This document shows positions 1 through 64,000 of a stretch of DNA of 64,000 nt, in pieces. Origin of the DNA: Alteromonas macleodii ATCC 27126 (GTDB lineage Bacteria; Pseudomonadota; Gammaproteobacteria; Enterobacterales; Alteromonadaceae); assembly GCF_000172635.2 (NCBI RefSeq), contig NC_018632.1:1488001-1552000 (forward strand), read 5' to 3'. The notes under the pieces are model-generated. The model searched no databases and had not been told where the DNA came from. It saw only the letters and a list, made by a program, of their open reading frames with translations. Each line of letters opens with the position of its first letter. The stretch's first letter is position 1. The position numbers and the translations under genes were made by a program.

Positions 1-1
1 T

Positions 2-997
2 ATCCGCTTCAAAAACCCTTTAGAAGGTAAAGTGGTAATTAATGATCACGTGCGTGGAAAAATCGAGATTAGCAATACTGAGCTAGACGATCTTATTATT
101 CAGCGCTCTGACGGTACCCCTACATATAACTTCTGTGTAGTTGTTGATGATTGGGATATGGGTATTACTCACGTAGTTCGTGGTGAAGACCATATTAATA
201 ACACGCCACGTCAAATCAATATTCTTGAAGCGCTTGGTGCACCTGTTCCAGAATATGCTCACGTTTCTATGATTTTAGGTGATGACGGCAAGAAGTTATC
301 TAAGCGTCATGGCGCTGTAAGCGTGATGCAATATCGCGATGATGGTTTCCTACCGCAAGCTGTGCTTAATTACCTTGTTAGGTTGGGGTGGTCTCACGGC
401 GATCAAGAAATTTTCTCAGTTGATGAAATGATTGAGAAATTCAGCTTAGATGCCATTGGGCAATCTGCATCGGCATTTAACACAGAAAAGCTAATCTGGT
501 TGAATCAACACTACATTAAGACATTACCAGCAAGTGAAGTTGCGTCACACGCTAAATGGCACTTTGAAGAGTTGAATGTTGATTTAACGACAGGCCCAGC
601 GCTTGAATCTATAATTGCTATTCAGGCCGATAGAGTAAAAACGCTAAAAGAGTTAGCTGAGATTTCTACGTACTTTTATCAAGACTATGAAGATTTTGAT
701 GCGAACGCAGCAAAAAAACACCTTCGCCCAGTCGCTCGCGGCCCATTAGAGCTTGCTAAAGATAAATTAATGGCAATTGAAGAGTGGAACCCAGAAAATA
801 TTCAGGCTGCTATAAATAGTACAGCCGAAGAATTGGAAGTGGGCATGGGGAAAGTAGGTATGCCGCTGCGTGTAGCTGTGACAGGTGGTGGTAATTCACC
901 GTCGTTAGATATCACGTTGAATCTTATCTCAAAAGAGAAAATTGGCGAGAGAATCGACAAAGCGCTTACTTTTATAGCAAACAGAGAAAATTCATAA
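2..997 (+). CDS. gltX: Glutamyl-tRNA synthetase, C-terminal part (5' end outside window)
   Basis: Charges tRNA-Glu with glutamate in the cytoplasm. The frame is open from base 2, so the gene starts upstream and only about the last 331 residues are visible. The class I synthetase signature corresponding to KMSKS reads KKLSKR (codons near 290-307), as usual for bacterial GluRS, and is preceded by the conserved [14 protein letters not shown] stretch that binds the acceptor end. The C-terminal helical anticodon-binding part follows to the stop. It lies directly upstream of a tRNA-Ala/tRNA-Glu transcription unit, so the enzyme gene and two of its substrate tRNAs are neighbours; the tRNAs have their own promoter. 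Identity is clear; the true start is not in the window. Confidence 0.97.
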
Positions 998-1005
998 AAA
1001 AAGCG

Positions 1006-1034
1006 TTGACATGACAGGGGGGGATGCCTAGAAT
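1006..1034 (+). promoter_or_regulatory. Sigma-70 promoter of the tRNA-Ala/tRNA-Glu unit
   Basis: A perfect -35 TTGACA (1006-1011) is followed after 17 bases by TAGAAT (1029-1034). The discriminator just after it is GC-rich (GCGCCCCGC), the arrangement typical of growth-rate and stringent-controlled stable RNA promoters. It begins 8 bases after the gltX stop and lies about 50 bases upstream of tRNA-Ala. Confidence 0.85.
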
Positions 1035-1082
1035 GCGCCCCGCTGTCACGGAACAGTCACACAAAATGACTGGTACCATGAT

Positions 1083-1158
1083 GGGGCCATAGCTCAGCTG
1101 GGAGAGCGCCTGCATGGCATGCAGGAGGTCGGCGGTTCGATCCCGCCTGGCTCCACCA
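1083..1158 (+). tRNA. tRNA-Ala (anticodon GGC)
   Basis: A 76-base cloverleaf with encoded CCA. The acceptor arm GGGGCCA pairs with TGGCTCC, the anticodon stem CCTGC/GCAGG encloses ATGGCAT with anticodon GGC, and the T arm carries GGTTCGATCC. It is the first gene of the unit driven by the promoter at 1006-1034. Confidence 0.97.
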
Positions 1159-1251
1159 AGTCACATTGAGATGTGGTTTGATATAGGCTGAAGTTGTTAA
1201 GGCAGCTTCGGACTGAAAAATTCGAAAATTTAGTTTCGAAGAAAGAATTCA

Positions 1252-1281
1252 GTCCCCTTCGTCTAGAGGCCTAGGACACCG
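1252..1281 (+). pseudogene. Truncated tRNA-Glu copy (5' 30 bases only)
   Basis: These 30 bases are identical to the first 30 of the two intact tRNA-Glu genes (acceptor 5' strand, D arm, start of the anticodon stem). The sequence then departs into GGTTCACTTCGC, which belongs to the spacer repeat seen before the next tRNA copy. No anticodon or 3' half follows, so it cannot form a tRNA. It is probably the remnant of unequal recombination between tandem tRNA-Glu units. Confidence 0.85.
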
Positions 1282-1284
1282 GGT

Positions 1285-1337
1285 TCACTTCGCTTTACTG
1301 AAAATCTTGAAAGCGGTGCTTTCTAAAGAAAGTTTCA
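1285..1337 (+). repeat. tRNA spacer repeat, copy A, hairpin-forming
   Basis: About 53 bases beginning TCACTTCGCTTTACTGAAA and ending GTTTCA directly before tRNA-Glu 1. A second, roughly 85 percent similar copy lies at 1517-1568 before tRNA-Glu 2. It can fold into a hairpin (ACTGAAA with TTTCAGT, GAAAGC with GCTTTC) whose 3' arm runs into the first two bases of the tRNA. A shorter analogue (GGACTGAA/TTCAGTCC, 1210-1255) precedes the truncated copy. Confidence 0.7.
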
Positions 1338-1413
1338 GTCCCCTTCGTCTAGAGGCCTAGGACACCGCCCTTTCACGGCGGTAACAGGGGTTCGAATCCC
1401 CTAGGGGACGCCA
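1338..1413 (+). tRNA. tRNA-Glu (anticodon TTC), copy 1
   Basis: A 76-base cloverleaf with encoded CCA. The acceptor arm GTCCCCT pairs with AGGGGAC, the anticodon loop CTTTCAC carries TTC, and the T arm is AGGGGTTCGAATCCCCT. It is identical to the copy at 1569 and lies in the same transcript as tRNA-Ala. Confidence 0.97.
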
Positions 1414-1516
1414 TTTTATCGCGTCACAGTCGATTAAAACTGTGAAATAGGCTGGAGTTGATTATTCAACTTCTGACTGAAAGTTTCGGTAGGGTAAGGT
1501 CGCTCAGTTAGCTGAC

Positions 1517-1568
1517 TCACTTCGCCTTACTGAAATCTCGAAAGCGTTGCTTCCGAAAGAAATTTTCA
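1517..1568 (+). repeat. tRNA spacer repeat, copy B, hairpin-forming
   Basis: The partner of the spacer at 1285-1337. It starts TCACTTCGCCTTACTGAAA and ends AATTTTCA at the 5' end of the second intact tRNA-Glu. The ACTGAAA / TTTCAGT pairing is kept although bases in the loop side have changed, which suggests the hairpin is maintained. Confidence 0.65.
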
Positions 1569-1644
1569 GTCCCCTTCGTCTAGAGGCCTAGGACACCGCC
1601 CTTTCACGGCGGTAACAGGGGTTCGAATCCCCTAGGGGACGCCA
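1569..1644 (+). tRNA. tRNA-Glu (anticodon TTC), copy 2
   Basis: A 76-base tRNA with CCA, identical in sequence to the copy at 1338-1413. It is the last gene of the tRNA unit; a strong terminator begins 9 bases downstream. Confidence 0.97.
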
Positions 1645-1652
1645 TATCGAAA

Positions 1653-1678
1653 AAACCAGCCATTCGGCTGGTTTTTTT
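1653..1678 (+). terminator. Rho-independent terminator of the tRNA unit
   Basis: Stem AAACCAGCC / GGCTGGTTT with loop ATTC, running straight into a T tract. It closes the tRNA-Ala/tRNA-Glu transcript. Confidence 0.92.
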
Positions 1679-1699
1679 GTTTCTGGCTTAAAACTTTGT

Positions 1700-1773
1700 G
1701 GACAGACACTGCAATTAAATCTGTAAGCAAATAGATGCAAAGCCATTTTAAGAAAGCTTCAGTGGACAGACAC
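1700..1773. repeat. Two GGACAGACAC words in the 1645-1992 gap
   Basis: Exact copies of the dispersed 10-base word at 1700-1709 and 1764-1773, both reading GGACAGACAC on the plus strand, the direction of the flanking genes. A degraded form (AGACATACACC) follows near 1804. Apart from the tRNA terminator, I see nothing else in this 348-base gap except the ribosome site AAAGAGGTG before 1993. Confidence 0.85.
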
Positions 1774-1992
1774 TCTTCTTTCCCTCTTTAAACCATCTAC
1801 CTAGACATACACCGATCATTTTCATCGGAATTTGCAATTCTTACAAAAGAGGCGTCAACACCTTCGCGCAAGTACTTTTCAGAGGTTCAATGCGTAAAGA
1901 ACTCATGTCACAACCCTTTAAGAAACTTTTGTGTGATAGATACGTGAGCTTGTTGAACTGTTATGATCTAAAAAATACAAAAGAGGTGTTAT

Positions 1993-2898
1993 ATGCAGAA
2001 TTATCCAATTGGAACTCCTGGTGAGCCGTGGGGCGAAGAAGAAAAAGCCCAATGGAAAGCACAGCAGACTGTGAAAAGAAGTTATCAGGAAGAAGTACTT
2101 AATAAACTCTTCAGCATTATCCCTGAAGGCTTTGAGTTAAAGCAGTATGGCGCACTTCCTTATGATACAGCGCGTTACCCACTATATGCTGTAATTCCCA
2201 AGAGTTTTGACGCTGAAAAGCCGTCTGCACTCGTTACAGGCGGTGTTCACGGCTACGAAACTAGTGGTGTGCAAGGAGCGCTTCAATTTATTGAAACAAA
2301 GTTGGCTCAGTACGCAGAGCAAGTAAATATAGTTGTGGTGCCATGTGTAAGTCCCTGGGGATACGAGTCGATAAATCGATGGAACCCAATGGCATTAGAT
2401 CCGAATCGCTCGTTTTACAGTGATTCTCCTGCACCAGAGTCTGCTCAGCTTATGCAATTAGTATCTGATTTAGCGTTATCTCTTACGCTTCATATTGATT
2501 TGCACGAAACGACAGACACGGACAATAGTGAGTTTAGACCAGCACTGGCTGCGCGGGATGGGGTGACCCATGATAACTGGAACATTCCAGATGGTTTCTA
2601 TACGGTTGCTAATACTCCAAGCCCCCAAATAGAGTTTCAAAAAGCAGTTATTGAGGCTGTGAAAAAAGTAACGCATATCGCACCGGCCGATGAAAACGGA
2701 AAGATTATAGGTGCAGATGTGGTGAGTGAAGGTGTAATTTGCTATGACAAGAAGTCGTTGTACCTTTGTGGAGGTATGACAGATGCTAAGTACGTCACAA
2801 CTACAGAAGTCTATCCCGATAGCGATAATGCGACACCCGAAAATTGCAATGATGCTCAGGTGGCCGCAATTTGCGCTGCACTCGATTATTTAAATTAG
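1993..2898 (+). CDS. M14-family zinc carboxypeptidase-like protein
   Basis: A 301-residue cytoplasmic protein (no signal peptide) of the M14 metallocarboxypeptidase/succinylglutamate desuccinylase-like fold. The first zinc-ligand pair is GGVHGYE (H86, E89), an N-R pair appears in LDPNRSF (about 136-141), and the second zinc histidine is in HIDLHE (about 167-172). These are in the order expected for M14 enzymes, so hydrolysis of a peptide or amide bond is likely, but the substrate cannot be read from sequence. The start is supported by AAAGAGGTG 7 bases upstream. It stands alone: two dispersed words lie in the gap before it and a hairpin at 2933 follows it. Confidence 0.8.
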   Translation: MQNYPIGTPGEPWGEEEKAQWKAQQTVKRSYQEEVLNKLFSIIPEGFELKQYGALPYDTARYPLYAVIPKSFDAEKPSALVTGGVHGYETSGVQGALQFIETKLAQYAEQVNIVVVPCVSPWGYESINRWNPMALDPNRSFYSDSPAPESAQLMQLVSDLALSLTLHIDLHETTDTDNSEFRPALAARDGVTHDNWNIPDGFYTVANTPSPQIEFQKAVIEAVKKVTHIAPADENGKIIGADVVSEGVICYDKKSLYLCGGMTDAKYVTTTEVYPDSDNATPENCNDAQVAAICAALDYLN

Positions 2899-2932
2899 AC
2901 GCTTGAACGTTTAGACGTCTAGATGTATATTT

Positions 2933-2954
2933 GAGCCTCTTTTTTAGGAGGCTC
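2933..2954 (+). promoter_or_regulatory. Hairpin holding the Shine-Dalgarno of the next gene
   Basis: GAGCCTC (2933-2939) can pair with GAGGCTC (2948-2954). The ribosome site AGGAGG (2946-2951) of the gene at 2958 lies inside the 3' arm. It may act as a weak terminator for the peptidase gene or restrain translation of the small gene; only the pairing is directly visible. Confidence 0.5.
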
Positions 2955-2957
2955 TTT

Positions 2958-3179
2958 GTGTTTACTTATTCTGCGGTTATTTACGACGGTAAAAAGCAAA
3001 ATTTAGTGAGGTATGACTGTGGGACAGACACTGAGTTTTCCTCATATCTTGAATCGCGCTTTGGTTGTCATGTCTGTTTGTGGTCCAATAAAGAGCTATC
3101 AGAAACTACAATGGCAGCTATCGCAGCTTCGCGAGTACAGAGTAAAAAAGACGGTCTGGATAAAACAGAAGCTTTATGA
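2958..3179 (+). CDS. Small conserved-looking hypothetical protein (73 aa)
   Basis: I do not recognise the family. The GTG start at 2958 is chosen because AGGAGG lies 6 bases upstream; an upstream TTG at 2931 has no ribosome site. The protein starts MFTYSAVIYDG and has no obvious membrane segment. Its stop overlaps the start of the DUF1289 gene as ATGA (3176-3179), which argues for translational coupling and for this being a real gene. One exact GGACAGACAC word (3022-3031) lies inside it and encodes part of GTDTEF. Confidence 0.55.
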   Translation: MFTYSAVIYDGKKQNLVRYDCGTDTEFSSYLESRFGCHVCLWSNKELSETTMAAIAASRVQSKKDGLDKTEAL

Positions 3180-3364
3180 ACTTAATTTCCCCATGTGTAG
3201 CCTTGTGCAAATTAACCGAAGAAGACATTTGCATTGGGTGTAAACGTACGATTGAAGAAATCATTAATTGGCGGACATACACCGATAATCAAAAGAAGGC
3301 CGTATTCACTCGCCTTGAAAATTTAGAAAAGGAAGCCGCTACCCAGTCACAGCCTCGTAAATAG
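3176..3364 (+). CDS. DUF1289 family protein, four-cysteine motif
   Basis: A 62-residue protein with the DUF1289 pattern SPCVALC...CIGCKRT followed by EIINW. Cysteines at about 7, 11, 19 and 22 are spaced as a possible metal site. The molecular role of this family is not established. It overlaps the preceding small gene by ATGA, so both are probably translated from one message. A degenerate word (GGACATACACC) near 3274 lies within the codons for WRTYTD. Confidence 0.85.
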   Translation: MNLISPCVALCKLTEEDICIGCKRTIEEIINWRTYTDNQKKAVFTRLENLEKEAATQSQPRK

Positions 3365-3401
3365 GCTAAGTGCGAACTTCTATCAAGAACTTTCTACATA
3401 T

Positions 3402-3489
3402 GGACAGACACACAAGCTTTTCTATTCGTATAGAATTAGAAGCCTGCATCACTCCCACATGAATTAAAGTGTCTAGCGGACAGACACTT
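3402..3489. repeat. GGACAGACAC words, one inside a short palindrome
   Basis: Exact words at 3402-3411 and 3478-3487 in the 283-base gap before dusC. The second forms an inverted repeat with an upstream half copy, AAGTGTCT ... AGACACTT (3467-3489). A weaker form (AGACAGTCAC) follows at 3540. Confidence 0.8.
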
Positions 3490-3647
3490 ACTAAATTTAA
3501 ATAGCTGCAATTTAAAACCACCTTAAATGCACCTTAAATAGACAGTCACAGAAGTTGAAAAACTAAGCATCAAAGCCTGGCTGATATAAGTGCTTTTTGC
3601 TAAACTCCCGCGCCAATTTTATGTTCTATTAATCTGAGACGTTTGCA

Positions 3648-4586
3648 ATGAGAGTAATGCTTGCCCCTATGGAGGGCGTTGTCGACCACTTAATGAGAGA
3701 TATGCTCACTCGCGTGGGTGGTTTCGATCAGTGTGTTACTGAATTTGTAAGAGTGGTCGATCAAAAATTACCAAAGAAAACGTTTTATAGACTTTGTCCT
3801 GAGCTTCATAATGGCGGCAAAACTCCGGCAGGTGTGCCTGTCCGAGTTCAATTATTAGGACAACATCCACAGTGGCTTGCAGAGAATGCACAAACAGCAA
3901 TAGAGCTGGGCTCTCCTGGTGTTGACCTAAATTTTGGTTGCCCTGCCAAAACAGTTAATAAGAGTAAGGGCGGGGCGGTTTTGTTGAAAGAAACCCAAAC
4001 CCTTTATGACATTGTGAAAGCTGTAAGGGACGCTGTTCCTGCAGAAATCCCAGTTTCAGCCAAAATCAGACTAGGTTTTGAAGACAAATCTTTAGCTATC
4101 GAGAATGCTATAGCTATCACTGAAGCGGGCGCTTCTGAGCTCGTTGTTCATGCGCGGACCAAAACGGAGGGGTATAAACCACCGGCGTATTGGGACTGGA
4201 TAGCGAAGATAAAACAACACACCGATATTCCACTTGTCGCAAATGGTGAAATTTGGAACGCTGAAGACGCTCAGCGTTGTCAGAGCCAATCAGAGTGTAC
4301 CAACCTTATGATTGGACGAGGTGCATTGGCAATGCCTAATTTGGCGATGAGTATTAAAGAGGGTGTAGCACCTATGCCATGGTCTGAACTGGCTGCTTTG
4401 CTGATTCAGTACTCTGGCTACGAAATTTTTGGTGATAAGGGCAAATATTACCCCAACCGAATTAAGCAATGGTGCGGCTATCTGAAAAGACAATACCCTG
4501 AAGCTGAAGTTCTGTTCAACGACATAAGGCGCCTAACGAAATCTCAGGACATTGTTGATGTGCTTGCACGCCAAGCCGATATTTAG
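3648..4586 (+). CDS. dusC: tRNA-dihydrouridine(16) synthase DusC
   Basis: An FMN-dependent enzyme that reduces uridine 16 in the tRNA D loop. The 312 residues match the family length. The N-terminus MRVMLAPMEGVVDHLMRDML and the block TEFVRVVDQ..P are DusC-specific. The catalytic cysteine sits in NFGCPAKTVN (C98), followed by the FMN-site segments SAKIRLG, VVHARTK, VANGEI and MIGRGAL. The C-terminal helical domain (RIKQWCGYLKRQYPEA) is typical of the C16-specific subgroup. It is a single gene whose 3' end faces the transposase gene with a gap of only 29 bases. Confidence 0.95.
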   Translation: MRVMLAPMEGVVDHLMRDMLTRVGGFDQCVTEFVRVVDQKLPKKTFYRLCPELHNGGKTPAGVPVRVQLLGQHPQWLAENAQTAIELGSPGVDLNFGCPAKTVNKSKGGAVLLKETQTLYDIVKAVRDAVPAEIPVSAKIRLGFEDKSLAIENAIAITEAGASELVVHARTKTEGYKPPAYWDWIAKIKQHTDIPLVANGEIWNAEDAQRCQSQSECTNLMIGRGALAMPNLAMSIKEGVAPMPWSELAALLIQYSGYEIFGDKGKYYPNRIKQWCGYLKRQYPEAEVLFNDIRRLTKSQDIVDVLARQADI

Positions 4587-4615
4587 CCAAGTACTTTTGC
4601 AATAGTGTTAGAGGT

Positions 4616-5590
4616 TCACGACAGATACCTTTGGGCATTTGCAACGTTTGGGCGACATGCCCTTTGGCAGCATCTGGCGAAATTCTCCATCATCTCGGGG
4701 CAACCGACAGGCCCAGTAAAAAGTGTTTCAAAATTACTAGTTACTAGCTGCCAGTTTTCTTTTGTCATTCCAAGCTTACTTAGCAAGCGGTTAGGAAGCT
4801 TTGGGACTTTGCAGATATCGTTATTACTCTCTGCATTCATCGTATCAGTGATAAGCTGCAAATAATCGGTAAATGCGAAGGGCAACGGCACTGTGTTCTT
4901 GTGGTGACTATCGCTAAAGGGCATCAAAAACTTAGGCGTTTTATTCGAGCGTTTGGCATTCAACCGATATTGGATACTAGTATGGTGAGAGTTGCTTAGC
5001 GTCGTCGCTATTTTTGCTCGAATGGGATTTAAATCGACGTAAGCCATTACACTGGCCAGTGCTTTCTCATCGAGTATAGCTTGTGACCTAAACCTTCTTT
5101 CCCAGAAATAGCCCTTACATTCATCTTCTTTGTTAGCTCTTCGAGCAATATATTCATTGAGCATACGCATAAACCAGCTGATGCTTTGAAGTCGCTCTCG
5201 ATATAAAACAGATAATGATTTCAATTCAGCAAGTTCTTCTGACGTTACAGAATCAAAGTTTTCTAAATATCGCTGCACTACGGGCGGGCATTTATAAAAC
5301 ATCCTCCACCGAAGCAAGACCTCATCCATCGTCCAGCCTTCAGCTCTGCCTTTTGCTATATGTAATACCACATGAATGTGATTGTGCATAACAGCGTAGG
5401 CGCATAGGTCGATGGCAAAAGCTTGAGAAAGCTTATGGAGCCTGTCTTGAATCCACTTTCTTCTATGCTCATAGTTTATGCCAGTGCGGGCATCGCGACC
5501 ACAAAGGTAAGATTGCCTCACGCAGCGAGAAATGCAGTGGTAATAAGGTGTAACATCAGTATTTATTTGCTTGTAACGAGGTAGAGGCAT
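4616..5590 (-). CDS. RAYT / Y1-type transposase (REP-associated tyrosine transposase family)
   Basis: A 324-residue HUH-type single-strand endonuclease relative of IS200/IS605 TnpA. The start region YYHCISRCVRQSYLCG is typical of this family; the HUH metal site is in MHNHIHVV (H71 and H73), and the conserved AYVDLNPIRA block lies in the second half. It is longer than classical TnpA (about 140-150 aa), as in the domesticated RAYT group, and no terminal hairpins of a mobile IS are obvious at its borders. RAYTs are known to be linked to dispersed short palindromic REP elements. Here three GTGTCTGTCC-type words and a hairpin lie within 350 bases of its 5' end, with GGTCTTTGGGACAG just upstream. 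The catalytic tyrosine was not assigned with certainty. Confidence 0.85.
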   Translation of the reverse strand: MPLPRYKQINTDVTPYYHCISRCVRQSYLCGRDARTGINYEHRRKWIQDRLHKLSQAFAIDLCAYAVMHNHIHVVLHIAKGRAEGWTMDEVLLRWRMFYKCPPVVQRYLENFDSVTSEELAELKSLSVLYRERLQSISWFMRMLNEYIARRANKEDECKGYFWERRFRSQAILDEKALASVMAYVDLNPIRAKIATTLSNSHHTSIQYRLNAKRSNKTPKFLMPFSDSHHKNTVPLPFAFTDYLQLITDTMNAESNNDICKVPKLPNRLLSKLGMTKENWQLVTSNFETLFTGPVGCPEMMENFARCCQRACRPNVANAQRYLS

Positions 5591-5722
5591 ATCCGTATCC
5601 CATAGTTATTTATTGACATTATGAGATTTACGGCGTCAATTTTAAGTGGTCTTTGGGACAGTTTTAGGGACGGTTATTTTTCATGAGTGCTCTTTCGATC
5701 AAATCTCAGAACTGGCAATCGT

Positions 5723-5896
5723 GGACAGACACTCGAATTTCATAACGGATAGACGTCAATCGTTAAGTCTATTTGACCCAAAAGAAAAAGGACAGACACC
5801 CTTATTCGCCGGGTTTCTGTCCTTTCTAATTTCCTTATTGCAAAGCCGCCTCTACTAGCAAGAGGACTAAGCAAAAGTACCAACGAGTGTCTGTCC
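5723..5896. repeat. Dispersed words and hairpin upstream of the RAYT gene
   Basis: GGACAGACAC at 5723-5732 and 5790-5799 and GTGTCTGTCC at 5887-5896. The middle copy forms a hairpin at 5787-5825: AAAGGACAGA-C-ACCC pairs with GGGT-T-TCTGTCCTTT with one internal mismatch. The rest of the 5591-5921 gap holds a GGGACAG/GGGACGG stretch at 5656-5675 but no gene I can support. Confidence 0.85.
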
Positions 5897-5921
5897 CTAA
5901 CAATTTAATTTAAAGGGCAAG

Positions 5922-6104
5922 TTATACAAACACGTCAACCCTAGAACCCACACGCCCATCGTTAGCGCTTGAGGTCTGCTGTGTGCTCTGGGGCTGAGTC
6001 TCGCGACTTTCTTGCACATTACGGGGCTCAACCTGTTGAGTAGGTCGCTGTGGCGATTCTAAGACAGTGGAAACAGGAGACGAATTAACAGAAGAAACGT
6101 CCAT
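5922..6104 (-). CDS. Small hypothetical protein rich in Ser/Thr/Gln (60 aa)
   Basis: No family recognised. The start at 6104 (MDVSSVNSS) is chosen because GAGG lies 7 bases upstream; the ATG 15 bases further up has no ribosome site. The product is hydrophilic and low in complexity (many Ser, Thr, Gln, Pro), probably disordered, ending GSRVDVFV. It has no signal peptide or membrane segment. It lies between the RAYT region and tesA on the same strand. Confidence 0.5.
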   Translation of the reverse strand: MDVSSVNSSPVSTVLESPQRPTQQVEPRNVQESRETQPQSTQQTSSANDGRVGSRVDVFV

Positions 6105-6149
6105 AAACAAACCTCGCATTTAAAAAATCACTTGATAAGATTAGCACAA

Positions 6150-6806
6150 TTATTGAGCGCTAAGAATTAAACTTCTTAAGTGTCTGTCCATAAAATTAGC
6201 GATCAAAGGCTGTGCCTCAGCATTGGGATGAATACCATCGTTTTGCATTAAGTCCTTATTTAGCGCTATTTCTTCAAGGAAAAATGGAATTTTTTGAACG
6301 TCCTGAGCTTCCGCTACTTTATTGAAGTTTTGAGTAAACATCTGCGTATAGCGCTTGCCATAATTAGAAGGAATTTGCATTTCTTGCAGAAACACTACGG
6401 CATTACTCTCCTTCGCAACACTTACCAGTGAATCTAAATTATCCCTAATCTTACCGATATTATGGCCCTGAAGGCCGTCATTACCGCCCAGTTCAATCAA
6501 TACATGGGTAGGGTTGTGTTGCTCTAATAAACGGGGAAATCGCGCTAAACCACCGTCAGTGGTCTCTCCGCTTACCGCAGCATTTACAATATCAATCGGA
6601 ATGTTGTCGTCTTGCCACATCTTTTGTAACAAACTGACCCAACCCTCATGTTGCTGTAATCCATAAGCCGCGGATAAACTGTCACCTAAGATAAGTAAAA
6701 CCGCATTTTCGCTTGTGTCGCTCTGCTCGGCTTGATCTGATAGCGCTTGAAAGGGTATTAAAAGAATAAGTAAAAACGCGAACAAACAACGAAATTTAAC
6801 AAACAC
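6150..6806 (-). CDS. tesA: Periplasmic GDSL esterase / acyl-CoA thioesterase I
   Basis: A lysophospholipase L1-like SGNH hydrolase acting on acyl thioesters and esters in the periplasm. The GTG start at 6806 is preferred because AGAGG sits 8 bases upstream and because it begins directly at a signal peptide (residues 1 to about 24, ending QALS). The frame is open further upstream but would run into the divergent ybbA gene. Block I is LGDSLS (Ser about 43), GGND supplies the oxyanion Asn, and DGIHPN holds the Asp and His. Length 218 aa compares with 208 for E. coli TesA. The divergent tesA/ybbA arrangement is conserved in enterics. The last codons (MDRHL) are made by a GTGTCTGTCC word at 6180-6189. 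Confidence 0.93.
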   Translation of the reverse strand: MFVKFRCLFAFLLILLIPFQALSDQAEQSDTSENAVLLILGDSLSAAYGLQQHEGWVSLLQKMWQDDNIPIDIVNAAVSGETTDGGLARFPRLLEQHNPTHVLIELGGNDGLQGHNIGKIRDNLDSLVSVAKESNAVVFLQEMQIPSNYGKRYTQMFTQNFNKVAEAQDVQKIPFFLEEIALNKDLMQNDGIHPNAEAQPLIANFMDRHLRSLILSAQ

Positions 6807-6822
6807 GAATTGATGACCTCTT

Positions 6823-7521
6823 ATGATAAAAGCTAATGCTGTAACCAAAGTAGTGGATACGAGTGAAGGTTCACTGCAGATCCTTCGTCCTATTTCTTTT
6901 GAAGTCAAGTCTGGTGAGTCCGTTGCCATTATTGGCGCGTCAGGCTCGGGTAAGTCAACTCTTTTGGGCTTGTTAGCTGGACTTGACCAAGTTACAGAAG
7001 GGGAAATTTTCTTAGATGGCGAAGCACTTCACAGTATGAATGAAGAAGAGCGCGCAATTTTAAGAGGAAATAAAGTAGGCTTCATCTTCCAAAGCTTTAT
7101 GTTAGTTCAAAGCTTAACAGCCTTAGAAAACGTGATGCTACCGGCAGAAATTGCAGGGCTTGATAACCCAAGGGCACTAGCTTTGGGTATTCTAGAGCAA
7201 GTCGGATTGAAACATCGCGCACATCACTTCCCGAATCAGTTGTCGGGGGGCGAGCAACAGCGTGTTGCCATAGCGCGAGCATTTATTACCTCTCCCAAAA
7301 TACTTTTCGCCGATGAGCCTACCGGCAACCTAGACGCCAAAAATAGTGAAAAAATCGAAGCGCTGTTGTTTGAGATGAATAGAGAAAAAGGCACAACTCT
7401 CGTACTCGTAACTCATGATAACGAGCTTGCGGAACATTGTGACAGGCAACTCACTATGAATGCTGGCGAATTAGTTGAAACAACTGGCGCGAACACAATG
7501 AATAAGAAAGAGGCGGTTTAG
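6823..7521 (+). CDS. ybbA: ABC transporter ATP-binding protein YbbA
   Basis: A 232-residue cytoplasmic ATPase of the LolD/MacB-like family. Walker A is GASGSGKST (38-46), the Q-loop glutamine is in FIFQSF (90), the signature is LSGGEQQ (140-146) and Walker B is ILFADEPT (160-167), followed by a VTHD switch histidine. The gene begins 16 bases from the divergent tesA start, and its stop codon is followed immediately by the ATG of the permease gene, so the two form one operon. The natural substrate of YbbAP is not firmly known; the tesA neighbourhood suggests a lipid-related or exported-ester role. Confidence 0.93.
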   Translation: MIKANAVTKVVDTSEGSLQILRPISFEVKSGESVAIIGASGSGKSTLLGLLAGLDQVTEGEIFLDGEALHSMNEEERAILRGNKVGFIFQSFMLVQSLTALENVMLPAEIAGLDNPRALALGILEQVGLKHRAHHFPNQLSGGEQQRVAIARAFITSPKILFADEPTGNLDAKNSEKIEALLFEMNREKGTTLVLVTHDNELAEHCDRQLTMNAGELVETTGANTMNKKEAV

Positions 7522-10044
7522 ATGTCGACGTCTTTTAATTTAGCTTGGCGGCTTTTCAAGCATGAAGCTAGACGTGGTGAACTGACCATCATATTGCTGG
7601 CCATTGTGCTTTCTGTGGCAGCCGTATTGTCGTTGTCACTTTTTAGCGAGCGTTTACAGGGCGCACTAAAGTCTCGCTCTGCGGCTTTCATTGCAGCAGA
7701 TGCGCAACTTCGTTCAGACGACCCTATAAACGAGGAATGGTTGGCTAGAGCCCGAGAAGAGGGCCTTGCGACGGCAAAGCAGGTAGCAACACGTTCAATG
7801 GTATTTAAAGGCGACGAGATGTCGCTTGTTGATTTACGAGCCGTGAATGACGCTTATCCACTGAAAGGGACAGTCAATATTACCGACCAGCCTTTTGGAG
7901 AAAAACGCAATACTGCAGAATTACCTCAGTCTGGGGAAGCATGGGTACAGTCTCGGCTTTTTCAGAGCTTGGGGCTTTCTATTGGCGATAGTATCGATAT
8001 TGGTGATGGCACTTTTACCGTTACGCATGTATTGGTAGATATTCCCGATGCTGGTTTTAGCGTGTTTAATACTGACCCTATTGCGCTAATTAACTTAAAC
8101 GACTTGGAAAAAACTGCGATAACCGGGCCAGGGAGTCGCGCTCGTTATGTGGGCTTTTTTGCCGGTGATGCGGGTGACATAGAAAACTTCAATACCTGGT
8201 TATTGCCCCAATTAAATGACGACTTACATTCGTGGCGTACAGTCGAAGATGACGAGTCAGCGATAGGGCGTTCTGTCGCAAGTGCTGAGCGCTATTTTCT
8301 GTTAGCGAGTTTGTTAGCAATAGTATTAGCGGCCGTTTCCATTGCCGTTGCTGCTCAGCGTTATGCTCAACGTCACTTTGATCCCGTAGCAATAATGAAG
8401 ACCTTGGGGGCAACAAGCAGTACCATTCGAAAAGTCTATTTGTTCCAAATTTTATTTATCACTGGGCTTGGTATTTTTATTGGCCTCGTTATAGGTTTTA
8501 TCGGTCAGCAAGTAGTGATTTCACTTGTAGCGGACAGAGTGGATGTATCTCTTGATGTGTGGCATTGGCGGCCGCTTTTAATCGCCGTTGCTACAGGCGC
8601 TACGTGTGCATTGCTCTTTTCCTTATATCCGCTTTTGCAGCTATTTTCAGTTCCTCCGCTTCGCGTATTAATAAAGGACATATCAGCGAATTTACGTTCC
8701 AGAAGCATTCAGTTCGTGGCTTCCGGTGGCGCAATATTCTTACTGATGTGGATGTATAGTCGAGATTTAAAAATTAGCGCTATTCTTTTCGTTTCTGGCG
8801 CTGCGTTGGTGCTCGGATTACTTGGTGCTACGTATATCTTAATTGCTGTAGGTCGCAAGCTGGGCAGTGGAAGAATGGGGGCGTGGCAGTTGGCATGGGC
8901 ACGTATTAAGCGACGTGCAATGGACAACAGCGTGCAGCTTATTAGCTTTTCCGTCACCATTATGTTGCTTTTAGTGGTGCTGGTAATGCGCAACGATATG
9001 GTTTCGCAATGGCGCTCGCAATTGCCCGAAGGTACACCCAATTATTTCTTAATTAACATTACGCCAGACATCCAACCAGAATTGGACAGACACTTCGCTG
9101 ACAATGGAGTAAAAATCGAAGAGTTTTATCCTGTCATTCGAGGCCGATTTGTTTCGGTAAATGGAGAAGGGGTAAACACCGAGGTTTCTAAAGAAGATGA
9201 GCCGAATCGAGAAGGCCGAAGAGGTTTAGGCAGAGAAGCAAACCTAACTTGGAGCAACGCGCTTCAAAAAGAAAACGAGGTCATTGACGGGAACTGGCAT
9301 GGCGATGAGGATAAACACTACAGCGAAGGATGGTTCCCGGTTTCCGTTGAAGAAGGCGTTGCAGAAAGGTTGAACATTAAAATGGGCGATCGGCTTACTT
9401 TTAATGTGGGAAGCGAGATTGTCGAAACGAAAGTAACGAGTATTCGTACTGTGAATTGGCAGACTATGCAGCCTAACTTTTTCTTCGTTATTCACCCTGA
9501 GGCAATGGCCGCATTTAGCCCAACTTATATTACTAGTTTCTACCTTCCTACCGAGAGAAAGGCAGAGTTAACTAACCTACTTAAACCGTTTGCATCAATA
9601 ACTATGTTCGACGTTGATGCTCGAATTAATCAGTTGCGAGAGATTGTGGATCAGGTGTCTGTTGCCGTTGAATTTATTTTGGTGCTGGTATTGTTAGCGG
9701 GCAGTCTGGTATTGATTGCACAAGTACAGGCGAGTATGGATGAACGCAGACAGGAAATAGCCATACTTCGGACGCTAGGTGCAAAGGGGGCGTTGATAAG
9801 AAAAAGTGTTATTTTTGAGTTTGTTATCATTGGTGTAGTAGCAGGCTTTATGGCAGCAATGGCCAATGAGTTGAGCCTTTATTTACTTCAAACCTCTGTA
9901 TTCCAAATGGAAGCAAGCTTACACCCAGAATACTGGGCAATAGCGCCAAGCGTTGGCGCTGTCGTTGTAGGCATATTAGGTGCGTTTGGATGCTGGCGTT
10001 TGCTTACACTTAATACCAGTCAGATGCTGCGGAATATGGTTTAG
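7522..10044 (+). CDS. ybbP: FtsX-like ABC permease YbbP
   Basis: An 840-residue inner-membrane permease that pairs with YbbA. One membrane helix lies near residues 20-40 after a short cytoplasmic start (SFNLAWRLFKHEARRGE), followed by a periplasmic domain of about 200 residues. FtsX-type helices lie around 255-275, 300-335 and 350-375, with further helices and a second periplasmic segment. The final FtsX domain (VEFILVLVLLAGSLVLIAQVQ, MDERRQEIAILRTLGA) closes the protein. E. coli YbbP has about 804 residues. A GGACAGACAC word at 9084-9093 is in frame and codes for LDRHF in the second periplasmic part. Confidence 0.92.
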   Translation: MSTSFNLAWRLFKHEARRGELTIILLAIVLSVAAVLSLSLFSERLQGALKSRSAAFIAADAQLRSDDPINEEWLARAREEGLATAKQVATRSMVFKGDEMSLVDLRAVNDAYPLKGTVNITDQPFGEKRNTAELPQSGEAWVQSRLFQSLGLSIGDSIDIGDGTFTVTHVLVDIPDAGFSVFNTDPIALINLNDLEKTAITGPGSRARYVGFFAGDAGDIENFNTWLLPQLNDDLHSWRTVEDDESAIGRSVASAERYFLLASLLAIVLAAVSIAVAAQRYAQRHFDPVAIMKTLGATSSTIRKVYLFQILFITGLGIFIGLVIGFIGQQVVISLVADRVDVSLDVWHWRPLLIAVATGATCALLFSLYPLLQLFSVPPLRVLIKDISANLRSRSIQFVASGGAIFLLMWMYSRDLKISAILFVSGAALVLGLLGATYILIAVGRKLGSGRMGAWQLAWARIKRRAMDNSVQLISFSVTIMLLLVVLVMRNDMVSQWRSQLPEGTPNYFLINITPDIQPELDRHFADNGVKIEEFYPVIRGRFVSVNGEGVNTEVSKEDEPNREGRRGLGREANLTWSNALQKENEVIDGNWHGDEDKHYSEGWFPVSVEEGVAERLNIKMGDRLTFNVGSEIVETKVTSIRTVNWQTMQPNFFFVIHPEAMAAFSPTYITSFYLPTERKAELTNLLKPFASITMFDVDARINQLREIVDQVSVAVEFILVLVLLAGSLVLIAQVQASMDERRQEIAILRTLGAKGALIRKSVIFEFVIIGVVAGFMAAMANELSLYLLQTSVFQMEASLHPEYWAIAPSVGAVVVGILGAFGCWRLLTLNTSQMLRNMV

Positions 10045-10084
10045 GTATTGTTGCGTTAGTTTAAAATGCGCTTTAATACAAAAC

Positions 10085-10344
10085 GGACAGACGCTCGGTC
10101 AAGTGCCGTTTAGATTAAGGGCAGTGGACAGTCACTCAATTCAAATGAGTGTCTGTCCACTGTGCATTTCACAGCAAAGTTCACTAATTACAAAAGAATG
10201 GTTTTCGCGAAGAGTTTGAGAAGTGCTCTGGTTTGATAGTAAATAGATGTTTTTGAGGTTTGTAACTAAGCAAAGTGCCTCGCGATAATGTTGTGCAATA
10301 AATGTGGACACACACTTGCTTAGCAATTCAAGTGACTGTCCACA
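10085..10344. repeat. Two mismatched hairpins built from the dispersed word
   Basis: The 328-base convergent gap between ybbP and yfcH holds five word copies. Hairpin 1 (10123-10161): AGTGGACAG-T-CACTCA pairs with TGAGTG-T-CTGTCCACT with one central mismatch. Hairpin 2 (10303-10344): TGTGGACACACACTTG pairs with CAAGTGACTGTCCACA except for the two central bases. A one-mismatch copy is at 10085. No T tract follows, so they are not classical terminators. I see no gene here. Confidence 0.9.
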
Positions 10345-10372
10345 AGGCACATAACGAATTTCCGTAATTCAA

Positions 10373-11269
10373 CTATGCGCGATATATTTCTCTTAGCGCC
10401 TCGTCGATAGAAGGGAAGTCAAAACTGAAGCCGGCGGTAGTAAGCTTTTGAGGAATGACTCTTTGCCCCTCAAGTATCATCGTCGACGATTCGCCCATTG
10501 CTATTTTCATAACAAAGCCCGGGACATTGAACAGGCAAGGTCGATTAAGTGATTTTGCGAGCGCTTTAGAGAACTCCTTGTTCGTCACTGGTTCTGGTGC
10601 CGTTAAATTAAATGCACCAGAACATGCACTATTCTCGAGCAAGAAGGAGATAGCACGCACCATATCTTGTAAGTGGATCCAGGCCAAATACTGACTACCA
10701 CTCCCAAGTGTACCTCCGGCCCCCAATTTAAACGGTAGTGCCATTTTCTCTAACGCTCCGCCTTTTTCGGTGAGAACTACACCAGTTCGAAGCGTTACGA
10801 CACGTGTCTTAGCTTGATCTACACTTTGGGCAATAGTCTCCCATTTAGCGCACAGTTCATGGGTGAACTCGTTATGAGGAGGAGTTTCTTCAGTTACAAG
10901 CTTGTCTCCTTGATTGCCGTAGTAACCAATCGCGGAGCCCGATAAGAAAACAGGCGGAGGCGCATCACAACTATTTATTTTTGAGACTAGCTCAGAAGTG
11001 ATGTCCCAGCGGCTATTGCAAATTATTTTCTTTTGAGTGTCTGTCCAGCGCTTATCGGCGATAGGCTCACCAGCTAAATTAATTACTGCGTCGAAATTCT
11101 CAAAATTCTCTATCGAAGAAACGTTCTCGACGATTTTGACGTTATCCCCCAATTTGCTCTTTGCTTTTGCAAAGTCGCGAGAAATCACCGTAAATTCATG
11201 TTCTCGAGAATATTGACGAATAAATTCGCCTCCTATCAGCCCTGTTCCACCGGTCAAAAGAATGTTCAC
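10373..11269 (-). CDS. yfcH: TIGR01777-type NAD-dependent epimerase-like protein YfcH
   Basis: A 298-residue SDR-fold protein with the N-terminal dinucleotide motif TGGTGLIGG (6-14), the VINLAGEPIADKRW block typical of the YfcH/SulA-like family, SGSAIGYYG, and the C-terminal DUF1731 region ending FDFPSIDEALREI. The substrate is unknown in this family. It follows folX by 23 bases on the same strand, the same pairing as in E. coli, so an operon is likely. A GTGTCTGTCC word at 11037-11046 lies in frame and codes for RWTDTQ. Confidence 0.9.
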   Translation of the reverse strand: MNILLTGGTGLIGGEFIRQYSREHEFTVISRDFAKAKSKLGDNVKIVENVSSIENFENFDAVINLAGEPIADKRWTDTQKKIICNSRWDITSELVSKINSCDAPPPVFLSGSAIGYYGNQGDKLVTEETPPHNEFTHELCAKWETIAQSVDQAKTRVVTLRTGVVLTEKGGALEKMALPFKLGAGGTLGSGSQYLAWIHLQDMVRAISFLLENSACSGAFNLTAPEPVTNKEFSKALAKSLNRPCLFNVPGFVMKIAMGESSTMILEGQRVIPQKLTTAGFSFDFPSIDEALREIYRA

Positions 11270-11292
11270 AATTAGCTCCTCGAGGTATGACC

Positions 11293-11661
11293 TTATCCCG
11301 TCTTATTGCAAGATAGTGTCAGGGACACGGAATCAGAAAATCTAAGGGCATGTGGCTTATCGACCTCAACCTCAGCGTAGCGCACCGAAGAATGTTCTGC
11401 GGCAATGCTTAGCACATCGGCGGTAAGTTTTTCCAGAAGAGAAAAACGGTTGTCTTCTACAAGCTTGATGATTGCCTTTGTAATCGTTTTATAGTTAAGC
11501 GCATCACTCATATCGTCGGTGTTCGTCGCTTTTTCAGCGTCGTAATCAATTTTCACGTTAACAACAACGTCCTGCTTGTTTTTTATTTCATCTTCATTGA
11601 TGCCGATGTATGTGCGTAGTCTTAAGTTTTTAATTTTAATAGTGGCGAGATTAAAGTTCAT
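11293..11661 (-). CDS. folX: Dihydroneopterin triphosphate 2'-epimerase
   Basis: A 122-residue FolB/FolX family enzyme that epimerises dihydroneopterin triphosphate to the monapterin form used in tetrahydromonapterin synthesis. The sequence [23 protein letters not shown] and the block [12 protein letters not shown], then [14 protein letters not shown] and [16 protein letters not shown], follow E. coli FolX more closely than FolB. It is the first gene of a two-gene operon with yfcH and is divergent from the permease gene at 11735. Confidence 0.9.
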
Positions 11662-11734
11662 TGAAGTCTCTTGTTTGTAGTTGTTTATAAGTCGTTGTAA
11701 AGTGTTGTCGTTTCAGTCAGGAATGTAGCACAAA

Positions 11735-12775
11735 ATGTCAATGGAACTACGCTCGCCAACAGCAAAAATTCTAATCGTTTTAGCATGTTTAGTAGTGGTA
11801 ATGGCTGGTATTAAAGCCGCCAGTACGATCATGGTACCGTTTTTTCTCTCTATTTTTATAGCGATCGCGTGTAGCCCAATAATACGTTGGACTTCGAAAT
11901 TCGGCGTGCCTAAATGGCTCTCTATAACTTTTGTTATACTGCTTATCGTTGTTTTTGGTTTTCTTTTAGCTGGCTTAGTTGGCCAGTCTATGACCGAGTT
12001 TCGAGAAAATCTGCCAGAATACAGAAGTAAGCTTGATACAGAGTTTGCCTGGGTTGTGTCCAAATTGGCTGAATTTAATATTCACATCAATAGAGAGTTA
12101 ATTGCTTCGCACCTTGACCCAGCGACGGCTATGTCTGTAGCAACAAATTTCATCAGCGGGATGGGCGGCGTACTTTCAAACCTATTCCTTATTCTTCTTA
12201 CTGTCATATTCATGCTTTTTGAAGCAGACAGTATTCCCCGCCGGTTGCATATTGCCCTTGCCGATCCTGGAATGAAACTAAAGCATATCGACAGATTTAT
12301 TCGTTCTGTGAACAGTTACTTAGCGATAAAAACTGTGGTCAGTTTAGGAACAGGTCTGATTATTGGTATTTGGCTGTATGTGATGGGAGTAGATCATTTC
12401 ATGTTATGGGCTGTGTTGGCTTTCATGCTCAACTTTATTCCTAACATTGGCTCAATTATCGCTGCTGTGCCCGCAGTGTTGATAGCCTTTGTTCAACTTG
12501 GCCCTGCCTCAGCAGGTTTCGCAGCGCTTGGCTTTGTGCTTGTTAATACCATCATGGGAAATATGGTGGAACCCAGATTGATGGGTAAAGGCATGGGGCT
12601 CTCTACACTTGTAGTATTCCTTTCGTTAATATTTTGGGGGTGGCTGCTAGGCACCGTTGGAATGTTGCTATCAGTTCCGTTAACCATGGTGGTAAAAATA
12701 GCATTAGAGTCTCGCGAAGAGAGCAAGTGGCTTGCTGTGCTGTTATCGAGTGAAGGTGAGAAGTCTGCGTCGTAA
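11735..12775 (+). CDS. AI-2E family transporter (PerM/TqsA-like)
   Basis: A 346-residue polytopic inner-membrane protein of the AI-2 exporter superfamily. Paired N-terminal helices span about 10-50, a third follows near 60-85, and a soluble stretch at about 90-140 contains FRENLPEYRSKL. The conserved C-terminal half has HFMLWAVLAFMLNFIPNIGSIIAA, GNMVEPRLMGKGMGLS and FWGWLLGTVGMLLSVPLTM. The substrate is not predictable: members have been linked to AI-2, ions or peptidoglycan precursors. The ATG two codons downstream is an alternative start; neither has a strong ribosome site. Confidence 0.85.
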   Translation: MSMELRSPTAKILIVLACLVVVMAGIKAASTIMVPFFLSIFIAIACSPIIRWTSKFGVPKWLSITFVILLIVVFGFLLAGLVGQSMTEFRENLPEYRSKLDTEFAWVVSKLAEFNIHINRELIASHLDPATAMSVATNFISGMGGVLSNLFLILLTVIFMLFEADSIPRRLHIALADPGMKLKHIDRFIRSVNSYLAIKTVVSLGTGLIIGIWLYVMGVDHFMLWAVLAFMLNFIPNIGSIIAAVPAVLIAFVQLGPASAGFAALGFVLVNTIMGNMVEPRLMGKGMGLSTLVVFLSLIFWGWLLGTVGMLLSVPLTMVVKIALESREESKWLAVLLSSEGEKSAS

Positions 12776-12794
12776 CTTAGTGGAAGTAGAAAGT

Positions 12795-13073
12795 GGACAG
12801 ACACTCAGCTGTTTTAGCGTAATTCTTCGAAAGACTGCACTCAAGCTAGATAAAAGCGACTGTCTGCTTCTACTTGTACAATTTTTACGCCCGAAAAAGA
12901 AAGGTTAAAAGGCGACAGACACGCAATCCATTTTAAAACAGAATTTTCTCATTGGTTTCTAGCTAAACAGTCAGTTGAGAATGTGTCTGTCTGCCCCAAA
13001 CTTTTGTGTAAATCTAAGTGTGTGTCCACTTTCCATACGCACCAAATTTTTGTAGGAACTCAAGTGTCTGTCC
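12795..13073. repeat. Dispersed words in the 12776-13147 convergent gap
   Basis: GGACAGACAC at 12795-12804, GTGTGTGTCC at 13019-13028 and GTGTCTGTCC at 13064-13073, with one-mismatch forms CGACAGACAC at 12912 and GTGTCTGTCT at 12983 that can face each other. No gene or T-tract terminator is visible in these 372 bases. Confidence 0.85.
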
Positions 13074-13147
13074 ACTCTCATATTTGAGGAATTGAAAGCT
13101 AAAGGGGTTAACGATCATGCACAAACTTCGTTGTACTTTTTAAAGCA

Positions 13148-14479
13148 CTATTCGTGATTGGGAAATTGAATAACGATACGAGCACCGCCAAGCGAACTGT
13201 CCTCGATGAGCATTCTACCTTCGTAGATTGAAACTAAATCGGCCGCCAACGCCATGCCTATTCCGTGGCCTTCTGTATAGGTATCAAGTCGAGTTCCTCG
13301 CTCTAACAAAAGCACCTTTTTGTCGTCAGGAATACCAGGGCCGTCGTCTTCTACTTTAATTGTTAGCCAACCAGCACGCTTCGACGCTGATACGATAATT
13401 CTATTGGTCGCTGCTTTGCATGCATTGTCTAGAAGGTTGCCACATAGTTCCATGAAGTCGGTCTCGTCTCCTTTAAACTGAGTATCCTCATCCAGTTCAA
13501 ACTCAATAGTAAGGGCTTTATCTTGATAGACCTTGTCCATTGCATCGGCAAGCTTGTGCAAAATGGGTAATATATAGATAGCTTGTTGCCAGCCAGATTT
13601 TCCAGCACTCGCTCTTTTCAGCTGGCGTTTAATGATTCGGTCAATTTGCTGTAATGCTTCGTTTACCTCAGTAGGTAAATCGCTAGTGCCCGATGCTACT
13701 GCCAAAGGCGTCTTCAAACTATGTGCTAAGTCTCCTAAACTGTTTTTATATCTCGCCCTTTGGGCGGCCTCAGTTTGAAGCAAACCATTAATGGATTGTT
13801 TTAAGGAATCGAATTCAACGGGATAGCGTGATTCTAACTGGCGTTTATGCCCACTTGAGGCTTGTGAAATTTCGTCAATTAACTTCCTAACGGGAAGAAG
13901 TACTAGGCTAATCCCGATAATAATAAAAATTAGGAGCGCTATACAGAGCGTGAAAATCCACTGCCACGTCGTGTCTAAGAACGTATTCCGCTCTGCTTCA
14001 AAAAGTGCTTTATTGTTAAATATATAAAACCGAACAGGCTCGAAGTCTTTACTTGAAGCAAATTCTGCAGTGAAGGCATATACAAAAAACTGGGAACCTT
14101 CTTCAAACTTAGGTGTATGGGAATCCAAAAATAACTCGTTACCGACTGCAACGTCTATCTCTGGTGGTGAAAAGGTATATTCAAGAGCTGAGGCTGACTG
14201 CCAAATTACTTCGTCTCGAAACACAATCACGCCAAGATAACCTGATCCCGGAAGGTTTAACTGCTCTTCGTATAAAATTTCAGGCATATAGGGCAGGTCG
14301 CCATCTAACTCGAAAGCCGATAACAGACCTAAGTTCATCAACCTAAGCTCACTCATCTTGGCTTGCGTAAGGCTATCAGTATATGCCTCGTCTAAAATGA
14401 CAACAGTAAAGGGCGCAAATAACGCTAGAAGAACAATCGCTAGAAAGATACTCCGAAGACGTAGCGACAATTGCCTCAT
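13148..14479 (-). CDS. PhoQ-like sensor histidine kinase
   Basis: A 443-residue inner-membrane kinase. Transmembrane helices at about 11-30 and 173-196 enclose a periplasmic sensor domain of about 140 residues containing acidic stretches. A HAMP-like linker follows, and the H box is DLAHSLKTPLAV (H253), the PhoQ-type form. N box NLLDNACKAA, G1 EDDGPGIP and G2 GHGIGMALAAD are all present. Its start overlaps the stop of the response regulator as ATGA, so the two are translationally coupled. Sensing of divalent cations or cationic peptides as in PhoQ is inferred from the family only. Confidence 0.88.
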   Translation of the reverse strand: MRQLSLRLRSIFLAIVLLALFAPFTVVILDEAYTDSLTQAKMSELRLMNLGLLSAFELDGDLPYMPEILYEEQLNLPGSGYLGVIVFRDEVIWQSASALEYTFSPPEIDVAVGNELFLDSHTPKFEEGSQFFVYAFTAEFASSKDFEPVRFYIFNNKALFEAERNTFLDTTWQWIFTLCIALLIFIIIGISLVLLPVRKLIDEISQASSGHKRQLESRYPVEFDSLKQSINGLLQTEAAQRARYKNSLGDLAHSLKTPLAVASGTSDLPTEVNEALQQIDRIIKRQLKRASAGKSGWQQAIYILPILHKLADAMDKVYQDKALTIEFELDEDTQFKGDETDFMELCGNLLDNACKAATNRIIVSASKRAGWLTIKVEDDGPGIPDDKKVLLLERGTRLDTYTEGHGIGMALAADLVSIYEGRMLIEDSSLGGARIVIQFPNHE

Positions 14480-15150
14480 AAACTTCTATTTATCCTATAG
14501 CCTCTACCTCGAAGGGTTTCGATTGGCTTTAACTCACCGGTCGGGTCCAGCTTTTTCCGCAGTCTTCCCACGAAAACCTCTATTACATTACTATCTAAAT
14601 CGAAATCTTGGTCATAAATGTGCTCGGTTAGCTCTGTTTTAGAGATGACCTTTTGCGGGTTAAGCATAAGGTACTCCATGACTTTGTATTCGTAAGCTGT
14701 TAGATCCAAAGCTTGACCGTTTAACGATAGTTCTTCACTAACGGTATCCAGCGAGATAGGGCCGAACTGAATGGTTGGGTTCGCTTGTCCTGAAGCTCGT
14801 CGAATTAGTGCTTTTGTTCGAGCAAGTAACTCTTCGTTGTGAAAGGGTTTGGTGAGGTAGTCATCGGCTCCGGCATCAAGGCCTTCCACTTTCTCTTGCC
14901 ACCTATCTCTAGCAGTTAAAATGAGTATAGGGCAGGAAATATCAGCTTGACGGGCTTTTCGTATAACCTCAAATCCGTCTAGCTTTGGCATGCCGATGTC
15001 GACGATAGCCAGGTCATAGCTATATTCTTTAATGAGAAAAAGCGCGTGCTCACCATTATCTGCGAGGTCTACGCTATAGCCATTTTGCTGAAGGAGCGCA
15101 TCAAGCTGGGTTAATAATCTGCTATCGTCTTCGGCTACGAGGATACGCAT
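14476..15150 (-). CDS. PhoP-like OmpR-family response regulator
   Basis: A 224-residue DNA-binding regulator. The receiver has the acidic pocket EDD (7-9), phospho-acceptor D51 in AIVDIGMPKLDG, T79 in LILTARD and K101 in LTKPF. The winged-helix trans-activation domain covers about 125-224 (LTAYEYKVMEYLML ... VEVFVGRLRKKLD ... TLRGRGYRI). It sits between a PepSY protein gene (1 base gap) and its kinase (4-base overlap), forming a three-gene operon. Confidence 0.9.
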   Translation of the reverse strand: MRILVAEDDSRLLTQLDALLQQNGYSVDLADNGEHALFLIKEYSYDLAIVDIGMPKLDGFEVIRKARQADISCPILILTARDRWQEKVEGLDAGADDYLTKPFHNEELLARTKALIRRASGQANPTIQFGPISLDTVSEELSLNGQALDLTAYEYKVMEYLMLNPQKVISKTELTEHIYDQDFDLDSNVIEVFVGRLRKKLDPTGELKPIETLRGRGYRINRSL

Positions 15151-15151
15151 G

Positions 15152-15421
15152 TTAGTCCTTATCTTTATTTGTTTTTACCTTGCCTGAGCGTTTGTCTACA
15201 TCTACTGATACTACTCGCCCTGACTTTTTAAGTACTTTTACCCGGTAGTTTTTTGAGGTCTGTTCAACTTTTAAGACGCGTCCATTTACAGCAACGCGAG
15301 CACGCTCAGCAGCTTCGCTTTTTGATATATCGCCGCCAGAGTCTTGAAACGCCAAAGCTGGCGCTGTGTTAGACAAAGCTAACACTAAACAAACTACTGC
15401 AACACGAAGCGATAATTTCAT
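15152..15421 (-). CDS. Secreted PepSY-domain protein
   Basis: An 89-residue protein with a signal peptide (residues 1 to about 25, ending APALA) followed by one PepSY unit: ISKSEAAERARVAVNGRVLKVEQ, then YRVKVLKKSGRVVSVDVDKRSGKV. It probably lives in the periplasm. It is the first gene of the operon with the PhoPQ-like pair. Such small PepSY proteins are commonly found beside PhoPQ-like systems and may modulate the sensor; this role is inferred. Confidence 0.8.
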   Translation of the reverse strand: MKLSLRVAVVCLVLALSNTAPALAFQDSGGDISKSEAAERARVAVNGRVLKVEQTSKNYRVKVLKKSGRVVSVDVDKRSGKVKTNKDKD

Positions 15422-15575
15422 ACAACCTCACAATTATTATCCCACTCAGGCCAAACTACAGATAAGTATAACTTGGTTAACTGAACCGATTCTGAACTGG
15501 GTTTAGTCTACCTTGCGGAGCAAAAGCTGTATATAAGCCTTAAGTAAATGGCATTTACGAAAGAGCAAATATTGT

Positions 15576-15843
15576 GGACAGACACTTAGTTGCTAAGAGG
15601 CCACAAGTCAAAATGAGAGTGTCTGTCCACAAGTCTATTTCTAAGCTTCAAAGTGACGCATATATTTAAGTGCTCTCGTTAGTAAGTCATATTGAGTAAT
15701 CTTTACTTCTACTTTGAAAAAGTGTCTGTCCACTTTGTTGATTGTTATTAAGGGGGACCAATGTTTATTGTGCAAACGAGTGACTGTCCACGGTTTTTGT
15801 AAATTAGTTCTCAACGCTCATATGGATGTACGAGTGTGTGTCC
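15576..15843. repeat. Cluster of five dispersed words in the 15422-16052 gap
   Basis: GGACAGACAC at 15576-15585 pairs perfectly over 15 bases with GTGTCTGTCC at 15619-15628 (TTGTGGACAGACACT / AGTGTCTGTCCACAA). Then three plus-oriented copies follow: GTGTCTGTCC 15722, GTGACTGTCC 15780 and GTGTGTGTCC 15834, about 55 bases apart. A near copy, GGACAGACAT, lies at 16021 just before the ribosome site of the next gene. No coding gene is supported in these 631 bases. Confidence 0.88.
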
Positions 15844-16052
15844 AAAGCTGTACCTAACTAGTGTGTAGTGAAGAGCTTACGTTTCTCAATAACTCTTTTG
15901 GCAGCTGAGCGGGATGATATTGACTTTTTTGGCATGCCACGTGCGAGGCATAAGCTTCAGATGAATCAACAAAACGAAAATAAGCTGTTCAGCTCAACTA
16001 CTTAATTAGATAGTAAAGTCGGACAGACATTCATTTTCAACAAGGAGAAGTT

Positions 16053-16517
16053 ATGTCTAGCGATATTAAGAAAACAATGTGGAAAGCAATGTCAGATAGT
16101 CCAAAAGTCATGGTAAGTCTGGTTGGTGAGGATATGCATGCCGAGCCTATGTACGCCCAACTTGATAAAGACGCTGATAGTGAGTTTTGGTTTTACACTA
16201 GTCGAGACAACCGCATTGCTAAAGGTGGAAAAGCCATGGTTCACTTTGCATCCAAAGGTCATGATGTATTTGCTTGTATCCGAGGCAACCTCACTGTTGA
16301 ATCACGTAAAGACGTGATTGATAAATACTGGTCTAATCCAGTAGAAGCATGGTTCGAGAAAGGTAAAGATGATCCTTCTTTATTAATGCTTCGCTTTGAA
16401 CTTATAGATGCAGAAGTGTGGGATGCAGATCCTTCGCTAAAAGGCATGTTTAAAATGCTCACTGGTAAAACGGTAAAGCCAGAAGAGATGGGTGAACACG
16501 AAAAGGTCGAACTTTAA
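16053..16517 (+). CDS. Pyridoxamine 5'-phosphate oxidase-fold protein, general stress protein type
   Basis: A 154-residue cytoplasmic split-barrel protein of the general stress protein 26 / Pyridox_oxase_2 family, which binds FMN or related cofactors. The features are KTMWKAMSDSPKVMVSLVG, PMYAQLD, FWFYTSRDNRIAKGG, VHFASKGHDVFACIRGNLTVE and the tail EVWDADPS. Its precise reaction is unknown. AAGGAGAAG sits before the ATG. It is a lone gene bracketed on both sides by clusters of the dispersed word. Confidence 0.85.
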   Translation: MSSDIKKTMWKAMSDSPKVMVSLVGEDMHAEPMYAQLDKDADSEFWFYTSRDNRIAKGGKAMVHFASKGHDVFACIRGNLTVESRKDVIDKYWSNPVEAWFEKGKDDPSLLMLRFELIDAEVWDADPSLKGMFKMLTGKTVKPEEMGEHEKVEL

Positions 16518-16583
16518 ACGCAGCATTTTGGGCCAATTTTATGGCGAAGCTTGGAGGTGTTAGGAGACTTACTCAGAGGAGCG

Positions 16584-16718
16584 AGTGTCTGTCCACAAGG
16601 GATTGTTTATTGCGATTGTTGGCTGATTATTAAGTGACTGTCCACTATCAATGATGTGAAGCTTGGTGAACGATTACAAGTGTGTGTCCACATTATTTCG
16701 GTAAATAAGTGTCTGTCC
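16584..16718 (+). repeat. Four same-direction dispersed words
   Basis: GTGTCTGTCC 16584, GTGACTGTCC 16634, GTGTGTGTCC 16680 and GTGTCTGTCC 16709, all in the same orientation at spacings of 50, 46 and 29 bases. The first three repeat the order of variants (TC, AC, TG) seen at 15722-15843 on the other side of the intervening gene. Together with the terminator at 16751 this accounts for the 16518-16834 gap. Confidence 0.9.
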
Positions 16719-16750
16719 AAAGTTAGCTTCATTATTGTTGAAGAAACAAA

Positions 16751-16792
16751 AAAGCCCCTGAAAACCAAAGTAATCTGATTTTCAGGGGCTTT
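16751..16792 (-). terminator. Terminator of the trp-yciI transcript
   Basis: AAAGCCCCTGAAAA pairs with TTTTCAGGGGCTTT (14 bases, loop of 14). Read on the minus strand the stem is followed by a run of T. It lies 42 bases past the yciI stop and closes the trp operon; the plus-direction T run is weaker. Confidence 0.88.
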
Positions 16793-16834
16793 CGCTATTT
16801 AACATTAATTACGATATAACGCTTAGCTCAAAAT

Positions 16835-17134
16835 CTAAGGCAAGACCTTTTTGTAAGGTTTAACTACAACACTTTCGTAAACACCAGCTTCGATGTACGG
16901 ATCAGCGTCTGCCCATGCTTGAGCAGCTTCTAGTGAATCAAACTCTGCTACTACTAGAGAGCCGGTAAAGCCGGCTGGGCCAGGATCTGGGCTATCTACA
17001 GCAGGGAAGGGGCCTGCCATAACTAAACGGCCCGCATCTTTTAATACATTCAAACGTTCAAGGTGAGCAGGGCGCGCTACCAAGCGTTTTTCTAGACTGT
17101 CCGCAACATCGGTTGCACAAATCATATATAGCAT
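16835..17134 (-). CDS. yciI: YciI family protein
   Basis: A 99-residue ferredoxin-like fold protein starting [17 protein letters not shown], with the conserved [24 protein letters not shown] and [16 protein letters not shown] segments. The family includes dehydrochlorinase-like enzymes, but YciI itself has no settled function. It starts 4 bases after the trpA stop, so it is the last gene of the trp transcript, ahead of the terminator at 16751. Confidence 0.9.
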
Positions 17135-17138
17135 GCGT

Positions 17139-17948
17139 TTATCCTTTCGCCGTAGCGGCTTTCATGCTTTCAACAAAGCTGCCGAGCTCGCTTAGCATTT
17201 TGTGACTGTCCGATAAATTGGCAGCGATAATATTCACTGTCGCCGAGCCTGAAATTGCGCCAGCGGCACCAGCGTCAATAGCAGATTTAACCTGTTCCGG
17301 TGTAGAAATACCAAAACCTAACAATGCTGGTGCTGCTTTGTGTTTGTTCAAGCGCTCAATAAGCTCTGAAGCAGGCACGTTTGCGGCAGTTTCTGCGCCA
17401 GTAACGCCAGCACGACCCAGCAAATACGTGTAACCTTTCGAGTATTCCCCGATTTTTTCCATGGTTTCGTCAGTAGCATTAGGTGGTGCAATCAGAATTT
17501 GTGAAATGCCAGTGGCTTCGGCTGCTTTTTGAAAAGGTGCCGCTTCGCGAATAGGAACGTCAGCGACCAAAATTGAGTCAACGCCTGCCTCTTGCGCTTT
17601 ATTGTAAAAGTTCTCAATACCTTGGGCCATTACTAAGTTGCTGTACAGTAGCAAGCCGATAGGCACATTAGGATATTTTGCGCGAACACGTGAAATAACG
17701 CCCAAGCAATCTGCTACCGTCACCTTATTACTTAATGCGCGAATGGCAGAAGCTTGGATTGTGGGGCCGTCGGCGATGGGGTCAGAGTAAGGTATACCTA
17801 ACTCAAGTGCGTCAGCACCGCTTTCTACCAGCTGGCAAATAATGGCTTCAGATTGCGCTAAATCGGGGTCACCTACCATTACAAAAGGTACGAAAGCGCC
17901 TTGGTTCTTTTTATCAAGCCCGGCAAACATTTGTGCATATCTATCCAT
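17139..17948 (-). CDS. trpA: Tryptophan synthase alpha chain
   Basis: Cleaves indole-3-glycerol phosphate to indole, which is channelled to TrpB. It is a 269-residue TIM barrel: [32 protein letters not shown] (catalytic Glu and Asp), [29 protein letters not shown] and the phosphate-binding GFGIS / GAISGSA loops. It overlaps the trpB stop by one base (TAATG). A GTGACTGTCC word at 17202-17211 codes in frame for LSDSH near the C-terminus. Confidence 0.97.
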
Positions 17949-19129
17949 TATAAATCGTCCCCTAAAATGTTGATAACGTGCGCTAAATCTTTGTCGCCAC
18001 GACCTGATAAGTTAACTACGATGATGGTTTCTTCTTCCGCTTCATCTGCCATATTAAGCGCGTGCGCTAAGGCATGCGACGATTCAAGGGCAGGAATAAT
18101 ACCTTCTTTTCTTGCAAGCAATTGGAATGCGTTCAGCGCTTCTTCGTCGGTGGCGGCCACGTATTCCGCTCGGCCAATGTCGTGAAGATAAGCATGCTGA
18201 GGGCCAACAGCAGGGTAGTCCAGTCCAGCAGATACTGAGTAGCTCTCTTCAATCTGGCCTTCTTTGTCTTGCATAATGAAGGTGTATGCGCCGTGAAGAA
18301 TACCTTTTGTACCCGTCACGATAGTTGCGCCGTGCTCTTTGGTGTGCACACCTTTACCCGCAGGCTCAACGCCCACCAGGCGTACAGAAGGCTCTTCAAT
18401 AAAGTCTGCAAACATACCGATAGCATTTGAGCCTCCGCCCACACATGCCACTACTGCGTCAGGTAAGCGACCTTCTTTTTCCATAATTTGTGCGCGAGTC
18501 TCTTCGCCAATCATGCGGTGATATTCACGAACAATAGTCGGGAACGGGTGAGGACCCGCGGCTGTGCCTAACAAATAGTGCGCTTTATCATAGTTTGCTG
18601 ACCAGTCGCGCATGGCTTCGTTTACGGCATCTTTAAGGGTACCTGAGCCTGCGTTTACAGGAATAACCTCTGCGCCCATAAGCTTCATTCGGAACACGTT
18701 TGGCGCTTGACGCTCAACGTCTTTCGCACCCATATAAATACGTGCCTTTAGCCCCAACAATGCACATGCTAACGCAGTTGCAACACCGTGTTGGCCCGCG
18801 CCTGTTTCGGCAATAACTTCTTTTTTACCCATGCGCTTGGTAAGTAGCGCTTGGCCCAACACCTGGTTAGTTTTGTGAGCGCCACCGTGTAGTAAGTCTT
18901 CACGCTTTAGGTATAACTTCACCTTTGGGTTACTTACCAGATTGCGAGTTAACGTCATTGACGTTGGGCGACCGGCGTAGTCTTTTAACAGAGATAAAAA
19001 CTCTTCGTTAAATGTCGGGTCGTCCTTGGCATCCAAAAATGCTTTTTCCAGTTGGTCTAGTGCTGGAATTAGTAGTTCGGGCACGTACATGCCACCAAAT
19101 TCACCAAATTTTGTATCTAACTGGTTCAT
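17948..19129 (-). CDS. trpB: Tryptophan synthase beta chain
   Basis: A PLP enzyme condensing indole with serine to give tryptophan. It has 393 residues, the usual length. The PLP lysine is in HGGAHKTNQ (K86), the phosphate-binding glycine loop is [11 protein letters not shown], and [10 protein letters not shown] precedes the active site. The C-terminal NLSGRGDKD is intact. It forms the alpha2-beta2 complex with TrpA, whose gene follows with a one-base overlap; trpCF lies 20 bases upstream. Confidence 0.98.
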
Positions 19130-19149
19130 TACGTTGTCCTGTATTTAAA

Positions 19150-20559
19150 TTAGTAACGGCGGCAAATGGCAAAAAGCGCGTCGAGTTTTTCTTCGCTTTT
19201 CACGCCGGGTGCGGTTTCTACGCCTGAATTCACATCAATAGCACCACAGCCGGTTGCAATAGCTTCTGCAACATTCTGGGCGTTAATACCGCCAGCAAGC
19301 ACTAACTTATGCTTCGCTTCGATATCGTTTAATAGTTGCCAGTTGAACGCTTCGCCTGTACCGCCTTTGGCATCACCCACTTGGCAATCCAGAAGAACAC
19401 GGCTTACAAGGCTATTTTTTAAGTGTCTGTCCACTGCGTCTGGTAGTGCGCCAGAAGAGGTTGCTTTAACACCTTCGACTTTCCAAATTTCACAACCTTC
19501 TGGAAGCTTGGCAGCAAGCGCTGAAATGTAGGTGTCATCTTCGCTGCCGTGAAGCTGCACGGCAAAAAGGTTGAGCAAGGCGGCGAGTGATGCCACTTCA
19601 TCAATGTCGTGATTAACGAACACACCAACAAAAGCACCGTCAATGCTCTGCGTTATAGTCAAAGCCTGTGCTTCGCTCACATAGCGTGGCGATTTTTCAG
19701 CGAAGATAAGCCCGCCAAAGCTAGCGCCTTTATCAAACGCCATTTGCGCTTGTTCGGGGTTGGTAAGCCCGCACACTTTAACTGCGCCATTCACTAACGT
19801 TTTCACAGCGCGCGGTAGGTCAGCCTCTGCCATTAACGCACTGCCCACCAAAAAGCCTTGGGATACAGGCGCTAAACGAAGCACGTCTTGATGTGTGTAT
19901 ATGCCCGACTCTGAAATAACCACGTAGTCGTGCGTGGCTTTTTCAAGCATGGGCACAAGGAGTTCGGTTGTGGCTAAATCGGTAGAAAGGTCGCGTAAGT
20001 TGCGATTATTGATACCAATGATGTTGGCTTCAAGGGCAATAGCGCGCTCCATTTCTTCTTCATTACTTACTTCGGTAAGAATGTCTAATGACAGAGCATT
20101 GGCAACGCTTGCCAACTCGCGATATTCGTCATCATTTAGCACACTAAGCATTAATAGCACTGCGTCGGCATTATAGTGACGGGCTAGATACACTTGATAG
20201 GTATCAACGAAGAAATCTTTGTTAAGCACAGGCTGAGCAACACGCTCAGTAACATAAGCTAAGTACTCAAATTTACCTTGGAAGTACTTCTCGTCTGTCA
20301 GCACAGAAATACCGGCAGCATAAGGCGTGTAAGCCGCTAAGATCTCGTCTAAATCGAAATGCTCTCGAATAAGACCTTTTGAAGGCGATGCTTTTTTGCA
20401 TTCGAAGATAAAGCCTGCGTTTGGCTCACTAAGTGCGGCAAATAAACTCTTTTCGGAAGGAACTAGATTCGCCTTGAAGCTTTCCAGCGGCAGTGCTTCT
20501 TTGCGTGCGGCCACTTCTTCTCGTTTGTCTGCAACAATTTTCTCAAGCACATTAGCCAT
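19150..20559 (-). CDS. trpCF: Bifunctional indole-3-glycerol phosphate synthase / phosphoribosylanthranilate isomerase
   Basis: A fused two-barrel enzyme of 469 residues. The TrpC half (about 1-255) has FIFECKKASPSKGLIR, PVLNKDFFVD, AVLLMLSVL and GINNRNLRDL. The TrpF half (about 256-469) starts VKVCGLTNPEQ and has GGLIFAEKSPRYVS and LLDCQVGDAKGGTGEAFNW. It performs two consecutive steps, isomerisation of PRA and ring closure to indole-3-glycerol phosphate. It overlaps trpD by 8 bases. A GTGTCTGTCC word at 19423-19432 codes for VDRHLK inside the TrpF half, in a loop region between KATSSGALPDA and VLLDCQ. Confidence 0.97.
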   Translation of the reverse strand: MANVLEKIVADKREEVAARKEALPLESFKANLVPSEKSLFAALSEPNAGFIFECKKASPSKGLIREHFDLDEILAAYTPYAAGISVLTDEKYFQGKFEYLAYVTERVAQPVLNKDFFVDTYQVYLARHYNADAVLLMLSVLNDDEYRELASVANALSLDILTEVSNEEEMERAIALEANIIGINNRNLRDLSTDLATTELLVPMLEKATHDYVVISESGIYTHQDVLRLAPVSQGFLVGSALMAEADLPRAVKTLVNGAVKVCGLTNPEQAQMAFDKGASFGGLIFAEKSPRYVSEAQALTITQSIDGAFVGVFVNHDIDEVASLAALLNLFAVQLHGSEDDTYISALAAKLPEGCEIWKVEGVKATSSGALPDAVDRHLKNSLVSRVLLDCQVGDAKGGTGEAFNWQLLNDIEAKHKLVLAGGINAQNVAEAIATGCGAIDVNSGVETAPGVKSEEKLDALFAICRRY

Positions 20560-21583
20560 TCGTGCTTACCTCCTGAGTAATTTTGGCAACCTTCGTTAAT
20601 AACTGCATGGGTAACCCTTCGGCCATAGCGTTCATCGCCATTTCAGCCCCTTCTTTGAAGGTTGAGGCTTTGCCGGTTACTTTCAACAGTGCCCCGCAGT
20701 TCATGGCGATAGCGGCACGGTGCGCCTCTTTACCTTCGCCGTTTAGCGCTGCTTCAACAAATTGTCTGTTTTCTTCAGGTTCACCGCCCTCAATCGCAGA
20801 AAGAGGATAATGAGGTAAACCGAAGTCTTCGGCGGTAACGGTAAGCTTGCGAATATCGCCATGCTCAAGGTCGTAAATCATTGATTCGCCGTGAAGCGCC
20901 AGTTCATCCAAGCCATCGCCATGCACTATCATTGCGCGGTGTTGGCCAAGCAGCATAAGGGTTTTTGCGTAAGGTTCAAGCAGTTCAGGAGAGTATACGC
21001 CGAAAACGCCATGAGTTGGACCCGCCGGGTTTGCCAGCGGCCCCAGTATATTAAATAAGGTTCTGGTCTTCATCGCAGCGCGCACGGGGGCTGCGTGGCG
21101 CATACCGGCGTGATAAACCGGTGCAAAAAGAAATGTGAAATTTGCTTCATCTAAGCACTTGCGGGAAGTTTCTGGGCTTATTTCTAAATTAAGACCAAAC
21201 TGGCGAAACAAATCAGCAGAGCCAGACTTACTCGATACACTGCGATTACCGTGTTTCGCCACCTTCACGCCACAAGAAGCGGCAACCACCCCAGCTGCAC
21301 TGGAAATATTAATGGTGTTGTGGCCATCTCCGCCTGTACCAACGATATCTGCAAACTCATAAGACGGTGTGGGAAAGGGCAGTGCATTGGCAACCATGGC
21401 ACTCGCCGCACCCGCAATTTCGCTGGGAGATTCTTTTTTCATTTTCAGCGCAGTCAGCACTGAAGCAATCATCACCTCGCTTTGTTCACCGTGCATGATG
21501 CTGTTAAACAAGCTGTATGCCTCGGTTTGCGACAGTGATTCTCGCAACATAATTTGTTCTAGTAGAGGGCCTGCATTAAGCAT
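20552..21583 (-). CDS. trpD: Anthranilate phosphoribosyltransferase
   Basis: Transfers phosphoribosyl from PRPP to anthranilate. The 343-residue protein has the [20 protein letters not shown]/phosphate loop, [15 protein letters not shown] and [20 protein letters not shown]. It is a stand-alone TrpD and not fused to TrpG as in enterics. It overlaps trpG by 8 bases and trpCF by 8 bases, indicating tight translational coupling. Confidence 0.97.
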
Positions 21584-22208
21584 GGTTCGCTCCCTGTAAC
21601 GTTAAATAGTCAATACTTTGCTTTAACAGCATACTGCCGTGGGCTGTTAAAATAGATTCTGGGTGAAATTGGAAACCCAACATGCGATCTTCGCTGTTGT
21701 AAACTGCCATTACGGCCTCACTGCCGTCATCGTTTATTGTAGATGCGCAAACAGTAAGGTTTTCAGGCAATGAATGTGCCACTAAAGAGTGGTAGCGTGC
21801 TACATGTAAGGGCTGCTGTAAGCCTTTGAACATGGCGTCTTCAGAATGGGTAATAGCAGAAGACTTGCCGTGCATAACTTGGCTGGCGCGACCTACGGTG
21901 CCGCCGTAATGCTCAACAATGGCTTGGTGGCCTAAGCAAATTCCAATAACGGGGAACACGCCGTGTACCTTTTTAAGTAGCTCAGGCATACAGCCAGCTT
22001 CACTTGGTGCACCTGGGCCTGGCGACAGCATAAGAAGCACTGGGCCTTTTGTTGCTTGTTCCTGCATTCTTTCAAACAGAGCATTTGCTGAAACCGTGTT
22101 GCGATAGACTTTAATGTCTAGGTTTAAGGTGCGCAGTTCGTCCACAAGGTTGTAGGTAAATGAGTCTACATTGTCGAGCAAAAATAGGGTGGTCACTTGC
22201 TGATTCAT
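21576..22208 (-). CDS. trpG: Anthranilate synthase component II (glutamine amidotransferase)
   Basis: Supplies ammonia from glutamine to TrpE. It has 210 residues with the class I triad: the nucleophile in GICLGHQAI (C91), and H and E in [24 protein letters not shown] opens the protein and [14 protein letters not shown] forms the oxyanion region. Its start overlaps the trpE stop as ATGA. Being unfused to TrpD matches Alteromonadales rather than Enterobacterales. Confidence 0.96.
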
Positions 22209-23941
22209 GCGTTGCCTCCTTCATTTAATGCAACGTTGATACTTTCAGCTTCTTCTTGTAGCGCTGCTTTTACTGCACCAATTACCGCTTGTGCCTTAGC
22301 GCGGGTTTCATCAGCTTCAGCTTGTGGAACCGAGTCATATACTACACCTGCACCCGCTTGAATATAAGCCGTGCCGTTTTTCACAAACGCTGAGCGAATG
22401 ACAATACAAGTGTCCATATCGCCTTGACCATTCAAGTAGCCAACCGCACCGCCATAACTGCCGCGGCGTTTTTTCTCTACTTCGCGAATTAACGTCGCTG
22501 CGCTTACTTTTGGTGCGCCAACTAGAGTGCCCATATTCATGCAGGCTTGATAAGCGTGCAGTGGATCTAAGTCGTCACGTAGCTGGCCAACCACGCGTGA
22601 CACCAAGTGCATCACGTGAGAGTAACGGTCAACTTTTAGCAAGTCTTTCACATAGCGCGTACCTGGGCGACTCACTTTTGCAACATCGTTTCGGGCAAGG
22701 TCAACCAGCATAATGTGCTCAGACTTTTCTTTGGTGTCTTCGCGAAGGTTGAGCTCAATACGGCTGTCTAAATCTCTATCAATACTGCCGTCGGGGCGCT
22801 TGCCACGTGGACGGGTACCGGCAATCGGGTAGATCTCTACCTGATTACTTTCTCTTTCGTATTTGAGCGCTGATTCAGGAGAGGCGCCAAATATGCTGAA
22901 AGCGGCATCTTGCATGTAAAACATGTAAGGGCTTGGGTTTGATTCTTTAAGTTTAGCGTAAGCAAGTAGCGGCGACGGGCAGGGGAGAGAGAATGTGCGC
23001 GAGGGCACAACCTGAAAAATGTCGCCGGCTAAAATGTGCTGTTTTAAGTCCAGCACATGGTTGCAAAACTGTTCATCACTTAAATCAACACTAACTTCAA
23101 CGCTTGGGTCAAAAGAAGAAAGTGACTGTCCGTTTTGAGTTTCGTTTGAGTTTTCTGAGTTGGAAACGAGTGACTGTCCGCTTTGTGCTTCACTTTCTAC
23201 ATCAGCAATCTTTGCTGTATTTGCACCTACTAGCACGGGTTCAGCGGGCATATCGTGTAGCTGCTGATGAATTGCTTCTAAGCGCTGAGCAATGGCAAAG
23301 TATTGCTGGGCTACGTCTTGTCCGCTAAAAACACTGCCAATTAAATGGGTTTCGCGGGTTTGGTGGTCAACGGTAATTAAAGTTTCTGCTAAGTAAAATA
23401 CAAAGTCTGGACAGTCATTTTCACCTTCTGCAACGTTAGGTAATTTTTCAAAGCCTGCTAGCATGTCATAGGCAAAAACACCGCCTAAGAAAACGGCGTG
23501 GGGATGCTGGCGGATTGGCGTTATCTTATTGATAACAATGCGAAGCGCGTCCATTACGCTTGCGGCCTTTAAGCGGCTGTCTTCGTCAAGTTCACCGTCG
23601 GCTTCATCACACACCAACGTAATTGAAGTGTCTGTCCTTTCTTTGATGTGTAGGCCGTCAGGGGCGTGGTCAACAAATAAAGGTAACACTGAAGCGCCGT
23701 TGCCTGTCAGTGCTTTCACTTCAACGCGGTTGCCCCGGCATTCCATGCGCAGTGCTGCGTCAACCATTAACAAGCTTTGTAAATCGTCTTTAGAATCAAT
23801 TTCTGCCGACTCTAAAAGCAATGCGTTATTTTTATTGCCACAAAGGTGGGCAAACGCGGCAAGTGGATCATCGACATAGTGTCCCACCTGCTCAATTGTC
23901 TCTACCTTACCTGGAGAAATCCCCAGTTCCGCTAAACTCAT
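22205..23941 (-). CDS. trpE: Anthranilate synthase component I
   Basis: Makes anthranilate from chorismate with TrpG. The ATG at 23941 (MSLAELG) is preferred because TTGGAGAG precedes it and because the upstream frame runs into the attenuator. The product has 578 residues. The tryptophan feedback motif LLLES is at 41-45; the chorismate-binding half carries [39 protein letters not shown] and [10 protein letters not shown]. Between the N-terminal and catalytic parts is a low-complexity linker of about 40 residues holding two GQSL units, each made by a GTGACTGTCC word (23122-23131, 23170-23179). A third word at 23628-23637 encodes RTDTS. The linker makes the protein longer than usual (about 520). 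Confidence 0.96.
23122..23179 (+). repeat. Paired in-frame words in the TrpE linker
   Basis: GTGACTGTCC at 23122-23131 and 23170-23179, 48 bases apart (a multiple of three), giving SGQSLVSN and NGQSLSSF with similar neighbours. The segment looks like an internally duplicated, repeat-derived insertion in a non-catalytic linker. Confidence 0.7.
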
Positions 23942-23972
23942 TTTTGCTACTCTCCAACTGCAAAAAGACAAA

Positions 23973-23996
23973 AAAAAGGCCCGTATTAACGGGCCT
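23973..23996 (-). terminator. trp operon attenuator (terminator 3:4)
   Basis: On the minus strand GGCCCGT and ACGGGCC pair around TAAT, followed by eight T. The 5' arm GCCCGTTA is exactly complementary to TAACGGGC, which overlaps the stop codon of the trpL leader peptide, so the two pairings exclude each other. This is the classical 2:3 versus 3:4 choice that couples transcription of trpE onward to translation of the tryptophan codons. Confidence 0.92.
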
Positions 23997-24036
23997 TTAT
24001 GTGTATTCATTCACGCACTACAGTGCACACCGCCCG

Positions 24037-24102
24037 TTAAGTTAGGGAGTGCCACCACCAAGCTGCAACTGTCATTGCTGTTGAAATATTGTATGAATGC
24101 AT
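24037..24102 (-). CDS. trpL: trp operon leader peptide
   Basis: A 21-codon frame ending AAWWWHSLT with three tandem tryptophan codons. The start at 24102 is chosen over the in-frame ATG at 24075 because GAG lies about 7 bases upstream; the shorter form would be 12 residues. Its stop codon lies inside TAACGGGC, the antiterminator strand. A ribosome stalled at the Trp codons leaves this strand free to pair with the terminator arm, while one that reaches the stop covers it. It lies about 40 bases before the attenuator hairpin and precedes trpE. Confidence 0.9.
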   Translation of the reverse strand: MHSYNISTAMTVAAWWWHSLT

Positions 24103-24207
24103 GAATTACTCGTTGTTTTTCCAAACTTCAATAGGATTTGAAGCGGTTAGTACGTATACTTTGTGTGTATAGAAGAAAACAAATTGCCGTTTGTGTCAAC
24201 CTAAAAT
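24103..24207. promoter_or_regulatory. Divergent trpL / rnm control region
   Basis: This 105-base gap must hold the trp promoter. On the minus strand TATACA (24171-24166) is a plausible -10, but no well-spaced -35 is evident. GGTTAGTACGTATACT (24145-24160) resembles one half of a TrpR operator (GTTAACTAGTAC); the second half is not recognisable, so TrpR control is only a possibility. Confidence 0.35.
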
Positions 24208-25075
24208 TTGCATAAGACATTGAAAATAGATCTACACAGTCATACAAAATTCTCTGATGGCCACCTAACGCCAGAAGAATTAATCCTTCGCGCGCACACC
24301 ATGCAGGTGGATGCGCTTGCCGTTACCGACCACGATACCGTAGCCGGTTTGGAAGAAGCACATGCTACTCAATCGAAGCAAAAACGTGCATTAACCATTA
24401 TTGATGGTGTTGAAATTTCCACCACTTGGCACAGTTTCGATATCCATGTAGTTGGATTCCCTGTTACGCCGATTCAAGGCGTTTCATCATCGGCTGCAAG
24501 GCCAGTCTCAAACCCGAGAAGCTCGAGCTGAAAAAATTGCTGATAAGCTCGAAAAGTGTGGGTTTGAAGGTGTTCTAACGCGAGCAAAAGCGCTAGCGGG
24601 CGTTGGCCAGGTGACACGGGCGCACTTTGCGCGCGTATTAGTAAATAACTACGGTGTGCCAAGTATGGACGCCGCGTTTAAAAAGTATCTTGGCAAAGGC
24701 AAACGAGCTGCAGTTAAAGCAGAGTGGCCAAGCATCGAAACGGCTATCGAGTGGATCCACGATGCAGGTGGACAAGCTGTACTGGCTCATCCTGCTCATT
24801 ATGATATGACAGCGAAGTGGCTACGGCGCTTGGTGGCATTGTTCGAACAAGCCGGTGGCGACGCCATTGAAACCGCATTTCCAGGTATCAATAAAACCAA
24901 ACAAGAGCTTATTAATGAGCTTGCACAAACCCATCAGTTACTAGCATCGGCGGGCTCTGATTTTCACTTTCCGTCTCGTTGGACTGAGCTGGGTAAGAAC
25001 CTCGGCATTAGCAGTAAGCTCACACCCGTATGGCATAATTGGAAACAATTTGAAGGGCAGGTGGCCGAGAGCTAA
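24208..25075 (+). pseudogene. rnm: RNase AM-like PHP phosphoesterase (YciV/TrpH), frameshifted
   Basis: A member of the PHP family of 5'-3' exonucleases that trim rRNA 5' ends. The first part reads KIDLHSHTKFSDGHLTPEE ... VTDHDTV ... IDGVEIST, carrying the metal ligands. At about 24478 the frame shifts; the second frame continues REARAEKIADKLEK ... VTRAHFARVLVNN ... AVLAHPAHYD ... AGSDFHFPSRW to the normal end. Removing one G from the GG at 24478-24479 restores a continuous product (VTPIQAFHHRLQ) of about 288 residues, the family length. So this is either a recent pseudogene or a one-base sequence error. The start appears to be TTG (24208) with no clear ribosome site. Its place divergent from trpL is as in E. 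coli. Confidence 0.85.
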
Positions 25076-25237
25076 GGAAATCTAATTTGCAACGCTCTCG
25101 GTATAAATGGGCAAGGTAAGGCAAATGGTTCACGTACGGTTGATGAGCGCTAAAGCTAATTAAAATGCCGAGAGTTGGTTGGTAAAAAGCTTAAAAACGA
25201 GTTTTACCCACGAGCTTAACCAGCAAGCTTTACGAGT

Positions 25238-25247
25238 GGACAGACAC
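25238..25247 (-). repeat. Single dispersed word upstream of yciO
   Basis: One exact GGACAGACAC (plus-strand reading) in the 226-base gap between rnm and yciO, in the direction of transcription of both genes. A short inverted repeat GGTAAAA/TTTTACC lies just before it. Confidence 0.8.
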
Positions 25248-25301
25248 TTACCTCGTTGGCAAAGTAGTATCGTTCTGCGCGTTTAAGAAAAGGAAGTAAT
25301 T

Positions 25302-25922
25302 ATGAGTCAATTTTTCTATGTGCACCCCGACAACCCGCAAAAGCGCCTAATTAGTCAGGCTTGTGAGTTAATTCGAGAGGGAGCAGTGGTGGTGTATCCG
25401 ACAGACTCAGGCTACGCCATAGGTTGCCAAATGGAAGACAAAAAGGCGCTTGAGCAGTTGTGTCGTATTCGTCAAATCGATAAAGATCACAACTTTACCT
25501 TAATGTGTCGAGACATGTCTGAGCTATCAATTTACGCAAAGGTAGACAACACGGCGTTCAGGCAAATTAAGAACAACACACCAGGGCGTTACACCTTCGT
25601 GTTGAAAGCGACCCGCGAAGTACCAAAGCGTTTGCAAAATCCTAAACGTAAAACCATAGGTATTCGCGTGCCCGATAACGCCATTGCACTTGCATTATTG
25701 GAAGAGCTGGGCGAGCCGTTGATGTCAACGTCTTTGATTTTGCCAGGTAACACCATGGCCGAATCAGACCCAGATGTCATTCGCGACAACTTAGAAAAGC
25801 AAGTAGGGCTTATTATTCACGGTGGTTACATTGGTGAGCAGCCCACTACCGTGGTTGATTTGTCGGAAGACACACCAGTAATTGTGCGACATGGCACGGG
25901 CGATCCGTCTCCCTTTGAGTAA
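25302..25922 (+). CDS. yciO: YciO, Sua5/YrdC/YwlC family protein
   Basis: A 206-residue paralogue of the threonylcarbamoyl-AMP synthase TsaC/Sua5. It shows the YrdC fold motifs VVVYPTDSGYAIGC, LCRIRQIDKDHNFTLMCRDMSEL, PGRYTFVLKAT, KTIGIRVPDN and MSTSLILPG. In E. coli YciO does not replace TsaC well, so its physiological role is uncertain. AAGGAAG precedes the ATG. Gene order rnm-yciO-...-rluB resembles the enteric trp-distal region, here with scpAB inserted. Confidence 0.92.
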   Translation: MSQFFYVHPDNPQKRLISQACELIREGAVVVYPTDSGYAIGCQMEDKKALEQLCRIRQIDKDHNFTLMCRDMSELSIYAKVDNTAFRQIKNNTPGRYTFVLKATREVPKRLQNPKRKTIGIRVPDNAIALALLEELGEPLMSTSLILPGNTMAESDPDVIRDNLEKQVGLIIHGGYIGEQPTTVVDLSEDTPVIVRHGTGDPSPFE

Positions 25923-26116
25923 CTTTCGTTAGGCTGGCTTTTTGAAGAGACTGTTTTAAATAGGTTATTTTAAATAGCTTCTTTTGCTAGTTGCAGGTGG
26001 GAGTTATAGTAGGAAACCGTAAGCTATGTTGCGAGGGCCTGTAGCGCTTCGGTTTGCAGCGAAGCGCTGCAAGTTCTCGCGTGAACGCGTAAATAATAAT
26101 ATCAATAATCGCCGCT

Positions 26117-27010
26117 TTGTTAGCGCGTAAAAACGGTTGTGGAACTGTGTCAGAGCTTGTTGAAGAAAATAATAACGATAATGATGCCTCTGTTGAGAAG
26201 GGGCTTTTGACACCTGTTCAGCAGCCGTTGCCACTTGCGTTTATTAATGGCGAAGCGCTAATTGAAAAGCCTGAAGATCTCTTCATTCCCCCCGATGCCC
26301 TAGAGGTCATATTAGAAACCTTCGAAGGGCCGCTCGACTTACTACTTTATCTGATTAGAAAACAAAAGTTTGATATCACCACACTGCCCATCGCTGATGT
26401 TACCAAGCAGTATATGGAGTATGTGGATGCCATGATGTCGCTAAAATTAGAGCTGGCGGCAGAGTACTTGCTGATGGCAGCCATATTGGCGGAAATTAAG
26501 TCCAGGCTTCTACTTCCTAAACGCAGTGACGATTCCGACGAAGAAGAAGACCCTCGAGCAGAGCTTATTCGCCGATTAAAAGAATACGAGCTAGTAAAGC
26601 AAGCGGCAGAAGATTTAGATATTCAGCCTAGACTTGAACGGGATATTTTCACCACTCACGTTGAACTAAGTGAGAATGTGGCGCCAATTCGCATTGAGCC
26701 CGATGTGTCTTTAGCTGAAATTGTATTGGCGTTCAGTGCGGCCATGAAGCGCGCTGAAGCGTTTGAACACCATACCATTGCACGGGAAGCACTGAGCACG
26801 CGAGAGCGCATGTCGCTCATTTTGTCGTTACTCACAACAACAGAATATACGCCACTTGAACGCCTATTTACGGTTGAAGAAGGTAAAGCTGGGGTAGTGG
26901 TTTGCTTCTTAGCAATTTTAGAATTAGTAAAAGAACAGCTAATTTTATGCATTCAGGCAGGTCCTTATGCAAAAATTCATGTAAAATTAGGTGCCCATGA
27001 AGAAAATTAA
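26117..27010 (+). CDS. scpA: Segregation and condensation protein A
   Basis: The kleisin subunit of the SMC-ScpAB condensin, acting on the nucleoid. The core begins at FEGPLDLLLYLIRKQKFDI (about residue 68), followed by AEYLLMAAILAEIKSRLLLP and a C-terminal winged-helix part that contacts the SMC head. There is an N-terminal extension of about 60 residues, rich in acidic and Asn residues, before the core. The start is uncertain: TTG 26117 and GTG 26147 are both in frame and neither has a good ribosome site. The end overlaps the start of scpB by 14 bases. Confidence 0.92.
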   Translation: MLARKNGCGTVSELVEENNNDNDASVEKGLLTPVQQPLPLAFINGEALIEKPEDLFIPPDALEVILETFEGPLDLLLYLIRKQKFDITTLPIADVTKQYMEYVDAMMSLKLELAAEYLLMAAILAEIKSRLLLPKRSDDSDEEEDPRAELIRRLKEYELVKQAAEDLDIQPRLERDIFTTHVELSENVAPIRIEPDVSLAEIVLAFSAAMKRAEAFEHHTIAREALSTRERMSLILSLLTTTEYTPLERLFTVEEGKAGVVVCFLAILELVKEQLILCIQAGPYAKIHVKLGAHEEN

Positions 27011-27590
27011 CACGGCGCAGCTTAAACAATTGGTAGAGGCAGCAATATTTGTTGCTGATAAACCTATTTCAAAGCAGCATTTAAAAGAAACGGTACTCAA
27101 TGAGTTTACCGTCGCTGATAGAACCTTGAGTAAGGTGATTAACGAGCTAAAGTTAGACTATCAGCCAAGAGGCATTCAATTGGTGGAAGTAGCAAGTGGC
27201 TATCGCTTTCAATCGTTAGATGCGTTAAGCCCGTGGTTAAGCAAATTGTGGCAGGAAAATGCGCCAAAGTATTCTAGAGCAATGCTCGAAACCTTGGCAC
27301 TCATTGCCTATCGTCAACCTATAACCCGCGGAGAAATAGAGCAGGTAAGGGGCGTGGCGGTAAGCAGTAATATTATAAAGACACTCACAGAACGAGACTG
27401 GGTAAAGGTAGTAGGCCACAAAGAAGTGCCTGGGCGACCAGCACTTTATGCAACTACCAAAGGCTTCTTAGACTATTTTTCGATGACGTCGTTGAGCGAT
27501 TTGCCCAATGCTGATGCTTTCGAAAACATGGCTGAAAGCGTTGCGTCAGACTCGCCGCTTAAGGTGTTAAATGAGGCACCGTCTGAATAG
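26997..27590 (+). CDS. scpB: Segregation and condensation protein B
   Basis: A winged-helix dimer that binds ScpA in the SMC-ScpAB complex. It has 197 residues from the ATG at 26997 (MKKINTAQLKQLVEAAIFVADKPIS); a GTG two codons earlier is less likely. The LETLALIAYRQPITRGEIEQVRGV segment is the family signature, followed by KVVGHKEVPGRPALYATTKGFLDYF. The overlap with scpA points to translational coupling. Confidence 0.94.
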   Translation: MKKINTAQLKQLVEAAIFVADKPISKQHLKETVLNEFTVADRTLSKVINELKLDYQPRGIQLVEVASGYRFQSLDALSPWLSKLWQENAPKYSRAMLETLALIAYRQPITRGEIEQVRGVAVSSNIIKTLTERDWVKVVGHKEVPGRPALYATTKGFLDYFSMTSLSDLPNADAFENMAESVASDSPLKVLNEAPSE

Positions 27591-27630
27591 ACCGTGCGAC
27601 CGTAAACAAGCAATTAAAGAGTGAAAACCC

Positions 27631-28527
27631 ATGACTGAAAAGTTGCAAAAAGTACTGGCTAACCAAGGGCTAGGCTCGCGACGAGAAATGGAACGTTGGA
27701 TTGAAGAAGGCCGAGTATCGGTCGATGGCACCAAAGCAACATTAGGAGATAGAGTCGACCACACCGCACAAATCCGTGTTGATGGTCATTTGCTATCTCG
27801 TCAAACAGAACAGCCAATTTGCCGAGTGTTGATGTACAACAAACCCGAAGGTGAATTGTGTAGCCGTCACGACCCTGAAGGTCGCGATACGGTATTTGAC
27901 CGTCTACCCGCTATTCGACTAGGGCGCTGGATCACCGTTGGTCGTCTAGACATGAACACCAGTGGCCTGCTGTTATTCACTAACGATGGTGAATTAGCCA
28001 ACCGCCTAATGCACCCTAAGTGCGAAGTAGAACGCGAATACGCAGTACGTGTATTCGGTGAGGTAACAGGCAAAACACTACATACCCTTCAAAAAGGTGT
28101 AGAGCTGGAAGACGGCGAAGCAAAGTTCCTGACAATTTCAGGTGCGCCTACGCCGCAGCATGCTGAAGATGAAAGCATGAACCGTTGGTACAACGTAACG
28201 TTGAAAGAAGGGCGTAACCGCGAAGTGCGTCGTCTTTGGGAGTCGCAAGGCGTGCAGGTAAGCCGTTTGATCCGTGTTAAGTATGGCCCAATTGAATTGC
28301 AAAAGCGTCTACCCCAAGGTGCGTGGGTAGAACTAGGATTAGAAGACGTGAACGCGCTTCGTAGCCATGTTCAACTGCCGGATGAAACGCAAACTATGGT
28401 TAATGTGCGCCAGGGCAAACTTGACCACGCGCGTTTAAGTCGCATGCGTCGCTCGGTTAAAAAGCATAAAGTGCGTAAGCAACAAGGCTTAAATAAACGA
28501 GCTGGGCGTCCCGCCAAACGTAAGTAA
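27631..28527 (+). CDS. rluB: 23S rRNA pseudouridine(2605) synthase
   Basis: A cytoplasmic RNA modification enzyme of the RsuA family, 298 residues. The S4 RNA-binding domain spans about 1-60 ([30 protein letters not shown]). The catalytic aspartate is in [13 protein letters not shown] (D107), and [27 protein letters not shown] is the conserved RluB/RluE/F block. A basic C-terminal tail (about 270-298) is rich in Arg and Lys. It follows scpB by 40 bases and probably shares its transcript; a terminator lies at 28563. Confidence 0.94.
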
Positions 28528-28562
28528 TAGTTAATTTATTCTTGACGTGTAAGTGATTACTC

Positions 28563-28595
28563 AAAGCCGCAAGCGTTCGCTAGCGGCTTTTTTAT
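28563..28595 (+). terminator. Terminator after rluB
   Basis: AAAGCCGC-A-AGCG pairs with CGCT-A-GCGGCTTT around a short loop, followed by a T run. Confidence 0.85.
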
Positions 28596-28755
28596 TTCAG
28601 TGACGTGCATTCTTCAACTTAATCACTAGGTTTGTCCCCCATTTAATTCTGATTTCAGTCACGATGATTACGATCTTCTTTCTAAGCGATGGCGTAGCAA
28701 AGTGTGAAGCTGCTACGTCAAGTAGGGTAAGACCAAAACGGAAAAGGAGATAGTA

Positions 28756-29559
28756 ATGAAAGATATGCCTCAGTTAGGAATGGGAACGTTTCGATTGAAA
28801 GGTGACGAGGCCCGTGAGTCAGTCAGTAAAGCGCTAGAGGTTGGTTTCAGACACATTGATACCGCACAATTTTATGACAACGAAGCACAAGTTGGCGATG
28901 CCATAAAAACCAGCGGCCTTGATAGAAGCGAACTGTTTGTCACCACCAAGGTGTGGCACGAGTCATTGGGCGATACCCATTTTATTCCAAGTGTTCACGA
29001 AAGCTTAGAAAAGCTGAAGCTAGAATATGTTGATTTGCTTCTTATCCATTGGCCATATCCTGGCAATGATATTTCACTCGAAAGTTACTTAGGCAATCTT
29101 GCAAAGGCGAAAGAGCAAGGGCTTACTCGTCATATTGGGGTGTCTAATTTCACTATTGATTTGTTAGATAAGGCCGAAAAGGTTCTTGGTAAAGGCGAGA
29201 TTTACACCAACCAAATTGAAATCCATCCTTTCATGCAAAATAAGAAAGTTGTTGAAGCGTGTAAGGAAAAAGGCATAAAAGCGACTGCATATATGCCATT
29301 TGCGGTAGGAAAAGTAATGAAGGACGAAACGTTATTGCGAATAGCACAAAACCACGATGCGACGCCGGCGCAAGTTGTTCTGGCGTGGATGGAGAAACGT
29401 CACATTTACGCAATCCCTTCATCAACCAGTAAAGTACACTTGGCGGAGAATTTAGCTTACGGTGGTGTACACTTAACTGATTCAGAGCTCGCGCTTATTG
29501 ATGATCTTGATAACGGCGACCGAATTGTAAACCCGGATTTTGCTCCAGACTGGGATTAA
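28756..29559 (+). CDS. dkgB: Aldo/keto reductase, DkgB-like
   Basis: An NADPH-dependent TIM-barrel reductase of small aldehydes and ketones such as methylglyoxal or 2,5-diketogluconate. It has 267 residues. The catalytic tetrad is visible: D35 in HIDTA, Y40 in QFYDNE, K65 in VTTKVW and His in LLLIHWP. The cofactor segment IPSSTSKVHLAENL lies near the C-terminus. AAGGAGA precedes the ATG. It stands alone between terminator-like hairpins. Confidence 0.88.
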   Translation: MKDMPQLGMGTFRLKGDEARESVSKALEVGFRHIDTAQFYDNEAQVGDAIKTSGLDRSELFVTTKVWHESLGDTHFIPSVHESLEKLKLEYVDLLLIHWPYPGNDISLESYLGNLAKAKEQGLTRHIGVSNFTIDLLDKAEKVLGKGEIYTNQIEIHPFMQNKKVVEACKEKGIKATAYMPFAVGKVMKDETLLRIAQNHDATPAQVVLAWMEKRHIYAIPSSTSKVHLAENLAYGGVHLTDSELALIDDLDNGDRIVNPDFAPDWD

Positions 29560-29640
29560 CGATTTGTAGAGAGCGTTTGTCTTTAGACTACTAACGGGAT
29601 AGCGTTTAATTTTACCTAGCTCTGTGTACAGGGCTAAAAT

Positions 29641-29676
29641 CAGGGGCCGCCTTTGAGGTACTAATGGCGGCCCCTG
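29641..29676. terminator. Strong 11-bp hairpin after dkgB (no T tract)
   Basis: CAGGGGCCGCC pairs perfectly with GGCGGCCCCTG around a 14-base loop. There is no T tract on the plus side; on the minus side it is followed by ATTTTAG. It lies between convergent dkgB and maa and may act as a bidirectional stop or a transcript-stabilising hairpin. Confidence 0.5.
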
Positions 29677-29782
29677 AAGAGTCTTTGAATTACCGGTTCA
29701 GATTAAATCGATAGATGTGACTTGGAATGGACTCGTGTAAAGGTGTTTTTTAAGGCATGTGATACCGAAAACATCACATGCT

Positions 29783-30346
29783 CTATTCGGCTTGCTCTAT
29801 TTCTTTGATGACTTTGGCAGGGTTACCACCTATGACCACATTGTCGCCAAAAGACTTAGTTACCACCGCGCCAGAGGCCACAACCACATTGTCTCCCAAC
29901 GTTACGCCAGGGTTTATGACCGCCATACCACCAATCCAGCAATTATCGCCAATAGTAATGGGCTTGGCGAACTCGATGCCGGTTGCCCTTTGTACAGGAT
30001 CTAATGGGTGCGTAGCGGTGTACAAGCCGACTTGAGGCGCAATCATGCAGTTATCACCTATCGTGACCTTCGCTGCATCTAAAATCACACAATTGAAGTT
30101 AGCGAAAAAATTTTCGCCTACGTGAATATTTTCGCCGTAATCACATTTGAATGATGACTCGATGTAAAGCCTTTTTCCAGTACTACCAAACAGCTCTTTT
30201 AGTAGTTTTGTACGCTTTTTGTGGTCACTTTGACAAGTTGTGTTGAGCTCGTCTAATTGCATACGGCATTGCTTGCGCAATGCCGATAATGTTTTGTCTG
30301 ACGGAAAGTATAAATCGCCAGCAAGCATCTTTTCTTGTTCAGTCAT
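29783..30346 (-). CDS. maa: Maltose/galactoside O-acetyltransferase-like protein
   Basis: A 187-residue left-handed beta-helix acetyltransferase of the LacA/Maa/NodL group that moves acetyl from acetyl-CoA to sugar hydroxyls. It opens with the Maa domain (MTEQEKMLAGDLYFPSD), has the catalytic histidine in TATHPLDP (about 113) and hexapeptide repeats ITIGDNCWIGG...VTLGDNVVVASGAVV, and ends GGNPAKVIKEI. The natural substrate is unknown. Confidence 0.9.
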   Translation of the reverse strand: MTEQEKMLAGDLYFPSDKTLSALRKQCRMQLDELNTTCQSDHKKRTKLLKELFGSTGKRLYIESSFKCDYGENIHVGENFFANFNCVILDAAKVTIGDNCMIAPQVGLYTATHPLDPVQRATGIEFAKPITIGDNCWIGGMAVINPGVTLGDNVVVASGAVVTKSFGDNVVIGGNPAKVIKEIEQAE

Positions 30347-30386
30347 GCATTTCCAGTAGGTAAGCTTAAATGATTAAGCCAATACG

Positions 30387-31057
30387 TTACTGTGCACTGC
30401 CGTAGCTTACAATGACTTTTTGTTTTAGTTCATCGCTTTCAATGTCTAAGTTAACAGGACGGTGCAAAACAATGTTGCCGTCTACAGTAACCGATGCACT
30501 AATCGATAGGGTAGGTTTGTTGTCTGATTTCTTGCCCCAAGCGCTTTCACTTTCCTTATATACGATATCGCCTAAAACGTGAGAAGAGCCAGATAAAGTA
30601 ATATCGCCGTTGAGTGTTTTGATGTGTTTTTCAATGGTTGTATCAACGGCTGTTATGTCTCCATTCACTGTTTCAACGCTACCGCCAATTGCACTTTGCG
30701 TAGGAAGCGTAACATTTCCATTCACGGTCTCTACACCCTTAAGTACATTGAGGTGTGAAGCTGCGCTTACATCGCCATTTACAATATCGATATTTCGGAC
30801 AGACACATGGCTACCCATTTCAAGATTGCCGTTAACGATGCTGACTTCATCCGCGCCACCATGATCGCTAATTTCCACATTGCCATTAACAGAAGAAATA
30901 TCACCAGCGTGTTTCCCTTCAGCTATGTCAATATTGCCTAGAATAGAACTGAATCGCTGCCTTCTAATGCGCTAGCGTCGCCAACATGGATAACGCAGCC
31001 AGTAAGCAAAGAGGCTGAAAGCAACATAGCTGCACTAGCAATAATAGACTTTTTCAT
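30387..31057 (-). pseudogene. DUF4097-like lipoprotein of repeated beta units, frameshifted
   Basis: The start ATG at 31057 opens a lipoprotein signal peptide, MKKSIIASAAMLLSASLLTGC, with the lipobox LTGC. After GSDS the frame meets a stop. In the next frame the sequence continues FSSILGNIDIAEGKHAGDISSVNGNVEIS and runs to 30387. Adding one T in the TT near 30952 would rejoin the frames. The body is a series of units of the type V-N-G-(D/N)-(I/V) (VNGNLEM, VNGDVSA, VNGNVTL, VNGDITA, LNGDITL), an adhesin-like or DUF4097 beta-helix pattern. The product would be an outer-membrane-anchored protein of about 223 residues, function unknown. Its dispersed word (30797) is the only one with the opposite coding orientation. 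Confidence 0.75.
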
Positions 31058-31330
31058 ATTCTTATATCCTTGATTGTTTCATAAATACTTAATAACACGC
31101 TTTAACGGTATTGATATCAAACACAAATTTTGTTGTGCATTTATAAAATACATATCACGTATCATGCCACTCTTAAAAAGCATTTAAAATCAAAAGGTTG
31201 GTTTAACATGCTAAAGGGGGAGACTGCCTTAATAGTGTAATGACTAATTTTATAGTTTCATCTGCCATCGGATGGCGAATTTGACCATTCTGCACCACAT
31301 GGCCCTAAGCTCAGAAGGGAGCTCAGAAGG

Positions 31331-31503
31331 GGACAGACACTCGCTTGAAGAAATTATTTAAAGAAATGGACAGACACTCAATGTGAATACATCTTTTTGG
31401 TTACAAGCTGCTTTTTTGAGTGTGTGTCCGAGAAGTACAGGTAGCTATTTGAGTGTGTGTCCAACGAGTACAGGCAAGGTTTTAGCCTATGCGAGTGTCT
31501 GTC
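31331..31503. repeat. Cluster of five dispersed words in the 31058-31564 gap
   Basis: GGACAGACAC at 31331 and 31368, then GTGTGTGTCC at 31420 and 31453 and GTGTCTGTCC at 31494. The two halves face each other, and 31420 and 31453 have similar context (GAGTGTGTGTCC, then GTACAGG). CTCAGAAGGGGA is repeated just before. The left half of the gap (31058-31330) is AT-rich and must contain the lipoprotein promoter; I see no other gene in these 507 bases. Confidence 0.88.
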
Positions 31504-31564
31504 CTCGAATTTTAATAGTATGTTGGTATATGTGGTTTTTACTTTTTAGTGAGGTTAGGTGGCG

Positions 31565-32059
31565 ATGATAAAGATTTATCACAACCCAGAGTGCGGCACG
31601 TCTAGGAATGTACTGGCGGTGATCAAGGCCTCTGGGTATGAGGTGCAGGTTATTGAGTATTTACGTGTTGGGTGGGAACGTGAACAACTAACTTATTTGT
31701 TGAATGCGGCTAACCTTAACCCTCGACAAGCGCTTCGCACAACAAAGTCGCCTGCTGCTGAATTAGGGTTACTTGATGAAACAGTGAGTAACGAAATCAT
31801 CTTTGAATTGATGCTGGAACATCCCGTTTTAGTGAATAGGCCTATTGTTTGCATTCCCGAAGGTGAACACGAAAAAGCAGTTTCTTTACCTCTTGGGAGA
31901 GTTGAAGGTAATTCCTATTCGAATAACGCAAAAGAAACAGTGAAATTATGCCGGCCAAGTGAAGCTGTACTGGATATTTTGCCTGTATGGCCACAAGGCC
32001 CTTTTGCTAAAGAAGACGGCACACCACTTATAGACCAAGATGGTAAACGAGTAATTTAA
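31565..32059 (+). CDS. arsC: Arsenate reductase, ArsC family, with insertion
   Basis: A glutaredoxin-dependent arsenate reductase-like protein. The ATG at 31565 is chosen because AGGTGG lies just upstream; a GTG two codons earlier is possible. The catalytic cysteine is in HNPECGTSRN (C10), and the anion-binding RPIV and LCRPSEAVL segments are present. Between NRPIVCIPEG and KLCRPSEAV there are about 26 extra residues (EHEKAVSLPLGRVEGNSYSN...) compared with the 141-residue E. coli enzyme, giving 164 residues. No ars regulator or pump gene is nearby, so it may be a stand-alone ArsC/YffB-like protein. It is 12 bases from the next gene. Confidence 0.85.
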   Translation: MIKIYHNPECGTSRNVLAVIKASGYEVQVIEYLRVGWEREQLTYLLNAANLNPRQALRTTKSPAAELGLLDETVSNEIIFELMLEHPVLVNRPIVCIPEGEHEKAVSLPLGRVEGNSYSNNAKETVKLCRPSEAVLDILPVWPQGPFAKEDGTPLIDQDGKRVI

Positions 32060-32071
32060 ACGGAGTAGTTT

Positions 32072-33358
32072 ATGCAGGACAAGTACACGCAATTAAATAA
32101 GGCTAAAAGGCTTGCATTGGCCTGTTTGATTTTTGCCGCAAGTGTATTTGTTTTAACGGTTTTACTTCCCAAGTTTTATCCAAACTTGCAAGGAGCATGG
32201 TGGTTGGGGCTTATTAAGATGGCCAGTGAGGCGGCGCTCATCGGTGGTCTAGCTGACTGGTTTGCAGTGACAGCATTATTTAAGCCAATTCCAGCGAAGT
32301 ACCCCATTCCGCACACCAATATCGTGGCTAGTAACAAGTCTGTTATTGCTAATAACCTGTCATTGTTCGTTAAGGAAAAGTTCTTTCATCCTGAAGCAAT
32401 AGAGAAGCTAATTCGGGACAGCGACCCTGCTAAGGGCGCGGGAAGGTGGTTGTCACAGGATAGAAACGCTTCCCGTTTAAGTCGCTTTCTATGCGATGCT
32501 TTTGCAGGCGTTCTGCGTGTGCTCGATGACAAACCTGTGAAAGCGTTTATCGCTAAAACCGCACAGAAGGGCATTAACCAACTTGATCTTAGGCAATTGA
32601 TGGCAACCTCGTTAAGCGCCGTTACGAAAGAGCGCCAGCATCAGGTAGTGCTTGATAGGGTGTTAGGGAAATTGGCCTCACTGCTTGCAGAGCCTGAAAC
32701 ACAAATCTACATAGCAGATACGTTAGTAGTCTGGCTAAAAACCGAATACAGTCGTATTGAAAAGCTATTGCCGTCTAGTTGGCTAAGCGAGCAGGGGGCA
32801 CTCATTGCTGTTAAAGCGGTTTCAAGTATTTTGGAAGATGTATACGAAGATGAGCATCACCCCATTCGCCATGCATTTGATGAGCAAGTACACGAATTTC
32901 TTTACGAACTACAGCACAGCCCGTTAATGGAGAAAAAGGTAAACAGCTATCGGGAAAAAATTACTAATGACCCAGCGTTAAACGCGTATGTTCAGCAATC
33001 ATGGGCCAAGTTTCATCAATGGCTTTTAACGTCTCTTGAACAGCAAAATGGTAAAGCAGAAACAAAGGTGTCGAGCCTTTTAAAAGATTTGGGTACTACG
33101 TTAACGCAAGACAGTGAGCTAGCAAAAGCGTTCAATAAGCACATTGGAGAAGCGGCTAAATATATGGCGCCTGAGTTGGCTGAATTTCTAACCCGTCACA
33201 TTCGTGACACCATCAATAGCTGGGATGAACGTGAAATGGCTGAGCAGGTAGAGTTGAATATTGGCCGCGATCTTCAAAAAGTTCGCATAAACGGCACGAT
33301 CGTAGGCGGGTTGATAGGTGCAATATTGTTTGGCATAGAGGCCCTGCTTGGCCTCTAG
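32072..33358 (+). CDS. DUF445 family inner-membrane protein
   Basis: A 428-residue protein of the YjiN/DUF445 type. Hydrophobic segments lie near residues 14-32 and 42-65 (GALIGGLADWFAVTALFK, the family signature with PIPHTNI), then a long helical soluble domain, and a C-terminal helix (VGGLIGAILFGIEALLGL). Function unknown. It is probably cotranscribed with arsC, whose stop is 12 bases upstream. Confidence 0.88.
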   Translation: MQDKYTQLNKAKRLALACLIFAASVFVLTVLLPKFYPNLQGAWWLGLIKMASEAALIGGLADWFAVTALFKPIPAKYPIPHTNIVASNKSVIANNLSLFVKEKFFHPEAIEKLIRDSDPAKGAGRWLSQDRNASRLSRFLCDAFAGVLRVLDDKPVKAFIAKTAQKGINQLDLRQLMATSLSAVTKERQHQVVLDRVLGKLASLLAEPETQIYIADTLVVWLKTEYSRIEKLLPSSWLSEQGALIAVKAVSSILEDVYEDEHHPIRHAFDEQVHEFLYELQHSPLMEKKVNSYREKITNDPALNAYVQQSWAKFHQWLLTSLEQQNGKAETKVSSLLKDLGTTLTQDSELAKAFNKHIGEAAKYMAPELAEFLTRHIRDTINSWDEREMAEQVELNIGRDLQKVRINGTIVGGLIGAILFGIEALLGL

Positions 33359-33491
33359 TCATTTATTTAAGCAAGTCGCATTAGCTGGTGTGGGTATGAA
33401 TAGCTTAAGTGTCGCTGTTAATCAGCGCTAAAACGCAAACTATAAAGCAACCATTTCAACGCTTTCTATTGGCAACAAATTTTAAAAAAGT

Positions 33492-34145
33492 CTACTTCGC
33501 CGTTAGTGCAAATACCAAATTATCAGCGTCTACTTTGCCTTTCAAACCGCCTTCAAGCACCGAGCGCTCTAACCTTTGAATGTTGTAGTCCACTGAATAA
33601 AGAGCGTCAACGGTTTTTTCGTTTACGCTAAAGGGAGGGCCGGCCATTTCATTCTGGTCATACTCGAAAGAAATGATTAGCTGGGGAGCGCATTGAGTAA
33701 TGGCCATTAAATGCGCAGCATATTGCTCGCGAAGCGGGCTAGGCAGTGCGACTAAAGCGGCTCTATCATAAATGCCCGTAACGTCACCTAAGTCGCTTGA
33801 TGTAAGTTTAAAGATATCACCTACGTAAATGGTTAAACCGTCTTTAGCGTAAATTTTACCGTTGGAAGTAGTGGTAACGGTAGGCTCTACACCTAGCTCT
33901 TCAAACAGCTGTATAATAGCCACTTCGCTTAGCTCAGCACCAACCACTTCACAACCTTGAGCCAGTAACCAACCAATATCACGGGTCTTTCCACATAGTG
34001 GTACAAAAATGCGCTTTAAAGATGTGCTAGGACTATCGTCGCCAAACAGAAAAGACGCATACTTTACTAAAAGTGCATTCCCTTCAGGTTCGTGAAATCC
34101 AATCTCGTTCTTTTGCCATTTACTGTGCCAAAAACTATGTTCCAT
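33492..34145 (-). CDS. tpm: Thiopurine S-methyltransferase
   Basis: A SAM-dependent methyltransferase acting on thiopurines and, in bacteria, on selenium or tellurium compounds. It has 217 residues. The TPMT N-terminus (MEHSFWHSKWQKNEIGFHE) and the SAM-site segments RIFVPLCGKTRDIGWLLAQG, VVGAELSEVAI and GIYDRAALVALP are clear. It is a single gene. Confidence 0.94.
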   Translation of the reverse strand: MEHSFWHSKWQKNEIGFHEPEGNALLVKYASFLFGDDSPSTSLKRIFVPLCGKTRDIGWLLAQGCEVVGAELSEVAIIQLFEELGVEPTVTTTSNGKIYAKDGLTIYVGDIFKLTSSDLGDVTGIYDRAALVALPSPLREQYAAHLMAITQCAPQLIISFEYDQNEMAGPPFSVNEKTVDALYSVDYNIQRLERSVLEGGLKGKVDADNLVFALTAK

Positions 34146-34215
34146 ATAAACCTCAAGTAGGTAAGCGATATATCTCTAAAAAAACAGGCGTTTTTATGAA
34201 GGGTATTAGAAACAA

Positions 34216-34242
34216 AAAAGGTAGCGAGAAACGCTACCTTTT
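34216..34242 (-). terminator. Terminator of bamE
   Basis: AAAAGGTAGCG pairs with CGCTACCTTTT around a five-base loop; on the minus strand the stem runs into a T tract. It begins 9 bases past the bamE stop. Confidence 0.9.
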
Positions 34243-34250
34243 AAACAAAA

Positions 34251-34607
34251 TTAGTTATCAAGCGGTGTATTGAAGTCTTCAGATAACTCGAAGTCACCTT
34301 CAACCGTTGTCACTTTGTTGTCTACAAAGTTAATCACCATTTGCTTTTGAAAATCTTCACCACGCTTTTTCATACCGCGCTTCATATCGTAAACGTAGTA
34401 CCAAGTGTCATCGTCGAATGAGTCTTGAACAACAGGGTTACCTAGTACATAAATAACTTGTTCTTTTGTCATTCCAACGCGCAGCTTTTCCACATCTCTT
34501 TGATCAAGGAAGTTTCCTTGAGGAACGTCGATTCGATAAATCCAGTTCGAGCAAGCGGTTGATGTTAGTGTGATACCAAGAATTACTAATAGGTGTTGCA
34601 ACTTCAT
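34251..34607 (-). CDS. bamE: Outer membrane assembly lipoprotein BamE (SmpA)
   Basis: A component of the BAM complex that inserts beta-barrel proteins in the outer membrane. It has 118 residues. The signal peptide ends in the lipobox TSTAC (C19), followed by IYRIDVPQGNFLDQRDVEKLRVGMTKEQVIYVLGNP and WYYVYDMKRG, the BamE core. It lies downstream of recN, the conserved enteric order, with a 124-base gap. Confidence 0.95.
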   Translation of the reverse strand: MKLQHLLVILGITLTSTACSNWIYRIDVPQGNFLDQRDVEKLRVGMTKEQVIYVLGNPVVQDSFDDDTWYYVYDMKRGMKKRGEDFQKQMVINFVDNKVTTVEGDFELSEDFNTPLDN

Positions 34608-34731
34608 GCGTTAATTTGTCCAGTATTGCCTTTGTTAGTGTCAATGAACTTCGCTAAAGCGAATTTCGAGACTGTTTTATTGCAAGCGCGAAGGCATGCT
34701 ACATTGACAACTATGACCAATCAACTGCATT

Positions 34732-36417
34732 TTAGTTCGATGCTGCGCTTTTAAGCAGTTCTTTTGCATTCGCTAGCGCCGATTTGGTTACTTTATCACC
34801 GGCTAACAGTCTTGCAAGCTCATCGATCCTGTCTTGCTTAGTCAGCGCCAACATCTGGGTTTCAGTACTTTCCCCGTCGGTAAGCTTGGTAACAAACAAT
34901 TGATTATGTGCCTGTGCCGCTACTTGAGGTAGATGGGTAACACACATTACTTGCGATTGTTTACCTAATTTACGTAAAAGCCCGCCAACGATTGATGCTG
35001 TTGGGCCGCTAATGCCCGTATCGACTTCATCGAAAATCATAGTAGGGGTAGCGTGATGGCCGCTCGCGATAACCTGAATAGCCAGTCCTATACGAGAAAG
35101 TTCACCACCTGATACGACTTTTTCTAATTTGTCTGCATCTTGACCAGGGTTGGTAGACACTTTAAATTCTACGGTATCTAGACCTGTGCTCACCGGCTTC
35201 TTAAGTTCGTCGTATTGAATCTGAATATCCACTTTTGCGTGGGGCATATTCATTTGGCGAATTTGCACTTCAATATCTTCGCTTAGCTTACCAGCAGCAC
35301 GTTGCCTGCTCTCGGAAAGCGCTTTGGTCGCGGTTAAATACGTTGCTCGTGCTTCTTCTACTTCGCCTTCAAGCGTACCTAACAGTGTTTCCTGTTCCGA
35401 TAAAGCATTGAATTCGGCGGCTAGCTCTTGGTGATGCTGATAAAGTCCCTCTGGCATCACAGTATGTTTACGGGCAAGTTCCATCGCCTTCGCATAGCGC
35501 GCCTCAACTTGCTGTAAGCGAAGTGGATCGATCTCTAAGTGATCGCAGTAGCTACGTAGCTCTCCTGCCGCTTCTTCTACTTGAATTGCTGCATCATTAA
35601 GCATTGCAATGATTGGCGTTAAACTAGCGTCGTGCGCCTCTAGTTCGCCTAAACGTTCAATACTGCTTTGTATAACTGACAATGCGTTGCCTTCATCGCT
35701 TTCATATAAATTGTATACGCTGGTCTGTGCTTGCTCTAAAAGGCTTTGCCCGTTACTCAGGCGTTTGTGCTCTATTTCTAACTCTTCAAATTCACCCTCT
35801 TCAATGGCGAATTCATCAAGTTCTTGAACCTGATAAGTTAACAGCTGAATTCTGTCTTCGCGCTGCTGGGCTTGTTCTTGAAGCGCCTTTAACGTGCGCT
35901 GCTTATCACGCCAAAGAGAGTAGGTTTCTCTAACTTGCACTAATATGTCGTCGTGCTTAGCGTAACCATCAACTAATTCCCTTTGGTGGTCTTCTTTCAG
36001 CAACTGTAGGTGAGTATTTTGACCGTGAATGGCCAACAAAAACTGGCCTAAGCCTTTTAACTGCTGAAGTGAGGCGGGAATACCGTTGATAAAAGCTTTT
36101 GAACGGCCTTCCTTTGAAATAACTCTGCGAATAAAGCAGCTATTCTCATCTTCATCTGAGGTGAGCTCATGTTCATCGAGGAAGGCTTTAGCTAATACAT
36201 TGCCGTTTAGAGAAAAGTGAGCAATGATCTCCGCTTTTGCGCTGCCTTTTCGCACCGCATTTGCGTCGGCGCGCTCGCCTAAGCACAAACTTAAAGCATC
36301 AATGGCGATGGATTTACCAGCACCGGTTTCGCCGGTTATAGCAGTCAACCCGTTTTCCAGTTGAACCGATAATTGTTTTACAACAGCAAAATTTGAAATA
36401 GAAAGATGCGCTAACAT
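34732..36417 (-). CDS. recN: DNA repair protein RecN
   Basis: An SMC-like ATPase that acts in double-strand break repair at the nucleoid. It has 561 residues from the ATG at 36417 (MLAHLSISNFAV). Walker A is GETGAGKS, and LSRIGLAIQVI and MIFDEVDTGISG are the signature and Walker B. A coiled coil covers about 155-370, with the D-loop and VTHLPQVAAQAH near the end. Two LexA-type sites lie immediately upstream, so SOS induction is expected. Confidence 0.97.
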   Translation of the reverse strand: MLAHLSISNFAVVKQLSVQLENGLTAITGETGAGKSIAIDALSLCLGERADANAVRKGSAKAEIIAHFSLNGNVLAKAFLDEHELTSDEDENSCFIRRVISKEGRSKAFINGIPASLQQLKGLGQFLLAIHGQNTHLQLLKEDHQRELVDGYAKHDDILVQVRETYSLWRDKQRTLKALQEQAQQREDRIQLLTYQVQELDEFAIEEGEFEELEIEHKRLSNGQSLLEQAQTSVYNLYESDEGNALSVIQSSIERLGELEAHDASLTPIIAMLNDAAIQVEEAAGELRSYCDHLEIDPLRLQQVEARYAKAMELARKHTVMPEGLYQHHQELAAEFNALSEQETLLGTLEGEVEEARATYLTATKALSESRQRAAGKLSEDIEVQIRQMNMPHAKVDIQIQYDELKKPVSTGLDTVEFKVSTNPGQDADKLEKVVSGGELSRIGLAIQVIASGHHATPTMIFDEVDTGISGPTASIVGGLLRKLGKQSQVMCVTHLPQVAAQAHNQLFVTKLTDGESTETQMLALTKQDRIDELARLLAGDKVTKSALANAKELLKSAASN

Positions 36418-36441
36418 AACCACACTCGAAAAAAGTTGAAC

Positions 36442-36476
36442 ATGATGATATATACAGTAACTGATAATATATACAG
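36442..36476. promoter_or_regulatory. recN: Two LexA (SOS) boxes upstream of recN
   Basis: CTGATAATATATACAG (36461-36476) matches CTG-N10-CAG closely; ATGATGATATATACAG (36442-36457) is a second, half-degenerate box. Multiple SOS boxes are typical of recN promoters. The sites lie 25-60 bases before the recN start. Confidence 0.85.
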
Positions 36477-36586
36477 TATTTTTTCCGTGTAAAGTTAAGT
36501 CGTAAATATTTTACTTAAAAATTAAAGTGGATTGTGAAAAGTTTAAAGAAATCAATATTGTATAGAGCGTTTAAAAAGGAGTGGTT

Positions 36587-36655
36587 ATGAGTAACCCATT
36601 AATAATAGGCTGCGCTAGATGCGTTCGTTACAGTGGTTATACAGTAGTAAATTAG
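36587..36655 (+). CDS. Possible 22-residue peptide divergent from recN
   Basis: A short frame with a strong ribosome site (AAAAAGGAG, 5 bases before ATG), starting MSNPLIIGC and containing two cysteines. No homologue is recognised. It lies about 110 bases downstream of the SOS boxes on the opposite strand and could be SOS-linked, or chance. The rest of the 36418-36819 gap holds the dps terminator and no other gene I can support. Confidence 0.3.
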   Translation: MSNPLIIGCARCVRYSGYTVVN

Positions 36656-36732
36656 CTCAATGCTAAGTAGCTGAATAACTCAAAAGCTAGCGGTAAACAA
36701 TTCCACAACGCAGTAGAGAACCTGATAGCAAA

Positions 36733-36754
36733 AAGGAGAGCGTAAGCTCTCCTT
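36733..36754 (-). terminator. Terminator of dps
   Basis: AAGGAGAGC pairs with GCTCTCCTT around GTAA; on the minus strand it continues into TTTTTG. It lies 65 bases past the dps stop. Confidence 0.8.
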
Positions 36755-36819
36755 AAAATTCAATTTCAATTAAATAGCAGGTAGTCCAAATGACTATGTG
36801 GTTTACCAGCAATTATACA

Positions 36820-37329
36820 TTATTGCTGTAGCTCACCGCTGCCAGACTCAATGTGCGCGCGCACAAACCACTGGAACTGTTCTAAATCTGCAAGTTGGCC
36901 GGTGATCATATCTTCCGATACTGGGTCAATTTCACCTAAAAGCTCTAACGCTTTTCTATGGTCACCATTTACACCGTCATATACGGCATCCAGCGCCTTA
37001 AGGTGGTCAAGTACTAAACCTTTACCCAACTCATAATCGTTCCAGCTGCGACCTTCAACAATGGCTTTCGGTGTACCTTTAGGTACGCCACCTAACGTGG
37101 CAATTCGCTCTGCAATTGTGTCGGTCATTTCGCGTACCGCATCTACCTGCGGATCCAACATTTTATGCACACCGATAAAATTTGGTCCTACTACATTCCA
37201 GTGAATGTGCTTCAACGTTAACTGTAAATCTAATAGTGCAACCAATCGCTGATCCAATACCTTGATTGTTTTGGCAGCTGCATCGTTATCCATTCCAGGG
37301 GCTGTAAATTTGATATTGGTGTTACTCAT
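36820..37329 (-). CDS. dps: Dps family ferritin-like DNA-binding protein
   Basis: A dodecameric mini-ferritin that oxidises and stores iron and protects DNA. The start at 37329 (MSNTNIKF) is chosen because AGGAGATATC precedes it; the upstream frame lacks a ribosome site. It has 169 residues. The ferroxidase residues are in LKHIHWNVVGPNFIGVHKMLD and the following DAVREMTDTIAERI helix. It lies between nadK and recN, which are neighbours in many gammaproteobacteria, and so looks like an insertion in that block. Confidence 0.94.
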   Translation of the reverse strand: MSNTNIKFTAPGMDNDAAAKTIKVLDQRLVALLDLQLTLKHIHWNVVGPNFIGVHKMLDPQVDAVREMTDTIAERIATLGGVPKGTPKAIVEGRSWNDYELGKGLVLDHLKALDAVYDGVNGDHRKALELLGEIDPVSEDMITGQLADLEQFQWFVRAHIESGSGELQQ

Positions 37330-37588
37330 GATATCTCCTATTGAATGCAAATAAGTCAGCGGGATGCGAAACATCATTTAGGCCAAATAACAAAGACCTT
37401 GTGCTGACGACTTGTTGTAATAGGTGCAACAGGTATGCCGAAAACTTATATTTCTATAAGTCTTGGTTTTCGTTAAGGAAATTAGAGAAGATTAAAAAAT
37501 CTTTATTTTTCAAGCCTGTAGCAATCAAGAAAATGCTACAGGCTTATGTAATAAATGCACATGGAATCAACTAAATGGAGCAGGGAGG

Positions 37589-38464
37589 TTAGTAAAGCTT
37601 ACTACCCCAACCTAACTTTTTACGAAGTACATTGAAGTAGCTGTAGCCCTTAGGGTGAACAAGATGGAGTTTGTCTACGCTTTTGTTTATTCGAATTTCA
37701 TCGCCAGGTAGCACCGGCAGAACAATATGGCTATCGCAACTCACTTGTAGCGAGTCACTATTAACCTTTGATACTTTCATCGATACCTGACTGTCAGCAT
37801 CAACAACGATTGGACGGCTGCTCAGTGTGTGAGGAAACATGGGTACCAACGTAAGTGCATCTAGCTTGGGCATAATAATAGGGCCGCCCGCTGATAAAGA
37901 GTAAGCCGTTGAACCTGTAGGTGTGGCTACTATTAATCCGTCGCTGCGCTGACTGAATACAAATTGCTCATCGATGTAAATTTCAAATTCCATCATATGG
38001 GCAACTTTTCCGTGGTGAAGTACCACTTCGTTTACAGCAGAGTTGTTACTTTTAAGCTTTTCGTGTCGATAAACTTCTACTTCAAGTAAGAAGCGCTCTT
38101 CTACTACGCATTCACCGTTAAAGATAAGGTCAAGTTGTTGAACAATATCATCGGGGTGGATATCAGTTAAAAAGCCGAGATTTCCGCGGTTTACACCGAC
38201 AACGTGAATGTCAAAGCGAGCGAGCACACGTGCTGCACCAAGCATGCTGCCGTCACCGCCTACCACAACGGCAAGGTCAGCCTCTTTGCCAATAGTGACA
38301 AGGTTACAGCTTTTGAAGTTTTCGGTTTCAAGTTCTTCAGCAATACTTTCCTCAACCAATAATTTACAGCCTTTTGCCAATAAATATTCGGCAAGAATGT
38401 TCAGGCTGTCGTGGGTTGCAGCGTGCTGAGGTTTTCCAATTAAAGCAACGGTTTGATAGGGCAT
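37589..38464 (-). CDS. nadK: NAD kinase
   Basis: Phosphorylates NAD to NADP in the cytoplasm. It has 291 residues, with the GGDGS loop at 69-73 ([14 protein letters not shown]), [28 protein letters not shown] and the C-terminal [16 protein letters not shown]. In E. coli nadK sits between grpE and recN; here grpE is 18 kb away and dps intervenes before recN. Confidence 0.96.
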
Positions 38465-38554
38465 GGAATGCTAATGTCCTTTCATTTCCAATGGTTGGAC
38501 ATTAGCACAGGTTTTTTACAAAAGAAAAGCGTTAAACGGCACACAGCGCAAGGT

Positions 38555-40912
38555 TTAGCGATCTTCTAACCGATTATAGTCGAGAAGACCGCCTTCAATA
38601 GGATAGCGCTCGCTAGACCATTGCATTAGTTTATCACTAAACGCCCAAAAGTTAGGGTTGGTTCGGCGCATGCCAACATCGATGAGCAAGGCTTTGTAAT
38701 CGGCTTCGCTTTTAATAGATTTAAGCTTCTCAATCGAAGACGTTATTTCTGAGGCATTGATATACCAGAATGCGTCAGGGTAACTGCCCAACAAACCATG
38801 AACTAGCGTGATTGAATCTTTAGAAGGCTCCCGGTTTTCCTCTTCTTCAAATAGGCTATTTACATTGTAATGCGCACTATTTCTAAGGGCAGTGAATACA
38901 TCAATGTTGTCTGGGTTTTTGTCGTCTTGAATCACAATCATGGTAGTTTCAGGCATCAAGGTCGCTTGTTGAGCAGGAAGTGAATCTAAGCGCTCTAATG
39001 CTTCGAACTGTTCAGCTGATAGCAAACGTTTATTGTAGGTTGAGGCGTTCGGTTGAACCTTAGCCAAGTATTGCGATAACAATTGATAAAGTTCTTGTTG
39101 AGGATTATCTGTTTCGAACGCTATGCCAGAAGGTTGTTCGAAACTGTTGATATCACCTTCCAAATAATCGGTAAGTTCAGGGCTTGCGTTTTGATACCAA
39201 TCGTCGAGAAGGTCATGGCGGGTAGTTGGAGGAAGCAGATTAAGGAAGTTCGATTCACCTTCCATGCGCAAGAAATCCATGTACAAACGGGTCAATAACT
39301 GATGGCCATAATTGCCGTAAACATCAAAGCCAGCCACAAGCAAATAGTGAATGCGCTCTAACAAGGCATAGTCAATCACCCATGCTGTTTTAGTGGGCTG
39401 GCCAACCATCCCCTTAACAACTGTGGCATTATCGAAATGACGAAATACGGTTAAGCTGGCATTGGTATTATCGCCGTCGCCATCCCATATACTCGACACA
39501 CTCAAATGCTCTTCATTTTTGAATTCATTGTTCAAAAAGGTGGTTCTTGCACGCATATATTCGCCTTGGCGCTTTGCGTATTTAACCCAGTTTACCGCAA
39601 GGGCTGAGCTATCTTTTTCAGCGGGAAGGTGGAGGTTTTCTTTTTGAGAAGCGTAAAAAGCATTTACTTTTTCAGAGGCTGCAATGTCTGGGTCGACAAA
39701 GAACACCCAGAATCGATCGTTAATGACGTTAAGAGCGACTTGTCCTCTGCACACGGGACCTTTGATATAACCCATAATGGTGTTTTGCGCGCGCTCAAGC
39801 ATAAATCGATAACGACTTTCTACTGGCAATAAGGTAAAGGCCGTTAATGGGTTGGCCGCCACTTGGGGTTTGTATGATGGCAATGTTTCTACAGAAAATT
39901 CTGCGTCGACAAACCACGATTGCCATTTATCCATCAGTGTTTTATTAATGGCGTACGCTTGATGTGTTTTACTCACAATAGTTGAATGCACTGGCTGTAG
40001 ACGATAGTAAACGCGCTCGACCTCCGGGTCGTCGAAGGGTCTGCGAGTAGCAATAATATCTAACGCTTGTCCGGGTGGTGTACGCGAGCGCACTAGATTA
40101 AAAAACTGAGGCGTTTTACCTTTTTCTGAAATATCTTCGAAATAGAGGTGAGACGTAAACAAGTGTTCGTAAATATAGCGTGCGGAAAGCTGCATCTTGT
40201 TGCTATCCCCATTAAGCCATACTTCCAAATCAGTTATGTTCTCATTCAGTTCTTGTGAGAGCCCTTTGGGTAAAGGTAACGGCGCGCCATGGTTTAACCA
40301 CTGAATGAGTGTATTGTGCTCTGCATCCGACAGGGCTGGCAGTGCGTAGGGCATGCCTCCCAGGGGCTGGCCTGCTATGTACCCGCCCATTTCATCTATT
40401 GTTGGGCATTGGTTTTGTCGATTTAAGCTTATATCGAAATTGTCACCTAAATGAGCGGTGTTGGGCAAAGGGTGCTGTTTTTTTAGCAAAAGCATTTGCG
40501 CTAGCACCGAAGATTGGGTCGGCGAAGCGTTAGGTTTTTCTTTCGATTCGAGCACGTCGAAAAAGCCACGCTCTCGCCATGCGTCTACGTTGTGGGCGTC
40601 GAGAAACATTCTATTGGGTTGGGCAGCGGTGAGTCGTGTCCCTTCATAGACTTTTTCTTTGTTAGCACCTCTGGCTATACCTTCTGGAGATGACATTTTT
40701 AGTTGGCATGGCGCATCGTAGCAGGCGTGGCAGACAACACAGCGCTGCGTTAGTACTGGGTTTACTTGTGTATCAAAGAAATTGTCGGGCAAATTCTCCA
40801 TGGCGGGCATGACGTTGTTTGATGAAAGTAAAGGAGCGTCAGGTTTCGGCCATTGCCATATCGCTATAGCGATAATTGCTATCAGCAACGAAATCATACC
40901 GAGTTTCTTCAT
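38555..40912 (-). CDS. cti: Fatty acid cis/trans isomerase
   Basis: A periplasmic haem protein that converts cis- to trans-unsaturated fatty acids in membrane lipids as a rapid response to solvents or heat. It has 785 residues from ATG 40912 (MKKLGMISLL); an upstream ATG at 40954 is in frame. A membrane/signal segment spans 5-20, the haem motif is CVVCH (58-62), and an LPDNFFDTQVNPVLTQRC block precedes it. SARYIYEHLFTSHLYF and RTPPGQALDIIATRRPFDDP are typical of Cti. It is a single gene. Confidence 0.93.
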   Translation of the reverse strand: MKKLGMISLLIAIIAIAIWQWPKPDAPLLSSNNVMPAMENLPDNFFDTQVNPVLTQRCVVCHACYDAPCQLKMSSPEGIARGANKEKVYEGTRLTAAQPNRMFLDAHNVDAWRERGFFDVLESKEKPNASPTQSSVLAQMLLLKKQHPLPNTAHLGDNFDISLNRQNQCPTIDEMGGYIAGQPLGGMPYALPALSDAEHNTLIQWLNHGAPLPLPKGLSQELNENITDLEVWLNGDSNKMQLSARYIYEHLFTSHLYFEDISEKGKTPQFFNLVRSRTPPGQALDIIATRRPFDDPEVERVYYRLQPVHSTIVSKTHQAYAINKTLMDKWQSWFVDAEFSVETLPSYKPQVAANPLTAFTLLPVESRYRFMLERAQNTIMGYIKGPVCRGQVALNVINDRFWVFFVDPDIAASEKVNAFYASQKENLHLPAEKDSSALAVNWVKYAKRQGEYMRARTTFLNNEFKNEEHLSVSSIWDGDGDNTNASLTVFRHFDNATVVKGMVGQPTKTAWVIDYALLERIHYLLVAGFDVYGNYGHQLLTRLYMDFLRMEGESNFLNLLPPTTRHDLLDDWYQNASPELTDYLEGDINSFEQPSGIAFETDNPQQELYQLLSQYLAKVQPNASTYNKRLLSAEQFEALERLDSLPAQQATLMPETTMIVIQDDKNPDNIDVFTALRNSAHYNVNSLFEEEENREPSKDSITLVHGLLGSYPDAFWYINASEITSSIEKLKSIKSEADYKALLIDVGMRRTNPNFWAFSDKLMQWSSERYPIEGGLLDYNRLEDR

Positions 40913-41134
40913 AATCGTAGTCCACAGAAAAGTTCTAATCAGTTTATCACTCATTTCACGTACGGTGATGTTAATAATTAACCATTAACTCTTGGCAATG
41001 GAAACAACCACGCATTTGTATGTATTTGGAGGAAAGCTGGAGAGGTAGTGGGGCGGTAACATTATTTTTACATTGTCATTGCTTTGGGCGTTGTACTAGG
41101 TATGCTGATGAAAAGAATTCGCAGCGAGGGAAAC

Positions 41135-42295
41135 ATGTCTCATCAAATTATTCTGCCAAGAGTGATGCACATAGGGAAAGGGGCGAGTCAGCGGGTTGCT
41201 GAAACGCTAAAAGGACTCAACTGCCATAAACCTTTACTGGTTACCGATAAGGTAATGGTTGAGTTGGGATATAGTGCTGCCATAGTACAGGTGCTGGAAG
41301 AGGCAGGAATAAGCGCCGATGTATTTTCAGATACGGTGCCAGAGCCCACGGTGAGGTCTATTTATCGCGGTGTGGATGCGTTCAAAACCCACACTTATGA
41401 CAGCATCATTGCCTTAGGTGGTGGAAGCCCTATTGATAGCGCAAAAGCCATCGCTATTTTGGGTAAGTTCGGCGGCGAAATGCGAGACTACAAATTCCCG
41501 CGGGTTGTAGATGAAGCGGGGCTACCAATTATCGCCATTCCCACAACAGCGGGAACGGGCTCAGAAGCAACCCGGTTTACCATTATCACTGACGAAGATA
41601 CCACTGAAAAAATGTTGTGTGTTGGTTTAGGGTTTATGCCAACGGCAGCCTTAGTCGATTATTCATTAACGCAAAGTTTGCCTGCCCGCGTGACAGCCGA
41701 TACAGGCATTGATGCACTTACTCACGCTATTGAAGCGTTTGTAAGCCGTAAAGCCAATCTTTACAGTGATGCACAGGCATTGTCAGCCATGGCGTTAATT
41801 GCGCCTAATCTACGCACTGTATTTGCAGACCCATCAAATGAAACGGCGAGAGAATCAATGATGCTGGGCTCAACGCTCGCGGGCATTGCTTTTTCAAATG
41901 CTTCAGTTGCCCTTGTTCACGGAATGAGCCGGCCTATCGGTGCGGCGTTCCATGTGCCTCACGGATTGTCGAATGCCATGTTGTTGCCCGCGGTTACCGC
42001 CTTTTCTATTCCAAGTGCATCAGTGCGTTATGCACAATGTGCCCGCGCCATGGGTGTTGCTACCCAAAGTGACTCTGATGAGGTGGCGAATCAAAAGCTT
42101 ATCAACGAACTAAAAGCACTGAATGCAGATTTGCAGGTACCTACGCCTGCCGACTTCGGTATTGATAAAGAGGCATTTTTTGCAGCGACGTCAACAATGG
42201 CAGAACAAGCTCTGGCATCAGGTTCTCCCGGTAATAATCCACGTGTACCTACCATTGAAGAAATGGTTGCCATTTATGTATCTCTTTGGGAATAG
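41135..42295 (+). CDS. Iron-containing alcohol dehydrogenase
   Basis: An NAD-dependent group III alcohol dehydrogenase of 386 residues. The start at 41135 (MSHQIILPRV) is supported by GAGGGAA. The nucleotide motif is LGGGSPIDSAKA; IPTTAGTGSEATRF follows. The metal ligands are in TGIDALTHAIEAF, VHGMSRPIGAAFHVPHGLSNAM. The substrate is unknown. It is next to the 3-hydroxybutyrate gene cluster and convergent with it, separated by a shared terminator. Confidence 0.9.
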   Translation: MSHQIILPRVMHIGKGASQRVAETLKGLNCHKPLLVTDKVMVELGYSAAIVQVLEEAGISADVFSDTVPEPTVRSIYRGVDAFKTHTYDSIIALGGGSPIDSAKAIAILGKFGGEMRDYKFPRVVDEAGLPIIAIPTTAGTGSEATRFTIITDEDTTEKMLCVGLGFMPTAALVDYSLTQSLPARVTADTGIDALTHAIEAFVSRKANLYSDAQALSAMALIAPNLRTVFADPSNETARESMMLGSTLAGIAFSNASVALVHGMSRPIGAAFHVPHGLSNAMLLPAVTAFSIPSASVRYAQCARAMGVATQSDSDEVANQKLINELKALNADLQVPTPADFGIDKEAFFAATSTMAEQALASGSPGNNPRVPTIEEMVAIYVSLWE

Positions 42296-42320
42296 CGCTT
42301 TTTGCGAAAACACTAAATGA

Positions 42321-42348
42321 AAAAAGACTGCTTATTGCAGTCTTTTTT
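42321..42348. terminator. Bidirectional terminator between convergent genes
   Basis: GACTGC/GCAGTC with flanking A and T runs (loop TTATT). It serves the alcohol dehydrogenase on the plus strand and the 3-hydroxybutyrate dehydrogenase operon on the minus strand. Confidence 0.88.
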
Positions 42349-42383
42349 ATGTGAAAAGAAATATTGTGTAAAAAGCTTGCGGG

Positions 42384-43151
42384 CTATCGTGCCGTCCAGC
42401 CCCCATCAAGCACCATGGTTTGCCCAGTTATATTGCGGGCACTGGGTGACATTAAGAAGCTTGCGGTATCGGCAAGCTCTTCAACGCTAACAAATTGCTT
42501 TTTAGGCATGGGTTCTAACATTATTTTTGTTATAACATCTTCCTCGGTAAGATTGTTTTCTTTTGCCTGAGCTGCAATTTGTTTCTCCACCAATGGTGTT
42601 TTCACATAGGCGGGGCAAAGGGTATTGATAGTTACATCGCAATCTCCTGTTTCAAGCGCGATAGTTTTTGCGAACCCTAACAGCCCATGCTTCGCCGCTA
42701 CATAAGCAGACTTATAGGGCGAGGCTACCAACGAGTGAATAGATCCTACATTGATAATGCGCCCGTAATTTTGCTTACGCATGACAGGTAAAAAAGCTTG
42801 GGTTAAAAGAGCAGGTCCAACAAGCATGATATTTATAAGCTGCTGCCATTTATCTGCAGGGAAGTCCTCTATGCGTGAAACGTGCTGAATACCGGCATTG
42901 TTTATAAGTACATCAACGGTATGCTTCCCTAGTACCTCAGGTAGCGCTGCGACTTGCCCTGCATCGCACACGTCTACGGCTACTGCGCTGGCCGAACCGT
43001 CTAAATGCGCAAGTCGAGTCACAGCCTCTTTTGCTGCCTGTTCGTTTATGTCGGCGATGATCACATGGTGCCCTTGTTTCATCATTGACTCAGCAATGCC
43101 AAAGCCAATGCCGCTTGCTCCACCCGTGATAAATATTGTGCGCTTAGTCAT
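42384..43151 (-). CDS. bdhA: D-3-hydroxybutyrate dehydrogenase
   Basis: An SDR enzyme of 255 residues oxidising 3-hydroxybutyrate to acetoacetate with NAD. The cofactor loop is TGGASGIGFGIA (9-20), NNAGIQHV follows, and the catalytic Ser-Tyr-Lys is in NVGSIHSLVASPYKSAYVAAKHG. AYVKTPLVEKQI and the C-terminal GQTMVLDGGWTAR are typical of PHB-pathway BDH. It overlaps the depolymerase gene by 8 bases and is the last gene of the operon. Confidence 0.93.
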   Translation of the reverse strand: MTKRTIFITGGASGIGFGIAESMMKQGHHVIIADINEQAAKEAVTRLAHLDGSASAVAVDVCDAGQVAALPEVLGKHTVDVLINNAGIQHVSRIEDFPADKWQQLINIMLVGPALLTQAFLPVMRKQNYGRIINVGSIHSLVASPYKSAYVAAKHGLLGFAKTIALETGDCDVTINTLCPAYVKTPLVEKQIAAQAKENNLTEEDVITKIMLEPMPKKQFVSVEELADTASFLMSPSARNITGQTMVLDGGWTAR

Positions 43152-44214
43152 TGTTACTTCCGTTGGATTTATTTAGTGAAGGTGCACTATTTAATGAAAA
43201 CAGCAGCTGTTTTACTGCGTTTATTTGTGCGCCGTTCCTGTTGGCGTAATCGCCAGAGGCATAGCCCCACCAATCCCAACAGCCTTGTGGATTTAACGGC
43301 ATGAATAACGACTTCTTAGTTTGCGGATAAAGCACAACAATATTGTTGTCATCAGCCCATTCATTCAGCCCTGTTTGGGTAGTGTAGGCATCGCCTACGG
43401 CATCGGCATACTGGTTACAGCCGTGGAAACTAATATGGGCTCTGCATGGCTCGCCTTGTGCACAGCTTTCAGGCACATACATAAAGCCTTCACTTGCTAA
43501 TGTTTTGGCATCGTCACCCGCTATTTTTTGCTGATCAATTGAATGAATTTGCCCTGACAGTGACTCGTCGGGTGTCGAAACATCTTCAACAAGATGAGAG
43601 AGCATGGCACCTGCTGCATCGTAATCGCAGTTTCCAATGAAGGGGCTCTCTGATTTCATGCAGTTAACCCCATTGTTTTTGGTGGGAAAAAGGTGAGCCA
43701 TCGGTTTATCATTGATATAGGCAATATTTTGTGTGTCTGTCCACAATTTGTATTGCTCAAATAATAAATCGCTCACTGGTGCAATCACTCTGGTGTCTTG
43801 CGTACCGTGAAAAAGCCAGACTTTTGTGTCTTTCATATTGGAAAGCGACGCAATTTTTCCTTCAGTTTCATACTGTTTGGCTTTTTCATTCAGCGCTTCA
43901 AGGTTAATTTCTCCCTCTACCTTGTTCACGCACTGTGCCAGGGCAGTGGTTATATCACCTTGTGCACAGAAGTACGGGCCACCAGCAATAACGCCAACGC
44001 CTTTTACCCAGTCGCTGTGTGCTAATTGAAATTGTGTTGCCATGTAACCGCCTGACGATAAGCCAGATACGGTAACGTTCTTTAAATCAATGGTGAGTGA
44101 AGGGAGCGCGTCTTGCGCAGATGACTCGTTACCGAATACCGGTACACTAACGGCAAGTGCGCTTAATACAGACAGACAAAGCGCGTGGCGTAAAAAGGGG
44201 GTAGATTTCATCAT
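43144..44214 (-). CDS. Secreted poly(3-hydroxybutyrate) depolymerase-like protein
   Basis: A 356-residue exported alpha/beta hydrolase. The signal peptide (1-29) ends VPVFG; the nucleophile is in GLSSGGYMA (S53), and WLFHGTQDTRV and HISFHGCNQYADAVG follow the PHB depolymerase family. ECs of this group cleave PHB or its oligomers outside the cytoplasm. It overlaps the upstream hydrolase gene as ATGA and the BDH gene by 8 bases. A GTGTCTGTCC word at 43733-43742 codes for LWTDTQ in frame. Confidence 0.87.
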   Translation of the reverse strand: MMKSTPFLRHALCLSVLSALAVSVPVFGNESSAQDALPSLTIDLKNVTVSGLSSGGYMATQFQLAHSDWVKGVGVIAGGPYFCAQGDITTALAQCVNKVEGEINLEALNEKAKQYETEGKIASLSNMKDTKVWLFHGTQDTRVIAPVSDLLFEQYKLWTDTQNIAYINDKPMAHLFPTKNNGVNCMKSESPFIGNCDYDAAGAMLSHLVEDVSTPDESLSGQIHSIDQQKIAGDDAKTLASEGFMYVPESCAQGEPCRAHISFHGCNQYADAVGDAYTTQTGLNEWADDNNIVVLYPQTKKSLFMPLNPQGCWDWWGYASGDYANRNGAQINAVKQLLFSLNSAPSLNKSNGSNND

Positions 44215-45632
44215 TGCATTGCTGCCTTATCATTTTCTAAAAATTGGCTAATAGCCTGAGCCTGAGCGGATACATTCGTCACGCCTTCCAAATGACCTAA
44301 TTTGCCATTTAGCGTAACCAATGTGCTGTCGTTATTCATTGAAGTTAAACCTTGGTGTGCACTTTGCGATAAGTAGGGCATAAGAAGCAAATCAGTTTGA
44401 GCTGGAATAAACAGCGTTTTCGCCTTTATCGACGCCAGCCCTTGCTCAAGATTACCTTGATGTCCAGCAACGAAGAGCTGGCAAGCTCGAACCAAATATA
44501 AAAGGTGGTTTGCGTCCATAGATTTTGCCCGGGTCTTCGCTCGCTCACGTAGCCAGTTCACAATACTGTGTGATTGACGTATGTCATTCAGCGGCGCCGA
44601 CTCAACATTTTTATACCCTAACGTGTTGCCGGTTTGGTTGAAAAAAGAAGGGGTAAGGGCATTTTGCGTAATTAACATGAGCGAGGCAGCTAAGCCATTA
44701 AGAGGGGCTTGCTCTTTGGAATAAGCGCCGTTGTTCCAGTTTTTATCTAGAGTGATTGGCGTTGCCCAGTGTTCCAATGCCGCGGTAGTCCATGCATCGC
44801 TTTGACCTGCGCCGATAACTGAAATCATACGTTCAACCCAGTCTGGGTAAGCGCTCGCCCAATCGATAGCCTGCATAGAGCCCATAGAAGGCCCAATAAC
44901 CGCATACAGTTTGCTAATACCTAAACTTTCGAGAAGTGCTTTTTGAACATTGACAAAATCACGTATTGTCACGACGGGAAAGTCTAAGCCATAGGGTTTA
45001 CCTGTATCTGGATTTATTGACGTAGGACCGGTTGTAATAACGTGCGGGTCGTAAGCATTTAGATTGGCCAGCGTATCAACGCTTATTACATAAAAGCGGT
45101 CTGTATCAATCGCCTTGCCGGGGCCGATAATACTATCCCAGTAGCCTGGCGCTGGATCGTTTTCATCGTACTTTCCAGCGGCATGAGAAGATCCAGAAAA
45201 ATAGTGGGTAATCAGTATAACGTTACTCTTAGCTTCATTTAGTGTTCCGTACGCCTCCCAGCCAACTTTTACGTTTTTAATTTGTTTACCACCAAAGGTT
45301 GTGAAATGAGGCATTTCAAAAACGCGTTTTTCTACCATCAGCGAAGCGCTTGGCAAGGAAGAAACGGGCTCAGAAGTAGGTGCTTTTGAAGAACTGAGCG
45401 ATGGCGATGTATCGTCGGATTCGCCAGCAATGCCCTGGCAATGTACCGTCAACATTAGTGTGGCAAATAATCCCACCAAGGAGCGCTGCTTTTTAACTAA
45501 ATACACCTCAACCAAATTTGCTATTGCTAAGTGTTTCTGCACTCGTTGTGAGCTGAGCTGTTTCAATAACTTATTGATGCCTTTGCTCTTACTCCACACT
45601 AGCGTGGAAGCAAGCGTCTTTTTCCAATTCAT
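44211..45632 (-). CDS. Exported MetX-like alpha/beta hydrolase
   Basis: A 473-residue protein whose body (about 103-470) follows the homoserine O-acetyltransferase fold: ITHYFSGSSHAAGKY, GPGKAIDTDRFYVISVD, GPSMGSMQAIDW (Ser about 249) and LGHLEGV near the end. An N-terminal stretch of about 50 residues is followed by a hydrophobic segment (51-70) that looks like a late signal or membrane anchor and then a Ser-rich linker, unlike cytoplasmic MetX. In this operon it is more likely an esterase for hydroxyalkanoate oligomers than a methionine enzyme; this is inferred from context. The start has AAGGGATAAG upstream. Confidence 0.75.
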   Translation of the reverse strand: MNWKKTLASTLVWSKSKGINKLLKQLSSQRVQKHLAIANLVEVYLVKKQRSLVGLFATLMLTVHCQGIAGESDDTSPSLSSSKAPTSEPVSSLPSASLMVEKRVFEMPHFTTFGGKQIKNVKVGWEAYGTLNEAKSNVILITHYFSGSSHAAGKYDENDPAPGYWDSIIGPGKAIDTDRFYVISVDTLANLNAYDPHVITTGPTSINPDTGKPYGLDFPVVTIRDFVNVQKALLESLGISKLYAVIGPSMGSMQAIDWASAYPDWVERMISVIGAGQSDAWTTAALEHWATPITLDKNWNNGAYSKEQAPLNGLAASLMLITQNALTPSFFNQTGNTLGYKNVESAPLNDIRQSHSIVNWLRERAKTRAKSMDANHLLYLVRACQLFVAGHQGNLEQGLASIKAKTLFIPAQTDLLLMPYLSQSAHQGLTSMNNDSTLVTLNGKLGHLEGVTNVSAQAQAISQFLENDKAAMQ

Positions 45633-45736
45633 ACTTTCTTATCCCTTTCTCTGGCCGCATTTTTAGATGGCAATGTTTTGCTAGAGTGACTTATATATCG
45701 TGCGGCCTTAGGCCATATCTTTGGCTTTGACTAATG

Positions 45737-47032
45737 CTACATAATGCTAAACAGGCCAATGGCCATGGCAAGGCCAATAACTGGCACCACAACTGTTAGC
45801 GCACCAACCGCCCAGTAGGCAGCCTGATGGGTTTCGTTACAAATGGCGCGTATGGTAGTAACCACATAGCCATTGTGAGGTAACGAATCTAATGCGCCTG
45901 ATGATATAGACACAATTCTATGTAGCTGTTCTGGCTCTACGCCTTGGTCAAGGTAATGCGGAGCCACCAAGGGTAAGGCAATGGCTTGTCCGCCAGATGC
46001 ACTTCCTGTTAATCCTGCAATCACGCTTACGGCAATGGCGGCACCAATAAGCTCGTTACCAGGAATTTGGGTCATAAGCGCTACTGTTGTTTGAAACGCT
46101 TCGGTGTTTTTTGCTATCGAGCCAAAACCTACAACAGCTGCGGTGTTACCTATGGCGATCAATGCGCCGGTGGTACCCGCATTTATGGCAACCGGTAAAC
46201 TGTGAAAATGTTTGTAGTTAATCGCCAGCAAACACAGTACGCCGCCGCCTAACGCCAGAATAAGCGCAAGCTGAGCGAGTTCTTCATGGAATAGAAACGA
46301 AATGACTAACACCACGACTAACGGCACAATTCCGGTAAGCGGGTGGGGTAGCGCTCTGTTTCGCACTTCAGGGTCGCTTGCTCTGGCTTCAAACACCTCG
46401 CCTTTATTAACGGCTTTTCTGATCATCTTAGCAAGCCACCAGTAACCGAAGCATGCCATGAATATGGCGACGACAAGGCTAACTTCCCACGCGGCAAAAG
46501 GGGAGGTACCCAAATACTTTATAGGGATCCAGTTTTGGATTTCTGGCGAGCCCGCGGAGGTCATCGTAAATGTTACCGACCCGAATGCCATGGCAGCAGG
46601 TATGAAGCGACGGGGTAGGTTGGCATCTTTAAACAAACTCACCGCCATAGGGTAAACAGAAAACGCTACCACAAACACGCTTACACCACCGTAGGTCAAA
46701 ATAGCGCAAGCTAGCACAACAGCTAATACGGCACGCTTGTAACCAATTTTGGTGATAATCCAGCGAGAAACAGCATCTGCTGCTCCTGTGTCTTCCATGA
46801 ATTTACCGAATAACGCACCAAGTAAAAACATGAAAAACCAAGAGGCGATAAAGCCAGAGAAACCACTCATATAGGTTTGAACGAAGTTTACGTCGCCGGT
46901 GAAGACGCCGATATTATTGGTAATGGCAACTACAAGCGCACACAAAGGTGCAGCAATAAAGAGGTTCATTCCGCGTATTGTCAAAACAATAAGCAACAAC
47001 AGACCGCCTACTAAGCCAATCATACTTAACAT
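45737..47032 (-). CDS. GntP-family permease, probable 3-hydroxybutyrate transporter
   Basis: A 431-residue inner-membrane carrier with about 12 helices, of the GntP/CitMHS-like ion transporter group. AILTYGGVSVFVVAFSVYPMA, TMTSAGSPEIQNWIPIKYLG and GLTGSASGGQAIALPL, SSGALDSLPHNGYVVTTI are the conserved pore regions. Placed first in an operon that ends with 3-hydroxybutyrate dehydrogenase, it is likely to import 3-hydroxybutyrate. The next gene begins 104 bases on. Confidence 0.85.
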   Translation of the reverse strand: MLSMIGLVGGLLLLIVLTIRGMNLFIAAPLCALVVAITNNIGVFTGDVNFVQTYMSGFSGFIASWFFMFLLGALFGKFMEDTGAADAVSRWIITKIGYKRAVLAVVLACAILTYGGVSVFVVAFSVYPMAVSLFKDANLPRRFIPAAMAFGSVTFTMTSAGSPEIQNWIPIKYLGTSPFAAWEVSLVVAIFMACFGYWWLAKMIRKAVNKGEVFEARASDPEVRNRALPHPLTGIVPLVVVLVISFLFHEELAQLALILALGGGVLCLLAINYKHFHSLPVAINAGTTGALIAIGNTAAVVGFGSIAKNTEAFQTTVALMTQIPGNELIGAAIAVSVIAGLTGSASGGQAIALPLVAPHYLDQGVEPEQLHRIVSISSGALDSLPHNGYVVTTIRAICNETHQAAYWAVGALTVVVPVIGLAMAIGLFSIM

Positions 47033-47190
47033 AGTTATTATTCCTTAAAAAATCTGTGACCGCAGATGATCCTAAACAGTTAAGTCGATTTAAGATTTGC
47101 TTACACTCAAAACCACAAAGTGTATACAAATCAGATAAAAAGCGTTCATAACAGACATAAAGTTTGACGTTACTTTTATCAAAATCCCAT

Positions 47191-47206
47191 AGTACGATGG
47201 TACTAC
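47191..47206. promoter_or_regulatory. Dyad between the permease operon and the TonB receptor gene
   Basis: TAGTAC-GATG-GTACTA is a perfect 6-base inverted repeat about 90 bases before the receptor start, just after TTGACG (47165-47170). The position would suit an operator overlapping a promoter of the receptor gene. No regulator gene is adjacent, so the factor is unknown. Confidence 0.4.
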
Positions 47207-47295
47207 ATACTATTAACAAATAATTAACTAAAGTGATTTTGACCGTAGGCAATACATCCGGCAGTGACCAGAACTTAGAACAACAAGGACTCACT

Positions 47296-49674
47296 ATGTC
47301 TCAATCAATACACACAAATGGCTTGGTTTTACCCTACCAATCACATTCAGCCTCTGTTAGTACAGTAGAACGCAAAAGCGATTCAGTTAAGCTCCCCATT
47401 CGCAGCCTTTGTGCCCTAGCGGTGGCTAGCGTTTTAAGCACAGCGCCAGTATTTGCTCAGGATAGTCAAGCTGATGCCGATGCCGAAGCGCAAAAAGGAA
47501 AATTAGAACGCATTGAGGTGACAGCGCGAAAAACTGTAGAGTCGCTACAGGAAACGCCGGTAGCTATCACGTCTATTGGTGCGGTTGAACTTGGAGAAAA
47601 AGGGATTAGCGTGCTGACTGAAGTGCAGCAGTTTTCGCCCAACACTACGCTACAAACTAGTCGCGGTACCAATTCCACCTTGACGGCGTTTATTCGCGGA
47701 TTGGGTCAGCAAGACCCGCTTTGGGGCTATGAACCAGGCGTGGGTATTTATGTTGATGATGTTTATATTGCTCGCCCACAAGGGGCCGTACTTGATTTGT
47801 TAGACGTACAGCGTATTGAGGTGTTACGTGGCCCGCAGGGGACGCTTTACGGAAAGAATACCATTGGTGGCGCGGTTAAATACGTTACGAAAGAAATGAC
47901 CGGCGATACGCAGATGAACGTTGAAGCTACGGTAGGTAGTTACAGTCAGCGTGATATCAAAGTGACAGGTCAAATACCGCTGATTGAAGACACGGTGTAT
48001 CTAGGCGTGGGTTATGCCAACTTAAACCGCGACGGCTTCGGCGAATATCTGGTAAGCGCGTTGCCCAATCAAGATAAAGAGAATTATAACAAAGATCTCT
48101 GGGCAGCACGTGTAACGCTAGAAGTTCACCCGAGTGAAGATTTGTTTTTCCGTATTGGGTGGGATAAGACCGAAGACACATCAAATGCGAAAGGCGGCTA
48201 CCGTTTAATCCCAAGTATATTAACTGATGCGCCCGTGCCTGATTCGGTTTTCGATTCGTACACCAGCTTACCTACATGGAATAAAGTCGAGTTAGAAGGC
48301 TATAACTGGCTGGCACGATACAGAGTGAATGATGATTTAGAGCTTAAATATATTGGTTCGCATAGAGAGAGCTATTCACCTACCAACATTGATTTTGACA
48401 ATACGCCTCTGCCTATTTTTGATGTACCGGCAGAGTATGACGACAGTAATGATACTCACGAGATTCAAGCGAATTATACCGGGAACGCGTTTAGCTTAGT
48501 GTCAGGGCTCTATTTTTACGATGGTGAGAGTTGCGGTAATTTTGATGCCATTTTAGGTGTGTTAGGTCAATCGCTTGGTGCCTCAGGGTTAACGCGGGAA
48601 GTGACGGGTTGTAATAACTCAGAAAGCTGGGCTGCCTATGCGCAGATGAACTATGACGTAACCGATAAACTATCGCTTTCGCTTGGTGCCCGATACACCG
48701 ATGAAGAAAAGACCGCGTTTGTAAATAACGGTCTGGTATTCGCCAATGTTTATCCTTATACCGACTGGATTGATGGGTACGTGCGTCCCGACGGACAATT
48801 AGTACCTCAAGTACTTGGGACAGACACCGATGGCGATGAAGTGTTAGACGCGCCAGCGGTAGAAAGTTGGTCGCGCTTTACCCCGCGAGTGGGCGTGGAG
48901 TATCAAATGGACCGCGATACCATGTTCTTCGCGAGCTATTCACAAGGCTTCAAATCGGGCACGTTTAACCCTCGTGCTCAGACTAACGAGCCTGGTGTTG
49001 AACCAGAAGTCGTTGACAGCTTCGAAGTGGGTGTGAAGAGTGACTTAACCGACGCACTTCGTATGAATATCACATTGTTCTCTTACGACCACAAAGATCG
49101 TCAGTATATTGGTGTAGAAGGAGATTTGTCTGATCCAACAGCCCTTGACCAGCGACTGCGCAATGCTGCAGAAACGGCTGCAAAAGGCGCCGAGTTGGAG
49201 ATGACGTGGGTAGCCACGGATAACCTTCAGTTTGACGTTGCTTATGGTTATATTGACTTTGAGATTAAGAAAAACAATGCAATCCCTCCGTTGATTGGTC
49301 TAGCAAGTACGCCAGAGAATACCTTTAATCTTAATGCCAACTACCTACTAGAAACGAGTTTTGGGGATATTACTTTCAACGCCAACTACTACTATCGCGA
49401 TGATTATCTTATCTTTGAAACCAGCGATCTTATTCAACAAGATGCCTATGGGATGGTGAACTTAAGCGCGCGCTGGGAAAGCGTTGAAGGCGACTGGTAT
49501 GCTGGACTACACGTCAAAAACCTGACCGATGAAGAGTATCTGGTTGGTGGTTATGACTTTGTCACGCAAGACGATGAAGGTAACTTTGGTCCGGGCCTTG
49601 GTGGTGATACGACACTTATCGGTTATTACGGTGACCCACGTACAGTTCACCTTACGGTAGGTTATCGATTCTAA
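47296..49674 (+). CDS. TonB-dependent outer membrane receptor
   Basis: A 792-residue outer-membrane active transporter. The start at 47296 (MSQSIHTNG) is supported by AAGGA. A long N-terminus is followed by a signal segment (about 40-55, LCALAVASVLSTAPVFA). The TonB box region KLERIEVTARK is followed by the plug (ETPVAITSIGAVEL ... RGLGQQDPLWGYEPGVGIYVDDVYIARPQGAVLDLLDVQRIEVLRGPQGTLYGKN) and a beta barrel ending VHLTVGYRF with terminal Phe. It is divergent from the 3-hydroxybutyrate operon and may import oligomers or a related carbon source; that role is inferred. A word at 48818 codes for GTDTDGD. Confidence 0.9.
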   Translation: MSQSIHTNGLVLPYQSHSASVSTVERKSDSVKLPIRSLCALAVASVLSTAPVFAQDSQADADAEAQKGKLERIEVTARKTVESLQETPVAITSIGAVELGEKGISVLTEVQQFSPNTTLQTSRGTNSTLTAFIRGLGQQDPLWGYEPGVGIYVDDVYIARPQGAVLDLLDVQRIEVLRGPQGTLYGKNTIGGAVKYVTKEMTGDTQMNVEATVGSYSQRDIKVTGQIPLIEDTVYLGVGYANLNRDGFGEYLVSALPNQDKENYNKDLWAARVTLEVHPSEDLFFRIGWDKTEDTSNAKGGYRLIPSILTDAPVPDSVFDSYTSLPTWNKVELEGYNWLARYRVNDDLELKYIGSHRESYSPTNIDFDNTPLPIFDVPAEYDDSNDTHEIQANYTGNAFSLVSGLYFYDGESCGNFDAILGVLGQSLGASGLTREVTGCNNSESWAAYAQMNYDVTDKLSLSLGARYTDEEKTAFVNNGLVFANVYPYTDWIDGYVRPDGQLVPQVLGTDTDGDEVLDAPAVESWSRFTPRVGVEYQMDRDTMFFASYSQGFKSGTFNPRAQTNEPGVEPEVVDSFEVGVKSDLTDALRMNITLFSYDHKDRQYIGVEGDLSDPTALDQRLRNAAETAAKGAELEMTWVATDNLQFDVAYGYIDFEIKKNNAIPPLIGLASTPENTFNLNANYLLETSFGDITFNANYYYRDDYLIFETSDLIQQDAYGMVNLSARWESVEGDWYAGLHVKNLTDEEYLVGGYDFVTQDDEGNFGPGLGGDTTLIGYYGDPRTVHLTVGYRF

Positions 49675-49708
49675 ACGGTATGTTCTGAAGAAGACCTGCA
49701 ACACGTTT

Positions 49709-49736
49709 CACGCCTAGGCCATTGCGCTTAGGCGTG
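49709..49736 (+). terminator. Hairpin after the TonB receptor gene
   Basis: CACGCCTA pairs with TAGGCGTG (loop of 12). There is no T tract, so termination is uncertain. The rest of the 49675-49903 gap shows nothing else. Confidence 0.45.
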
Positions 49737-49903
49737 CTCACGTTTGCTCGACCTCTTTCGATTGTGTTGGCCGGCGGATATGTCGAGCAGTGAAGGGCGT
49801 GGTGCGGAGCCTTACTAAATAACAGATACGCCAATAAGATTAACCTTTTTTTACCGGCGTGGTAGTATGTTGATTAACAAGGTAGTTACAAGTTGATAGC
49901 ATT

Positions 49904-50572
49904 ATGTCTGTGAAAATCTTGATTGCTGACGATCATCCTCTGTTCAGGGCTGCGATGTGCCATGCGTTAGCTAGTGTGGAGCATATCGAACTTGTAGAAA
50001 CTTCCACGTTCCCCGATACGCTCACTAGTCTTGAAGAAAATGACGACATCGATCTGCTTTTCTTAGATCTCACTATGCCAGGCAATGAAGGGTTAAATGG
50101 CCTTGCTGAGGTACATGCGCTCTATCCTGATGTACTTGTTGTTGTTATTACCGCACAAGAAGAGCCTGATGTTATGGCAAAATCGTTTGCGTTAGGCGCA
50201 AGCGGTTTTATACCCAAATCAGCTTCGGTCGATTGCATTATTGACGCGGTAAATACGGTGTTAGACGGTGAAACTTGGATCCCGCCTTCAGTTCACAATG
50301 CATCAGCTACGATGCCAAATGCCACTGCATCGAATGCGAATGGCCACTCTGGCCAAGATGATTTCACCAACCGATTAAAGCAACTTACCCCTCACCAACT
50401 TAAAGTGTTGCGAATGGTATCAGACGGCTTGCTTAACAAGCAGATTGCTTACGAACTGGCCATTTCTGAGTCCACCGTTAAACAGCATGTATCTGCAGTA
50501 TTGAGAAAGCTTGGTGTTATTAACAGAACCAAGGCTGGTATCGCGTTCAAAAATGCAATGCATTTAAGCTAA
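49904..50572 (+). CDS. NarL/LuxR-family response regulator, CrbR-like
   Basis: A 222-residue cytoplasmic regulator. The receiver has DD (9-10), phospho-acceptor D55 in FLDLTMPG, T in VVITAQE and K in FIPKSA. A linker rich in Asn/Ala (about 130-150) precedes a LuxR helix-turn-helix (LTPHQLKVLRMVSDGLLNKQIAYELAISESTVKQHVSAVLRKL). It is located near the symporter-kinase hybrid at 51737, the arrangement of the CrbS/CrbR acetate-switch system described in Vibrio. Function is assigned by analogy. Confidence 0.87.
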   Translation: MSVKILIADDHPLFRAAMCHALASVEHIELVETSTFPDTLTSLEENDDIDLLFLDLTMPGNEGLNGLAEVHALYPDVLVVVITAQEEPDVMAKSFALGASGFIPKSASVDCIIDAVNTVLDGETWIPPSVHNASATMPNATASNANGHSGQDDFTNRLKQLTPHQLKVLRMVSDGLLNKQIAYELAISESTVKQHVSAVLRKLGVINRTKAGIAFKNAMHLS

Positions 50573-50761
50573 ACGGAAAGCGATAGTCGTCTTCAAGACT
50601 ATGATCATATCGATATAGTTTAAGCACTAACACGTATTAGATGCTTTCCACTAGATTAGGGATTTTTACGCGTTCGGTTCATCGTGCTAATTCGATCTCA
50701 ATCAGCTCATGTGCTAGCGTAAGATTTCAAAGGATTAGTTTACTGGCGTAAAAGGATATTT

Positions 50762-51655
50762 ATGACGCGATTTATTTTACTTTCCCTTCTTCTTAGTTCT
50801 TTCAATGCGTTTAGTGCCGTTACAGCATGGACAGATTTCACTCTGGACAACGGTCACGTTTTTCTGCCTGTTACCATAGAAGGCATCGAATCTCGGGTCA
50901 TGCTGGATTCAGGAGCACAAATAAACAGTATCAATCGCGCGTTTATCGGGAAGCATGATTTAGACCTTGATAAAGGGCGCCCCGTGACCGTTAAAGGGGT
51001 GTATGACGTTGAAAGGCGTAACGCTTACAACAATGTAAACGTTGAAATATTCAGTAGTGATTTCGAGCTGGATTCACTTGTCGAATCCAGCTTAGGTCAT
51101 CACTCTAATGGTATGCTACTGGGGGCAGGTTTTTTCAATAACTTCATTGTTCAATTGGACTATCCCCACAGAAAAATTCGTTTAGTAACGCGTGATTCGA
51201 TAGATATGGGGGAGGTGGCAAATGTTCGAGCCAACTCTCAACAGGGTAGTGGAATGCCTATCGCGCAAGTAGAAATTAACGGTGTTGCTTTGTGGCTATT
51301 AGTCGATACTGGTAACGCCGGTACAATTTTGATTAACCGTCGAGCGGCGTCCAAGGTTGGGTTGCTTGAAAAAGTGGAAGGCGCAAGCACGTCATTTGGT
51401 GCCAATAGTTCTGGGGTCAATGAGTTCGCTACGTCTGATGTCGTGAAGTTTGGCCCATTCGAGATTAGTGACGTTAAGGTTAGCTTTCCTGCTGAAGGGC
51501 AAAAGACAAACTTAGAAAGCCAGTATGAAAGAACGGGTAGCCGGATAGGTGGAAAGCGGGTAGTAGGCTTAATAGGCTATGATTTGTTGAAAGACTTCGT
51601 TGTAACACTTGATTATCGTTACGGGAAACTTCACATCGCGTTACCGCAAAAGTAA
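50762..51655 (+). CDS. Periplasmic retropepsin-like aspartic protease (two domains)
   Basis: A 297-residue protein with a signal peptide (1-19, ending AFSA). It holds two clan AA active-site motifs: MLDSGA (D49) in the first half and LVDTGN (D182) in the second, each followed by the hydrophobic loop and a later glycine-containing segment (LLGAGFF; VGLIGYDLL). A tandem arrangement would allow a pseudo-dimeric enzyme in one chain. The substrate is unknown. It lies between the CrbR-like and CrbS-like genes, although on the strand of the former. Confidence 0.8.
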   Translation: MTRFILLSLLLSSFNAFSAVTAWTDFTLDNGHVFLPVTIEGIESRVMLDSGAQINSINRAFIGKHDLDLDKGRPVTVKGVYDVERRNAYNNVNVEIFSSDFELDSLVESSLGHHSNGMLLGAGFFNNFIVQLDYPHRKIRLVTRDSIDMGEVANVRANSQQGSGMPIAQVEINGVALWLLVDTGNAGTILINRRAASKVGLLEKVEGASTSFGANSSGVNEFATSDVVKFGPFEISDVKVSFPAEGQKTNLESQYERTGSRIGGKRVVGLIGYDLLKDFVVTLDYRYGKLHIALPQK

Positions 51656-51736
51656 AACGTATCTTGATGCAAACCAGCTACCAAAAGAAGACGAAATACC
51701 TACTGCCGTACTATAAACGCGATCACGAGTTCTCTA

Positions 51737-54700
51737 TTAAACAAGCGATTGCTTTAGCAGTCGCTTAAGTGCCGCAGGCTTTAAGGGTTTTGGCAGGTAG
51801 CTAAATTGTTGCTCCGCCGCTTCCTCTCTTATGTCGTTACTTCTGTTGGCAGTGACTAAAATCTTTAAGGCAAAACGCACGTTATTTTCAGAAAGAATCG
51901 CTGCAACGTCAAAACCGGTTTCGCCATAATTTAGGTGATAATCGGCGACGAGCACATCAAAGTGTTCTTGTGAAATACTCGACACTTCTGCTCCGCCCGC
52001 TATCAATGTTGTACTCCCTCCCCAATCTCTCAGTAAGGTACACATTGCATTTGCCACTTGCTCGTCATTTTCTACAAGTAGAAAACGGGTGTCTTTTAAA
52101 AATGCATTGTTGTTTTTATTCGCTGAGTCTAAAGAGGGCATTTGATGGGAGTGCGAGGAGACAGGGCGAGAACGGCTGTCTAATGCGCTTTTTTGAACGC
52201 TTACTGAATTATTTGGCGCACTTGCTGAGTTCTTCGTTAATACCGATTTATTAAAAGGGGAGTCAACATGGTTAGTGTTGCTTTTGTATGCTGTGGGAAT
52301 CGAGGCTTCGCTTTGAAATGCTCTAGATATAGCCACACTGAAGCAGCTTCCTTTATTTGGCGATGAAGTCAGTCCGACTTCATGACCGAGTAGTCGACAT
52401 ATCTTATCTACAATAGTCAGGCCTAATCCAATTCCTTCGCCTTTGTTGTTGCTCTCTAGCTGGTGGAATTCACTAAATATTTCATGCTGTTGGTGGTCGG
52501 CGATACCTAGTCCGGTATCGTAAACACAAAGCTTTATAACCTGCTCGGTATTTGTGACTCTTGTGCGTCTCACGCCCACCAAAATACGGCCTTTTGCGGT
52601 ATAGCGGACTGCGTTGGACAGCAAGTTTTGAAGCACCCGTCGCAGTAGCACTTTGTCCGAGTACACCATAACTCTGGTCGGTACATACCTGAGCTCAATA
52701 CCTTTTTGCTTTGCAATGACACTAAATTCCTGCACCAATGAAGACAACATATCACTGACTGGAAATTCAGTCTTTTGAGGGGTAAGTACGCCAGCGTCTA
52801 ATTTCGTCATATCAAGTAGCATTGAAAGTAAGCTCTGAGCATTGTCCAAAGAATTCACCACGCCTTCAGATAGTGTGGCCAGTTCACTACCTTGCGTCTT
52901 TTTGCTGAGCATGCTGGCAAATAATGTTGCGGCGTTGAAAGGTTGCATGAGATCGTGCCCAGCCGCGGCCAGAAATTTGGTTTTGCTCTCGTTAGCTTTG
53001 TCAGCGTGTTGTTTGGCTTCTTCTAATTCTGCTGTACGCTGCGCAACCCTTGCCTCCAAGTCTTCTTTTGCACTTTCTAATTCTTTTTGAATTGCTATGT
53101 ATTCAGTGATATCGCTATAGGTAGTCACGTAGCCGCCACCAGGTAGCGGCGCGCCGTTAAGTTCAATCACTTTTCCGTCAGGCTGTTTGCGAATATGTTT
53201 ATGACGGGTGCCTTCCAGCATGTAGCTAACGCGCTTTTCGATAGATGAGGGGCTAAACAACCCTCGGTTCGCGTTGTAGCTAAGTATATCGGTAATGGGC
53301 ATGCCCGCTTTTAGAAATCCTTTAGGGTAGGCAAATAACTCCACGTAACGTTCGTTCCACGCTAGTAGCTGCAGTTTGTCATCAAGCACACTTATGCCTT
53401 GCTCAATGTTTTGCACTGACGATTGAAGTACCTCGTGGTTAAACTGAAATGACTGAGAAGCTTCTTCTACCCAGTCAACCAGTTCTGGAAAGCTATCGCT
53501 GCCTGTATCTGCGATGGCACCCAGTAATATACGAGCACTAGGTGCTCCTACTTGTGCAGCAAGCAACTTATTTACCCTGTCGATAAGCGCCTGACTGGCA
53601 TAACCACTGCTAGCGGCGCGATTGACGTCAACTGATAGCTGCTTAACCAGTTGAGAGTGCGTGGCACTTTCGAGCACACGTTCGGTGAGTGCAATTAAGT
53701 CCCTCACTTTTACCAGTAAACGAGGTGTGTCGTGATCTGTGAGGAGCGTATCATTTGGCTTCATGCCACGTCTTGATGTAATCAATGCAACCGTAACGAA
53801 TGTTAGGCAATTAGCCAATAAGGAAAAGGCAAAGCCCAAACCAAGCGCTTGGTCAGTGGGTACTGGGTTGAAATAATAACTCGACAGTAAGCTTGGGTAG
53901 AGGAGGAATGCTGCCCAACATGTGAACCCTACCAATAAGGCGCAAATAGCGGCAGCTTTGTTGCTTTTCGGCCAGTAAAGACCAAACATAAGTGCAGGCA
54001 TGCACTGTGCTAATAATGCTATAGCAATCACCCCGCTTTTAACCAGAGGTGCAGCCTGACTTATATTCAAGTGATACCAGAGCGCAATGCTAAGTACGAC
54101 CACAACGGTAATACGACGTATAGACAGTATTTTGTTTGGCTGCATTGAACGATTGGGCGAAGTCTTTAGTCGCGCTTTTAGCCAAAGTGGCGTGACAACA
54201 TTGTTCGAGATCATTATTCCCAGCGCCAAGGTTGCAACAATCACCATGCTGGTGGTTGCAGAAAGACCTCCTATGAAAGCAAATGACGACAGCGCGATAT
54301 TTTCAGCATATAAAGGTAGGGCAAGCACATACGCATCAGAGCTCGTATCCACTGGCAGCAGCATTTTTCCTGCAAGTGCAATAGGAATAATAAAAAGGGT
54401 CATGTCAAATAAATAGAGGGGAAATAGCCACCTTGCTGTTCTAAGCTCCCCCTCACCGTTCTGCTCAACGAAGTTCATATGAAACTGTCGTGGCAAAACG
54501 AACATAGAGCAAACGCCCAAAACAACATGTGATACATAAACCCAGGGTGCGCTATCAGCATAAATGACTTCTCGAGCACTGGCATTTGAGGCGGCGTTAG
54601 ACACCAAATCCAACACACCATCAAACAGATAGAAGCAAACGAAAACACCTACAGCGCACAGGGCAACAAGCTTTATAACCGATTCAAACGCTATAGTAAA

Positions 54701-55252
54701 TAGCAGACCGGGGTGTTTGTCGGTCAAGTTGAGTGTACGGGTACCGAAGATAATGGCAAATAATGCGAGCAAGATAGCTACGTAGATACTTAACCATGGC
54801 GTGCTTGTATGCGCGTCGTCAGTCAACAAATTTATTGATTTCGTAATGGCGTCTAACTGCAGGGCGATGTAGGGCACTACACCGAAAAAACACAGTAAAG
54901 TGATAAGCGCGGCAATCAAGTGGGAGTGCTGGTATTTAAGTGAGATGAGGTCTGCTAAAGAGCTGATGTTGTGTTGTTGACACAGTCTGCTTATATGAAG
55001 CACCACAGGAAACGCAAATGCCATAGTCAGCATAATCCCTAAATAAGTAGGGATAACTGCCCAGCCATATTGTGCTGCTTGAGAGGTAGTGCCGAAAAAT
55101 GCCCAAGATGTACAATGCACACCCAATCCAAGGCTGTACAATATTGGGTGTTGCCGGTTGTCACGTAAACGCTTATCGCCCCAAAATGCTAAAGCGAAAA
55201 GCGCGAGGAGATAACAACCAACAATAGTGCCAACCGTCCAGATACTTAGCAT
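51737..55252 (-). CDS. Symporter-fused hybrid sensor kinase, CrbS/CbrA-like
   Basis: A 1171-residue membrane sensor. The N-terminal half (about 1-500) is a sodium:solute symporter domain with 13-14 helices (YSLGLGVHCTSWAFFG, GGLSATTSMVIVATLALGIMISNNVVTP). It is followed by a linker, a PAS domain (about 620-720), a coiled coil (about 715-755) and a histidine kinase (FLAAAGHDLMQPFNAATLF H box; NLLSNAVRYTA; DTGLGI; GEGIGLGLTI). A C-terminal receiver has D in VLVADYHLNYGETG and K in YLPKP. The layout is that of CrbS, which controls acetyl-CoA synthetase. The partner is probably the regulator at 49904, and the gene is divergent from the Sel1-like protein gene. Confidence 0.9.
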   Translation of the reverse strand: MLSIWTVGTIVGCYLLALFALAFWGDKRLRDNRQHPILYSLGLGVHCTSWAFFGTTSQAAQYGWAVIPTYLGIMLTMAFAFPVVLHISRLCQQHNISSLADLISLKYQHSHLIAALITLLCFFGVVPYIALQLDAITKSINLLTDDAHTSTPWLSIYVAILLALFAIIFGTRTLNLTDKHPGLLFTIAFESVIKLVALCAVGVFVCFYLFDGVLDLVSNAASNASAREVIYADSAPWVYVSHVVLGVCSMFVLPRQFHMNFVEQNGEGELRTARWLFPLYLFDMTLFIIPIALAGKMLLPVDTSSDAYVLALPLYAENIALSSFAFIGGLSATTSMVIVATLALGIMISNNVVTPLWLKARLKTSPNRSMQPNKILSIRRITVVVVLSIALWYHLNISQAAPLVKSGVIAIALLAQCMPALMFGLYWPKSNKAAAICALLVGFTCWAAFLLYPSLLSSYYFNPVPTDQALGLGFAFSLLANCLTFVTVALITSRRGMKPNDTLLTDHDTPRLLVKVRDLIALTERVLESATHSQLVKQLSVDVNRAASSGYASQALIDRVNKLLAAQVGAPSARILLGAIADTGSDSFPELVDWVEEASQSFQFNHEVLQSSVQNIEQGISVLDDKLQLLAWNERYVELFAYPKGFLKAGMPITDILSYNANRGLFSPSSIEKRVSYMLEGTRHKHIRKQPDGKVIELNGAPLPGGGYVTTYSDITEYIAIQKELESAKEDLEARVAQRTAELEEAKQHADKANESKTKFLAAAGHDLMQPFNAATLFASMLSKKTQGSELATLSEGVVNSLDNAQSLLSMLLDMTKLDAGVLTPQKTEFPVSDMLSSLVQEFSVIAKQKGIELRYVPTRVMVYSDKVLLRRVLQNLLSNAVRYTAKGRILVGVRRTRVTNTEQVIKLCVYDTGLGIADHQQHEIFSEFHQLESNNKGEGIGLGLTIVDKICRLLGHEVGLTSSPNKGSCFSVAISRAFQSEASIPTAYKSNTNHVDSPFNKSVLTKNSASAPNNSVSVQKSALDSRSRPVSSHSHQMPSLDSANKNNNAFLKDTRFLLVENDEQVANAMCTLLRDWGGSTTLIAGGAEVSSISQEHFDVLVADYHLNYGETGFDVAAILSENNVRFALKILVTANRSNDIREEAAEQQFSYLPKPLKPAALKRLLKQSLV

Positions 55253-55499
55253 AGATATTCCGTGTAGTTGAACGCATTTATTAGCGCAATTGAAAGCGCG
55301 TTTTATTGTTGATTTACATTAACATAGTTTTCACATGCGAGGTATCTTCTGTTGGTACACAAGCAATATTTCGGAGTTAATTATTTGCAATTTGAACGAT
55401 AAGTGATAGGTTTTTATACAAGGCGACGTCTTTTTGAGCAGTAGGATTTACACATAAGTCGGTCTTAGCCAATCACCGGAATAATAAAAAGGGAATTTA

Positions 55500-56405
55500 A
55501 TGAAACAAAATTCAGCAAGCACACGTATTCTGCGAATCTCACTACTAATTTCAACTATAATATCTGCATCTGTTTGGGCTATTCCGAATCAACCTGAATG
55601 CGCAGACGAAGATTGTTCAGTTGCTAAGCTGAATACACTTCGAGCTTTGGCGTCCAGAGGTCATGAACAAACCAGCTTCTCCCTTGGCCACATCTTTATG
55701 AATCCTGAATCTGGGGTAAAGACAGATTTAGAAAATGCCTATTATTACTTTGATAAGTCTGCCAAACAGGGCTTCCTGCCAGCTTACCGACAAGCAGCGG
55801 GGATGGCTGCACAGGGAATTGGTACACAAAAGAATATGGCTGAAGCCAAGCGATTGATGAAATTTGCTGCAGATGAAGGCGTTAATAGAACGGCAGAGGA
55901 ATATGCTGTTCTCGTCTTTTCTGATAATGAATCTACCGACGAAGAAAAAGCGACTGCGGTTGAATTTTTGGAAGCCGAAGTTGAAGAAGGAATGAGCTAC
56001 CTCGCTAACTATGTATTAGCCGTTCTTTATATCAATGGAGAGTTTGTGGAAAAGGATATAGTGAAAGCGAAGTCTCTATTAGCATTTCCAGCGTCAGGTA
56101 AATACGCCAATTCTGTAGAGCTACTTCAACAATTAAGTGGAGAGAAAGTTATAGCGCAGGATAATGAGAACCCTAAGGCTACTGCTGGTCTCGATAGCAG
56201 CATTGAAACTATTACGGTGACTGGAATTAGTATCAATATGGGCGATGTTCACGGGTTGATGCTAAGTGAACTCAGAAAGCACCATGGGCAAACGGGAAGC
56301 AGGATAAAAGGGAATGGTTGCAAAAGAGGTGACCCTCAGTGTGTTATCCTAGATAGTGGTTCAATACGAACGCCAACATTTTGGCAAGTTGGTACCACTA
56401 GGTAA
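55500..56405 (+). CDS. Exported Sel1-like repeat protein
   Basis: A 301-residue protein with a signal peptide (about 1-27, ending VWA). It is followed by Sel1/TPR-like helices: SFSLGHIFMNPESGVKTDLENAYYYFDKSAKQG and AYRQAAGMAAQGIGTQKNMAEAKRLMKFAADEG, then two weaker units. The C-terminal 80 residues contain ITVTGISIN and a cysteine pair (GCKRGDPQC), not part of the repeats. A function in protein-protein contact in the periplasm is likely; the specific role is unknown. It is a single gene with its own terminator. Confidence 0.75.
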   Translation: MKQNSASTRILRISLLISTIISASVWAIPNQPECADEDCSVAKLNTLRALASRGHEQTSFSLGHIFMNPESGVKTDLENAYYYFDKSAKQGFLPAYRQAAGMAAQGIGTQKNMAEAKRLMKFAADEGVNRTAEEYAVLVFSDNESTDEEKATAVEFLEAEVEEGMSYLANYVLAVLYINGEFVEKDIVKAKSLLAFPASGKYANSVELLQQLSGEKVIAQDNENPKATAGLDSSIETITVTGISINMGDVHGLMLSELRKHHGQTGSRIKGNGCKRGDPQCVILDSGSIRTPTFWQVGTTR

Positions 56406-56436
56406 CTAAATTAAAGAAACTCATTAAAGCGTTAGG

Positions 56437-56470
56437 AAGCCAAACTTAGTATTGAAGTTTGGCTTTTTTT
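56437..56470 (+). terminator. Terminator of the Sel1-like gene
   Basis: AAGCCAAACTT pairs with AAGTTTGGCTT (loop AGTATTG), followed by T7. Confidence 0.93.
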
Positions 56471-56510
56471 ATATTTTTTTAAAATCACCCACAAAAATAA
56501 TGTGGATACC

Positions 56511-56539
56511 CTTGATCACCTTAAATCTAGCCCCATAAC
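56511..56539 (+). promoter_or_regulatory. grpE: Sigma-32-type heat-shock promoter of grpE
   Basis: CTTGATC (56511-56517), 13 bases, then CCCCATAAC (56531-56539) matches the sigma-32 consensus CTTGAAA / CCCCATNTA. It lies about 80 bases before the grpE start. Confidence 0.85.
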
Positions 56540-56617
56540 TAAGCGCAACAGACTTATTCCCAATAATTTTAACGTTATTGGGCAATGCCTAATTAAGAAA
56601 AACGTTTGGAGGTAGGC

Positions 56618-57241
56618 ATGAGCGATAATCGCGACGTGCAGGCAGAACAAGAAAATACAGTTGATCAAACTGTACAAAATGCTGAAGAAGCGCAAGTAGA
56701 AGCGTCACAAGCAGAAGGCGTAGAGCTTGATGAAAATGCTCAACGCATTTACGAGCTAGAAACGGCACTTTCTGAGGCGCAAGCCACAATCAAAGAGCAG
56801 CAAGATGGCGTGCTTCGCGCGCGTGCAGATGCTGACAACGCACGTCGTCGTGCTGAAGGTGAAGTAGAAAAGGCGCGTAAATTTGCCCTTGAACGCTTTG
56901 CTGGAGAGTTGCTTCCGGTTATCGATAACCTAGAGCGTGCTATCGAAATGACCGATGGCGACAATGAAGCGGTTAAGCCGCTTCTAGAAGGTGTGGAAAT
57001 GACCCACAAAACTTTCTTAAGCACTATTGAGAAATTTGGATTAAGCCTTATTGATCCGCAGGGCGAAACCTTCAACCCTGACTTGCATCAGGCAATGTCT
57101 ATGCAAGAAAGTGCAGACCACGAGCCAAATACGGTGATGGCGGTTATGCAGAAAGGTTATCAAATTAACGGCCGCTTGTTACGCCCTGCCATGGTTATGG
57201 TATCGCGTGCGCCAAGTGGTGGTGTGGACACGCAAGCGTAA
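56618..57241 (+). CDS. grpE: Nucleotide exchange factor GrpE
   Basis: Releases ADP from DnaK. The 207-residue product starts at 56618 (MSDNRDVQ), with GGAGG 7 bases upstream. An acidic, disordered N-terminus is followed by the long coiled helix (about 45-95), then [22 protein letters not shown] and the C-terminal beta wing [29 protein letters not shown]. It is upstream of dnaK, with a sigma-32-type promoter in front of both. Confidence 0.96.
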
Positions 57242-57295
57242 GTCACGCTTTTTGCGATAAACACACAAAAATGTCAGTTTTTTTACTGACATCTA

Positions 57296-57323
57296 TTGAA
57301 AAGGCTGGGGAATAACCCCACTA
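57296..57323 (+). promoter_or_regulatory. dnaK: Sigma-32-type promoter of dnaK, with hairpins
   Basis: TTGAAA (57296-57301), 14 bases, CCCCACTA (57316-57323). Just upstream ATGTCAGT/ACTGACAT (57271-57292) forms a hairpin with a T6 loop, and TGGGG/CCCCA overlaps the -10. dnaK can therefore be induced independently of grpE. Confidence 0.75.
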
Positions 57324-57360
57324 AAAGTACAGAATTAAGAAACTTTTTCGGAGACACGAA

Positions 57361-59289
57361 ATGGGTAGAATCATTGGTATCGATTTAGGTACAACGAATT
57401 CATGTGTCGCAGTTCTAGACGGCGACAAACCTCGCGTAATTGAAAACGCGGAAGGCGATCGTACAACCCCTTCAATCATCGCTTACACAAACGATGGGGA
57501 AACATTAGTTGGTCAGTCTGCAAAGCGTCAGGCGGTAACTAACCCGACTAACACATTATTCGCAATTAAGCGTCTAATTGGTCGTCGCTTTCAAGATAAA
57601 GAAGTACAGCGTGACATCGACATCATGCCTTTCAAAATTGTAGGTGCTGATAATGGTGATGCGTGGGTAGAAGCGAAAGGCGAGAAAATGGCGCCTCCGC
57701 AGATTTCTGCTGAAGTACTTAAGAAAATGAAAAAGACAGCTGAAGATTATCTTGGTGAAGAAGTTACTGGCGCAGTTATCACTGTTCCTGCTTACTTCAA
57801 CGATTCTCAGCGTCAAGCAACTAAAGACGCGGGTCGCATCGCTGGTCTTGAAGTTAAGCGTATTATCAACGAGCCAACTGCTGCTGCTCTTGCCTACGGC
57901 ATGGACAAAAAGCAAGGCGACAACGTTGTTGCAGTATACGACTTAGGTGGTGGTACGTTCGATATCTCTATCATCGAAATCGATGAAGTAGACGGCGAAC
58001 ACACGTTTGAAGTACTAGCAACTAATGGTGATACTCACCTTGGTGGTGAAGACTTCGATAACCGTGTTATCAACTACCTAGTTGAAGAGTTTAAGAAAGA
58101 CCAAGGTATCGACCTTCGTAAAGATCCGCTTGCTATGCAGCGTCTTAAAGAAGCCGGTGAAAAAGCGAAGATTGAGCTTTCTTCTTCTCAACAGACCGAA
58201 GTTAACCTGCCATACATCACTGCAGATGCAACAGGTCCTAAGCACTTAGCTATTAAGCTTACTCGTGCAAAACTTGAGTCTTTGGTTGAAGACCTAGTTA
58301 AGAATTCACTTGAGCCGCTTAAGAAGGCACTAGCTGATTCAGATCTTTCTGTAGGCGACATCAACGACATCATCCTAGTTGGTGGTCAAACTCGTATGCC
58401 GCTAGTACAGAAGTACGTGACTGAATTCTTTGGCAAAGAGCCACGTAAAGACGTAAACCCTGACGAAGCAGTTGCAGTAGGCGCAGCAATTCAAGGTGGC
58501 GTACTGTCAGGTGACGTTAAAGACGTACTACTTCTAGACGTTACACCTCTGTCTCTAGGTATCGAGACTATGGGTGGCGTGATGACTGTGCTTATCGAGA
58601 AGAACACGACAATTCCAACGAAGAAGTCGCAAACGTTCTCAACTGCTGAAGACAACCAGTCTGCGGTAACAGTACACGTACTACAGGGTGAGCGTAAGCA
58701 ATCAAGTGGCAACAAGTCTCTTGGTCAGTTCAACCTAGAAGGTATTCGTCCAGCAGCACGCGGTGTACCGCAAATCGAAGTAACATTCGATCTTGATGCT
58801 GACGGTATCCTACACGTGTCTGCGAAAGACAAAGACACAGGTAAAGAGCAGAAGATCACTATCAAAGCCTCTTCAGGCCTAAGCGATGAAGAAGTAGAAA
58901 AAATGGTAGCTGACGCGGAAGCGAATAAAGAGTCTGATAAGAAGTTTGAAGAGCTGATTCAAGCGCGTAACCAAGCTGACGGTATGGTTCACGCCACACG
59001 TAAACAGCTTGAAGAAGTTGGCGATGCACTAAGTGCAGAAGACAAAGCGCCAATCGAAGAAGCACTTTCAGCACTTGAAACTGCAGTTAAAGGCGAAGAC
59101 AAAGCGGACATCGAAGCGAAAACGCAAGAGCTTATCCAAGCATCTAGCAAGCTGATGGAAGCGGCGCAAGCTCAGCAAGCTGCAGCCGGTGGCGCAGAAG
59201 GTGCAGAGCAGCAAGCTTCTTCTGGTAAAGCAGACGATGACGTTGTTGACGCTGAATTCGAAGAAGTGAAAGACGACGACAAGAAGTAA
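57361..59289 (+). CDS. dnaK: Chaperone DnaK (Hsp70)
   Basis: An ATP-driven chaperone working with DnaJ and GrpE. It has 642 residues. The ATPase domain starts [16 protein letters not shown], with phosphate-2 [14 protein letters not shown] and adenosine [10 protein letters not shown]. The linker is [19 protein letters not shown], the substrate domain follows, and the tail is acidic ([21 protein letters not shown]). AAACTTTTTCGGAGA precedes the ATG. Codon use is strongly adapted, as expected for a highly expressed gene. Confidence 0.99.
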
Positions 59290-59301
59290 ACTGTTGTGTC
59301 A

Positions 59302-59375
59302 GGCCCGTTACATAGCATGTTAGCGGGCCGTGTAAGCAGTTCAGGCGCAGCAGGAATTTCTTGTTGCGCCTTTGT
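59302..59375 (+). promoter_or_regulatory. Two hairpins in the dnaK-dnaJ gap
   Basis: GGCCCGTTA pairs with TAGCGGGCC (59302-59329), then AGGCGCAGCA with TGTTGCGCCT (59343-59372) followed by TTTGTTG. This may reduce read-through, keeping DnaJ lower than DnaK; function not proven. Confidence 0.6.
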
Positions 59376-59489
59376 TGTGTAAATGACTTGGCTTTATTGA
59401 ATGTGTGTTCAGGTTATTTTCACAACAGTCAGATGTAGATTCGATGAGCATAAAATGCTTATCGACAAAAAGTAGGATATGTAAACGAT

Positions 59490-60620
59490 ATGTCGAAACG
59501 AGACTACTACGAAGTACTCGGGGTAGATAAAAGCGCAGGCGAACGCGAAATTAAAAAGGCGTATAAGAAGCTGGCGATGAAATATCACCCTGACCGTACG
59601 CAAGGCGATAAAGGCCTGGAAGATAAATTTAAAGAAATCCAGGAAGCCTACGAAATTCTGTCAGATTCGCAGAAACGTGCAGCATACGACCAATATGGCC
59701 ACGCGGGAGTAGATCCTAACCGTGGTGGCGGTGGCTTCGGTGGTGGTGCCGATTTCGGCGATATTTTTGGTGATGTATTTGGTGATATCTTCGGCGGTGG
59801 CCGAGGAGGTCGTCAATCTCGCGCACGTCAAGGTTCAGACCTCCGCTACAACTTAGAGCTAACGCTTGAAGAAGCGGTTCGTGGCAAGAGCGTAGATATT
59901 CGCGTACCAACTTTGGTCGAGTGTGAAGTCTGTGATGGTTCTGGTGCGAAGAAAGGCTCTTCACCTAAGACCTGTCCAACCTGTCACGGCAATGGCCAAG
60001 TTCAAATGCGCCAAGGTTTCTTTGCTGTTCAGCAGACTTGCCCTACGTGTTCGGGCAAAGGCAAGATCATTGAAGATCCTTGTAACAGCTGTCATGGCCA
60101 CGGTCGTAAAGAAAAGACTAAGACCCTTAACGTTAAAATTCCAGCTGGCGTAGATACCGGTGATCGTATTCGTCTATCAGGCGAAGGTGAAGCTGGAGAG
60201 AACGGTGCACCTCCAGGTGATTTATACGTTCAGGTCCACGTACGTGAGCACGATATCTTTAAGCGCGATGGCAACAATTTGTACTGTGAAGTACCGTTGA
60301 GCTTCACTACGGCAGCCCTTGGCGGCGAGCTAGAAGTGCCAACGCTAGATGGGAAAGTAAAACTGAAAATCAGCCCTGAAACGCAGACTGGCCGAATGTT
60401 CCGTCTACGTGGTAAAGGTGTTAAATCAGTGCGAAGCGGTGCCATGGGCGACTTAATGTGTAAGGTTGTGGTCGAAACACCAGTAAACTTATCATCTCGC
60501 CAAAAAGAACTACTTCAAGAGCTTGAAGAGTCGATGGGTAAAGCGTCAAGTAAGCATAGCCCGAAAGCGCAAGGCTTCTTTGACGGCGTTAAAAAGTTCT
60601 TTGACGACTTAACGAACTAA
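59490..60620 (+). CDS. dnaJ: Chaperone DnaJ (Hsp40)
   Basis: The DnaK co-chaperone, 376 residues. It has a J domain with HPD (33-35), a Gly/Phe-rich region (about 72-105), a zinc domain with four CxxCxGxG units ([32 protein letters not shown]) and C-terminal substrate domains. It lies 200 bases after dnaK and ends in its own terminator. Confidence 0.99.
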
Positions 60621-60646
60621 TTGCTTAGTAGTACATACTTCATTTG

Positions 60647-60675
60647 AAAGCCCTCAGTTGAGGGCTTTTTTATTT
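60647..60675 (+). terminator. Terminator of dnaJ
   Basis: AAAGCCCTC pairs with GAGGGCTTT around AGTT, followed by T. In the remaining 60676-60931 gap I see no gene. Confidence 0.92.
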
Positions 60676-60931
60676 TTGAAAGGCACTTAAACGCGCTCTT
60701 ATGAGTGGCCAATTATCCATGCAGATTGGTATTTGTAATAGAAAGTGCTCACTTTAAGAAGGAAAGGGGGAGTTAGTCTTTTCTTTACTTACTTTTACCG
60801 CTAAAAATCTTGCGCATCATCCGACTATTCGTCACGATAACCCAAGTATCGGGACTTTTAGCTTGCAGATCACAAGGCTTAAAAGCCCGTTTGAGACCAA
60901 TGAATAATATTTACCTAACAAGGGAACAGGC

Positions 60932-61417
60932 ATGAAATTTTCAAGTAAATTGCTACTGAGCGCTGCCACGGCAGGCGCAATCTTATCAGGCTCGGTATTA
61001 GCTGCTGACGTGACAGAAGCAACGTCAGAAAAACACGCGGGAGCTGCAACACAATATCGCCAGGCCGTTTTTCAGTTAGTACGCAGTAACATGGGACCGT
61101 TAGGTGGCATGGCAAAAGGTGCTCTACCTTTTGACGAAAGCGTTATGGAAACAAATGCCGTACGTCTAGAACAACTTGCTGACATGATGGGCGATTATTT
61201 ATCAGTTGATACCCGTAAGTTTGACGTTGAAACTGGCGCAAAAGATGAAATTTGGGAAAATTTCTCAGATGTAGAAAAGAAAGTGATGGCACTTAAAACG
61301 GCAGCGCAAGGGCTTCAAGCAGCTGTTAAAGCGGGTGATGAAAGCGCGTACAGAGGTGCAATCGGTAAAATTGGTGCAAGTTGTAAATCATGCCATGACG
61401 ACTATAAGAAGGACTAG
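60932..61417 (+). CDS. Cytochrome c', periplasmic
   Basis: A 161-residue cytochrome c prime-family protein. The signal peptide is residues 1-24 (ending VLA, then ADV). The mature part is a four-helix bundle, with QYRQAVFQLVRSNMGPLGGMAKG early and the haem motif CKSCHDDYKKD at the C-terminal end, the usual position in this family. These proteins bind NO or CO and may protect against nitric oxide. AAGGGAACAG precedes the ATG. It is a single gene. Confidence 0.93.
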   Translation: MKFSSKLLLSAATAGAILSGSVLAADVTEATSEKHAGAATQYRQAVFQLVRSNMGPLGGMAKGALPFDESVMETNAVRLEQLADMMGDYLSVDTRKFDVETGAKDEIWENFSDVEKKVMALKTAAQGLQAAVKAGDESAYRGAIGKIGASCKSCHDDYKKD

Positions 61418-61457
61418 CCCAAGCTTGTTTTTCAACACGTGAAAGCGCTCTAATATC

Positions 61458-61494
61458 GGGTCAGTAAGAATGTACTATTGCATTTTACTGACCC
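61458..61494. repeat. Perfect 10-bp inverted repeat GGGTCAGTAA
   Basis: GGGTCAGTAA (61458-61467) pairs perfectly with TTACTGACCC (61485-61494), with no T tract. It is unrelated in sequence to the GTGTCTGTCC family. The remainder of the 61418-61786 gap shows no gene. Confidence 0.6.
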
Positions 61495-61786
61495 AAAACC
61501 TCGATTAGTACTTCGATGTGTTAATTAGTATTTTATAATTAAATCATACAGATAAATTGAGAGTGGCGCTGAAGCGCAGACTCGCAACCTTCCTCAAACA
61601 GTAGTGTACTTTTTCGTCCAGGGCTTTGTAGGTAATAAGCATCAGGCATCGCCACACACTTAGCCACCTCAGAAATTGACTTCATTATAGCCTTGTAGAA
61701 CGTGTCTACGAGAGTACATCGTTAAGACCCATACGCTGTGGTATATTCGTAAGTGCTTAACAACAGATTTTTAATATGGAGATAAG

Positions 61787-62401
61787 ATGCGACCCTCGCT
61801 AACGTATGTAGGTACACTGGACGATGTTGTAGAGCGTTTTCCTTGGCAATTCGACGCTGATATAAACTACTTTAATCAATTGCTAGTGAGGAAGGCTATA
61901 TTAGGAGAGAAGATACTTATCAATGATGGGTATTTACTTAATAATAGTGCGGCAAGGCAAGCTATTCTAAACCCCAGTTGTTCTCCGCTCACGTCACTAA
62001 TTGAGCAAGGTTTTGTAAGGATCTTATCGCGGAACGCCGATTTAGTCTCCTTACCAGAGAAAATGGCGGATCAAGGTGTTGCCAGTTTCAACGTTTTGAA
62101 AAATTCTGCCGAATGGCCAAGTTTGAAGCGAGAATTACGTAAGTGGCAGCCACTGTTAGAAGAAACGGATAATTTTATACCTTGGCCAGAAAAACACATC
62201 AGTCATGGCTTTGATCAAATGATCATGCGGTTGGCTGAACGCACACCAGAAGACTTATCAATTGGCAGTGTCAGTCATGACCAGTGGCGACGAGTGTTTG
62301 ATTTGTATGAACAATCAAATCGATACGACAAAGAGGCTACCCGAACCCGTTGGGAGTCTGCGGTCACTGAGTGCTTAGCTGATAACCATCAAGGGCTCTA
62401 G
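61787..62401 (+). CDS. Unrecognised protein, possible N-terminal half of a split gene
   Basis: I do not recognise the family. It has 204 residues, no signal peptide and no membrane segment. It is rich in aromatic and acidic residues: SLTYVGTLDDVVERFPWQF, then ILINDGYLLNNSAARQAI and LIEQGFVRILSRNADL. It starts with TATGGAGATAAG ahead of ATG. The next frame opens 3 bases after the stop. Adding one G to the GGG at 62393-62395 would join both frames (NHQGALAMMHLACEAYHYNFG) into a single protein of about 420 residues, so a frameshift or sequencing error is likely. Confidence 0.6.
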   Translation: MRPSLTYVGTLDDVVERFPWQFDADINYFNQLLVRKAILGEKILINDGYLLNNSAARQAILNPSCSPLTSLIEQGFVRILSRNADLVSLPEKMADQGVASFNVLKNSAEWPSLKRELRKWQPLLEETDNFIPWPEKHISHGFDQMIMRLAERTPEDLSIGSVSHDQWRRVFDLYEQSNRYDKEATRTRWESAVTECLADNHQGL

Positions 62402-62403
62402 CT

Positions 62404-63048
62404 ATGATGCACCTGGCCTGTGAGGCGTATCACTACAATTTCGGTGTTTGCTTGGGCAGCCAGACGTCTTTGTCGAAACAGCAAATTTTGGTCGAAACAC
62501 GATTTAGCTCAGCGTTTGCTGATTTATCCAAAGTAGATCAAGAGTTACAAATGCAGCACGTTTCAATACCCGGATTGCGTGTACCGCAAAATATATCAAT
62601 GAATAGCGGGCCAAAATGGGCGGAACTAGTATCTCCGTTTAGCGATGTCGGCAAACAGTTGAGAGCATACCGTCAAGCTCAAGATGACTATTTTTCTGGG
62701 CAAGGTACAGAAGAGTGTTTAACTGCTGAGGCTCGTGCCTATTCGAAGCAGTTGTCATCGTTGTTTGGTGAAAAGCAATCGGAATCTGCAGTTGCGAGGG
62801 TCGCTATTGGCGTAGGCTTTTTCGCTGCGGGTCTTATGGCGGCGGGTCCAGAAGTAGCGGCAGTCCTTTGGCTGACAGAAAATTACTTGTATCCGACAAT
62901 AACGCGTAAATTCAAGTTGCGTGACCGTGAATTTTTTAGCAAGAATACAGCCCTTCCCACGCAAACTGTTTCTAGCGCGCTAAGCTCAGTAGTGTTAGAT
63001 CCTGTTCAGATAAAAGAGCTCTCAAGTACTATCCCGGATTTCAAATAG
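62404..63048 (+). CDS. Unrecognised protein, possible C-terminal half, with a hydrophobic helix
   Basis: A 214-residue frame with no recognised family. It has no ribosome site of its own, and it opens MMHLACEAYHYNFG, which reads like an internal segment. Near residues 137-165 is a hydrophobic, glycine- and alanine-rich stretch (VAIGVGFFAAGLMAAGPEVAAVLWL), probably a membrane helix or insertion segment. It probably continues the preceding frame. No function is offered. Confidence 0.55.
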   Translation: MMHLACEAYHYNFGVCLGSQTSLSKQQILVETRFSSAFADLSKVDQELQMQHVSIPGLRVPQNISMNSGPKWAELVSPFSDVGKQLRAYRQAQDDYFSGQGTEECLTAEARAYSKQLSSLFGEKQSESAVARVAIGVGFFAAGLMAAGPEVAAVLWLTENYLYPTITRKFKLRDREFFSKNTALPTQTVSSALSSVVLDPVQIKELSSTIPDFK

Positions 63049-63354
63049 TTAATTCGTAATAATAAGAACTTTCCACGGGTTCGAAACGTTTCAATGGGTT
63101 TTTGCTGGAAATTTGTACAATTCTTGGCTATGTTAAACACTCAGGCTTGGCGATAATTTTCTTCGACTGAAGGTACGCGTTTAGGTACCCAATCTTCGCA
63201 GGTCCTGCTTTTAAAAAATATAAAACAGCTCGTAGACAACTGAAACAGCAAAACTTGTAAAGCGCTTAAAACCACGACACAACTTTTCATCCTTTTATTG
63301 TCGTGCTGCTATCGTTTGTGCTGAATTCGAAGAGATATCAAAAGGTTTGCTTAG
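63049..63354. other. Gap of 306 bases without a supported gene
   Basis: AT-rich spacer between the unrecognised pair and the PAS protein gene. I see no dispersed word, no strong hairpin and no T-tract terminator. Confidence 0.5.
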
Positions 63355-64000
63355 ATGGATTTACGCAGTGAACGCATGTTGTCAACCATGCGCACAACAC
63401 AGCAAAACATTTCTGTGTTGCTCAATGAAAGTCGAACGAAAACAGAGGCTCTGTGTATATTACTTGCCTCGGTAAACCCTAGCAATGGAAGAGCAACGGT
63501 ATTATCTTGCGACGTAAACCACCTATCATTAGAAGCCGAGAGTGTTGTTTTTCCTTCACATGTATTGCTCATGCTCCCGCTTACACCTTTGAGCGCTCCA
63601 ATACCTTGCAAAGATTTTATCTTTCCCCCTTCACTCGAACATTATGCTGATAGCTATGTAGTAGTTGCTACCGTGCGAGATATGCAAAATGAAGTAATGG
63701 GTGTTGTTCTCACTTTTGTACGCCACAGTGTATTGAGCCCTCTACAACATACATTGATAGATATTACGCGCCAAAAAGTAGAGCTTAGTTACCAATATGA
63801 GCTGGCGCGTCATCCCTATTCAGACAAGTTATCCGAACAGCTTGCCTTGTTAGAAGAGGTGAGTTCAATTTCTAAAGTGGGCGCGTGGGAGATTGACAGA
63901 TTCACAGGCGTACTCTCTCTGACTGAGGTGATGAAAGCCTTATTAGGCTTACCTCGTGTAAAAAGCGTCGGCATTAATGAAGTGCTCGATATGCTTACCT
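63355..64000 (+). CDS. PAS-domain sensor protein, N-terminal part (runs off the window)
   Basis: The ATG at 63355 (MDLRSERMLSTM) opens a frame that stays open for 215 codons to the window end. Residues 1 to about 140 resemble a GAF-like domain (ILLASVNPSNGRATVL ... VVVATVRDMQNEVMGVVLTFVRH). A short helix (LSEQLALLEEVSSISKV) then leads into a PAS domain (GAWEIDRFTGVLSLTEVMKALLGLP). The effector domain (histidine kinase or GGDEF/EAL) lies beyond the window. No strong ribosome site is evident. Confidence 0.75.
   Translation, partial: MDLRSERMLSTMRTTQQNISVLLNESRTKTEALCILLASVNPSNGRATVLSCDVNHLSLEAESVVFPSHVLLMLPLTPLSAPIPCKDFIFPPSLEHYADSYVVVATVRDMQNEVMGVVLTFVRHSVLSPLQHTLIDITRQKVELSYQYELARHPYSDKLSEQLALLEEVSSISKVGAWEIDRFTGVLSLTEVMKALLGLPRVKSVGINEVLDMLT

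Follow-up and report, generated by a model that had tools for sequence, protein, structure and literature searches.

The transposase gene and the dispersed word

At 4616 to 5590 on the minus strand of the window, by which we mean the whole analysed stretch of 64,000 nucleotides, lies a gene predicted to encode a HUH/Y1 REP-type transposase, and around it a 10-base word is dispersed over intergenic regions and genes. The word GTGTCTGTCC occurs 28 times on the two strands, compared with a mean of 0.06 in shuffled sequences, and its more general form GTGNNTGTCC occurs 43 times, compared with a shuffle mean of 1.03 (1.0 when rounded) and a shuffle maximum of 5. The two variable bases NN of these 43 words are TC in 28, AC in 7 and TG in 6 cases, and TA (3273) and CC (3834) in one case each; words with TC, AC or TG are referred to as canonical. 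A preliminary description of this DNA had reported 28, 7 and 6 copies, a preference in the flanking bases and a placement both between and within genes, and a recount on both strands bears this out: the numbers and coordinates are exact, GA or AA precedes 33 of 41 canonical words and AC follows 20 of 41, and by the gene list used 31 of the 43 words are noncoding and 12 coding. The features are as follows (window coordinates, strand, description).

1700..1773, minus: two words (1700, 1764), past the tRNA-Glu genes
3022..3031, minus: one noncoding word
3273..3282, minus: variant word GTGTATGTCC, identical in 7 of 7 relatives compared
3402..3487, minus: two noncoding words (3402, 3478), beyond dus on the 3' side of the transposase gene
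3834: word within dus, chance-like, kept in 1 of 13 relatives
4616..5590, minus: HUH/Y1 REP-type transposase gene (predicted), 324 amino acids (P0001), Y1_Tnp 27.9 bits, centre of the territory
5723..5799, minus: two words (5723, 5790), upstream of the transposase gene
5887..5896, plus: one word upstream of the transposase gene, found in 7 of 7 relatives compared
6180..6189, plus: word in a GDSL lipase gene, kept in 13 of 13 relatives
9084..9093, minus: word in an FtsX-type permease gene, NN clade-dependent, kept in 13 of 13
10126..10158: tail-to-tail word pair (10126 minus, 10149 plus)
10306..10341: tail-to-tail word pair (10306 minus, 10332 plus)
11037..11046, plus: word in an epimerase (DUF1731) gene, kept in 12 of 13
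12795..12804, minus: one word, taken as noncoding
13018..13073, plus: two words (13018, 13064)
15576..15628: tail-to-tail word pair (15576 minus, 15619 plus)
15722..15843, plus: three words (15722, 15780, 15834)
16585..16718, plus: four words (16585, 16634, 16680, 16709)
17202..17211, plus: word in trpA, kept in 10 of 12
19423..19432, plus: word in the fused trpC-trpF gene, kept in 13 of 13
23122..23179, plus: two words (23122, 23170) in a trpE stretch of variable length, in 9 of 9 and 7 of 7 aligned relatives
23628..23637, plus: word in trpE, kept in 9 of 12
25238..25247, minus: one noncoding word
30797..30806, minus: word in an ORF without Pfam match, kept in 10 of 12; the word is absent from outgroups, although they code for identical residues there
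31331..31377, minus: two words (31331, 31368)
31420..31504, plus: three words (31420, 31453, 31495)
43733..43742, plus: word in an S9-type peptidase gene, in 9 of 9 aligned relatives and also in the 59% clade
48818..48827, minus: word in a TonB-dependent receptor gene, the least conserved, in 3 of 6 aligned relatives

Most of the words do not form hairpins: an inverted partner lies within 35 bases of just four of the 41 canonical words, which are able to fold, and the other 37 give on average no sign of a hairpin (mean z of the fold -0.10, with 2 of 37 below -2). Known RNA families were rejected, as Rfam matches are confined to three tRNAs. Irregular spacing and the occurrence on both strands, in many intergenic regions and genes, led us to reject a CRISPR array or satellite. 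In print, 118 papers contain the 10-mer or its complement; the 30 of them that were listed deal, by title, mostly with animals, plants or human cells, one being a Burkholderia PCR assay, and no title on a bacterial repeat is among these 30.

The encoded protein of 324 amino acids contains a YVDLNP motif and 111 residues from HUH (H73) to the tyrosine (Y184); N70, H71, H73 and Y184 are invariant in 64 sequences, and its predicted model is closest to 4er8. Judged from its sequence, it is a HUH/Y1 REP-type transposase that has kept its catalytic residues, and it resembles subclass 2.3 when set beside the published description of that subclass. In each of the 25 close Alteromonas genomes whose dus DNA is identical to 75% or more, the query among them, the gene lies at most 4 kb from dus; the distances between the proteins track the dus distances (Mantel r 0.93 over 19 genomes), and dN/dS is 0.03–0.12 in 9 of 11 relatives, that is, the gene is under purifying selection. 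Because of this residence at the dus locus and the dus-like protein distances, we count the gene and the words as old. We therefore regard it as a putatively domesticated transposase gene that has a territory of candidate binding sites.

Locality and conservation of the words

In the whole genome of 4.65 Mb, GTGNNTGTCC occurs 99 times, 62 of them canonical, and 52 of these 62 lie within about 90 kb (1.447–1.537 Mb) around one transposase-like gene, reaching roughly 25–45 kb to either side of it. The other 4.56 Mb contain about 10 canonical words, which gives a density ratio between inside and outside of about 264. The preliminary description had proposed to compare genome-wide counts with the expected level; the count is close to that level outside the 90-kb territory and departs from it strongly inside. 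A genome-wide repeat family was rejected, canonical words being near chance level beyond the territory, and so was a DNA uptake sequence, with only the same ten or so copies elsewhere in the chromosome. The words are oriented outward relative to the gene in G000 (Fisher p 0.0097); this orientation is absent in G000b, G002 and G153, and we do not claim it.

Within genes, all eight fixed positions of the words are kept in 109 of 132 site-by-genome cells compared with 43.5 expected, and synonymous third positions in 282 of 318 cases compared with 211.4 expected (combined empirical p 1.1e-10 for synonymous conservation at 12 sites), where the compared genomes are related and the cells thus non-independent. 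In noncoding DNA the fixed positions are 98–100% identical, NN 90–92% and the flanks about 80%, values taken from local alignments, a method that favours conserved stretches. Four words outside the territory served as far-site control: three were kept in 1 of 19 site-by-genome cells, and the fourth (1304690), 188 kb off, was kept in 7 of 7, a conservation equal to that of the inner words. Further outlying words lie near 1616794 and 3231635. The words of the territory, those within genes included, are preserved as if they were functional binding sites for the transposase-like protein.

Association of gene and word across genomes

In 19 of 19 examined dus regions that bear the gene, the 8-mer with the strongest over-representation is part of the word or of a variant. 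All 10 of the examined regions lacking the gene contain 0–2 copies of GTGNNTGTCC; they come from species farther away than those with the gene, and in 8 of the 10 the region rather than the whole genome was checked. In G068, which has a 45% relative at the locus, there are 12 copies of GTGNNTGTCC, yet it is not the top word. NN is mostly TC at protein identities of about 66% and above, with the exception of G160 (AC), it is TG or AC in the 59% clade, and in G153 the word is respelled as TTGACTGTCC. The co-variation is not strict: TC is found at 9084 in G160 and at 11037 and 43733 in the 59% clade. Within these limits, the spelling of the word changes along with the protein. Three options had been offered initially, a REP-like family, an uptake-type sequence and a protein-binding site, of which the last, tied to a REP-type transposase, fits best; a strict REP and an uptake sequence fall away. 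We prefer the protein-binding reading because the word tracks the HUH/Y1 transposase gene within the cluster.

Other members of the transposase family have territories with different words, and for the G000b paralogue TGGGTGTC is the expected cognate word. Not every locus has such a territory: a word of this kind reaches log10 p <= -12 at 3 of 19 further loci of homologues and at 5 of 44 non-Alteromonas loci, two of these five being arrays of complete elements. In mobile family members, words of the pattern NNGNNTGTCY stand at both ends of a one-gene element, pointing outward.

Interpretation and comparison with known systems

We consider it probable, from sequence comparison, that the words serve as recognition sites for the HUH/Y1 transposase-like product of the gene at 4616 to 5590, which would be domesticated and act locally. 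The protein would act mainly in cis, near the site of its production, and would bind the words, perhaps nicking them as single strands; since bound words would benefit the cell or the gene within the territory, selection would retain them and would create new ones by point mutation plus local copying. More tentatively, this might be a new type of chromosomal territory, in which a halted transposase has recruited about 50 of its own sites over about 90 kb, some of them at synonymous positions within trp and other genes, by point mutation and local copying, for a local DNA-organising or single-strand-processing role, and of which a genome might contain more than one, each with its own word.

Host selection might also keep the words as a sink of decoys that tether the transposase near its own gene and spare other DNA, with cis action accounting for the locality. 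Four multi-copy pairs (G066, G041, G012, G117), 8 loci in all, have no territory, and in the genomes looked at for this, a copy that has one is either the only copy or clearly diverged from its paralogues, which would suit such a sink; however, it leaves the purifying selection on the gene and its retention in all 25 close genomes unexplained, loss of the gene would be a simpler cure, and we regard this explanation as unlikely. A selfish linkage, in which the words aid persistence or spread of the gene, for example by biased recombination or transfer of its flanks, so that only linked words are favoured, would agree with the locality across tens of kb, with words diverging along with the protein and with the mobile relatives, but it is improbable given that the gene distances follow dus and show no sign of movement between lineages.

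Still less probable are neutral relics: the transposase would have placed copies of element ends into nearby DNA, a scenario put forward for Marinomonas REPs, and these copies would merely persist. The intergenic clusters resemble element ends, with 22 tail-to-tail and 4 head-to-head neighbours at seven loci, a count that omits G024b (2 to 1) and G200 (2 to 0) as probable relatives of counted loci and two Microbulbifer loci without such a pair. Tandem runs of words exist, and Microbulbifer thermotolerans has seven transposase copies, some partial, in one orientation within about 15 kb, so local copying happens. One-mismatch words are in excess in four of five other territories tested (G153, G068a, G000b and G002, not Salinibius). 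In the main territory, by contrast, the window contains 29 of them beside 43 exact words, compared with 31.7 in shuffles, that is, no excess, with an excess in its noncoding part alone (8 compared with 2.9). Against relics stand also the age of gene and words and the six coding words (6180, 9084, 11037, 19423, 30797, 43733) that align without gaps to outgroups lacking the word and are conserved at synonymous positions. It is hardly credible that the words belong to some unrelated system, be it a DNA-binding protein, a methylase or DNA uptake: the word alone could pass for an ordinary binding site, but whether it is present, how it is spelled and where it lies all go with the transposase gene, and it is near chance elsewhere in the genome.

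If the words are recognition sites of the transposase-like protein, neighbouring genes, trp included, carry codons seemingly retained for the candidate binding site of another protein. One locus in many species, with and without the gene and with the word respelled along with the protein, forms a natural series in which the co-evolution of a putative DNA-binding protein with about 50 sites can be traced. In the open-licence literature that was searched, neither an account of this word nor one of an old, conserved territory without hairpins turned up.

In MatP/matS and ParB/parS, a DNA-binding protein likewise has a regional set of sites. The protein here is unrelated to these, and the sites extend over tens of kb in several territories with different words. 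Like REP/RAYT systems as far as described in the available text (Nunvar 2010, PMC2817692) and like REPINs, the locus combines a HUH/Y1 protein and a short cognate repeat, whose form changes with the protein and some copies of which make up inverted pairs; unlike them, its words have neither a GTAG head nor a single-word palindrome, and they are local and often coding. A strict REP was rejected on these grounds (no GTAG-type head, no hairpin, 52 of 62 words in 90 kb, 12 of 43 coding). TIRYT genes, with GGGGWSAS repeats (Di Nocera 2013, PMC3733652) and placed in subclass 2.1 in the available part of a later survey (PMC6006769), share a Y1 protein flanked by terminal inverted repeats instead of REPs, but in the accessible description their word is different; a TIRYT-looking gene of the same genome (3198430) has 7 repeat copies close by and no wider territory within 20 kb.

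That REPs are concentrated near their transposase is already known from Marinomonas, where, in the available text, the REPs of REPtrons Ma and Mb cluster near the tnpA_REP gene and are read as a recent arrival (Corneloup 2021, PMC8266576). The concentration is shared here, but in contrast to those hairpin REPs the residence is long and the sites are conserved; the repeats that surround a REP-type transposase can thus be old and conserved, and need not mark a recent arrival. For subclass 2.3 TnpA_Y1, the accessible portion of the survey gives a median length of 325 amino acids, a median HUH-Y distance of 110 and the spelling NHYH, reports no identifiable REP-like structure beside the genes and concludes that they have been spreading actively in recent times (Quentin et al., 2018, PMC6006769). 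Our protein agrees with this description in length, YVDLNP motif, HUH-Y distance and Alteromonadales host, and its HUH motif is spelled NHIH rather than NHYH, the middle residue lying outside the invariant columns. It differs from what is described there in the hairpin-less word around an old, stationary copy, and this word is a candidate target sequence for a transposase subclass that has none in the available text of the survey.

The word and the transposase gene at dus

The preliminary description had counted 28 copies of GTGTCTGTCC, seven of GTGACTGTCC and six of GTGTGTGTCC in the window, G000:C1:1488001-1552000, and a recount returned exactly these numbers, together with one GTGTATGTCC and one GTGCCTGTCC as further forms of the pattern GTGNNTGTCC, in which two bases (NN) are free and are TC, AC or TG in the canonical words. 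Shuffled windows contain on average 0.06 GTGTCTGTCC and 1.03 GTGNNTGTCC. Its distribution is local: the 4.65-Mb chromosome as a whole holds 99 GTGNNTGTCC, and the canonical words number 52 between 1.447 and 1.537 Mb and approximately 10 elsewhere, a density ratio of approximately 264 by hand-tallied counts. This territory of approximately 90 kb surrounds a gene adjoining dus:

4616-5590, minus strand: transposase gene (HUH/Y1 REP-type, TnpA; 324 amino acids), Y1_Tnp match of 27.9 bits

The NCBI model for REP-associated tyrosine transposases matches this reading frame sub-threshold (43.9 bits; cut-off 80). The AlphaFold model of the protein has a mean pLDDT of 88.8, its best match among solved structures is E. 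coli TnpA_REP bound to a REP hairpin (4er8; E 2.9e-5), and the HUH and Y residues are invariant across 64 aligned sequences.

The transposase gene is old and stationary at dus. A dus match is present in 58 of 59 Alteromonas genomes, and in all 25 genomes (query included) whose dus DNA reaches 75% identity or more the gene lies at most 4 kb from dus. Transposase protein distances track dus distances (Mantel r 0.93, p 0.0001; 19 genomes), and nine of 11 comparisons give a dN/dS of 0.03-0.12, dS being undefined in the other two (genomes G187 and G158) and saturated (>2) in four of the nine. The genomes examined below 75% dus identity comprise ten dus regions devoid of the gene (G100, G155, G157, G162, G171, G175, G179, G182, G188, and G193), G068 with a 45% relative at the dus locus, and G129 with a 56% relative approximately 3 kb beyond dus; absence is established genome-wide, by whole-genome search, for G100 and G179 only.

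Co-occurrence, co-variation and conservation

Word and transposase gene occur together. In all 19 gene-bearing dus regions the 8-mer with the strongest over-representation forms part of the word or of a local variant, and the ten gene-less regions contain GTGNNTGTCC 0 to 2 times per 31-40 kb. The G068 region carries 12 GTGNNTGTCC, mostly GTGACTGTCC or GTGCCTGTCC, and other 8-mers rank higher there. Another repeated word, CCCTAGGGGA, occurs in four copies at 1083-1773; its 8-mers rank first in six of the ten gene-less regions and in G068, and it is probably tied to the tRNA cluster.

The spelling of the word shifts with the transposase protein. NN is mostly TC at approximately 66% protein identity and above, with G160 (AC) as the exception, and it is TG and AC in a clade of three genomes with a transposase approximately 59% identical; G153 spells the word TTGACTGTCC. 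The coding site at 9084 reads GTGTCTGTCC in most genomes, GTGTGTGTCC in the three 59% genomes and GTGACTGTCC in G153, and the word is absent there in G179, which lacks the gene. Counter to this co-variation, TC is retained at 9084 in G160 and at 11037 and 43733 in the 59% clade.

In aligned relatives of the noncoding words (13 examined), the eight fixed positions are 98-100% identical, NN 90-92% and the flanks approximately 80%, figures taken from local alignments and biased toward conserved stretches. At 12 coding sites all eight positions are kept in 109 of 132 site-by-genome cells, which as in all conservation counts are not independent since the genomes are related, versus 43.5 expected from same-gene, same-phase windows. 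Where the amino acid is kept, third codon positions within the words match in 282 of 318 cells versus 211.4 expected. Combining the empirical values of the single sites gives p 1.1e-10 for all 12 coding sites and 2.6e-11 without 3834, where the word behaves like chance. As a control, four words far outside the territory were conserved in 8 of 26 cells; 1304690 accounts for seven of these, and the remaining three sites together gave 1 of 19. The word at 1304690 (locus L253, G000:C1:1304690) lies 188 kb from the gene, and seven of seven relatives conserve it. Five words fall within the trp genes (17139-24010; trpA, fused trpC-trpF, and trpE), and two of the five are in a trpE segment of variable length.

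Element ends, arrangement and further territories

Comparison of related copies that occupy different sites in G066, G041, G012, and G117 delimits a one-gene element 1.1 to 1.35 kb long, the ends of which in the first three genomes clearly bear outward-facing words such as TGGGTGTCTA/TGGATGTCTA or GCGACTGTCC/GCGAGTGTCC, fitting NNGNNTGTCY. In Microbulbifer thermotolerans, loci L188 (seven transposase matches) and L189 contain arrays of approximately seven copies, some partial, in one orientation over approximately 15 kb, a sign of local, strand-biased movement; self-matches at L188 are limited to approximately 1.3 kb among those listed. The mobile copies and the L188 array thus indicate that family members can move locally.

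Neighbouring words within 150 bases are tail-to-tail in 22 cases versus head-to-head in four (seven loci), the same arrangement as at the element ends. In several genomes words repeatedly pair at a spacing of 13-16 bases, and the tendency of words to face away from the gene is weak and does not hold at every locus. Single words form no hairpin: an inverted partner within 35 bases is lacking for 37 of 41, and the mean fold z is -0.10. Tail-to-tail pairs with 13 and 16 base spacers at 10126-10341, between two convergent genes, recur in relatives and could act as hairpins or terminators. Short tandem word runs with periods of 18-30 bases in G153 (44101-44213 of the joined 60-kb region), G200 (14710-14858), and L238 (15659-15735) suggest slippage or enzyme-driven word amplification.

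A second homologue in the query genome (1771773, 46% identical; L133-L134, L155-L158, G000:C1:1712001-1832000) is surrounded by 43 TGGGTGTC over 120 kb, of which 42 fall in the interval from -20 to +35 kb, and 27 TGGGTGTC surround a homologue in G024 that is possibly its counterpart. Other family members are surrounded by 40 AGGTGTGTC (G002) and 39 TGGGTGTC (G068), and seven TGAGTGTCC lie near the gene in G007. At 20 kb, 3 of 19 further homologue loci (G024b, G002, and G068a) reach log10 p <= -12 with a word of this type; among the 56 named loci spanning 14 kb or more, out of 77, this level is reached by 12 of 12 from Alteromonas (several being genomes already counted) and 5 of 44 others, and two of these five consist of complete copies in arrays. 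None of the eight loci in the four multi-copy pairs (G066, G041, G012, and G117) reaches log10 p -12 with such a word. This pattern is compatible with territories that may accumulate where a copy remains in place. The query genome also has a third Y1 protein gene (L013/L154, G000:C1:3198430), more distant, with seven GGGGTCAGA inside 3.3 kb that are similar to the GGGGWSAS type in the literature, and no wider territory in 20 kb.

Origin of the territory and known systems

Most likely, the words are recognition sites of the 4616-5590 protein, originally element ends and now selectively kept around a copy that does not move; the protein would bind them and act in cis, presumably with some benefit. 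What is directly observed is where the words lie, their occurrence with the gene, their co-variation with the protein, their conservation and the protein's catalytic residues. Rival readings are that the words form a decoy sink or persist by selfish linkage.

Neutral local copying, a third rival, is disfavoured in the main territory, because relics are scarce and words lie at coding sites. The window holds 29 one-mismatch forms versus 31.7 in shuffles, beside 43 exact words. G147, G166, and G184 show almost no excess and G187 and G168 a small one; the Salinibius territory has none. Some relics do exist, since the noncoding part of the window has 8 one-mismatch forms versus 2.9, and an excess is found in G153 (NN fixed in the pattern) and at G068a, G000b, and G002. 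The coding words at 6180, 9084, 11037, 19423, 30797, and 43733 have gap-free alignments to outgroups devoid of the word; at 30797 outgroup G184 encodes the same residues, H-V-T-V-R, without it, so synonymous changes can give rise to the word. An indel-rich trpE stretch contains the words at 23122 and 23170, and intergenic words lie, among the alignments listed, in fast-changing DNA with small duplications.

Our literature search found no report of the word, of a subclass 2.3 repeat or of a conserved territory. The protein is a candidate member of subclass 2.3 (Quentin et al.), which it resembles in length, YVDLNP motif and HUH-Y distance. Three publications describe related systems: TIRYT genes occur with GGGGWSAS repeats (Di Nocera, 2013; PMC3733652), orthologous rayt genes keep their place (Nunvar, 2010; PMC2817692), and the REPs of two Marinomonas REPtrons concentrate near tnpA_REP, which the authors read as recent arrival (Corneloup et al., 2021; PMC8266576).
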